From NCBI GenBank assembly GCA_003648635.1, contig QMPQ01000009.1:1-34061 (forward strand): a DNA stretch of 34,061 bases, in the 5' to 3' direction. Shown one piece after another: positions 1 through 34,061 of the stretch. A model generated the notes under the pieces. The model saw only the letters and a list, made by a program, of their open reading frames with translations. It had not been told where the DNA came from and ran no database searches. Each line of letters starts with the position of its first letter. The first letter of the stretch is position 1. Source of the stretch: Bacteroidota bacterium (GTDB taxonomy: Bacteria; Bacteroidota; Bacteroidia; Bacteroidales; GCA-2748055). The position numbers and the translations under genes are program-made.

Positions 1-267
1 GAGGAGCCGGGAACCAGTTTTTCTCTCTTCGACGGAGATATTGAAGGGATAAACATTGCCTTTGAGCAGAACTCCAGGATCACCCAGGAATGGTTTTTTG
101 GCGACCAGGAACAGAAATCGATTGTTACCATCTCCCTGCGTCCCGATAGACACTTTACCAAGATAGAACTTCACCACACAAATATTCCAGACGAGGCTTT
201 TGACGATATGGTCCATGGTTGGGATACCTCCTATTTTGGGGGATTGAAGGACTTTTTTGAAAAGTAA
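1..267 (+). CDS. AHSA1/SRPBCC-family protein, C-terminal part
   Basis: The reading frame is open from the first base and ends in TAA at 265-267, leaving 88 residues of a gene that starts outside the window. The tail has the pattern of the AHSA1-like branch of the START/SRPBCC fold: alternating beta strands (WFFGDQEQKSIVTISL, then TKIELHHTNIP), followed by a last helix containing GWDTSYFGGLKDFFEK. The GW...LK.FF ending is typical of the family. These are small cytoplasmic hydrophobic-cavity proteins related to the Hsp90 co-chaperone Aha1; the ligand of most bacterial members is unknown. Only 5 bases separate its stop from the next start, so it is probably co-transcribed with the large sensor phosphatase. 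The family call is from the C-terminal half only. Confidence 0.75.
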   Translation, partial: EEPGTSFSLFDGDIEGINIAFEQNSRITQEWFFGDQEQKSIVTISLRPDRHFTKIELHHTNIPDEAFDDMVHGWDTSYFGGLKDFFEK

Positions 268-272
268 GCACC

Positions 273-3200
273 ATGTTTCTGAAAAGATTTTGCCTCCTTC
301 TAGCGATCTGTCTCTTACCAGCTATTCTTCATGGCAGGAGTCTGGATGAGATCAGGCGATCCGGAAAAATCTATGTGGCCTTTACCTCTGCTGACCTGAA
401 AAACATCAACTACGATCTGGCACTGGAGTTTGCCCGTTATCTCAATGTTGAACTGATCGAAGTAAAGATTGAATGGGAGGACGTTTTTAAGAAAAACGGG
501 AGCATTCCTCCCGATATTGAAACCAATCCTGATCTCCTGTACACCCCCGATGCACTGAAGGATTCTGATATAATCTGCTCCACTTTTACCATTCTTGAAT
601 GGCGAAAAAAACTATTTGGTTTTGCTGAAACACTTCAGTCGGCCGAACTTTTAATGATCAACAAAAATGAGGAACTCCCACGTGGAATCGCAGATCTCTC
701 TAACAAACGGGTGGCGTTTTTGGGAGCCACTACTTTTGAGCAGCATCTTAAGGAAATCAATAGTACCCTTGCGGAGAAGATTGAGCTGGTCAGGACCAGG
801 ACCACGGCAGAAACCAAACAACTGCTCGAGGAAGGCCGGGTTTACGGAATTATCCTTGACGCTGATGAGGCTCTGAATTTCAATGCGAACAGTGGACAAA
901 AATATAAAATTGCCTTTCCCATTAGTGAAACCAGCCGTACTGCATGGGCCGTTGAAAAAAACAACCCGCTGATCCAGGAGGTTGAAAATTTCTTTGAGAC
1001 CATTTCAAACAATGGCGTTCTGGATGAGCTCTTTTACAATAGGTTTGGTATTACATACCACTCTTTTGTGGACCGGCTCAATAAAAACCTGAAACTGGAT
1101 CGCTACCAGCGTGACCTGGATGAGATCCTGGCTTCCCGCAAACTTGTGGTGGCTCTCAGGGACAGGGATTTTGTATATCACGAAAACGGCCAAAAGCAAT
1201 TCATGCATGCGCTTGCCGAAGAATTTGCCGACTACCTTGGTATTTCTCTCGAGTTTGTAGTCACACCCACCTTTACAAAATACTGGGAAGACAAGGAAGG
1301 AAATGTGATCAGGGACTCTTCTTACACCCCGGAATGGTTCAACTATTTTGATCTTGCTACGGAGACTATTGCAGACCTGGACTGGAGATCCAGGAAAGTT
1401 AATCTGGTACCCGTCTACACTTCGGCTTACATGGTGGTGGCCAGGAAAGGTGTTGACATAAAGACTCTGGATGATTTAAATAAATTCCGTGGAGTGACCG
1501 GCAGTAAAACTGTCTATGAAGATATCCTGAACCAAAATGGTATTACTAATTACTACTATGAAAACGTAAACAATTTTATACCAGAAGTTTTATCGGGAAA
1601 CGCGGATTATACCATCCTCTATAATGCCTTCAATGAACTCTCGTCCTACCCCGACCTGGAAGGAAAACTGGAACTGGGCAGTGTGGATGTTTGCTGGGCG
1701 CTTCGCAAGGATCAGCCGGAACTGCAAAAAGAAGTTGAAAAGTTCATAAGCCGGTCGCAGCAACAGGGATTGATAGGAATCCTTTTGAAAGCATTAAGAG
1801 GAAATACACTTCAGACACCTGAAGCCTTTATCAACAGTTATTATGAGCGCTTTCAGACCGGCCAGCTGCCCTATGTGAATTACGGAGCTGATGACGGCCT
1901 TCCTCAGGAAGACATCCTTTCCATTTTTCAGGACAGGAAGGGCTATATGTGGTTTGGTACCAATTCTGGAGCTGTTCGCTACAATGGCAGGGAGATGACC
2001 GTTTTTAACCATGAACAGGGACTGCCTGGAAACACTGTAAGAGATATAAAGCAGGACAGCAGTGGATGCATGTATTTTGCCACCACCAGCGGAATTGCCA
2101 AATTCTCCGGCGACTCTACCATAAATATTCTGTGGAGTGGGATTTCCTTTCATACCATCTTTATCGATTCCAGAGATAATCGCTGGTTCATGGGTGACGA
2201 CGGAATATACCTGGAAAGGCCAGACGAAACAATCGCCTATCTCAATGATGAACATACCATTCTGCCAGCGGTCATTTACAGCATCACCGAGGATCCAGGT
2301 AGCAAGAATCTGCTATTGGCCACCATCGAAGGGGTCTTCATGTTTGATCCGGACAAGAATCAGTTCGCCCGTTTGAGTGATATGGATTGCTATTCCCTCT
2401 TTATTGATCCCAATGATAGTATCTGGATATCCACCCGGGATGGACTCGCCATTACACATCTTCCTGCGCTGATTGAAAATCGTCGGCTTACCACATTTCA
2501 TAATCTGAATACCAGTCTTCAATTTCCTGTCAATATCATCTCAGATATCACTACCAATAAATTTGGCTCTGTATGGCTGGTGACCGATTCAAAGATTATG
2601 CAGGTCACCTCTACCGACCAGAAACCAATTATTTACGAGCAGGAAATAGGAATTAAGAACAATAAGATTCTCTCCTTTCTAATTGATAATGAAGATAATA
2701 TATGGATCGGTTTTTCGGGAGGACTACAACGCCTTACCAATCGTAAAGGCTTGCGGAATTTTTATCCAGGCACTATCAATAGTTACATCTATTCCGTTTT
2801 CCAGGACAAGCAACAACGAATGTGGATCACCTCGGACAACGGAGCCTTCTATTTCCATGAGAAAAATCTGGTCAATTTTACTCCCAAAATTGGATCTGAC
2901 AACACCAAGTTCACAGGCATTCTTTTACCCAGCAACAATATTTTACTTGCAAATAACGAAGGCTTGTTCGAAGTAAGCGGCAGGACATTGGAGATCGTCA
3001 AACATAAGCCATTCACGCAAATCGCACATAGCGTGGAAAGCATTTTTGTGACAAGTAAAGGGGAGATATTTCTGCTTACCGGGATCAACGGAGTCATATA
3101 TTACTTCCCAAATTTCTACTCCCAGCCAAGTGAACTGAAGAACAAATACACGGCTAACATCTTTCAGTTGATAGAGAAGGACGGCTTAGTGATCGGAGGA

Positions 3201-4916
3201 AACAACTCGGGTTTTGTGTCATTCAACGGAACTGATTTTGAGCTGCTGCAAAAAACCGAATGCAGCATCTGGTCACTCTATCTGCAAGAAAACCATGTAT
3301 GGGTAGGTACCGATTGCGGGATTGGCCTTGTGAAAGATGGTCGTTTCGAGCAGATGGAGCTATCCTCCTTCGACCGTGAGATGATGATTAAATCCATTCA
3401 TCCGGCTAAAAACAGGAACTATCTCTGGCTGGGAACCAACAAAGGATTCAGTTATTTCAACACCAACACCCAGGCATTTGAATTTACCATAAATACCAAG
3501 GATGGTCTTAGCGGTGATGAAATTACTCCCAGCGGACTCTTCATGGACAGCAATGATATTCTATGGGTAGGGACCTATCACGGAGTCTCCAATTTCAATA
3601 TCAGGGCCAAATCAACCCAGAACTACGCCCCGGTTTGTTACATCGAAAAAATGTTCCTTAATAATACGCGGATACCACCCGAATTAGGAAGGTCTTTCGC
3701 ACACAATGAGAACAATTTTATCTTTGAAATTAGCGCCCTCTCTTTTTCAGATGAAACATCTGTTGAATATGAATATTACCTGCGTGGAAAAGGAAATAAA
3801 TACTCCTCCTACCACCGTGGAAATGAATACAAAGCTGATTACAACAACCTGCCTCCCGGCAAATACGAGTTCCTCTACAAGGCCAAAGGCAAAAACAACA
3901 TATGGGGCTACACAGAAAATTTTAGTTTTACCATTCGCACAGCATGGTACAATACCTGGGTGTTCCGGATTCTGATTATAATTCTGTTTATCTCAAGCAC
4001 CTACCTGCTCTATATTATCAGGATCAGGACCATCAAAGCCCAGAATGACAAATTGGAACAACAGGTCAGGGAGCGAACACATGAACTGGAAGTGGCCAAC
4101 ACAGAGATTGAGGCCCAAAGAGATTTTGCAAGATACCAGCGCGATCAGATTGCCCAGCATCAGAAATCAATCATGGACAGCATTAATTATGCGCTGACCA
4201 TACAAAACTCCCTACTCCCCTCCTCCCAGATTCTAAAAGCCAAACTCCCCGAACATTTTATCCTGTTTAAACCACGTGATATTGTGAGTGGTGATTACTA
4301 CTGGTTCAGCGAACAGGAGAAGCACTACTATGTTGCTGCAGCAGACTGCACCGGTCATGGGGTTCCCGGCGCTTTTATGAGCATGCTCGGAATATCCCTT
4401 ATGAACGAGATTATTAATAAACATCCTGACATCGATCCCGATAGTCTGCTTAATGAACTACGAAGCCAAATCATTGAAACACTGCATCAGAAGGGCGACC
4501 CCAGTGCAGCCAAGGATGGAATGGATATGGTTGTCTGCAAAGTGGACAGAAATAATAGCCGAATGTTATTTGCAGGTGCCAACAACTCCCTATACCTGGT
4601 AAGAAAAAAAGAGCTTACCGAATATAAGACAGACAAAATGCCGGTCAGTATTCACCTGGTTATGCATCCCTTCACAGGTCACCAAATCGATCTGAAACCG
4701 GGGGATAATGTTTATCTCTTTTCAGATGGGTATGCCGACCAGTTCGGTGGTCCTCATGGCAAAAAGTTCAAATACCTTCCATTCAAACGGCTGCTGGTCT
4801 CAATCTCAGAAAAAGAGATGCATGAACAGGGATTGCAGCTCGATAGAGAATTTGAGCAATGGAAGGGAGATACGGATCAGATTGATGATGTGGTAGTCAT
4901 CGGTCTGAAGTTCTGA
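273..4916 (+). CDS. Sensor phosphatase: two SBP_bac_3 domains, propeller, Y_Y_Y, TM, SpoIIE
   Basis: A 1547-residue membrane protein. Residues 1-22 are a signal peptide. Residues about 24-260 and 275-510 look like two successive solute-binding type-3 (Venus flytrap) domains; each opens with a L-DEI-x-R/S-K-hydrophobic pattern. From about 533 to 1130 there are many two-component-regulator propeller blades, with repeated W-x-G-T-x-x-G motifs (GYMWFGTNSG, NIWIGFSGG, YLWLGTNKG, ILWVGTYHG). A Y_Y_Y domain follows at about 1147-1220, a single transmembrane helix at about 1229-1251, a coiled coil, and a SpoIIE/PPM phosphatase from about 1331. The phosphatase metal-binding motifs all look intact: SGDYYW, ADCTGHGVPG near 1358, SDGYAD and the final DDVVVIG. 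The likely role is to sense a small molecule outside the membrane and dephosphorylate a cytoplasmic partner, classically a STAS anti-anti-sigma protein; none is visible nearby. The usual relative ends in a histidine kinase and lacks the flytrap domains, so this fusion is unusual. Confidence 0.9.
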   Translation: MFLKRFCLLLAICLLPAILHGRSLDEIRRSGKIYVAFTSADLKNINYDLALEFARYLNVELIEVKIEWEDVFKKNGSIPPDIETNPDLLYTPDALKDSDIICSTFTILEWRKKLFGFAETLQSAELLMINKNEELPRGIADLSNKRVAFLGATTFEQHLKEINSTLAEKIELVRTRTTAETKQLLEEGRVYGIILDADEALNFNANSGQKYKIAFPISETSRTAWAVEKNNPLIQEVENFFETISNNGVLDELFYNRFGITYHSFVDRLNKNLKLDRYQRDLDEILASRKLVVALRDRDFVYHENGQKQFMHALAEEFADYLGISLEFVVTPTFTKYWEDKEGNVIRDSSYTPEWFNYFDLATETIADLDWRSRKVNLVPVYTSAYMVVARKGVDIKTLDDLNKFRGVTGSKTVYEDILNQNGITNYYYENVNNFIPEVLSGNADYTILYNAFNELSSYPDLEGKLELGSVDVCWALRKDQPELQKEVEKFISRSQQQGLIGILLKALRGNTLQTPEAFINSYYERFQTGQLPYVNYGADDGLPQEDILSIFQDRKGYMWFGTNSGAVRYNGREMTVFNHEQGLPGNTVRDIKQDSSGCMYFATTSGIAKFSGDSTINILWSGISFHTIFIDSRDNRWFMGDDGIYLERPDETIAYLNDEHTILPAVIYSITEDPGSKNLLLATIEGVFMFDPDKNQFARLSDMDCYSLFIDPNDSIWISTRDGLAITHLPALIENRRLTTFHNLNTSLQFPVNIISDITTNKFGSVWLVTDSKIMQVTSTDQKPIIYEQEIGIKNNKILSFLIDNEDNIWIGFSGGLQRLTNRKGLRNFYPGTINSYIYSVFQDKQQRMWITSDNGAFYFHEKNLVNFTPKIGSDNTKFTGILLPSNNILLANNEGLFEVSGRTLEIVKHKPFTQIAHSVESIFVTSKGEIFLLTGINGVIYYFPNFYSQPSELKNKYTANIFQLIEKDGLVIGGNNSGFVSFNGTDFELLQKTECSIWSLYLQENHVWVGTDCGIGLVKDGRFEQMELSSFDREMMIKSIHPAKNRNYLWLGTNKGFSYFNTNTQAFEFTINTKDGLSGDEITPSGLFMDSNDILWVGTYHGVSNFNIRAKSTQNYAPVCYIEKMFLNNTRIPPELGRSFAHNENNFIFEISALSFSDETSVEYEYYLRGKGNKYSSYHRGNEYKADYNNLPPGKYEFLYKAKGKNNIWGYTENFSFTIRTAWYNTWVFRILIIILFISSTYLLYIIRIRTIKAQNDKLEQQVRERTHELEVANTEIEAQRDFARYQRDQIAQHQKSIMDSINYALTIQNSLLPSSQILKAKLPEHFILFKPRDIVSGDYYWFSEQEKHYYVAAADCTGHGVPGAFMSMLGISLMNEIINKHPDIDPDSLLNELRSQIIETLHQKGDPSAAKDGMDMVVCKVDRNNSRMLFAGANNSLYLVRKKELTEYKTDKMPVSIHLVMHPFTGHQIDLKPGDNVYLFSDGYADQFGGPHGKKFKYLPFKRLLVSISEKEMHEQGLQLDREFEQWKGDTDQIDDVVVIGLKF

Positions 4917-4923
4917 TACTGCC

Positions 4924-4953
4924 TGTAACTTTCCACCCCATACTTACGTCTTA
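4924..4953 (+). promoter_or_regulatory. ECF-sigma-type promoter of the barrel gene at 4980
   Basis: TGTAAC at 4924-4929 and CGTCTTA at 4947-4953 are separated by 17 bases to the CGTC. This is the -35 AAC / -10 CGTC form used by many ECF sigma factors. It lies in the 63-base gap before the barrel gene and predicts a leader of about 20-25 bases. The first ten bases, TGTAACTTTC, are identical to those of the motif upstream of the ECF sigma gene at 20028, and the -10 block CGTCTTA is also shared. Its use by that sigma factor is an inference. Confidence 0.65.
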
Positions 4954-4979
4954 CCACCAAATCAATAAAACCAGAACGA

Positions 4980-6023
4980 ATGAAGAAAATAATTTTACTA
5001 TTGATAGCATCTGCTATGTTGCTGCCAGTAAGAGCACAGCAGGTGGATAGCATACCGGAAGTCACAGCTGCTCCCGAGGTGGAAGAAGCTCCTGTTGTGG
5101 AAGAAGCTCCTGTTGTGGAAGAAGCTCCTGTTGTGGAAGAAGCTGATGTAGCTCCTGCCTATGCTGACACCGTCAATGTAGTAGGAGCAGTTGAGGTTAT
5201 AGAGACCCCCGAAAGTACAAGGGTAACACTTGGACAAAACGAAGTGTTTATTGTGGAAGAAAATGGTGATACAGTCAGGGTTGTCCTTGGTTCGCGTGGC
5301 ATTAGTATCGTAGAAGGAGAAAATGGCACTGAGATAAAAGTGATAGACATGGACGATTATCCACAGAAATCATACAGGCATAAGAAGAAAAGATTCAGAC
5401 CTCATTATGCTGGTATTGAGCTCGGACTGAGCAGCTATCTGACAGCCGATAACAGCCTGACACTCCCACCTGAAGATGCTTACATGGACCTGAATACTGG
5501 TCGATCCTATAACTTTGGTATCAATTTCGTGGATGTGGGAGTTGGTCTGGGTACGGATAAGATTGGACTGGTAACTGGAATGGGCTTCGAATATATCAAC
5601 TATAATTTTAATGGTCAGAACAGCATCCGAAAGGATGACATTACCGGTGCAATCGGGGAATATGTTCCTGATTATGCAGCGAATATCACCAAATCGAAAA
5701 TGACCATGTGGTACTTAACCGTACCCCTTCTTATCGAATTCCAGATACCTGCCGGAAGAAAAAGGGTGAATCTTTCAACTGGTGTGATAGGGGGTCTGAA
5801 GCTTTGTTCAAGAACCAAAATTAAATACAACAGTGCCGGGGGAAAGGCCAAAGAAGTGCTCAAAGGAGACTATAACCTTTATCCAGTGCGCTATGGATTT
5901 ACCGCCAGGGCTGGTTATGGATTCATGCACCTCTATGCAACTTACTATCCAACCTCCCTTTTCAAAAAGGACCTGGGACCTGTACTTTATCCCTTCCACA
6001 TCGGATTGTTTTTTGCCTTCTAA
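4980..6023 (+). CDS. Outer-membrane beta-barrel protein with Val-Glu-Pro repeat linker
   Basis: This 347-residue protein has a signal peptide (MKKIILLLIASAMLLPVRA). An acidic, proline-containing linker follows at about residues 25-60, made of tandem VEEAPV units, and then a region with IVEENGDTVRVVLG-type strands at about 70-125. A basic stretch (YRHKKKRFRPHYAG) leads into a C-terminal domain of alternating beta strands that starts GIELGLSSYL and ends in aromatic residues (HIGLFFAF), as in Bacteroidota outer-membrane barrels of the OMP_b-brl/PorT-like type. It probably sits in the outer membrane with its N-terminus in the periplasm. It has its own ECF-type promoter and is followed by a strong terminator, so it is a single-gene unit. 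The substrate or role is unknown. Confidence 0.75.
   Translation: MKKIILLLIASAMLLPVRAQQVDSIPEVTAAPEVEEAPVVEEAPVVEEAPVVEEADVAPAYADTVNVVGAVEVIETPESTRVTLGQNEVFIVEENGDTVRVVLGSRGISIVEGENGTEIKVIDMDDYPQKSYRHKKKRFRPHYAGIELGLSSYLTADNSLTLPPEDAYMDLNTGRSYNFGINFVDVGVGLGTDKIGLVTGMGFEYINYNFNGQNSIRKDDITGAIGEYVPDYAANITKSKMTMWYLTVPLLIEFQIPAGRKRVNLSTGVIGGLKLCSRTKIKYNSAGGKAKEVLKGDYNLYPVRYGFTARAGYGFMHLYATYYPTSLFKKDLGPVLYPFHIGLFFAF
5079..5150 (+). repeat. 18-bp tandem repeat coding for VEEAPV, four units
   Basis: Units start at 5079, 5097, 5115 and 5133. The first three are identical (GTGGAAGAAGCTCCTGTT) and the fourth diverges over its last bases. The period is a multiple of three, so copy-number change would lengthen or shorten the periplasmic linker of the barrel protein without shifting the frame. 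Confidence 0.9.
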
Positions 6024-6046
6024 AAACTTTACTCCAATACCGTCAG

Positions 6047-6088
6047 ACCGGCTATTCGTGGGATGTTCCCTGAATGGCCGGTTTTTTT
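6047..6088 (+). terminator. Rho-independent terminator after the barrel gene
   Basis: An 11-bp stem (ACCGGCTATTC at 6047-6057 with GAATGGCCGGT at 6072-6082, one G-T pair) has a 14-base loop and is followed directly by a run of seven T at 6082-6088. Confidence 0.85.
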
Positions 6089-6114
6089 ATGTTCAGGCGG
6101 CTTTATTAAAATAT

Positions 6115-6122
6115 TAACTTTG
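6115..6122 (+). promoter_or_regulatory. Bacteroidota-type -7 element upstream of pepE
   Basis: TAACTTTG at 6115-6122 matches the Bacteroidota housekeeping -7 consensus TAnnTTTG and lies 24 bases before the pepE start. The -33 element is not clear. The site follows the preceding terminator closely, which fits a new transcription unit for pepE, the AsmA-like gene and the kinase. Confidence 0.5.
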
Positions 6123-6146
6123 TAAGTAAACAATAAAAGACTTGCT

Positions 6147-6854
6147 ATGAGACTGCTCCTGATCAGTAATTCTACAAATGCAGGCGAAGCTTACCTGGAT
6201 TATCCCAAATACAACATTCGTGACTTCCTTGGAAGCCTTTCCCTCGATTGCTTATTCATTCCCTATGCCGGAGTAACCATCAGCTTTGACGATTATGAAG
6301 CACGTGTAAAGGAACGCTTTGCAGAAGTGGGGCACAGGATTACATCTGTCCACCATGCATCAGATCCCATCGCCGCTGTTCAATCCGCTGAAGCCATTGT
6401 GGTGGGTGGTGGAAATACTTTTCAGCTGATTAAAATGATTCAGGAGTTTGGTTTGATTAATCCGGTAAGAGAGAGGGTGCTTGGAGGCACGCCTTTTGTG
6501 GGCTGGAGTGCTGGAAGTAATGTATGCTGTCCCACCATCAGGACCACCAACGATATGCCAATCCTGGAGCCTGAGAGCTTCAATGCCTTCAATCTGATTC
6601 CTTTTCAGATCAATCCACACTACACCGATCTGAATCCCCCGGGACATGCCGGTGAAACCAGGGAGGACCGCATCATGGAATACCTGGCGGCCAATCCCGG
6701 AGATACGGTCCTTGGATTAAGGGAGGGATGTATGTTTACCGTGGAAGGAAAACAGATGAAATTGACCGGAGAACGGCCGGTACGCTTATTTAGATTCAAC
6801 CAGACTCCCATTGAACTAGACCAAAGTCACGACTTCAGCGAATTTCTGGAATAA
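6147..6854 (+). CDS. pepE: Dipeptidase E (peptidase S51)
   Basis: At 235 residues this matches the usual length of alpha-aspartyl dipeptidase PepE, a cytoplasmic serine peptidase that cleaves Asp-X dipeptides. The opening MRLLLISNSTNAGEAYLDY, the GGGNTFQLIKM segment and the nucleophile elbow GWSAGSNV with its catalytic Ser are characteristic, as is the downstream QINPHYTD region. There is no signal peptide. It is preceded by a TAnnTTTG element. Only 2 bases separate its stop from the AsmA-like start, so the two are probably translated from one message, although no functional link between them is evident. Confidence 0.95.
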   Translation: MRLLLISNSTNAGEAYLDYPKYNIRDFLGSLSLDCLFIPYAGVTISFDDYEARVKERFAEVGHRITSVHHASDPIAAVQSAEAIVVGGGNTFQLIKMIQEFGLINPVRERVLGGTPFVGWSAGSNVCCPTIRTTNDMPILEPESFNAFNLIPFQINPHYTDLNPPGHAGETREDRIMEYLAANPGDTVLGLREGCMFTVEGKQMKLTGERPVRLFRFNQTPIELDQSHDFSEFLE

Positions 6855-6856
6855 AG

Positions 6857-9499
6857 ATGAAGAAGAGGTTCAGGATCATACTTGAGTACCTGTCGGCTTT
6901 TGTGTTGATCGTCCTCCTGCTGCTGGCCATTGCCGGGGTGGTGGTGGTCAAATTCTATGGCGACGATCTCAAATCCTTTGTAATGGAGCAGATCAATCAC
7001 CGCCTCGACAGCAAAGTGGATGTGGATGAGATCACAGTCAAAGTATTCCAGAAATTTCCAAATACCTCTATCCAACTGAAGAATGTGACCATCTGGTCCA
7101 CACATAATTTCAATACACGGGGTTTTGATGGACCCGGAGCTGATACACTTCTAAGTGCAAAAAGCATCAATGTCAGTTTTAATCTCCTTGGACTGATCCG
7201 GAAAAAATACAATATCCGTCAGCTGGAAATTAAGGAAGGGACCTTGCACCTGTACACAGACCTTGAAGGAGAAGTAAACTACAAAATTTTTTCTGGTGCT
7301 GGCCGGAAGCAAAAAGAGGCCTCTCCGGTAAACCTGTCAAACCTTAGAATCACCGATTTTTCCCTGGTACTAAACAACCAGGTCAAGCAACTGTACTCTA
7401 CGGGAAACCTGAAACGTATCGACCTCAACGGTAGAATCTCTAAACGCAACACACAACTCAAAGGTGCATTGACCGGATGGCTTGGTGAGCTATCGAACAA
7501 AGAGATCCTATATGCCTCCAACAGAGAGATAGAAGCAGAACTGAACCTGGATGTCAAAGATTCCCTCTATACCATCAAATCGGGACAGCTTCAATTGGAT
7601 CGAATCGTAGCTGATATGGACGGTCATTTTGTTCTTCACCACGGGGAGGGTATAGAAATGGACCTCTTTGCTACTGCCAGGAATCTAGAGATACACGAGG
7701 TGCTTGACCTCTTACCCAGTGAAATAAGCAAGCCCCTGCTGGGAATCAGGGGAAACGGGATTCTTCAGCTTTACTCCAGAATCACGGGAATGGTCAGTTC
7801 AACCCTGACACCAAAAATTGAAGCAGATTTTCAAACTTCCAATGCGAATTTGTCCTGGGACATGCTTCCCTTTTCTGTCAAAAACCTGAACCTGAATGGG
7901 ACATATTCAAATGGAGGTGAATTTAATCCAGTGACTACTTCCCTGATCATTGAATCGCTCACTGCCGATGTTGGTAGCGACCACCTTTCCCTGAACGGTC
8001 GCATTCACAACTTTTACGACCCCGATTTTGCCTTTAAACTCAAGGGAGATATTCATCCTGAACAGTGGCTTCGTTGGTATGACCAGATTCCCCTGGATAA
8101 AGCAAGGGGGACAATCTATAGTGATATCAATGTTTCGGGTTCCTATGACAGGCTAAAACCGAAAGGCCAGAAATTTCTGGCTTTTGATTTTGCCGGCGGA
8201 CTCTCTCTGGAGGAAGTGATGTTCCGAATTCACAAAGATGATACTCCTTTCACCAATCTGAATGGCACAATTCATATTGAGAATGACTTCTGGGAACCTT
8301 CCCTTGCCGGATCATTTGGACAAAGTGATTTTACCTTTTCAGGTTCCGGTCTGAACCTGCTCTCTTACCTGATGAAAAATGATGAGCCTCTGGTGGCATC
8401 CGCCACAGTGCATGCTAATCAGATTGATCTTCAAGAGATTATGGATAGTTTTACACGGGCTGACAAGCAGCGGGATGGGGCCATTCTGTTTCCGGACAGA
8501 CTTAAGCTTAAACTGGACTTTGTGATCAATGATTTTACCATGCAGCGTTTTAATGCCAGTCATGTAAGAGGAGTGGCTACTTACGATTCGCCTGTTTTGA
8601 TGGTGGACTCCCTGACCATGCAGACTATGGATGGAACCCTGACAGGAGATTATAAAGTGGCACAGGACCAAATGGGAGACATCTTTGTCAACGTCAATTC
8701 AACACTCTACAACCTGGACATCAAAAGACTTTTTTATTCATTTAATAATTTCGGACAGGATCAAATTACTGATGAGCACTTAAAAGGGACCATTTCGGGC
8801 AAGTGCATGTTTTCAGCCGATTTTGATTCTACTTTCTCCATCAGAAAGGAGTCCATTCTCAGTGAAAATAGTGTCAGCATAAAAGAGGGTGAGCTAAACA
8901 GCTTCTCCCCAATTCTTGCGCTTTCCAGATTTATTGAAGTCGAGGAGCTAAAGAATATTCAGTTCGAAACCTTGGAAAACAACATCCTGATTAAGGAGGG
9001 CCAGGTAATCATCCCCTCCATGGAAATTCATACCAATGCGCTGAATATGTCAGTCTCTGGCATCCACGAATTCAACAATCACTATGACTACCGACTTAAG
9101 TTAAAATTATCTGAGTTATTATATAGCAAAGCACGAGGGGCCAGGAACAGTGAATTCATTATTGCCGAAGATGATTCCGATACCAGAGTTCTTTTTCTAA
9201 AGGTTTACAACGATGGCTCAGGAGCACAGGTGGAGAGGGACCGGGAAAAGACTGCAGAGAAGATTCGCAATGATTTGAACCAGGAAAAAATTGAGCTGAA
9301 GAAGATACTGAACGAAGAGCTTGGTCTATTTAAACGTGATACAACTATAGTTGAGGCTGAAGAGCCACAAAAAGATATCGAGGAATCCTTTACCTTTGAG
9401 TTTTCGGAAGAGCCCGACAGTACCAGTGAAGTGAAAACAAAAAGAGAAAAAGGGCGCTGGAGGAAGAAGAATCTTAAAAAAGATAGCACTCAGAATTAA
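6857..9499 (+). CDS. AsmA-like inner-membrane protein
   Basis: An 880-residue protein with one N-terminal membrane anchor at about residues 10-33 and a long periplasmic region of repeated beta-strand pairs (for example VDVDEITVKVFQKFPNTSIQLKN, and the segment ending GTLTGDYKV). This is the pattern of the AsmA/TamB/YicH group, now thought to form hydrophobic grooves that help move phospholipids between the membranes. The LxxLxxxxxxIRQLEIKEGTLHL segment near residue 115 is typical of the AsmA N-terminal domain. The last 110 residues are charged and coiled-coil-like, with a very basic end (KREKGRWRKKNLKKD), an unusual tail. It sits 2 bases after pepE and one base before the kinase start. The family call is firm; the lipid-transport role is inferred from the family. 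Confidence 0.85.
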   Translation: MKKRFRIILEYLSAFVLIVLLLLAIAGVVVVKFYGDDLKSFVMEQINHRLDSKVDVDEITVKVFQKFPNTSIQLKNVTIWSTHNFNTRGFDGPGADTLLSAKSINVSFNLLGLIRKKYNIRQLEIKEGTLHLYTDLEGEVNYKIFSGAGRKQKEASPVNLSNLRITDFSLVLNNQVKQLYSTGNLKRIDLNGRISKRNTQLKGALTGWLGELSNKEILYASNREIEAELNLDVKDSLYTIKSGQLQLDRIVADMDGHFVLHHGEGIEMDLFATARNLEIHEVLDLLPSEISKPLLGIRGNGILQLYSRITGMVSSTLTPKIEADFQTSNANLSWDMLPFSVKNLNLNGTYSNGGEFNPVTTSLIIESLTADVGSDHLSLNGRIHNFYDPDFAFKLKGDIHPEQWLRWYDQIPLDKARGTIYSDINVSGSYDRLKPKGQKFLAFDFAGGLSLEEVMFRIHKDDTPFTNLNGTIHIENDFWEPSLAGSFGQSDFTFSGSGLNLLSYLMKNDEPLVASATVHANQIDLQEIMDSFTRADKQRDGAILFPDRLKLKLDFVINDFTMQRFNASHVRGVATYDSPVLMVDSLTMQTMDGTLTGDYKVAQDQMGDIFVNVNSTLYNLDIKRLFYSFNNFGQDQITDEHLKGTISGKCMFSADFDSTFSIRKESILSENSVSIKEGELNSFSPILALSRFIEVEELKNIQFETLENNILIKEGQVIIPSMEIHTNALNMSVSGIHEFNNHYDYRLKLKLSELLYSKARGARNSEFIIAEDDSDTRVLFLKVYNDGSGAQVERDREKTAEKIRNDLNQEKIELKKILNEELGLFKRDTTIVEAEEPQKDIEESFTFEFSEEPDSTSEVKTKREKGRWRKKNLKKDSTQN

Positions 9500-9500
9500 C

Positions 9501-10694
9501 GTGAAAAACAGCCATAAGTTGGATATATACAGCAAGAAGCAGCGTTGGAAGCAAATTCTTCTTTTGTCAGCTGTTCTGATTGGTGTAGGTTCGCTCTGGT
9601 ATACCAGCGGACTGGTTAAGCATATTCAAATCACCGAAAGACAGAAAATGGAAGTGTGGGCCGAAGCGGTTCGCATTGTGACTAGTGCTGATCTTGATAC
9701 CGAACTTGCCTTTCCCTTCTCCGTAATTGAAAACAACACGCATATTCCGGTGATTCTTACCGATGCTGAGGGTGAAATCATATTCCAGAGGAACCTGGAT
9801 TCATTGAAAACTGAAAATCCGAAATACCTCTTCAGGCAACTGGAGCATGCACGTGAAGAAAATGATTCCCTGGTGATTGATCTGGGCTCAGGCGAATACC
9901 AACTACTGTATTATAGGGATTCTTTCCTGCTCCGTCAATTGATCTTCTTTCCTTATGTTCAGTTGGGTGTGATTATTCTATTTATTCTGGTGTCTTATAT
10001 TGCTTTCAGTGTTTCAAGGACGGCTGAACAAAACGAGGTGTGGACCGGAATGTCAAAGGAGACCGCGCATCAGCTTGGAACACCTATCTCTTCGCTGATA
10101 GGCTGGATGGAATTGCTCAAGGACTCTGACCTGGATCCTTCCATGATCCTTGATATGCAAAAAGACACTTCCAGGCTGGAAAAGATCACTGACCGCTTCT
10201 CAAAAATTGGTTCCAGGCCCTTAATGAAAGATTCAGATCTTACTTCAATCCTGAAAGAGAGCCTGGAATATATCAAAAACCGGGGACCGCATAATGTGGA
10301 ATACCTCCTGGATCTGCCCTCAAAACCAATTATAATCAGCCTCAACGATACGCTGTTCGAATGGGTGATCGAAAACCTCCTTAAAAATGCCACGGATGCC
10401 ATTGAGGGGGCTGGAAGAATCATCCTGCATGCAGTGGATATAGAGGACAGTGTTATCGTTGATGTGGAGGATACGGGAAAAGGAATTGCCAAATCAAGGT
10501 TCCGAACCATATTCAAACCTGGCTATACCACAAAGAAGCGGGGTTGGGGTCTGGGGCTATCGCTTTCCAAGCGCATCATTGAAAGCTATCATCATGGGAA
10601 AATCTATGTGTTTTCCTCCAGCCCTAATGATTCCACTATTATCCGGATTATTCTGAAAAAAACGAAAACTCAGGATCGGGAAACCAACTTATAA
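9501..10694 (+). CDS. Sensor histidine kinase
   Basis: At 397 residues this begins with GTG one base after the AsmA-like stop, with no better ATG nearby. Membrane helices at about residues 17-37 and 147-170 enclose a periplasmic sensor region of about 110 residues. The H box is SKETAHQLGTP with the phospho-accepting His at 190. The ATP-binding domain shows the N box (ENLLKNATDAIEG), G1 (DTGKGI at 324) and G2 (RGWGLGLSLSKRIIE). This H-box variant is common in Bacteroidota kinases of the NtrB-like type. There is no receiver domain and no response regulator beside it, so its partner lies elsewhere. Its last 25 bases overlap the end of the convergent U32-family gene. Confidence 0.93.
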   Translation: MKNSHKLDIYSKKQRWKQILLLSAVLIGVGSLWYTSGLVKHIQITERQKMEVWAEAVRIVTSADLDTELAFPFSVIENNTHIPVILTDAEGEIIFQRNLDSLKTENPKYLFRQLEHAREENDSLVIDLGSGEYQLLYYRDSFLLRQLIFFPYVQLGVIILFILVSYIAFSVSRTAEQNEVWTGMSKETAHQLGTPISSLIGWMELLKDSDLDPSMILDMQKDTSRLEKITDRFSKIGSRPLMKDSDLTSILKESLEYIKNRGPHNVEYLLDLPSKPIIISLNDTLFEWVIENLLKNATDAIEGAGRIILHAVDIEDSVIVDVEDTGKGIAKSRFRTIFKPGYTTKKRGWGLGLSLSKRIIESYHHGKIYVFSSSPNDSTIIRIILKKTKTQDRETNL

Positions 10695-11914
10695 ACTTTA
10701 TCTGAACGCCTGATAAGCTGTCCAACCGGCAGGGAACATCTATCTCCTTTGTCAGCGGCTTCACAGTTTATTTCATTTACCCTCAGCTCTTTAACCTTAA
10801 TTTCAATGGCGCCGGTAGTCGGACCGATAAAGACAATGGTATCCCCCACTTTAAGCGTACCGGTTTCAATAAGCACCTCAGCTACTCCGATCCGGTCAAA
10901 ATAGTTGGTGACTTTTCCCGTATACACTTTTTTCAAGGTAGCTTGGGAACCATATTTTTCACTCCATTCGCCCAGTCGCTGCCCGAGATAATACCCATCC
11001 CAAAATCCCCTGTTAAAAACAGTAGAAAGTCGTTTGTCCCATGCATCTATAAGCTCCCTGGTAAAAGAACCACCCACATAGGCATGAATGGCTTCATTGT
11101 AACATGAAACAACCGTCCTTACATACTCCGCTGATCGGGCTCTTCCTTCGATTTTTAAAACGGACACACCCGCATCCAGCACTTTATTTAAGAAATGGAT
11201 GGTCTTCAGGTCTTTAGGCGACATGATATATTCATTGTCAATATCCATCTCTACCTCCCGGTCTTTATCGGTCACAGTATATCCCCTGCGACAGACCTGG
11301 TAACAAGACCCTCGATTTGCCGATTGGTTGTGCTCATGTAAACTCAGGTAACACTTACCCGAAATGGCCATGCAAAGGGCCCCGTGTACAAACATTTCAA
11401 GCTGGATCGGCTTACCTGATGGCCCTTTTATTTCCTCCAATTCAATGGCACCAGCCATCTCCCGGACCTGTTCCAGGTTGAGCTCTCTGGCCAGTACAGC
11501 TACGTCGGCAAAATTCGAATAGAACTTCAGCGTCTCTATATTGCTGATATTCAATTGTGTGCTTAGATGTACCCGGGCGCCTGAACTAAGGCAATACTGC
11601 AAAACCGACTGATCCGATGCAATAATTGCATCCACTTCATGCTTAACAGCCAGGTCAATGATCTTTCGCATTTGGACCAATTCATGGTTGTATACCACGG
11701 TATTAACAGTGATATAGGCCTTTATCCCAAACTCCCTTGCCCTGGAAACAATCTGGGGAAGGTCTTCCGCAGTAAAATTAGCGGAAGAACGTGCTCGCAT
11801 ATTCAGTTGCTCAATACCGAAATAGATGGCATCTGCCCCCCCCTGTCCGGCTGCCGTAAGCGAATCATAAGATCCGGCTGGAGCCAGTAATTCAAAATCC
11901 TCTCTCTTTTTCAT
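10670..11914 (-). CDS. U32-family protein, TrhP/YegQ-like tRNA hydroxylation candidate
   Basis: A 414-residue protein beginning FELLAPAGSYDSLTAAGQGGADAIYFG, the standard opening of the U32 family. The U32 signature runs from Glu173 to Ser191 (EMFVHGALCMAISGKCYLS). Cys181, Cys188, Cys204 and Cys208 are spaced as in U32 proteins that bind an iron-sulfur cluster. Relatives once called collagenase-like peptidases include TrhP/YegQ (5-hydroxyuridine at tRNA wobble U34), RlhA (23S rRNA) and UbiU/UbiV. Size and the MSPKDLK segment favour the TrhP-like branch. The start overlaps the end of mnmH by 23 bases, indicating translational coupling. Since mnmH also modifies tRNA U34, a tRNA role is the best guess. 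Confidence 0.8.
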   Translation of the reverse strand: MKKREDFELLAPAGSYDSLTAAGQGGADAIYFGIEQLNMRARSSANFTAEDLPQIVSRAREFGIKAYITVNTVVYNHELVQMRKIIDLAVKHEVDAIIASDQSVLQYCLSSGARVHLSTQLNISNIETLKFYSNFADVAVLARELNLEQVREMAGAIELEEIKGPSGKPIQLEMFVHGALCMAISGKCYLSLHEHNQSANRGSCYQVCRRGYTVTDKDREVEMDIDNEYIMSPKDLKTIHFLNKVLDAGVSVLKIEGRARSAEYVRTVVSCYNEAIHAYVGGSFTRELIDAWDKRLSTVFNRGFWDGYYLGQRLGEWSEKYGSQATLKKVYTGKVTNYFDRIGVAEVLIETGTLKVGDTIVFIGPTTGAIEIKVKELRVNEINCEAADKGDRCSLPVGQLIRRSDKVYKLVSRS

Positions 11915-12926
11915 ACTTTATCAGAAGTTTGGCATTGACCACAGGATCCACATCCAATGAGGAAAGAACCTGGTATCGCTCGTGGTTTTTATCCAGGGAG
12001 TACATATAGGCTTTGTCGTAGTAATGAAGTGTTATCATGGCTGTCTGGTAATAGTCCTTATGGTCAATTGACTCCAGAGCTTCCTTTGTCCGATCGCCCC
12101 CCAATCTTTTTTCAATCTTAAGAACACAGGTTCTTAATGCCTCCTGTTCATATTGCGCATAATCACCAACCAGGTGTCTGGCTCGAAGTTCCCTTGATAT
12201 ATCCAGGAAAACAATATCTGCTTTCCTCATTCTTGTAAAGAGCTCCCCGGGGATTACACATTTCCCCACATTCCTGCTCTCGTCTTCGATCCAGGTAACT
12301 TTTTCGGAATCAAGCGGTAAAATCACGCGGCACAACTCATTTTCAAATTGCTCCGTTGTGGGCTGATCCAACTCCCCCAGGGCACCAAAAGCTGATCCCT
12401 TATGATGTGCCAGCCCTTCCAGGTCAATCACCTGCTTTCCCTCTTGTCTCAGATGATGAAGAATGGCTGTTTTTCCACTGCCTGTGCGACCACCAATGAC
12501 TAGCAGGTTTAGAGATGTAGCCAGCACCTCCCTTAGATAAGACCTGTAAGACTTATATCCTCCCTCAAGCAGGTAACAGCTTATACCCATGGTTTCGAAC
12601 AACCAGACCATACTCTTACTTCTCATACCCCCCCGCCAGCAATGAACAAGTAAAGTTTTATTTTTGCCAGCAGCTCGTTCACCTTTCTTGGCCAAAGTGA
12701 CCAGTTTCTTTCCGGCAAATTCCAGTCCGGCATACATGGCTGCCTCTTTATTCTCCTTCTTATAGGCTGTTCCCACCACCTTTCTTTCCTGGTCATCAAA
12801 TAGGGGAATATTAACAGCACCAGGAATATGCCCTTGCTGAAACTCCAGGGGAGCGCGGACATCAATAATGGGAAACCTGGCTGAAAGAGATAGAAAGGAC
12901 TCGATTTTCAAGATTTCAGCCATCAT
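11892..12926 (-). CDS. mnmH: tRNA 2-selenouridine synthase
   Basis: MnmH (SelU, YbbB) replaces sulfur with selenium at wobble 2-thiouridine in tRNAs for Lys, Glu and Gln, using selenophosphate. The N-terminal rhodanese domain has PIIDVRAPLEFQQGHIPGA and the active-site loop LVHCWRGGMRS, with the essential Cys near residue 96. It is followed by a P-loop (GGRTGSGKT) and the GSAFG segment typical of the family. I placed the start at the ATG at 12926 (or the next one, 12923), 13 bases after the AIM24-like stop. The open frame reaches 12998, but that would run back into the upstream gene and add residues unlike the family. Length is normal, about 344 residues. Its presence implies that the cell makes selenophosphate, though selD is not in this window. 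Confidence 0.93.
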   Translation of the reverse strand: MMAEILKIESFLSLSARFPIIDVRAPLEFQQGHIPGAVNIPLFDDQERKVVGTAYKKENKEAAMYAGLEFAGKKLVTLAKKGERAAGKNKTLLVHCWRGGMRSKSMVWLFETMGISCYLLEGGYKSYRSYLREVLATSLNLLVIGGRTGSGKTAILHHLRQEGKQVIDLEGLAHHKGSAFGALGELDQPTTEQFENELCRVILPLDSEKVTWIEDESRNVGKCVIPGELFTRMRKADIVFLDISRELRARHLVGDYAQYEQEALRTCVLKIEKRLGGDRTKEALESIDHKDYYQTAMITLHYYDKAYMYSLDKNHERYQVLSSLDVDPVVNAKLLIKYEKERGF

Positions 12927-12939
12927 CTTAGGGAATATC

Positions 12940-13707
12940 TTACCGTTCCAGGAAATTCCCCAGCAAAGAGCTGCTCTCTTTCCTGACATTCTTCCCATAT
13001 GGAGAAATGGCCTGGATAAGCTTCCTTATGGGCATGGACTGAAGCCAAACGGTACCAGTACCGCTGAGTGAGGCAAGGAAGATGCCTTCGCCTCCGAAGA
13101 TCATGGAACGCAAATTACCTGAGGTCTCAATGTTAAAATCGATACCCGGCGTATACCCCACAATGCATCCTGTATCAATCTTCAGGCTTTCATTGTTCAT
13201 TCGTCGTTCGATGACCGTTCCCCCGGCATGCATAAATGCCTTTCCGTCTCCCACCAGCTTCTGCATGATAAATCCCTCGCCCCCAACCAGTCCGCTTCCA
13301 ATCCTACGGTTCAGGGTAATGGAGATCTTTGTCCCCTTGGCCGCACATAAAAATCCGTCTTTCTGAACAATAAGGGAACCTCCCAGGTGCGCTAGTTCTA
13401 TAGGAACAATTTTTCCAGGATAAGGAGCAGCAAAAGCTACCCGCTGCTTGCTTCCGCCACGATTAGTAAAATGGGTAACAAACAGAGATTCACCGGTAAG
13501 CACCCGGGTTCCTGCAGATAGGAGTTTCCCCATCAGGCTCTGGTTGGGGTCCGACCCATCGCCCATCTTTGTATCAAAACCTATCTGGCTATCCATATAC
13601 ATCATCGTTCCAGCCTCTGCAATAACAGTCTCCTTGGGATCAAGTCCAATTTCGACCAGCTGGATATCATCGCCGATGATCCTGTAATCTAAATCATGAG
13701 ATCGCAT
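12940..13707 (-). CDS. AIM24 / TIGR00266-family protein
   Basis: A 255-residue protein without signal peptide. The motifs ETVIAEAGTMMYMD, RVLTGESLFVTHFTN, GGSLIVQKDGFLCAAKGTKI, GGEGFIMQKLVGDGKAFMHAGG and CIVGYTPGIDF are characteristic of the AIM24/TIGR00266 family, which has a double beta-helix fold resembling trp RNA-binding attenuation protein. Bacterial function is not established; the mitochondrial relative Aim24 affects inner-membrane organisation. It sits 3 bases after the hybrid kinase and 13 bases before mnmH, so it belongs to their operon. Confidence 0.88.
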   Translation of the reverse strand: MRSHDLDYRIIGDDIQLVEIGLDPKETVIAEAGTMMYMDSQIGFDTKMGDGSDPNQSLMGKLLSAGTRVLTGESLFVTHFTNRGGSKQRVAFAAPYPGKIVPIELAHLGGSLIVQKDGFLCAAKGTKISITLNRRIGSGLVGGEGFIMQKLVGDGKAFMHAGGTVIERRMNNESLKIDTGCIVGYTPGIDFNIETSGNLRSMIFGGEGIFLASLSGTGTVWLQSMPIRKLIQAISPYGKNVRKESSSLLGNFLER

Positions 13708-13710
13708 TTT

Positions 13711-16575
13711 CTAAATTGTTTTAGAGAATAATTTGATTAACAAATGTTTGATACTCTCCACCCGGGTTGGTTTCATCAAGTAATCATTCATTCCGGCCTC
13801 AAATGCAGCTTTCCTTGTTTCATCGGTTTCATCGGCCGACATTGCCACAATAGGAAGGGTATGGCCTGCTGCCCGAATTTCTTCAGCAGCCTGGTATCCA
13901 TCCATTTCAGGCATCAGCAAATCCATAAACAGAATATCGAAGTGTTGCTTCTCCATCAGTTCAACAGCTTCTGCCCCATTCTTAGCAATCTCAATCTCAT
14001 AACCGATGTTCTTAAAAATGGATTGTGCCACTTTCTGGTTGATCAGATTGTCTTCAGCCAGAAGGATGGATAGCTCATCAGGCAGGGCATTAATCATAGG
14101 CTCCAGAAGCTTCCGGTCTTCAATCCCTGGATAATTTTCATCAATAATATCCGAGACTTCTTTGGTTTCAAAAGGTTCAATCAGGTAGTAATCGATGCCT
14201 AGTTTACGGCAGGTTTTATAATTGCCGGTCTTATCGTTGGAGCTGACCAGCACAATTGGATAGTTGTCGATCAGCATGCCTTTTTTCATTCCCTGAGCCA
14301 GGGCAAATCCATCCAGTTGGTTTTTATCCACCAGCACGATCATCTGATACACCCCCGATTTAACCTGCAGGTGATGGACCACACTATCTACAGTACTGTC
14401 CTGGTAGATTTTGGTGACCACATTCAAGCCGAACTTCTCCAGCATACGAACCATGGAATTTCGCTCAGGATCAGACTCTTTTGTGAGGATCAGCACGTTA
14501 ATTTCGCTGAGCCGGGCAATGCCCCTATAGTCAAAGGTCTTAGGAATTCTCTCGTTGGAATAGGCTTCAATAGTAAAGCTGAACTTTGATCCCGGATACT
14601 CTTCATCAAATCTAATTGTGGAGGGACTTTCCACCCAGATTTCACCGTGCATCAGTTCCACAAGTTGCTTGGCAATGGCCGTTCCAAGACCGGTTCCCCC
14701 AAACTTGCGCTGTACAGATCCCCTGGCCTGAGTATAGGAGCCAAAGATCTCCTTGAGCCTGTCTTTTGGAATTCCAATACCCGTATCTTCTACGGTAAAC
14801 AGAATATTAACATGATTCTTGAATGACTCCATCAGAGTAGCCCCGATAACGATCTTTCCCTTCTTGGTAAATTTTACCGAATTACTTACCAGGTTGGAAA
14901 TAACCTGTCGGAGCCTGAAGGGATCACCGATCAATTTATTGGGTACATCGTGACGGATATCAATATGAAGCTTTAATCCTTTCTCCTCTGCGAGCGGTTT
15001 AAACAGTTCTCCCACCAATTCCAACTCCTCAGCCAGGTTAAATGGAATCTCCTCCAACATCATTCGTCCTGCCTCAATTTTTGAAAAATCAAGAATATCA
15101 TTTATGATGGTCATCAAGAGCTCTGCCGATTTCTTAACAACCTCTATCTTGCCATGAAGTTCCTTGCCTGTTTTCTGCTCAAGCAGGCTGTTAACCATGC
15201 CAAGGATCCCGTTCATTGGGGTGCGGATCTCATGACTCATAGCAGCCAGAAAATCTGATTTGGCCTTATTGGCAGCAACCTCGCCTTTCCTTGATCTCTC
15301 CAGTGGACTTACATCAATCAGGGCAATTAGCCTTAACTCTTCCCCTCCAATATTGGCCGCCTTTTGTGACCTGTAAATGACCGTTTCCATCCCGTCTTTC
15401 TCATAATAGAGGTAATGAGAGTCGTCCATAAAAGGGCTGGGACCATCACTCAGGAGGTATCTGTTCGAAACCAGGAATTGCTTTGAAAAATCCTTTCCCA
15501 CCAGATCTGAGTCCTTCCCCAAAAACAACATTTTCTGAGCAGCACTATTGATGCTTCGAATAATATTCTTTTCATCAATCACCAGGATCCCCATGGGAAA
15601 ATGTTCCAGCATCTGCTTCAACACAATCTCTGAAAGCTTCAGCCCTTTTTCCTGTCGCTTTTGCCTGCCCAGCATTATGAGCAGATAGATCACCAAAGCA
15701 GTAGCCAACAACAGAGAAAGAATGCTTACCAGCAAATTGTTGGTTATAAAATACTTGAAAATCTGTCCCCGCCCAGATGTGAACATGACACCCATCTTCT
15801 TTTCATAGACACTAATCGGATAGTAGGCAGTATAGACCTTCTCCCTGGCTTCATCATCAACACTAATAATGTGCTCAATCATTCCGCTCCCTTCAGAATT
15901 CACACTATCAGTCAGAATTTGAAGATTCCCTATATGGACAGAGTCAGCATTGAAATTATCAATTATGATTTTTCCATCAGCTCCCAGAACCCACTGCCAG
16001 CTTTTGGAAGTTTCCTGGGGATAGAGCCTGAAGACATTTTCAGTAAACTGTTGGAGATCCAGTTGAATAACCACATTTCCAAGAACAACGTCCTGACCAC
16101 GAAAAGGGTAATGGTACTCCAGAACAGAACCATCCTGTTCAACCAGTTCCTCGGGGGTAAGTTGCTTTTGCCTTCGGGTTGCAAAGCTCTCAACCACAAA
16201 GGTGTCAGTTTTTCCAAAACTATCTTTTGACTCCAGGTAAAGCGCATAGAAATTTTTATTATTGTCATAGACCGCTATCCTGGTGATCAGGTCCCTGTAT
16301 TTGGTAGAAAATAAGCGAAGGCTCTGAGTTACTTCCTGAAACTTGGCCGGATCGCTGAATAGCTGTGAATTGTACATAGTCAGCTCCTTACTGATATCGC
16401 TGGAAAACTGTAACAAGGTTGTCTCCATATACTCTCCACAACGCTGCGATTGTGAAAAAAGCGTTTGGTTCAGATACTCCGCGTATTGTTGATTAACACG
16501 CAACAGGGTTAATCCGTTCAGCGCCAAAACTACGAAAAGAACTACACCCGCTATTATATTATATCTAAGCATCAA
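13711..16575 (-). CDS. Hybrid sensor histidine kinase with degenerate and intact receiver domains
   Basis: A 954-residue protein. Membrane helices at about 5-25 and 278-300 flank a periplasmic sensor region of about 250 residues, probably a double-Cache fold. A PAS domain covers about 313-430. The HisKA box AAMSHEIRTPMNGILGM has its His at 448, and a complete ATPase domain follows (N box RQVISNLVSNSVKFT, then DTGIGIP and GGTGLGTAIAKQLVE). Next come two receiver-like domains. The first (about 692-815) keeps Asp750 but lacks the acidic pocket (LILTKES where DD or ED is expected) and has Glu800 where the conserved Lys belongs, so it is probably not phosphorylated. The second (about 835-952) is canonical: LLAEDN, Asp885 in FMDLLMPEMDG, Thr/Ser, and Lys in YLMKP. 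No output domain is present. It opens the tight unit with AIM24-like, mnmH and the U32 gene. Confidence 0.93.
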   Translation of the reverse strand: MMLRYNIIAGVVLFVVLALNGLTLLRVNQQYAEYLNQTLFSQSQRCGEYMETTLLQFSSDISKELTMYNSQLFSDPAKFQEVTQSLRLFSTKYRDLITRIAVYDNNKNFYALYLESKDSFGKTDTFVVESFATRRQKQLTPEELVEQDGSVLEYHYPFRGQDVVLGNVVIQLDLQQFTENVFRLYPQETSKSWQWVLGADGKIIIDNFNADSVHIGNLQILTDSVNSEGSGMIEHIISVDDEAREKVYTAYYPISVYEKKMGVMFTSGRGQIFKYFITNNLLVSILSLLLATALVIYLLIMLGRQKRQEKGLKLSEIVLKQMLEHFPMGILVIDEKNIIRSINSAAQKMLFLGKDSDLVGKDFSKQFLVSNRYLLSDGPSPFMDDSHYLYYEKDGMETVIYRSQKAANIGGEELRLIALIDVSPLERSRKGEVAANKAKSDFLAAMSHEIRTPMNGILGMVNSLLEQKTGKELHGKIEVVKKSAELLMTIINDILDFSKIEAGRMMLEEIPFNLAEELELVGELFKPLAEEKGLKLHIDIRHDVPNKLIGDPFRLRQVISNLVSNSVKFTKKGKIVIGATLMESFKNHVNILFTVEDTGIGIPKDRLKEIFGSYTQARGSVQRKFGGTGLGTAIAKQLVELMHGEIWVESPSTIRFDEEYPGSKFSFTIEAYSNERIPKTFDYRGIARLSEINVLILTKESDPERNSMVRMLEKFGLNVVTKIYQDSTVDSVVHHLQVKSGVYQMIVLVDKNQLDGFALAQGMKKGMLIDNYPIVLVSSNDKTGNYKTCRKLGIDYYLIEPFETKEVSDIIDENYPGIEDRKLLEPMINALPDELSILLAEDNLINQKVAQSIFKNIGYEIEIAKNGAEAVELMEKQHFDILFMDLLMPEMDGYQAAEEIRAAGHTLPIVAMSADETDETRKAAFEAGMNDYLMKPTRVESIKHLLIKLFSKTI

Positions 16576-16663
16576 TCGCCTGAATTGTAATCTATAAACT
16601 TAAAAACTATTTTCTCTCAATTTAAAAATCCGTTTGATAGTTACCAACAGCCCCGCCGTAATT

Positions 16664-17596
16664 TTACCTGTACTTTCCATCCTCTTCCTCCATCATCATC
16701 AAATAATTAATATACCTGAATTCGCTGATGGTTCCATTTTCCACTCCAGCTTTTACACCACATTCAGGTTCGTGCATGTGAATGCAATTGTGGTATTTAC
16801 ATAGCTTGCTGGCCTTGAATATCTCTGGGAAAAAATGAAATAGCTCCTCACGCTCGATATCGATGGTGCCAAAGCCCCTGATTCCCGGTGTGTCGATAAT
16901 CCTGATTCCGGAAGTGAGCTCGAACATCTCTGAAAAGGTTGTGGTATGTTTCCCTGTTTTGTGAAAATCAGAAATTTCTCCAATTTTCAGCCGCAAAGCA
17001 GGATCGAGCACATTGATCAGGGTTGATTTTCCCACTCCCGAATTACCAGAGATCACATTGACTTTTTCTTTCATTTCATTTCTGACTTCCTTCACCCCCT
17101 CCCTTGTCTGAAGCGACATTTGCATGCAGCGGTAGCCAATATCGGTGTAAACAGACTTTAGGTATTTCATTTCCTCCAGTTCGGACAAGCCATAGAGGTC
17201 TGTCTTGTTGAAGAGGATAATTACAGGGATTCTGTATGCTTCGGCCGACACCAGGAAGCGGTCGATAAAGGGAGTCAAGGTCCTGGGAAGAGTCATGCTG
17301 ATCATCAGCCATACCAGGTCCACATTGCTTGCCAGTAATTGGTACTCCTTAGAAAGATTAGACGACTTCCGGATGATATAATTGCTGCGCTCCTTAATGG
17401 ATGTAATAATCCCGCCGCTTTCATCCTCCATCCATTCAAACACAACATGATCACCAACCGCTACAGGATTGGTAGCCCGGATGCCTTTTATCCTGAACTT
17501 ACCCCTGATGCTGCAGGGAACAATCCTTTCATCCGCGATCTTTACCAGATACTGACTACCTGTTGATTTGATGACGGTTCCTTTGCCCTTTTTCAT
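16664..17596 (-). CDS. rsgA: Ribosome small-subunit-dependent GTPase A
   Basis: RsgA (YjeQ) is a circularly permuted GTPase that checks late 30S ribosome maturation. The 310 residues show an OB fold (about 1-70) and the G motifs in permuted order: NKTD at 130-133, the P-loop GNSGVGKST at 184-192, the HTTT switch at 218-220 and DTPG at 235-238. A zinc knuckle follows with Cys266, Cys271, His273 and Cys279. Length is normal for the family. The gene starts immediately downstream of a long nested palindrome. A TACTTTTG -7-like element lies only 8 bases upstream of the ATG, which would give a nearly leaderless message. An 88-base gap follows before the hybrid kinase, so read-through into that operon is possible. 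Confidence 0.96.
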   Translation of the reverse strand: MKKGKGTVIKSTGSQYLVKIADERIVPCSIRGKFRIKGIRATNPVAVGDHVVFEWMEDESGGIITSIKERSNYIIRKSSNLSKEYQLLASNVDLVWLMISMTLPRTLTPFIDRFLVSAEAYRIPVIILFNKTDLYGLSELEEMKYLKSVYTDIGYRCMQMSLQTREGVKEVRNEMKEKVNVISGNSGVGKSTLINVLDPALRLKIGEISDFHKTGKHTTTFSEMFELTSGIRIIDTPGIRGFGTIDIEREELFHFFPEIFKASKLCKYHNCIHMHEPECGVKAGVENGTISEFRYINYLMMMEEEDGKYR

Positions 17597-17597
17597 G

Positions 17598-17709
17598 CTC
17601 TATCAAAAGTAGTGAAAAGTATCTCCATACTATCTGCTGTTCGCTTAAATTCGTTTCAATGAAACGAATTGTAGGCTTCATACACAGCTAGTATGGAGAT
17701 ATGATAGAG
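17598..17709. repeat. 112-bp nested imperfect palindrome upstream of rsgA
   Basis: Three sets of inverted arms share nearly one centre. The outer pair is CTCTATCA at 17598-17605 with TGATAGAG at 17702-17709. The middle pair is ATCTCCATACTA at 17621-17632 with TAGTATGGAGAT at 17689-17700, each extendable by one base, with GCTGT/ACAGC further in after a 3-base bulge. The inner pair is AATTCGTTTCA at 17648-17658 with TGAAACGAATT at 17660-17670 around a single A. The whole could fold as one long hairpin. It ends one base before the rsgA start codon. It may be a REP-like or miniature mobile element, or a regulatory leader. Confidence 0.8.
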
Positions 17710-17715
17710 GGGACT

Positions 17716-17741
17716 AAAAAAACCGCCTCTAAATGAGGCGG
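17716..17741 (-). terminator. Rho-independent terminator of the sigma/anti-sigma/barrel unit
   Basis: On the minus strand a perfect 7-bp GC-rich stem (CCGCCTC with GAGGCGG) has a 5-base loop and is followed by seven T. It lies about 60 bases past the stop of the barrel gene. Two smaller hairpins lie between stop and terminator: ACCCC/GGGGT at about 17756-17768 and GAGCA/TGCTC at 17770-17782. Confidence 0.85.
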
Positions 17742-17802
17742 CTCCCTAAAACTGAACCCCGAGGGGGTGGAGCAAGATGCTCTTATATATAGGAGAAATA
17801 TG

Positions 17803-18396
17803 CTAAAACCATCCGAATTTAAAGCTAAGAAAGCCTGCCACGGCTGAGATATCACTATTTGTGTAACCATGCATACTCTCATCCATCATGGCATAAAAAT
17901 TATAGGAGACTCCAGCACCGAACCTGAAGTAGCGTGTAAGATTCGCCTCAAGTTCCACTGTAGGAGCCACAACAAAAATATTATCTCTTAAATAAGGATA
18001 AGAACCACCGCTTTGGGTGATCCCAAACTCCCCCCAACCAATCATTGATGAGAATGCGACATGTATTGGTTTATTTCCATAAAGGGAATACCCAAGCCAA
18101 AAACCTCCGTGGCCAAGGGTCAGATGATCAGAAGGATTATCGTTTACGTAATCTGGAATCGCATTGGATAAGCCCAGACCATAACCTCCAACAAAGAAAT
18201 TATCCAATAACACGGCACCGCCACCACCCATCATAAATCCAAATTCCCCGGCAACTGAAGTAAACTGCATAAAGGGTCCTCCCAAGCCAGAAATACGCAG
18301 GTCCTTATTATCCAGGATGGTCCGGTACTCTCTCTCCTGAGAGAAAACTATGGTGCCAATAGCCAGGATTAACAAAACAAAAATGGATTTCCTCAT
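17803..18396 (-). CDS. Small outer-membrane barrel protein of the ECF sigma operon
   Basis: This 197-residue protein starts at the ATG at 18396, giving a clear signal peptide (MRKSIFVLLILAIGTIVFSQ). The frame is open to an ATG at 18477, but that would add 27 residues in front of the signal peptide and overlap the anti-sigma gene. The mature part is glycine- and aromatic-rich with alternating strands (FGFMMGGGGAVLLD, FVVAPTVELEANLTRYFRFG) and ends FKFGWF, as in small 8-stranded outer-membrane barrels. It follows the anti-sigma gene by 64 bases and precedes a strong terminator, so it is probably the last gene of the sigma operon. It could report on, or be a target of, envelope stress. The exact role is unknown. 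Confidence 0.75.
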   Translation of the reverse strand: MRKSIFVLLILAIGTIVFSQEREYRTILDNKDLRISGLGGPFMQFTSVAGEFGFMMGGGGAVLLDNFFVGGYGLGLSNAIPDYVNDNPSDHLTLGHGGFWLGYSLYGNKPIHVAFSSMIGWGEFGITQSGGSYPYLRDNIFVVAPTVELEANLTRYFRFGAGVSYNFYAMMDESMHGYTNSDISAVAGFLSFKFGWF

Positions 18397-18460
18397 GATT
18401 TTGGAATTGGTTTTTTCCTTAAAGACAACAGCCCCGCAGACAAGTTGCATAAGACTCGAA

Positions 18461-19540
18461 TTAATCTTCCCGAGCAAGCGGCCTGGTAAAAGAAAACCGT
18501 TTGGATTTCAGCTGAAACCCGGACACATCACCCTTATCATCCCGGGATGCCAAAAGTGAAATCTCTGATCCTGCAACCTTATTGATACCTTTGATACCTG
18601 CATTGGCGATACTCAACAAGGAAAAATCTTTCTCCTCTGTATAATCTTCAATCACCTCCTGCAGGTCAAGTTTGGAAATCTGAACAACAGACAGACTGCT
18701 TATATGGATCGGTACCGGAGGAACATGAAGGGGCTTGATCTGATCGGGAGTAGCCTCCACGGAAGCTGCTGGTTTAATAAACTGGGTTGCAGCCTGGGCT
18801 AAAACGCGTGGCTGTAAATCATCCGCTGGAACTCCAGCTGCTTCCGACTCAATCTCAAGGGGTCTATCATGGTCCTTTTTTATGGAGAACATAACAGGGT
18901 CTTTTACCTTAGTTTCAAGCATGGCCATCTGTGCCTCTGCTTGCGCAGGCACATCAGAGGCCTGCGTCGGAACATCATAAACTTGGGGTGAGACATCTTC
19001 CTGAGCTACCTGCTGGTTACTTTCCGGCCGACTTAGGTCCGGAGCTCTATTAAACAGAATAAACAACAATGCAACAGCAGCAGCAGCCGAAATCACACCC
19101 ATAGTAATGACCCTGATACTGGGCCTAAGTCTGCGTTTGAGCTGGTCTTTTCCATGGAATAATAAAGGCTCAGGCACCAGGCTGGTGTGCTGCCACTCCT
19201 CCCATTCCTGAACTTTAAGATCATCAGTTTCCAGCATGGCCTGATGTGCCGCAATCTGTTCTGCACTCAGATCACCTTCCAACCTTGCGATGGAGAATAG
19301 ATCGAAATTATGATCTTCCAGAATAGTTGAAGCAGTAGGTAGTTCCTTCTTTAAGAGCCTGCCATTCTGAAATTGCACCTTCTCACCTTCAAGGATCCAG
19401 GGTTCAATTTCCGTAAGCTCCCCGCTACAATCTGGATTCAGCAGGAGGAAATTATGCAATTCTTGCTGCTTATCAACAGATAAGGTTCCTTCGAGCTGGT
19501 CGAGCAGGTAAGCCTCATAATTATGTCTGTTAATTTCCAT
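18461..19540 (-). CDS. Membrane anti-sigma factor (candidate)
   Basis: A 359-residue protein starting 2 bases after the ECF sigma stop, so translationally coupled to it. It has no signal peptide. A cytoplasmic N-terminal part of about 140 residues is followed by one membrane helix (about 143-163) and a periplasmic part of about 195 residues, the usual anti-sigma layout. No zinc-binding His/Cys motif is visible. The N-terminal part contains two related segments about 71 residues apart: HNYEAYLLDQLEGTLS at residue 6 and HNFDLFSIARLEGDLS at residue 77. The periplasmic region is rich in Pro, Ala and Gln (VPTQASDVPAQAEAQ), probably a linker, followed by a conserved-looking C-terminal block. It should hold the sigma factor at the membrane until an envelope signal. 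The role rests on gene order and topology. Confidence 0.8.
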   Translation of the reverse strand: MEINRHNYEAYLLDQLEGTLSVDKQQELHNFLLLNPDCSGELTEIEPWILEGEKVQFQNGRLLKKELPTASTILEDHNFDLFSIARLEGDLSAEQIAAHQAMLETDDLKVQEWEEWQHTSLVPEPLLFHGKDQLKRRLRPSIRVITMGVISAAAAVALLFILFNRAPDLSRPESNQQVAQEDVSPQVYDVPTQASDVPAQAEAQMAMLETKVKDPVMFSIKKDHDRPLEIESEAAGVPADDLQPRVLAQAATQFIKPAASVEATPDQIKPLHVPPVPIHISSLSVVQISKLDLQEVIEDYTEEKDFSLLSIANAGIKGINKVAGSEISLLASRDDKGDVSGFQLKSKRFSFTRPLARED

Positions 19541-19542
19541 CT

Positions 19543-20028
19543 CTAGATCACTTTTTCCATGGTGCCTATATATGCTTTCAAATAGACTCTGGCCCGATAA
19601 ATGTACACTTTTACTTGTGCTTCAGAAAGTCCCGTGATCTCAACTATCTCTTTGTAAGAATAACCTTCATAATCACGTAACATCACCACTGCTTTCTGGT
19701 CTCCTGGTAAATTCTGAACAGCCCTTTCCAGCACCTCTCCCAGATCCGAATAATGATCTGTTCCTGACTCTTCGAATAAGGAAGCTGGGTCAACAAGCAC
19801 ATTCCTTTTCTCTTTTCTTATATAATCGATCATCGTATGATAGGCAGAAGTAAACAAGTAACTCTTTACTTTGAGGGCACTCACCTCTTCCAGTTTCATC
19901 CACAACTTTTCGAAGGTGTCCTGAATGATATCTTCTGCCATAGCAGCATTTTTCAGGTTCTTCAATATGAACCTGTAAAGATTGTCTGCATAAGCATCCA
20001 CAGCCTTGTTGTACTCCCTTACAGTCAT
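19543..20028 (-). CDS. ECF RNA polymerase sigma factor
   Basis: At 161 residues this has the normal ECF size. Region 2 includes DNLYRFILKNLKNAAMAEDIIQDTFEKLWMKL and KSYLFTSAYHTMIDYIRKEKR. Region 4 includes LPGDQKAVVMLRDYEGYSYKEIVEITGLSEAQVKVYIYRAR, with a clear helix-turn-helix. A short acidic linker joins the two regions. The promoter motif TGTAAC-16-CGTC lies 26-51 bases upstream of the start, which suggests autoregulation. The gene is the first of a three-gene unit with the anti-sigma and barrel genes, and is divergent from the TetR-type gene across 133 bases. The same promoter form occurs before the genes at 4980 and 32934, so these are candidate targets. Confidence 0.95.
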   Translation of the reverse strand: MTVREYNKAVDAYADNLYRFILKNLKNAAMAEDIIQDTFEKLWMKLEEVSALKVKSYLFTSAYHTMIDYIRKEKRNVLVDPASLFEESGTDHYSDLGEVLERAVQNLPGDQKAVVMLRDYEGYSYKEIVEITGLSEAQVKVYIYRARVYLKAYIGTMEKVI

Positions 20029-20053
20029 TAAATCAATCTGATTGCGTAAATAA

Positions 20054-20079
20054 GACGAAGTCTCTTCCTGAAAGTTACA
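20054..20079 (-). promoter_or_regulatory. ECF-sigma-type promoter of the sigma gene
   Basis: On the minus strand TGTAAC (20079-20074) and CGTC (20057-20054, within CGTCTTA) are separated by exactly 16 bases, as in known ECF promoters such as the B. subtilis SigX and SigW types. The distance to the sigma start codon (20028) fits a leader of about 20 bases. Confidence 0.7.
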
Positions 20080-20107
20080 GCATTAATGAAAATAAATCAC
20101 GAAAAAA

Positions 20108-20139
20108 TTGCATTTCATATCTGAATGATATTATCTTTG
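20108..20139 (+). promoter_or_regulatory. Bacteroidota housekeeping promoter of the TetR-type gene
   Basis: TATCTTTG at 20132-20139 matches the -7 consensus TAnnTTTG, and TTG at 20108-20110 (in AATTG) lies 21 bases upstream as a -33 element. The start codon at 20162 is 22 bases downstream. Confidence 0.65.
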
Positions 20140-20151
20140 ACCGAACGGTCA
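20138..20151 (+). promoter_or_regulatory. TetR-type operator overlapping the promoter
   Basis: TGACCG at 20138-20143 and CGGTCA at 20146-20151 form a perfect inverted repeat around AA. GACCG/CGGTC palindromes are a common operator form for TetR-family repressors. The repeat shares two bases with the -7 element and covers the expected transcription start, so a bound repressor would block its own gene and probably the exporter genes behind it. Confidence 0.7.
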
Positions 20152-20161
20152 GTCATAAAAC

Positions 20162-20767
20162 ATGTCCCCCAGAACACCAGAACAGTTTGAAGAAATACGT
20201 GAATCGCGCAAACAGCAGATCATGGACACTGCCCTTGAGCTCTTTGCCAGCCAGGGCTATGCAAACTGTTCCATTGCTCAACTAGCAAAGCATTCAGGCA
20301 TCTCCAAAGGACTGATGTACAACTATTTTGAAAGTAAAGAGGCCCTGCTGGTGGCCATCATTGAGGATGGCATGAGTGAAATCCTGGATTATTTTGATCC
20401 TGACCATGACGGGGCACTGACCACTGAAGAGCTGACTGGATTCATCAGGAAAGTCTACTCCAGTATCAGGGAGAACCAGCAATTCTGGATTCTGTATATC
20501 AGCATCGTTCTCCAGCCCAGGGTCAAAGAGTTCCTGGAAGGGGAACCCTTCAGTAGGGTAATGGATCAATATGGCCCAATGCTGATGGCCTATTTCACAG
20601 AAATGGGTTTTGAAGACCCGGCCCTGGAGATGTTGACTTTCTCAGCCCTGATTGAAGGTTTCGGGGTGCTGATGGTTTACGCCTACCCCAGGGTTGAATT
20701 GCCTGATGAGTTACTCAACTCTTATGAAGAGCGTGTTATCGGGATGTTTACCACAAGACCAAATTAA
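20162..20767 (+). CDS. TetR-family regulator with an EF-hand-like loop
   Basis: A 201-residue protein. The N-terminal helix-turn-helix domain (about 17-60) is typical: RKQQIMDTALELFASQGY, SIAQLAKHSGISKGLMYNYFESKEAL. Right after it, at residues 79-90, is DPDHDGALTTEE, which satisfies the EF-hand calcium-loop pattern: acidic at positions 1, 3 and 5, Gly at 6, hydrophobic at 8, Thr at 9 and Glu at 12. It is flanked by helices (MSEILDYF before, LTGFIRKVYSSI after). The remaining helices resemble the usual ligand and dimer domain. The gene heads a plus-strand set encoding a LolA-like protein, two permeases, an ATPase and a barrel, and has a self-overlapping operator. Calcium sensing is an inference from the motif; a single EF-hand loop may also be structural. 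Confidence 0.9.
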   Translation: MSPRTPEQFEEIRESRKQQIMDTALELFASQGYANCSIAQLAKHSGISKGLMYNYFESKEALLVAIIEDGMSEILDYFDPDHDGALTTEELTGFIRKVYSSIRENQQFWILYISIVLQPRVKEFLEGEPFSRVMDQYGPMLMAYFTEMGFEDPALEMLTFSALIEGFGVLMVYAYPRVELPDELLNSYEERVIGMFTTRPN

Positions 20768-20785
20768 TATCGAATCATATACACC

Positions 20786-21547
20786 ATGAAAACAAGAACC
20801 CTTCGTCATATGCTAATACTCCTGTCAGCAATGGCCTTACCCGTGCTGGGACAGGATATCTCTCCCAAAGAGATAGTCCGCAAAGCCGATGAGAAATTCA
20901 ATGGAGAAAAGACCAGTACAGCCGTCATGGCTATGACCATCGTCAGACCCACCTGGGAGCGAACCATAGAGTTTAAAAACTGGACCAGTGGCAGGGAATA
21001 TGCCCTCACCCTGATCACCGCTCCAGCAAAAGATAAGGGACAATCCTTTCTAAAGCGTCAGAATGAAATGTGGAGCTGGAATCCCACCATCAGCAGGCTG
21101 ATCAAACTTCCTCCCTCCATGATGTCACAGGGCTGGATGGGCTCAGACTATACCAATGATGATATATTGAAAGAGTCCTCCGTAGTTAATGATTATGACC
21201 ACAGCATTATTGGAGAAGAAGAGCTTGATGGTCGCATGTGCTACAAGATCAAACTGGTGGCCAAAGAGGATGCTGCGGTAATCTGGGGCCACCAGATTCG
21301 CTGGATCGATAAAAAAGACTTTCTTTTTTTGAAATCAGAACTCTATGACGAAGATGCTTATCTGGTGAGAACCGAAACAGGTTCAGAAATTAAAATCATG
21401 GATGACCGTCTGATTCCCACCCGGATTGAGTTGATCCCGACTGAGGAAGAGGACCAGATGACCATTATTGAGATTAAGGAAATTGAGTTTAATGCACCCA
21501 TAGAGGAGAGCTTCTTTTCCCAGCAGAACATGAAACGGGTCCGCTAA
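20786..21547 (+). CDS. LolA-like outer membrane lipoprotein-sorting protein
   Basis: A 253-residue protein with a signal peptide (MKTRTLRHMLILLSAMALPVLGQ). The mature part fits the LolA_like group (COG2834 outer membrane lipoprotein-sorting proteins): an initial helix ISPKEIVRKADEKFNGEKTS, then strands with TWERTIEFKNWTSGREYALTL, GQSFLKRQNEMWSWNPTISRLIKLPPSMMSQGWMGSDYTNDDI, and MCYKIKLVAKEDAAVIWG. The MWSW...IKLPPSMM...GSD(YF)TNDD signature is characteristic of this branch, which commonly travels with transporters rather than being the housekeeping LolA. It probably acts as a periplasmic carrier with a hydrophobic groove for the neighbouring ABC permeases. It starts 18 bases after the TetR-type gene, in the same presumed operon. 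The cargo, a lipoprotein or a lipid, is not known. Confidence 0.85.
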   Translation: MKTRTLRHMLILLSAMALPVLGQDISPKEIVRKADEKFNGEKTSTAVMAMTIVRPTWERTIEFKNWTSGREYALTLITAPAKDKGQSFLKRQNEMWSWNPTISRLIKLPPSMMSQGWMGSDYTNDDILKESSVVNDYDHSIIGEEELDGRMCYKIKLVAKEDAAVIWGHQIRWIDKKDFLFLKSELYDEDAYLVRTETGSEIKIMDDRLIPTRIELIPTEEEDQMTIIEIKEIEFNAPIEESFFSQQNMKRVR

Positions 21548-21571
21548 ATAACCTAAGATAATACTTTAGTT

Positions 21572-22987
21572 ATGAATAATTTAAAACTTGCATGGCGAAA
21601 CCTCTGGCGAAACCGGCGCCGAACCCTGATCACTTCGGCTTCCATATTTTTCGCTGTCTTTTTCGCTCTGGTCATGAGATCGATTCAGCTTGGTTCCTAC
21701 GATCACATGTACAAAAATGCCATCGAATCCTATACCGGCTACATCCAGGTACAGCACAAGGATTTCTGGGATGAGAAGATTGTTGACAACACCTTTGCTT
21801 ACGACCAGCATCTGGAACAGCAGCTCCTTGCAGATAAAAATGTGGAGTCTACTATTCCCCGATTCGAGTCCTTTGCCCTGGCTTCCAATGGTCCCCAGAC
21901 CAAAGGCGTACTGGTCATGGGAGTAGATCCGGAAAAAGAGAAACATTTATCAAATGTCTCCGACAAAATGGTGAAATACCGGCTAAGCCCAGAAGCCATT
22001 GAAAAAATCCAGCTGGATCCCGATCAACCTGAAAAGGTAAAGGAGCTGGCAGTCCTGTTTGAAAACAGTGCTTATACGAGCAATTCCCGCTTGCAACTGG
22101 ACCTTGGAATCGATGATAAAAAAGCATCCGAACTGATGCCAGCCATCGAAGCGCATACAGCTTCAAAAAATGGCTCCATTCATATGGGTGAACCCGGAGT
22201 CTGGGTGGGCGACAAGCTCTCCCAGTACTTGCAATTGGGAATCGGTGATACCATCGTTCTGATCAGTCAGGGTTACCATGCCACCACAGCAGCGGGTAAA
22301 TATGAAATCAAAGGAATTGTTAAAATACCCTTGCCCGATATTGATAACAAAATCGTCTACCTCCCACTGGACATTTGCCAGGGGCTCTTCAACGCCGAAG
22401 GAAACCTCACTTCCCTGGCCCTGGCGGTGAATGACAACGGGGACAAAGACATTGCGCAAACTGTACAAAGGATTAGTGCTCTTATACCTGAAGATCAAAG
22501 GGTCATGGAGTGGCGGGAGATGAACGAAGTAATGGTCTCACAGATGGATGCTGACGATAAAGGCGGACAGATTATGTTAGGGATCCTGTACCTGGTCATT
22601 GCCTTTGGTGTTTTTGGAACCGTCCTTATGCTGACCGCAGAACGAAAAAGAGAGTTTGGTGTGCTTGTGGCAATCGGAATGCAAAAGAAAAAGCTGGCCT
22701 CTATCATGACTATGGAAATGTTATTTATAGGCTTGATAGGGATCCTGGCCGGTGCACTGGTGGCTTCCATGGTAATTCTCTATGGTGTGGAACACCCGAT
22801 CATTTTTAAAGGAGAGACAGCGAAGATTTTTGAAGAGTATGGCATGGAGCCGAAAATGGCATTCTGGAACATCGACACCTATTACATATGGCAGATGGTG
22901 ATTGTGGCCTTCATGGTCCTGCTATCTATTGTTTATCCCATGAGAAAGATTTTTGGAATGAAAGTAGTAAACGCTTTAAGAGCATAA
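21572..22987 (+). CDS. ABC transporter permease, FtsX/LolC-E type (first)
   Basis: A 471-residue protein starting MNNLKLAWRNLWRNRRRTLITS. The N-terminal membrane helix (about 19-37) is followed by a long MacB-like periplasmic domain (about 40-325) and three C-terminal helices near 335-357, 381-403 and 441-461. The ERKREFGVLVAIGMQKKKL segment after helix 2 is the FtsX-family coupling region that touches the ATPase. This topology is that of LolC/LolE, MacB and FtsX: mechanotransmission machines that extract or push substrates at the periplasmic face rather than forming a channel. It lies 24 bases after the LolA-like gene and 11 bases before a second permease with a similar N-terminus, so the pair probably works as a LolC/LolE-like heterodimer. 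Confidence 0.9.
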   Translation: MNNLKLAWRNLWRNRRRTLITSASIFFAVFFALVMRSIQLGSYDHMYKNAIESYTGYIQVQHKDFWDEKIVDNTFAYDQHLEQQLLADKNVESTIPRFESFALASNGPQTKGVLVMGVDPEKEKHLSNVSDKMVKYRLSPEAIEKIQLDPDQPEKVKELAVLFENSAYTSNSRLQLDLGIDDKKASELMPAIEAHTASKNGSIHMGEPGVWVGDKLSQYLQLGIGDTIVLISQGYHATTAAGKYEIKGIVKIPLPDIDNKIVYLPLDICQGLFNAEGNLTSLALAVNDNGDKDIAQTVQRISALIPEDQRVMEWREMNEVMVSQMDADDKGGQIMLGILYLVIAFGVFGTVLMLTAERKREFGVLVAIGMQKKKLASIMTMEMLFIGLIGILAGALVASMVILYGVEHPIIFKGETAKIFEEYGMEPKMAFWNIDTYYIWQMVIVAFMVLLSIVYPMRKIFGMKVVNALRA

Positions 22988-22998
22988 TTTTTACAGAT

Positions 22999-24426
22999 AT
23001 GATCTGGAAAACAGCCTGGAAAAACGTCTGGCGAAACAAAGTCCGTAGCCTGGTAGTGATTATTTCCATCACCATAGGAATCTTCGGAGGTGTCTTTGCG
23101 GTAGCCGTCATGAATGGTGCCATCGAACAGAAGGTGGATGCCGCCCTGAATGAAGAAATCTCACATATACATGTTAATGATCCCGCGTTTCGGGATAACT
23201 ACGATATTCAACTTACTATTCCCGATGCAGGGCAGGTCCTTTCCACCATAAAGGAAATACCCGGAGTAGCGGCAGTATGTTCGAGGACTGTTATTACCGG
23301 CATGGCCAATACGGCCACAAAAAGTGCCGGGGTACAAATTATAGGGATTGACCCCGAGACAGAAAAGGAGGTTCTGCAGCTCCATGAAACATGCATCCCC
23401 GGTACAGGTGATTTTTTTGAATCGGAGAGCAGGTACCAGCTTGCCTATATCGGGGAGGCCCTGGCCAAAGAACTCAACATCATACGCTATCGCATCGATG
23501 AAAGTGTGCTGGACAGCCTGGCTGCCCGGGAGGTAAGTGCCGAAGTACTGGAAGAACTTGCTGCCTTCTCAGGCAAGAGATTTAAAAGCGAAAAGTCCTT
23601 TAAGAAAGAGGTCAAAGCAGTGCTCTCCATGAAAGAGCAACAAGAATACGGGGCAGCTATCAAGGAGGAGGCCTGGTCTTTCAGGGCGCGCTCAAAAATG
23701 ACCCTTACTTTCATGGATAAGGATCAGATGCAGACAGGTGCAGTATTCCGGATAGCCGGTATCTACAACATTTCGAACGGCATGTATGAGATGGGGCAGA
23801 TCCTGGTGAAAAATGAGGACCTGATGAAGCTTACCGGCCTGGCAGGAAACGAATACCACCAAATGATTATTCGCCTGAATGATCTGGAGTCTACTAAAGA
23901 AGTAAGCGATTCTCTGAAAGGAAAACTAAGCGGACTGGAGGTAATGAACTGGAAAGAGATACAGCCCCAACTGGCCATGATGACCGATATGATAACAAAG
24001 TTCTATGCTATATTCATGGTTATAATTCTGGCCGCTCTGGCCTTTGGAATTGTAAATACCATGTTGATGGTGGTGCTGGAGCGCACCAAGGAATTGGGAA
24101 TGCTAACCGCCATTGGGATGAATAAAAAGAGGGTTTTTAAAATGATCATGCTTGAGTCAGTCTTTCTCTCCCTGGTGGGAGGGGTCACAGGCATCATCAT
24201 TAGCAAGACGCTCATTTCAGCTACAGCAAGGAAGGGGATCAATTTCACCTCTTATGTCGAGGGCTTTGAAGCCATGGGTTATCCTTCTCATATCTATCCC
24301 CTAATATCCACCTCATTCTTTGTCACTGTTACGGTCCTGATCATCATTACCGGGATCCTGTCCTCCATATATCCTGCCCTGAAAGCCCTGAAGCTGGATC
24401 CGGCAGAAGCGTTAAGAACAGAATAG
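22999..24426 (+). CDS. ABC transporter permease, FtsX/LolC-E type (second)
   Basis: I chose the ATG at 22999, which gives 475 residues beginning MIWKTAWKNVWRNKVRSLVV, matching the first permease. The frame is open back to 22888, but those codons lie inside the preceding gene. Layout: one N-terminal helix, a periplasmic domain to about 330, then three helices with the coupling segment LERTKELGMLTAIGMNKKRV, and the ending IYPALKALKLDPAEALRTE, a classic FtsX/MacB C-terminus. The periplasmic domain carries an extra helical, charged insertion of about 60 residues (LDSLAAREVSAEVLEELAAF onward). A 10-bp hairpin spans its stop codon. It probably forms the partner subunit of the first permease. Confidence 0.9.
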   Translation: MIWKTAWKNVWRNKVRSLVVIISITIGIFGGVFAVAVMNGAIEQKVDAALNEEISHIHVNDPAFRDNYDIQLTIPDAGQVLSTIKEIPGVAAVCSRTVITGMANTATKSAGVQIIGIDPETEKEVLQLHETCIPGTGDFFESESRYQLAYIGEALAKELNIIRYRIDESVLDSLAAREVSAEVLEELAAFSGKRFKSEKSFKKEVKAVLSMKEQQEYGAAIKEEAWSFRARSKMTLTFMDKDQMQTGAVFRIAGIYNISNGMYEMGQILVKNEDLMKLTGLAGNEYHQMIIRLNDLESTKEVSDSLKGKLSGLEVMNWKEIQPQLAMMTDMITKFYAIFMVIILAALAFGIVNTMLMVVLERTKELGMLTAIGMNKKRVFKMIMLESVFLSLVGGVTGIIISKTLISATARKGINFTSYVEGFEAMGYPSHIYPLISTSFFVTVTVLIIITGILSSIYPALKALKLDPAEALRTE

Positions 24427-24448
24427 CAACAGCCTGCAATTCTGTTCT
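24415..24448 (+). other. Stem-loop at the end of the second permease gene
   Basis: AGAACAGAAT at 24415-24424 and ATTCTGTTCT at 24439-24448 form a perfect 10-bp stem around a 14-base loop. The left arm includes most of the stop codon. No T run follows, so it is not a normal terminator. It lies in the 54-base gap before the ATPase gene, otherwise the longest gap in the exporter operon. It may stabilise the upstream message or tune the ATPase level. Confidence 0.6.
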
Positions 24449-24480
24449 GGTTAATAATTAGTTATTGAAAAAAAGAAGTC

Positions 24481-25167
24481 ATGAAAGTATTAGAAATCAA
24501 AAACGTACACAAAATATACAACAGCTCGGAAGTAAAAGTTCATGCAGTGAACGATATCAGTCTGGACTTTGAAAAGGGTGAATTTGCTGCCATTGTGGGC
24601 CCTTCGGGATCAGGTAAAACCACCCTGCTGAATATGATCGGGGGACTCGACACACCCACCGAAGGGGAGATCATGGTGGACAATACCAACCTGGCCCGAC
24701 TGAAGTCTTCGGCACTGATCGATTTCCGCATGCGCAATATCGGATTTGTATTTCAGTCTTACAACCTGATACCCGTTCTTACGGCAAAAGAGAATGTGGA
24801 GTTTATTATGAGTCTTCAGAAATGGAATAAGAAAGAGAAGGATGATCGCACCTTTGAGCTCTTGAAGGCTGTGGGACTGGAGGACCGTGTTAACAGCAGG
24901 CCATCCAAGCTTTCAGGCGGACAGCAGCAGCGTGTGGCTGTGGCCAGAGCTCTTGCTTCCAAGCCCAAGTTTGTGCTGGCCGACGAACCTACCGCTAACC
25001 TGGATTCCAAATCGACCGAGACCCTGCTGGATATCATGGAAGAGCTTAACAAGGAGGAGGGCATCACCTTTATTTTCTCCACCCATGATGCCCGCGTGGT
25101 CAAGAAGGCCAGGAGAGTCATTACCGTGGAAGACGGGAAAGTGATTTCAGACGAGCGTAAGAAGTAG
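24481..25167 (+). CDS. ABC transporter ATP-binding protein, LolD/MacB type
   Basis: A 228-residue ATPase with all motifs intact: Walker A GPSGSGKTT (40-48), Q loop Gln92 in FVFQSYNL, signature LSGGQQQRVAVARAL (144 onward), Walker B FVLADEPTANLD (164 onward) and the switch His202 in FSTHDARV. The FQSYNLIPVLTAKENVE segment and short length place it with the LolD/MacB/FtsE family that pairs with FtsX-type permeases. It should energise the two upstream permeases. The barrel gene follows after 7 bases. Confidence 0.95.
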   Translation: MKVLEIKNVHKIYNSSEVKVHAVNDISLDFEKGEFAAIVGPSGSGKTTLLNMIGGLDTPTEGEIMVDNTNLARLKSSALIDFRMRNIGFVFQSYNLIPVLTAKENVEFIMSLQKWNKKEKDDRTFELLKAVGLEDRVNSRPSKLSGGQQQRVAVARALASKPKFVLADEPTANLDSKSTETLLDIMEELNKEEGITFIFSTHDARVVKKARRVITVEDGKVISDERKK

Positions 25168-25174
25168 GTCCCCA

Positions 25175-26347
25175 ATGACCCGAAAATTTGCATACTTTTT
25201 AGTCTTGCTCTCTTTGCTTACCGGGAGTACTGCCGGACAGGAAAAAATATCCTTCAGCGGATATCTTTCCGATATGCAGACCGTCTATCGCATTCCTGAC
25301 TACTGGCTCTGGGAAAACAGTCTCCAGAACCGTCTTAACCTGGACTTCTATCCAACATCGTGGCTCTCCGGCTCTCTGCAGGTGAGAAACAGGGCTATTT
25401 TCGGTTCTACCATTGGTAAAATTCCGGGCTACGGGGAGTCTATAGGCGGAGACCAGGGATGGCTGGATATGACCTGGGCCACCGACGGGAACCTGGGCGA
25501 TAGTGCGGGCTATGTGCTAAGCAGTGCCGTGGACCGCTTATGGCTTCAATTTACCTTCGGTAACCTGGAGGTCAAAGCAGGGCGGCAACGGATCAACTGG
25601 GGCCAGACCCTGGTCTGGAATCCCAATGACATCTTCAATAGCTATTCTTATTTTGAGGTGGATTACCCAGAACGGCCCGGTAGTGATGCTCTGAGAGTCT
25701 CTTACTATACAGGAAATGCGTCCACCATAGAAGTGGCTACCAAGATCGATAGCGCCAACCGGGTCACAGCTGCAGGATATTTCAGGTTTAATACACTTGG
25801 ATTCGACATTCAGTTTATGGGAGGAATCTACCAGGGAGAGGACCTGGTCCTGGGAACAGGCTGGAGCGGAAACCTGGGCTCCGCAGCTTTTCGCGGTGAG
25901 CTAAGTTACTTCAGGGATCTGGATCAATTCAAGGATACCACCGGATATTTAATGACATCCATCGGTTACGATTATACATTTTCCAACTCCCTGATGATCC
26001 AGATAGAGGGGCTCTATTCAGGTTTTGCCAAAGAAATGGATGTGAACAGCTTCCTTCAGTTTTATTCGGGCAACCTGGATGTAAAAAACCTGGGGTTCAC
26101 TCCCTGGTCCTTCATGGGAAACATAAGTTACCCCTTAACTCCTTTGCTCAATGGAGCATTTGCCACCATCTGGTATCCCGATTGGAATGGAGTATACCTG
26201 GGACCCTCCTTTGACCTCTCTTTAAATAGCAACATGGACCTCTCTTTGATCCTTCAGTACTTTACTGCGGAGTTTGAAGATCCTTCCGGAGCAAAAAACA
26301 GGGAGAAAAACACCTTCGGATTTCTGCGTTTCAAATGGAGTTTTTAA
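25175..26347 (+). CDS. Outer-membrane beta-barrel protein of the exporter cluster
   Basis: A 390-residue protein with a signal peptide (MTRKFAYFLVLLSLLTGSTAGQ). The mature protein consists of alternating beta strands with many Trp, Tyr and Gly residues, and includes VKAGRQRINWGQTLVWNPNDIFN, a motif also seen in DUF1302-like and porin-like outer-membrane proteins near lipid or lipoprotein transporters. It ends FLRFKWSF, a typical barrel terminus. The ATG at 25175 lies 7 bases after the ATPase stop, so it belongs to the operon. It may be the outer-membrane receiver or exit of the exporter. I cannot name the exact family with certainty. Confidence 0.8.
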   Translation: MTRKFAYFLVLLSLLTGSTAGQEKISFSGYLSDMQTVYRIPDYWLWENSLQNRLNLDFYPTSWLSGSLQVRNRAIFGSTIGKIPGYGESIGGDQGWLDMTWATDGNLGDSAGYVLSSAVDRLWLQFTFGNLEVKAGRQRINWGQTLVWNPNDIFNSYSYFEVDYPERPGSDALRVSYYTGNASTIEVATKIDSANRVTAAGYFRFNTLGFDIQFMGGIYQGEDLVLGTGWSGNLGSAAFRGELSYFRDLDQFKDTTGYLMTSIGYDYTFSNSLMIQIEGLYSGFAKEMDVNSFLQFYSGNLDVKNLGFTPWSFMGNISYPLTPLLNGAFATIWYPDWNGVYLGPSFDLSLNSNMDLSLILQYFTAEFEDPSGAKNREKNTFGFLRFKWSF

Positions 26348-26390
26348 CAATTGAAGGAAACAAAGTTCACCTTTGCCAAATTGTTAAAAA
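26341..26390. other. Long hairpin at the exporter operon end
   Basis: TTTTTAACAATT at 26341-26352 and AATTGTTAAAAA at 26379-26390 are perfect 12-bp inverted arms. Inside them CAAAG (26361-26365) and CTTTG (26371-26375) form a second short stem. The left arm contains the barrel stop codon. No T run follows on the plus strand, so termination is uncertain. The rest of the gap to 26463 shows no convincing promoter. Confidence 0.6.
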
Positions 26391-26463
26391 CTATCTCCCA
26401 CCCCCTAAGCTTTTTCATGTTTATTAGATGGTGTTCAATATACTATGCTATTAAAGCGCCGAT

Positions 26464-26889
26464 ATGAAAAAGCAAGACTCTAAAAAGACTGCTCCTATAA
26501 TGGGAATGCCAGACTATCAATGGAACAATCGTGTAGTATTAATCACCGAAGATGAGGAGGTGAATTTCTATTACCTGAAAACCCTTCTCCAAAGGGCAGA
26601 CGCCACAGTAATCCGTGCTAAAAACGGTAAAGAGGCCGTGGAGATAATCACAAAACACAAAGGAGGAATTGACCTGATCCTTATGGACCTCAATATGCCC
26701 GTGATGGATGGATATGAAGCCATGCGAATCATTAAATCGCGTCACCCTGCCATTCCCATTATTGCCCAGACTGCATACACCATGAACAATGATCGCCACC
26801 GTTGCCTCCAGGCAGGTTTTAATGACTATATCGCCAAACCAATTAACCGCTTGGCCCTCTATAGAATGGTCAATGAAAATCTCTCATGA
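26464..26889 (+). CDS. Single-domain response regulator
   Basis: At 141 residues this is a receiver domain with a short N-terminal extension (about 22 residues) and no output domain. The acidic pocket is Glu29-Asp30 in VVLITEDEE, the phospho-acceptor is Asp75 in LILMDLNMPVMDG, and the conserved Thr and Lys are in AQTAYT and YIAKPINR (Lys125). It could act as a phosphate sink, a phosphorelay shuttle or a partner-binding switch. The closest type is the receiver of hybrid kinases. Its stop overlaps the dtd start (ATGA at 26886-26889), so the two are translationally coupled. No cognate kinase is adjacent. Confidence 0.93.
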   Translation: MKKQDSKKTAPIMGMPDYQWNNRVVLITEDEEVNFYYLKTLLQRADATVIRAKNGKEAVEIITKHKGGIDLILMDLNMPVMDGYEAMRIIKSRHPAIPIIAQTAYTMNNDRHRCLQAGFNDYIAKPINRLALYRMVNENLS

Positions 26890-27338
26890 GAGCAGTTATT
26901 CAGAAAGTAACTCATGCTTCCATTATCATTGACCGGACCCTGACAAAGAAGATTGGTCCGGGGCTGGTTATCTTGCTGGGCATTGAAGAATCCGATGCCC
27001 CATCCGATATCGAATGGCTAAGTGGAAAAATTAGCCGACTGAGAATTTTTGATGATAAGGAGGGAATTATGAACCTCTCCATACAGGATGTGAAAGGCGA
27101 CATAATGATCATAAGCCAGTTTACCCTTCATGCAAGTACCAGGAAAGGCAATCGTCCGTCTTACATTAAAGCGGCTTCGCCAGAAACAGCGATCCCCCTG
27201 TATAAGGCATTTGTTAAGCAGATGCAACAGGACCTGGGTAAAGAAATTATTACTGGTGAATTTGGTGCCTATATGCAAGTGAACCTAAACAACGATGGAC
27301 CTGTTACCATAAGCATAGACACCAAAAACAGGGAATAA
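26886..27338 (+). CDS. dtd: D-aminoacyl-tRNA deacylase
   Basis: DTD removes D-amino acids, and glycine mischarged on tRNA-Ala, from tRNA. The 150 residues match the family length. The two active-site signatures are present: SQFTLHASTRKGNRPSY (SQxTL...KGxRPSF type) and NDGPVTI (the NxGPVT motif with the cross-subunit Gly-Pro). The opening MRAVIQKVTHASIIID is standard. It overlaps the response regulator by 4 bases and shares one base with the MazG-like start (TAATG). Confidence 0.97.
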   Translation: MRAVIQKVTHASIIIDRTLTKKIGPGLVILLGIEESDAPSDIEWLSGKISRLRIFDDKEGIMNLSIQDVKGDIMIISQFTLHASTRKGNRPSYIKAASPETAIPLYKAFVKQMQQDLGKEIITGEFGAYMQVNLNNDGPVTISIDTKNRE

Positions 27339-27685
27339 TGACCATAAAGGAAGCACAAGAAGCGGTAGACAAGTGGATATCCACCTATGGAGTCCGCTAT
27401 TTTAATGAGCTAACCAATATGGCCATCCTTACCGAGGAGGTGGGAGAGGTAGCAAGGATTATAGCCCGCACTTACGGGGAACAATCGAAAGGAAGAGCCG
27501 ATATAGAGACAGAGAACCTGGCCGATGAACTATCCGATGTAATGTTTGTCCTGGTCTGTCTGGCAAACCAGACTGGGATAGATCTGGAGCAAGCCTTCCA
27601 AAAAAATCTACAGAAAAAAACGTCCCGGGATTTTGAACGTCATCAACAAAATGATAAATTGAGGTACCCAAGACCCCGAACATGA
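27338..27685 (+). CDS. MazG-like nucleotide pyrophosphohydrolase
   Basis: A 115-residue all-helical protein of the MazG-like/dUTPase-2 superfamily, which hydrolyses nucleoside triphosphates to monophosphates and pyrophosphate, often as house-cleaning enzymes. The magnesium-binding motif is visible as Glu33-Glu34-x-x-Glu37 (TEEVGEV) and Asp63-Glu64-x-x-Asp67 (ADELSDVMF). It has a single MazG unit, unlike the two-domain MazG of enterobacteria. It overlaps deoC by 4 bases. The preferred nucleotide is unknown. Confidence 0.9.
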   Translation: MTIKEAQEAVDKWISTYGVRYFNELTNMAILTEEVGEVARIIARTYGEQSKGRADIETENLADELSDVMFVLVCLANQTGIDLEQAFQKNLQKKTSRDFERHQQNDKLRYPRPRT

Positions 27686-28554
27686 AAATCCTGTCCGATT
27701 TTGAATTGTCTGTAGATCCGGATGAAGTAAACTTACATCTGGAAAAATCAGCAGCAAGTATACCGCCTGGCAGCAATAAGGAGTTGTTAAAGCAGATTTT
27801 TGGTCTGATCGATCTCACCACCCTGAGTGAACAGGACAATATTGAAAATGTATCTCTGTTGTGTGACAGGGTGAACCAGCAGGTGGACGCATACCCGGAT
27901 ATGCCTTCCGTTGCTGCGATCTGTATCTACCCTGAACTGGTGGCTGTTGTTAAAGAAAAACTGGACAATCCCTTGATAAGTATTGCTTCGGTAGGAGGCG
28001 GGTTCCCTGCATCCCAAACCTTCACCAATATCAAGGTCATGGAGATAGAACAGGCCATCATACAAGGTGCCGAAGAGATTGATATTGTTATGCCGGTTGG
28101 CAAATTCCTGATAGACGATCTTGAATATGTGGATTACGAGATCCAGGTCATAAAACAACGTATAGGATCGGTTCACCTGAAGGTTATCCTGGAAACAGGG
28201 AGCCTGAAAGATCTATCCCACATTCGCAAAGCCTCCCTGCTTTCCATCGGTGCGGGTGCCGATTTTATCAAGACCTCCACAGGGAAGATTTCTCCCGGAG
28301 CTACTCCCGAGGCAATGGTAGTCATGTGCTGTGCCATCAGGGATTATTACAACCGTACGGGAAAGAAAATCGGAATCAAACCTGCAGGTGGAATTTCTGA
28401 CACCCGCACAGCGCTACTTTATTATCACATTGTAAAGGAAATTCTGGGCGAAGAGTGGCTCAACCGGGAACGGTTCAGAATTGGCGCAAGTAGGCTTGCA
28501 AACCGGATTTTAGGCGAATATTTTGACCAAGGGCCTGATTTTGGGTATTTCTGA
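27682..28554 (+). CDS. deoC: Deoxyribose-phosphate aldolase
   Basis: DeoC splits 2-deoxyribose-5-phosphate into glyceraldehyde-3-phosphate and acetaldehyde. The Schiff-base Lys197 is in DFIKTSTGK, the second active-site Lys is in GIKPAGGISD, and the catalytic Asp is in EEIDIVMPVGKF. The SVGGGFPASQT segment is also typical. At 290 residues it is longer than the common 220-260-residue forms because of about 50 extra N-terminal residues (LSVDPDEVNLHLEKSAAS), as seen in other Bacteroidota. It is the last gene of the overlapping dtd, MazG-like, deoC series. Confidence 0.96.
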   Translation: MKILSDFELSVDPDEVNLHLEKSAASIPPGSNKELLKQIFGLIDLTTLSEQDNIENVSLLCDRVNQQVDAYPDMPSVAAICIYPELVAVVKEKLDNPLISIASVGGGFPASQTFTNIKVMEIEQAIIQGAEEIDIVMPVGKFLIDDLEYVDYEIQVIKQRIGSVHLKVILETGSLKDLSHIRKASLLSIGAGADFIKTSTGKISPGATPEAMVVMCCAIRDYYNRTGKKIGIKPAGGISDTRTALLYYHIVKEILGEEWLNRERFRIGASRLANRILGEYFDQGPDFGYF

Positions 28555-28578
28555 CAATGTTTGGTAGGATGAATTCCG

Positions 28579-28586
28579 TATATTTG
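28579..28586 (+). promoter_or_regulatory. Candidate -7 element in the deoC downstream region
   Basis: TATATTTG at 28579-28586 matches TAnnTTTG. A TTTG at 28560-28563 could serve as -33, but the 15-base spacing is shorter than usual. There is no open reading frame behind it on the plus strand before a terminator-like stem, so it would drive a short non-coding transcript. Confidence 0.4.
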
Positions 28587-28591
28587 TTAAA

Positions 28592-28703
28592 TAGAATTGA
28601 CGTTCTTACAAATACTGATAGCGGTTCGATATAAATTCCATTCTCATAGAGACGGGTTGAATTCCATGGCTTTTTTTCTTCAATATCGGACCGCTATTTT
28701 TTT
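28592..28703 (+). ncRNA. Candidate small RNA between deoC and the TPR gene
   Basis: A transcript from the TATATTTG element would be about 110 bases and contain a closing stem of 15 pairs (ATAGCGGTTCGATAT at 28618-28632 with ATATCGGACCGCTAT at 28683-28697, one G-U). Inside lies a second stem AATTC/GAATT (28634-28638 and 28659-28663), topped by TCTC/GAGA (28642-28645 and 28649-28652). An unpaired 3' side of about 19 bases is rich in pyrimidines. It ends in a T run. A closing stem, a wide bulge and a top hairpin recall 6S-type RNAs, but I cannot assign a family. It could also be just an unusual terminator of deoC. Confidence 0.35.
28618..28703 (+). terminator. Terminator-like stem with T run after deoC
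   Basis: The 15-bp stem described in the small-RNA entry is followed by seven T at 28697-28703. The 50-base loop is long for a simple terminator. The stop codon of the convergent TPR gene lies inside the T run. Confidence 0.6.
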
Positions 28704-30930
28704 ATTTCATTAAACGGTAGTGAAGATAATCGAGCATCAGGGGAATATCCTTCTGATTGATTCCGTTTTCGACCAGTATGGACCGGTCATCTTGCATGGT
28801 CTTCAGAAAATCCTCCATTTCAAAATTCAGGTCCCTTAAGGATTGGACATATAGCTCCACAGCATCTCTCTTATTGCCCAGGGCCCACTGCAAGTGTCCA
28901 TAATTGATATAGTCGTAATACCCGGGCTTCCCATCAAATATCCTCGTAAAATACTTGTCAGCTTTTTTAAGCTCCCCCAATGCAAAGTAGCACCAGGCAA
29001 TGGGCCGTAGTATATGTGGATTTCCGGGGTTCAGATATTCAATTTTAAAATAGTTCTTCAGGGCAGTGTCGTAAGAGCCAAGTTTCAGATGACAAAATCC
29101 GATCAGTGATTCGATGGTCTGATCATCGGGCTGCAGTACCGAAGCTTTTTCATATACCTCCAGAGCGTCCTTGTACTCCCCATATTTTCGATAACATATG
29201 CCCAGATTCTTCAGGGTCCAAAGATTTAGTTCCCCGCTTAAGCCGATTCGCTGGTAAAAGCCAACAGCCTCCCGGAAATTCCCCATTTTCTGCAAACAAT
29301 AGCCTGCTTTCTCCAGCAGTTCCCTGTCATTGGCCTGCTTCTCCAGCAACATCTGAAAAATATCGAGCGCTTCCTCAAAATGGTCCTTCTCAAAAAGATA
29401 CTCAGCAATGTTCCTGGTGATGGAATCGTCTTCAACAAGTTGTGCAAAGAAGTCGGATCGGTACAGATCCAGTTTCCCCCCGAAAACATCTTCAAATTCA
29501 TTCTTAAAAGGAGAAATCTTAAAGAAGCGGTATAGATCCTGGATGTACTGGATAAATACTGTTCTTGTTGTAAAATCGCCCGAAGTCAGCTTTTCGTCTT
29601 CCAGCATCTCCTGCATACCCTCCATCTCCATTAAGAAGGCGGTGGAAAGCATCTTTTTCTGTTCCTCAGGCAGAAATCGCAGGTTGAAGATAAAACTGTA
29701 CTTATCACTGTTGCAGAGAAAGGGCGTTTTCTTCAGTCCGTCAACGAATATATCAGGATCAAAAGTGTCGGTTCGTGAAGCATAAATCTCCTCCAGATCT
29801 GGATTTTCCTTATGAAAGGGAACCAACCAGTTGGTCAGTTCATTGAAAAAGGGGAATTGTTTCAGGTGGGCAAAGGTGGTCATATAGACATCGGCCCCCT
29901 CCATCTGTAATTTCATAAACTCATCCACCTTCCTGTAAAGATCATCCGATTCACTGAACATGGACTCCCAATCAGGGTTCCTTCCCTCCTCCAGCAATTC
30001 CTCCCGGATATCATCCATCTTCAGCTTGTCCTCCAACTTAGGCTTGAGCTTGGCCATTTCGGGCATCAGATCCTCCTGCAGCTTCCTGCCGATCTCCAGG
30101 GTATCCCTGGTCCGGATCAGCTGCAAAGCAATTTTTTCAAGGTTCTGCGCCAGATTCAGTTCTTCATTAATTAGCTTCAGGCGGTGAATGATATTGGGGT
30201 AAAATTCTACCCTCTTATCGTATTGATAAAGCAGAATGACCAATGCCACCAGCGCTCTGGCTGAAACTTCCTGATCCTCTTCCCCGGCAAAATCGATGAG
30301 GCGGTGAACCTTATCTTCATCCCAGTATCTTAATCCTGAAAGCAGGATGCCACTGATGTAAAGCGCCTTCTCATGCCATAGAAAATCCCGGCAGGAAATA
30401 ATAGCAGCCGAGAGGCTATTCTCAGCTTCACTATAGCGATTGCTTAACCAGAGATGCCTGAAGATTTCGGCCGACAGCTTCCGGCGCCGCTCATCATCAG
30501 CTTCAGGAGATACCCTTCCCTCGTCAATCATTTCATCCAGCTCTCTTTTAAAGCTCAGATCATCCATGGTCTCAATCACCCGTATTCCGGTCAGTTCCTG
30601 CTGCCGGTCCACTTCCCGCTTTAAAATATAAGTATGCCATCCGGAATGATTATCCATCAGGCGGTCCTTCACCCTGTCGGCCAGTTCCAGAATGGAGGTC
30701 AATAATTTATGATAAACCTTGTCACGCTCAGGATCCTGAACGCCTTCCAGCATATAGTTGAGCATCTGTTCATAGGTATGCTCCAGGTGCTCCTGCTGAA
30801 TAAAAAAGTCACTATACCCCGATTCAGCCACCATCTTTTTGAGCACGTCCAGGGCATCCTTCACCCTTCTGGTCGAGACCAGGTGACAGAGCTGTTTATA
30901 CAGCTTCTTTATTTTGCTGACATTAATCAT
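28702..30930 (-). CDS. Tetratricopeptide-repeat protein
   Basis: A 742-residue cytoplasmic protein with no signal peptide or membrane helix. The C-terminal third shows successive TPR units (ALDIFQMLLEKQANDRELLE, then LKNLGICYRKYGEYKDALEV, then IGFCHLKLGSYDTALKNYFK, then AWCYFALGELKKADKYFTRI). The N-terminal two thirds are helical and acidic without a recognised motif. TPR domains bind protein partners; no enzyme activity is indicated. The gene starts 79 bases after the DsrE-like stop, with a weak GATATTTG promoter-like element on the minus strand at about 30956-30963. It may be expressed separately from the upstream operon. Confidence 0.85.
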   Translation of the reverse strand: MINVSKIKKLYKQLCHLVSTRRVKDALDVLKKMVAESGYSDFFIQQEHLEHTYEQMLNYMLEGVQDPERDKVYHKLLTSILELADRVKDRLMDNHSGWHTYILKREVDRQQELTGIRVIETMDDLSFKRELDEMIDEGRVSPEADDERRRKLSAEIFRHLWLSNRYSEAENSLSAAIISCRDFLWHEKALYISGILLSGLRYWDEDKVHRLIDFAGEEDQEVSARALVALVILLYQYDKRVEFYPNIIHRLKLINEELNLAQNLEKIALQLIRTRDTLEIGRKLQEDLMPEMAKLKPKLEDKLKMDDIREELLEEGRNPDWESMFSESDDLYRKVDEFMKLQMEGADVYMTTFAHLKQFPFFNELTNWLVPFHKENPDLEEIYASRTDTFDPDIFVDGLKKTPFLCNSDKYSFIFNLRFLPEEQKKMLSTAFLMEMEGMQEMLEDEKLTSGDFTTRTVFIQYIQDLYRFFKISPFKNEFEDVFGGKLDLYRSDFFAQLVEDDSITRNIAEYLFEKDHFEEALDIFQMLLEKQANDRELLEKAGYCLQKMGNFREAVGFYQRIGLSGELNLWTLKNLGICYRKYGEYKDALEVYEKASVLQPDDQTIESLIGFCHLKLGSYDTALKNYFKIEYLNPGNPHILRPIAWCYFALGELKKADKYFTRIFDGKPGYYDYINYGHLQWALGNKRDAVELYVQSLRDLNFEMEDFLKTMQDDRSILVENGINQKDIPLMLDYLHYRLMK

Positions 30931-31009
30931 CTACTTGAGATTTCAGCATATTGTCCAAATATCAAGCCATGGGTTCCAGACAGACAGAATGGCAGATAGG
31001 GTCGGGTTC

Positions 31010-31444
31010 CTAATAGGTAAGAACGTGGTATCCACTCTTCAAATAATTGCTAAGAGGGACGCCCATCCCTTTCACATCGATCCCCAGAGCCTTTAGCTCA
31101 TCGGTAACACCAAGCATGTTGGAACAGGATATACAGGCCTCCAGGATCACACCATCTTTGATCATGACCTTCACCTTTTCCTGAAGATCCTCATTTTCGG
31201 CCAGCAGCCTGGAGGATGAACCCCAGACAATTAGCACCACTTCATCAAACCATCCGTTTCGTTGGGCTGCATGTGTATACATCAGGCACGATTTTTCAGC
31301 CACATCAGGGTCACCTGACACCCATAATACAGCCAGCTTCTCTTTTTTAGTCTCCATATCCTGTGCTTTAACTTCCAATGGAAGAATCATCAGCATACAA
31401 GTTAAGACAAAGAGATGAATGGAAATAAGTTCTAGTCTAAGCAT
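31010..31444 (-). CDS. Periplasmic DsrE-family protein
   Basis: A 144-residue protein with a signal peptide (about 1-27, ending LEVKAQ). The mature part fits the DsrE/DsrF-like fold: KLAVLWVSGDPDVAEKSCLMYTHAA, the strand EVVLIVWGSSSRLLAEN, KVKVMIKDGVILEACISCSNMLGV with two Cys, and the terminal GVPLSNYLKSGYHVLTY. DsrE relatives handle persulfide sulfur or interact with thiol carriers; exported forms are common in Bacteroidota but poorly characterised. It lies 17 bases after the carboxypeptidase-regulatory-domain gene and is the third gene behind an ECF-type promoter. Confidence 0.85.
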   Translation of the reverse strand: MLRLELISIHLFVLTCMLMILPLEVKAQDMETKKEKLAVLWVSGDPDVAEKSCLMYTHAAQRNGWFDEVVLIVWGSSSRLLAENEDLQEKVKVMIKDGVILEACISCSNMLGVTDELKALGIDVKGMGVPLSNYLKSGYHVLTY

Positions 31445-31461
31445 ATATCAATCTTTGGTTT

Positions 31462-32445
31462 CTAATCTGGAGAGTATTCATATGGCAGCCAGTCAGCGAT
31501 CCGCGCCATCGACATATAACCGTACCACACGATGGCTTCTGGTTCGAAGAAGCCATCCCTGGCAAAATACACACTCGGGGCCCGAAAGGAAACAGTAGTC
31601 AGATGGTAATCGTAAGCGATTTCAAGGTTTCTGGGGTAGGTAAAATACTTATTCCCCTGAACATCTATATGCACAAAATCAGTATAGTCCAGTGGGACGA
31701 TACCTTCCACCTCCTGCAATCTGAATCCTTCCCTTGAAAGCTTATTTAACCAGAGTGCGCTAAAAAAATGACTGCACGAACCCTTGTAAGTCTTTTTCCG
31801 CCTTCCAGCATACTCCTTTCTGCTTTGTCCTTCGGCAGCCAAATCCATGTTGAAAACGATGTTTCCGGAGAAGGAAGTTGTTTTATGCACTTTGTCAAAT
31901 TCAAACTTATCCAGGTAGTAGGTAAGCTGGTAGCCCAGTGCATTGTTGAGGATCACCAGCGGCTCACGGGCAATAGCTTTAAGTGTGTCACGATTTGTGT
32001 GGTAATTGAATGTTACGACTTCCTCATTCATGATTATACATTCCTTGGCATTCCTGCTACGCCCTAAAAATTCATCCTTAAAAGTCTTCATGCAACGTTC
32101 TCTCTCTTTGGTCAAGGATTTGGACTCAATGGATACTTCTACGATCTCATATACGGCCTTTTTCAGGTTTACTTCATAATATTTCCCTGCTATTAAAGAA
32201 CTCAAAGCTTTACTACGATAACCTACAGCGCTAATTTGAAGCGCCCGGTTGACCTGTGATGTCACATCCAATTCAAACTCACCATTGGCATTGGTGCTGG
32301 TTCCCAGAAAGGTCCCGTTAATGTATACAGACGCATAATCCACAGGCTTTTTCGTTTCATGGTCCAGAACCCTGCCACGAACTACCTGGCCGAAAATAAG
32401 AAGTGGAATAGTGGAGAGAAGCAATAGCAGAAGTAGTTTCTTCAT
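31462..32445 (-). CDS. Carboxypeptidase-regulatory-like domain protein
   Basis: I chose the ATG at 32445, giving 327 residues and a clean signal peptide (MKKLLLLLLLSTIPLLIFGQ). An upstream ATG at 32460 would add only five residues. Residues about 20-100 form a CarboxypepD_reg-like beta sandwich: VVRGRVLDHETKKPVDYASVYINGTFLGTSTNANGEFEL, then LQISAVGYRSKAL. This is the same N-terminal domain as in many SusC/TonB-dependent proteins, but no barrel or plug follows. The remaining 220 residues are mixed alpha/beta with charged segments and resemble other Bacteroidota proteins of unknown function. Location is probably periplasmic or surface-associated. It is the middle gene of the DUF4395-DsrE operon. 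Confidence 0.85.
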   Translation of the reverse strand: MKKLLLLLLLSTIPLLIFGQVVRGRVLDHETKKPVDYASVYINGTFLGTSTNANGEFELDVTSQVNRALQISAVGYRSKALSSLIAGKYYEVNLKKAVYEIVEVSIESKSLTKERERCMKTFKDEFLGRSRNAKECIIMNEEVVTFNYHTNRDTLKAIAREPLVILNNALGYQLTYYLDKFEFDKVHKTTSFSGNIVFNMDLAAEGQSRKEYAGRRKKTYKGSCSHFFSALWLNKLSREGFRLQEVEGIVPLDYTDFVHIDVQGNKYFTYPRNLEIAYDYHLTTVSFRAPSVYFARDGFFEPEAIVWYGYMSMARIADWLPYEYSPD

Positions 32446-32475
32446 ATTCAAAACTACCATTTTCTCCCAAACAAA

Positions 32476-32934
32476 TCAATCCTGGTTTTTCCTGACCAGG
32501 GGATAAACCACTATAGTATATAACCAGCAACCCATGCAGAAATTTAGTCCGCACTCCAGGAATGCAAACAGTACCAGTACACTACCGGAAATATATGCCA
32601 GTAAAGGAAAATGCAGCAGTGCCCCAAGTGTGGTGATCGTTGTAATAATAAAACCAATCCTTGCAGCAAACATTTTTGGAGCTTTATCAATTAAAACCGC
32701 TTTAGTACCTATAAGCTTAACAAACAGGTGAGCCAGGTAGCTCAAAGGACTGTAGCTTAGTTTAGTAAATGCTCTGATAAAAAAGTCAACCACCAGCAGG
32801 GCAGGAAAGAGTGCAATTCCTGTTACAAAATATGCACCCATCATAAAAACCACACCCAGGGCAGTAACCCTGACCCGATTTTCATCCACGCGCTCCGGGG
32901 ATACCGGACATATAAGTTGTGTAACTAATTTCAT
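32476..32934 (-). CDS. DUF4395 membrane protein
   Basis: A 152-residue inner-membrane protein. It opens ICPVSPERVDENRVRVTALGVV, the standard start of DUF4395, and has about four membrane helices: GVVFMMGAYFVTGIALFPAL, a second after LLVVDFFIR, ARIGFIITTITTLGALLHFP and SVLVLFAFLECGLNFCMGCWLY. The final FLECGLNFCMGCWLY carries three Cys near the membrane face, which suggests thiol or disulfide chemistry. DUF4395 genes often neighbour rhodanese, thioredoxin-like or DsrE genes, and here a DsrE gene is two genes downstream. It is the first gene behind the ECF-type promoter at 32969-32994. Confidence 0.88.
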   Translation of the reverse strand: MKLVTQLICPVSPERVDENRVRVTALGVVFMMGAYFVTGIALFPALLVVDFFIRAFTKLSYSPLSYLAHLFVKLIGTKAVLIDKAPKMFAARIGFIITTITTLGALLHFPLLAYISGSVLVLFAFLECGLNFCMGCWLYTIVVYPLVRKNQD

Positions 32935-32968
32935 GTCCTCATTTTTTTATTGCTATTGTACATCATTA

Positions 32969-32994
32969 GACGATGGAGTGCAACAATCCTTACA
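32969..32994 (-). promoter_or_regulatory. ECF-sigma-type promoter of the DUF4395 operon
   Basis: On the minus strand TGTAAG (32994-32989) and CGTC (32972-32969, in CGTCTAA) are separated by exactly 16 bases, the same spacing as before the ECF sigma gene. The start codon at 32934 is about 35 bases downstream of the -10 element. The rest of the 156-base intergenic stretch (32935-33090), which also carries the start region of the plus-strand gene at 33091, shows no other clear signal. Confidence 0.6.
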
Positions 32995-33090
32995 CTTTCA
33001 AAAAACGCACAAAAATAATAAGGATTACATCCGCAAACCTCGCTCTGCTTAATTTAGGACTATTTTAACAAATTCCTGTATATTCACCAG

Positions 33091-33795
33091 ATGCGAGAAC
33101 TGCTCAAAACCTATGATACTTTCATAGACCTTTCATTGATCCGTATCGATCCTGGAGCTTTGCTCCGTCTGCTTGGTGAGCAAGAGGGGATGATTGATGT
33201 ACATACGACTGGACTTGTGGAAAAATATATCACCGAATGCCTGCGGATCAGCTCCCCTGCAGGAGCTTTTGTACTTACAGAAGCACTTGAATCCTCATCC
33301 GTCGAGGAGTTAGCCATCCCGGGGCTAGTCTTTGATTCAGGCAAGATTATTCATAAGATGTTGCGGCATTCTGAAAAATATGCTCTGTTCGTGGTTACTG
33401 CCGGCTCCGAAGCGGCTTACCTGGCCAGATCTCTGATCGCGGAGGGAAACTACCTGGATGGGTATATAGTTGATCTGTTGGCTTCGGCCCTGGTTGACTC
33501 AGCAGCAGACCAGATACAGGAGCAGGTCCGGAACCTGGCGAAAGAACTTGGATTGCATATTACCAACCGTTATAGTCCTGGTTATTGTTCATGGAACGTG
33601 GAGGAACAACAAAAACTATTTAGCCTGTTTCCAAAGGGCACTTGCGGCATCTCCCTTTCAGAATCATCCCTGATGAGCCCTGTAAAATCCCTTAGCGGGA
33701 TCATAGGCATTGGGGCTGAAGTAAAATACAGGGAATATACCTGTGAGATCTGTCCCATGCTTAACTGCCAGTTCCGGAAAGTCGGTAATCAGTAG
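33091..33795 (+). CDS. Stand-alone methionine synthase activation-domain protein
   Basis: A 234-residue protein related to the C-terminal reactivation domain of cobalamin-dependent methionine synthase MetH, which binds S-adenosylmethionine and remethylates oxidised cobalamin. Visible signs are the SAM-binding RxxxGY motif (RYSPGYCSW, Arg160-Tyr165) and GISLSESSLMSPVKSLSGIIGIG, the usual family segment. The C-terminal YTCEICPMLNCQFR has three Cys that could bind a metal or cluster. No MetH catalytic domains are attached, so it must act on a separate corrinoid protein or a split MetH. No corrinoid gene is nearby. Its stop overlaps the convergent sulfatase end by 7 bases. Confidence 0.85.
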   Translation: MRELLKTYDTFIDLSLIRIDPGALLRLLGEQEGMIDVHTTGLVEKYITECLRISSPAGAFVLTEALESSSVEELAIPGLVFDSGKIIHKMLRHSEKYALFVVTAGSEAAYLARSLIAEGNYLDGYIVDLLASALVDSAADQIQEQVRNLAKELGLHITNRYSPGYCSWNVEEQQKLFSLFPKGTCGISLSESSLMSPVKSLSGIIGIGAEVKYREYTCEICPMLNCQFRKVGNQ

Positions 33796-34061
33796 AATTC
33801 TGCGATAAGCTCCTGTTCGAACAGGCTGTCAAAATGTGGGTTCAACTCGAATTGCACAGGGGCCTGTTCCTCTTTAAGCCAAACTTCAAGTTTAGCTAAT
33901 AATTCGGCTGTTTTAATGGTGTTTATAGAAGCCAGATTCTTTCTTTCCCCCGGGTCCGAATTGAGATCATAGAGCTCTATTCCACCATCTTCATAATAAT
34001 AATGGAGCTTCCAATTCCCCTCAATAATCACCGACCCGGGTCTGGTTCGAAACAGGGGATC
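33789..34061 (-). CDS. Sulfatase, C-terminal part
   Basis: The frame is open from the right edge of the window to the TGA at 33789-33791, giving about 90 residues of a gene that starts outside. The end carries the characteristic sulfatase tail: SVIIEGNWKLHYYYEDGG, then IELYDLNSDPGERKNLA, then a helical close. The catalytic part with the formylglycine site is not in the window, so substrate and activity cannot be judged. A GTG at 34031 is internal to the frame and not a true start. Bacteroidota sulfatases usually act on sulfated polysaccharides in the periplasm. Confidence 0.85.
   Translation of the reverse strand, partial: DPLFRTRPGSVIIEGNWKLHYYYEDGGIELYDLNSDPGERKNLASINTIKTAELLAKLEVWLKEEQAPVQFELNPHFDSLFEQELIAEFY

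What the first reader, a model, noticed from the sequence alone, without database searches (positions are those of the whole stretch)
4924..32994. Three matching ECF promoters suggest a dispersed envelope regulon
TGTAAC-17-CGTCTTA precedes the barrel gene at 4980, TGTAAC-16-CGTCTTA precedes the ECF sigma gene at 20028, and TGTAAG-16-CGTCTAA precedes the DUF4395-DsrE operon at 32934. All three are intergenic, correctly oriented and at promoter distance from the start codon. The first two also share TGTAACTTTC. Other TGTAAC copies that I saw lie inside genes and lack a correctly spaced CGTC. The predicted targets are two outer-membrane barrels, a Cys-rich membrane protein and an exported DsrE protein, which suggests an envelope or thiol stress response.
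Basis: partly seen in the sequence, partly recalled or inferred. Interest (0 to 1): 0.7.

Follow-up and report, generated by a model that had tools for sequence, protein, structure and literature searches.

The report
Two sigma-factor regulons, not one
Of three look-alike gene switches in a Bacteroidales-like genome, two are a conserved pair that a stress-type sigma factor appears to use for its own operon and for an outer-membrane barrel protein, while the third seems to belong to a different, thiol- and metal-stress-type sigma factor.

Summary
The three sites exist exactly as described, but they fall into two conserved promoter classes.

Class A, TGTAACTT-N14/15-CGTC, precedes the sigma gene (ECF-A, window 20028) in 22 of 22 family orthologs and, with one TGTAACAT exception, the 4980 barrel gene in 22 of 22 family genomes that have it. 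Outside the family 67 of 70 homologs keep TGTAAC...CGTC, and in 41 of 70 the barrel gene lies downstream of sigma/anti-sigma. Sites 1 and 2 are very probably one small ECF-A regulon: its own operon plus the barrel.

Class B, TGTAAGG-N15-CGTC, precedes the DUF4395-DsrE operon (site 3; exact in 10 of 19 orthologs) and the hvfA metallophore gene behind a second sigma, ECF-B, on another contig (exact in 9 of 14 loci). Site 3 fits the published neisserial sigma-E consensus, though no other class B site fetched fits it fully. Site 3 is probably an ECF-B target.

Motif counts alone are not enriched; placement and conservation carry the case. No transcription was measured.

The parts
4924..4953 (+). 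Site 1, class A promoter TGTAACTTTC...CGTCTTA (N17), before the barrel gene
   Evidence: conserved in 22 of 22 family genomes with the barrel gene, plus two more cut by contig ends
4980..6023 (+). Outer-membrane beta-barrel protein, 347 aa (Pfam OMP_b-brl_2), class A target
6147..6854 (+). Peptidase S51 (PepE-like) gene; synteny marker of the sigma/anti-sigma/barrel/pepE cluster
   Evidence: Pfam Peptidase_S51; a homolog lies downstream of the barrel in 15 of 80 sigma-homolog loci
20051..20079 (-). Site 2, class A promoter TGTAACTTTC...CGTCTTA (N16), before the sigma gene
   Evidence: 22 of 22 family orthologs; 67 of 70 named homologs outside the window's genus
19543..20028 (-). ECF sigma factor ECF-A, 161 aa (Sigma70_r2 and Sigma70_r4_2)
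18461..19540 (-). Probable membrane anti-sigma factor, 359 aa: helical N-terminal part, membrane helix 142-164, low-confidence stretch about 170-280, C-terminal alpha/beta part 285-359
   Evidence: AF2 model; RsiW among weak Foldseek matches; homolog beside the sigma gene in 74 of 80 loci at E <= 1e-6
17803..18396 (-). Third gene of the sigma operon: 197 aa protein with a probable signal peptide, modelled with eight strands (low confidence)
   Evidence: found in 20 of 102 loci examined, all of the window's genus
32966..32994 (-). Site 3, class B promoter TGTAAGGATT...CGTCTAA; fits the neisserial sigma-E consensus
32476..32934 (-). DUF4395 membrane protein, 152 aa, class B target
31462..32460 (-). 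CarboxypepD_reg-like protein, second gene of the DUF4395 operon in this window
   Evidence: not detected beside the 18 other DUF4395 relatives, within 1.5 kb
31010..31444 (-). DsrE-like protein with a probable signal peptide, third gene of the operon
   Evidence: found near 8 of the 15 other DUF4395 orthologs of at least 45% identity, within 1.5 kb

Best explanation
The window holds promoters of two ECF sigma factors. ECF-A (19543-20028) recognises TGTAACTT-N14/15-CGTC. When released from its membrane anti-sigma factor (18461-19540), it transcribes its own operon (sigma, anti-sigma, barrel 17803) from site 2 and, from site 1, the separate barrel gene at 4980, whose relatives in many other Bacteroidota sit behind the anti-sigma gene. 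This is a very small autoregulated regulon centred on outer-membrane barrels. Site 3 is not part of it: it is a TGTAAGG-type promoter read by another sigma, most likely ECF-B on contig C51 (RpoE2/SigE-like, with a small Cys-rich anti-sigma), which also serves the hvfA metallophore operon. Shown here: motif positions, conservation, separation of the two classes, synteny. Inferred: which sigma binds which class, the anti-sigma function, and the inducing signals.
For: Class A: 22 of 22 family ECF-A orthologs and 22 of 22 family genomes with the barrel gene (in G002 through the N-terminal piece L115 on another contig; G019 reads TGTAACATT). G006 and G013 also have the site before a barrel start cut by a contig end. 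In 28 genomes TGTAACTT-N14/15-CGTC has 57 matches, 43 of them these two promoters (one search read). Named homologs: 77 of 80 have TGTAA-N14..19-CGTC within 200 bp upstream, all 77 reading TGTAAC; ten of the 80 (L135-L144) have the contig lengths of family genomes already counted, so the independent figure is 67 of 70. A barrel-4980 homolog lies downstream of the anti-sigma gene in 41 of those 70 and pepE in 15; 26 of the 41 barrels have their own site within 450 bp upstream. Class B: DUF4395 10 of 19 exact; hvfA 9 of 14 exact, 5 of 14 with a changed -10. Matrices separate all 68 sites. Site 3 fits GTMAGBWTT-N12-CGTCTAAH. ECF-B has the genome's best TIGR02943 score, 149 bits against 54 for the next. 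HiRpoE2 controls the doxX cluster (PMC7907618), and HvfA/HvfB/DUF2063/DoxX genes follow ECF-B in G010.
Against: No transcript data. Pattern totals are not above the reversed controls: 57 against 58 for class A and 59 against 130 for TGTAAGG-N15/16-CGTC; only GTAAGGW...CGTCNAA exceeds its control, 39 against 20 (totals), and 13 of those 39 lie inside the ECF-B gene. The genome holds 17 ECF-like matches, and the TGTAAC/CGTC core also stands before another sigma gene (L031), so the core alone assigns no sigma. 15 of 41 named barrels show no own site. The full neisserial consensus (N12) is met in 4 of 314 loci, all copies of site 3: no hvfA or other DUF4395 site held meets it. ECF-B is below the TIGR02943 cut-off (149 of 162 bits), its anti-sigma below its model's cut-off (46.7 of 50), and its own gene has no class B site upstream. 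The hvfA site of the window's genome is imperfect (TGTAAGA, CGAC). G002 and G012 have the DUF4395 site but no ECF-B found (incomplete genomes); G009 has a 48-residue ECF-B fragment but no site. Association of ECF-B with an exact site: p = 0.035, or 0.019 with variants (counts entered by hand).
Confidence: 0.8

Rival explanations
1. One dispersed regulon: ECF-A reads all three sites and tolerates TGTAAGG.
For: Shared TGTAA core, near-equal spacing, same CGTC block, all within one 34 kb contig.
Against: The sixth base and the TT or G extension are nearly fixed within each class, with no crossover in the 68 sites listed; class B recurs before hvfA next to ECF-B; site 3 fits another sigma's published consensus.
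Confidence: 0.08
2. Sites 1 and 2 are real but are read mainly by another ECF sigma of the genome, with ECF-A a target rather than the reader.
For: At least one other sigma gene (L031) has TGTAAC...CGTC before its start; the genome has 17 ECF-like matches.
Against: The site tracks the ECF-A gene in 22 of 22 family members and 67 of 70 others; ECF sigma factors with an adjacent anti-sigma are often autoregulated (recalled); 43 of 57 strict class A matches in the family are these two genes.
Confidence: 0.1
3. Site 3 is a class B promoter, but its sigma is not ECF-B.
For: Site present in G002 and G012 without a detected ECF-B; weak association test; no other class B site held meets the full neisserial consensus.
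Against: hvfA, directly behind ECF-B and its anti-sigma, has the same promoter class; the published relatives with an hvf/doxX target use a similar consensus.
Confidence: 0.22
4. Chance similarity of short motifs.
For: Counts of the patterns do not exceed the reversed controls.
Against: Conservation before the same genes with variable spacer sequence, and placement: 8 of 15 against 0 of 12, or 5 of 12 without the window sites.
Confidence: 0.02

Closest known systems
[quoted passage not shown] PMC13088901, abstract, sections 3, 6, 7 and passages read; the Dma1 paper itself is not held)
   Same: Bacteroidota ECF sigma with adjacent anti-sigma made of an N-terminal domain, a membrane helix and a long stretch without structure; das2 and its neighbours are among the most induced genes when dma2 is lost; an outer-membrane barrel is part of the module.
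   Different: Here the anti-sigma has no fused barrel; it ends in a 75-residue alpha/beta part, and the barrels are separate genes (17803, and 4980 about 13 kb away with its own promoter). ECF21 membership was not tested.
Neisseria sigma-E / Haemophilus RpoE2 regulon (PMC2893595: section 11 and passages; PMC7907618: section 29 and passages)
   Same: Site 3 fits the -35, a 12-base spacer and the -10 of the published consensus; ECF-B is followed by a small Cys-rich protein and, in G010, by hvfA, hvfB, DUF2063 and DoxX genes.
   Different: Another phylum; other class B sites do not meet the full consensus; DUF4395-DsrE is not named in the passages I read; ECF-B has no class B site before its own gene; msrAB was not looked for.
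SM6 promoters of Flavobacterium psychrophilum (PMC9723704, passages read)
   Same: CGT -10 box in Bacteroidota, before genes that include a sigma/anti-sigma pair.
   Different: Several targets there are type IX secretion genes; no TGTAACTT extension or barrel pair appears in the passages I saw.
Bacillus ECF promoters of SigX, SigM and SigV (recalled, no call)
   Same: AAC-type -35 and CGTC or CGAC -10 with 16-17 bp spacing.
   Different: Other phylum, other -35 extension, unrelated targets.

Membership tests
ECF (group IV) sigma factor, for ECF-A | Sigma70 regions 2 and 4 in a protein of about 160-200 aa | tested here: met
   Pfam Sigma70_r2 and Sigma70_r4_2 in 161 aa
ECF (group IV) sigma factor, for ECF-A | Adjacent anti-sigma gene | tested here: inconclusive
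   A homolog of the 359 aa protein stands beside the sigma gene in 74 of 80 loci and its model is anti-sigma-like, but no family model names it and its function was not tested
ECF (group IV) sigma factor, for ECF-A | Own promoter with AAC -35 and CGTC -10 | tested here: met
   sequence only, no transcription test
Das/Dma (ECF21) system | Anti-sigma with N-terminal domain, one membrane helix, long disordered tether | tested here: met
   AF2 model from 36 sequences, mean pLDDT 73: helices 8-134, helix 142-164, mean pLDDT 45-58 over 171-280; model only
Das/Dma (ECF21) system | C-terminal beta-barrel in the same polypeptide | tested here: not met
   C-terminal part is three helices and three strands; barrels are separate genes
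Das/Dma (ECF21) system | Sigma belongs to ECF21 | not testable with these tools
   No ECF-group models held; NCBIfam best were sigma_PG0214/GFO_1088 and SigM, both below cut-off
Neisserial sigma-E / RpoE2 regulon, for site 3 | Promoter GTMAGBWTT-N12/13-CGTCTAAH | tested here: met
   one match in the window, at site 3, with N12 (N13 not run); consensus from PMC2893595. The rest of class B does not meet it in full
Neisserial sigma-E / RpoE2 type, for ECF-B | TIGR02943-type sigma | tested here: inconclusive
   149-150 bits, cut-off 162; that TIGR02943 covers RpoE2 is recalled
Neisserial sigma-E / RpoE2 type, for ECF-B | Small Cys-rich anti-sigma | tested here: inconclusive
   102 aa protein, NCBIfam antisigmaE 46.7 bits, cut-off 50
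Neisserial sigma-E / RpoE2 type, for ECF-B | hvf/doxX cluster as target | tested here: met
   In G005 HvfB family 382 of 360 bits, HvfA 27.6 of 95 bits; in G010 MbnB_TglH_ChrH, DUF2063 and DoxX over their Pfam cut-offs; presence and promoter only, control not tested
Neisserial sigma-E / RpoE2 type, for ECF-B | msrAB among the targets | not tested
   no search made

The most novel reading that the evidence does not exclude
The ECF-A locus is a split form of the Dma relay: the anti-sigma carries a tether that crosses the periplasm and ends in a small domain which docks on separately encoded outer-membrane barrels (4980 and 17803) instead of being fused to one. ECF-A then makes exactly the barrels its anti-sigma monitors, so barrel supply itself closes the loop. 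Dma proteins would be fusions of this older sigma / anti-sigma / barrel cluster.
Probability: 0.3. Interest if true: 0.7.

Novelty: new variant of a known kind. Interest (0 to 1): 0.5.

Why it matters
The work gives two testable promoter codes for Bacteroidota ECF sigma factors, a phylum for which the papers read here state few. It links a conserved sigma / anti-sigma / outer-membrane-barrel cluster to a barrel gene that stands 13 kb away under the same promoter. It places the uncharacterised DUF4395-DsrE operon beside the hvf metallophore system, under a promoter that matches a published consensus from another phylum. Cultured relatives (Maribellus, Sunxiuqinia, Mariniphaga, Tangfeifania) carry the sigma / anti-sigma / barrel cluster, so the outer-membrane sensing idea can be tested.

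Tried and rejected
Rejected: a single regulon for all three sites. Raw counting as a test: class A and class B patterns do not exceed their reversed controls (15 against 30; 57 against 58; 59 against 130); the early pattern likewise (18 against 29). The shuffle value as a significance test, because the pattern was taken from the sites. The Fisher value printed, because the sites are related and partly chosen by the motif. Foldseek against the PDB gave nothing at E <= 0.001 for either model: RsiW (5wuq, probability 0.54-0.57) and small outer-membrane barrels (NspA, OmpA, OmpW, OmpX) are hints only; the barrel model has mean pLDDT 54. The Dma1 paper (PMC10927553) is not held. Literature: searches for a printed TGTAAC/CGTC motif in Bacteroidetes ECF promoters, ECF21, TGTAAGG, DUF4395/DsrE with sigma factors and a promoter inside a sigma gene before an anti-sigma gene showed no paper in the part of the listing displayed that states the present result; displayed only the top of longer lists, and most subscription papers are not in that library.

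Rows dropped or handled: L101 and L115 are two pieces of the barrel gene of G002, and L100 and L114 of G015; each pair was counted as one genome. L055 holds only residues 1-84 of the sigma gene. Ten of the 80 named loci (L135-L144) have the contig lengths of family genomes and were taken out of the figures for 70. In the matrices, 9 of 19 DUF4395 genes without an exact site were left out. DUF4395 matches at 30-33% identity (G018, G019, G021) count in the 19 but not in the 16. G009 was counted there as lacking ECF-B in spite of a 48-residue fragment. L247 lacks a recognised hvfA start; its site is. The L256 hvfA site was read by eye, with a spacer one base longer. The anti-sigma alignment used 35 of the 70 homologs extracted, plus the window's.
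Full report
What the sequence shows. They are intergenic, point at their genes and end 22-31 bp before the start codons. The window is the whole of contig C9 of a 4.13 Mb genome in 416 contigs (contig length). The closest named relative of its sigma gene is in a metagenome-assembled genome titled Bacteroidales.

Chance. The pattern's shuffle value (0.00) is not usable, since the pattern came from the sites. The looser TGTAA-N14..19-CGTC has 4 matches in the window against 0.65 expected. Over the genome TGTAAS-N16/17-CGTC has 15 matches, fewer than the reversed pattern (30), so count alone says nothing. Position does: 8 of 15 lie between genes with a start within 60 bp, and 0 of 12 at two control spacings (p = 0.003); without the three window sites 5 of 12 (p = 0.037).

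Class A. ECF-A has an ortholog at E <= 1e-40 in 22 of 28 family genomes (one of them, L055, is cut by a contig end). All 22 carry TGTAACTT(T/A)...CGTC starting 49-53 bp before the ATG, with differing spacers. The barrel gene 4980 is found in 22 of 28, and all 22 have TGTAAC-N16/17-CGTC upstream (21 read TGTAACTT, G019 reads TGTAACATT; G002 through a piece on another contig). Two more genomes have the site before a barrel start that runs off the contig (G006, with 11 residues left, and G013). TGTAACTT-N14/15-CGTC occurs 57 times in the 28 genomes against 58 for the reversed pattern, but 43 of the 57 are these two promoters (one search compared; totals). Among 80 named homologs 77 have the core within 200 bp upstream, all reading TGTAAC; two of the other three have CGTT in place of CGTC.

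Linkage. In 41 of the 70 a relative of barrel 4980 lies downstream of the anti-sigma gene, as the next gene in most of the loci laid out but not in L149 and L154; 15 of the 70 also carry pepE further on. In the window the pepE-like gene (Peptidase_S51) follows barrel 4980 directly. Of the 41 barrels, 26 have a site of their own within 450 bp upstream and 15 do not. In the family both genes lie on one contig in 13 genomes: in 11 they are 11-14 kb apart, in 2 (G021, G022) about 1.3 kb. That the compact order is the older one is inference. The window's operon has another barrel-like gene (17803) in that place, seen in 20 of 102 loci, all of its genus.

Anti-sigma and barrel 17803. The anti-sigma model (36 sequences, mean pLDDT 73) has a helical N-terminal part, one membrane helix (142-164), a long low-confidence stretch and a folded C-terminal part (285-359). 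Foldseek gave no significant match; RsiW is among the weak ones. Barrel 17803 has no Pfam match at its cut-off; its model has eight strands but low confidence (pLDDT 54), with weak matches to NspA, OmpA, OmpW and OmpX.

Class B. DUF4395 relatives were found in 19 of 28 genomes. TGTAAGG-N15-CGTC is exact before 10 of 19; G023 and G026 have a changed -10, G025 has the -35 without a clear -10, and the other six have none. The same class stands before hvfA, the gene after ECF-B and its small anti-sigma: 9 of 14 loci exact and 5 of 14 with a changed -10, the window's own genome among the latter with a changed -35 as well. In G005 NCBIfam names the hvfA product weakly (HvfA 27.6 of 95 bits; KCGExKCG domain 25.1 of 19.5) and the next gene firmly (HvfB family, 382 of 360 bits). 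In G010 DUF2063 and DoxX genes follow. As a pattern, TGTAAGG-N15/16-CGTC is not enriched (59 matches, reversed 130); the tighter GTAAGGW...CGTCNAA is (39 against 20), but 13 of the 39 lie inside ECF-B genes. Leave-one-out matrices place all 44 class A and all 24 class B sites in their own class; relatives of each left-out site remain in its matrix, and genes without a site were not in the set.

Link to published work. PMC2893595 (section 11 read) gives the neisserial sigma-E consensus as GTMAGBWTT, spacer 12-13, CGTCTAAH. Site 3 fits it at every position with 12 bases and is the only such match in the window. Among the 314 loci held then, only the four copies of site 3 match, so the other class B sites share the GTAAGG and CGTC cores, not the whole consensus. 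PMC7907618 (section 29 read) reports that the doxX cluster with its COG3220 gene depends on RpoE2 in Haemophilus. ECF-B is the genome's best match to TIGR02943, though below the cut-off. That these are relatives is inference from promoter core, anti-sigma and cluster together.

Mechanism. Shown: positions, conservation, class separation, synteny. Inferred: ECF-A reads class A, ECF-B reads class B, the 359 aa protein holds ECF-A, and the signals come from the outer membrane for A and from thiol or metal stress for B. PMC13088901 (abstract, sections 3, 6, 7 and passages read) describes Dma anti-sigma factors with the same order of parts and a fused C-terminal barrel. Here the barrel is not fused, so this is not filed as a Dma; it may work like one.

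Results against. The core motif is shared by another sigma gene of the genome (L031). 15 of 41 named barrels have no site found. G002 and G012 have class B sites but no ECF-B found. G009 has an ECF-B fragment but no site. The association test is weak (p = 0.035 or 0.019). Counts are not enriched. No transcript was measured.

A by-product. Inside the ECF-B gene, about 70-80 bp before the anti-sigma start, codons of region 4 spell TGTAAGGA...CGTC in 13 of 14 genes (in G008 a CAG codon breaks it). In the 14 aligned genes the third bases at three motif codons never vary, although one codon changes amino acid (CCG, TCG, GCG). Only 1 of 40 four-fold columns and 6 of 80 two-fold columns of the sigma and anti-sigma genes are invariant, and three of these seven belong to the motif. 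This suggests selection for a promoter inside the sigma gene that feeds its anti-sigma. It lies outside the window and needs 5'-end mapping.

Noticed in passing
L321:617-645 (G000 contig C51:18116-18144) and the same place in 13 further ECF-B genes: A class B promoter sequence inside the ECF-B gene, in region 4 codons, about 70-80 bp before the anti-sigma start (exact in 13 of 14 genes); third bases at three motif codons are invariant in 14 of 14 genes while spacer third bases vary. Possible dual-coding promoter for the anti-sigma.
   Followed up: partly
window 20138-20151: Inverted repeat TGACCG-AA-CGGTCA between the ECF-A and TetR genes, with similar repeats upstream of many of the genus orthologs (seen by eye); perhaps the TetR operator.
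   Followed up: no
L031:1501-1526 (G000 contig C145): Another ECF sigma gene with TGTAACGTTTTC...CGTCTTA ending about 8 bp before its ATG, followed by a 130 aa gene that may be its anti-sigma: the TGTAAC/CGTC core is shared by more than one sigma gene.
   Followed up: no
L019 and L024 (G000 contigs C6 and C24): TGTAACAAG...CGTCTTA before a 167 aa protein and TGTAACATTT...CGTCTTT before a 233 aa protein, both at promoter distance; possible targets of other ECF sigma factors.
   Followed up: no
L219 (G008), L242 (G012), L237 (G006), L241 (G011): Class B sites before a thioredoxin-like protein (G008, G012) and before a 484 aa protein (G006, G011); possible further members of the ECF-B regulon.
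   Followed up: no
L127 and L255 (genome G023): Both the DUF4395 and the hvfA promoter of this genome have A as first -10 base (AGTC, AGAC), as if sigma and promoters had changed together.
   Followed up: no
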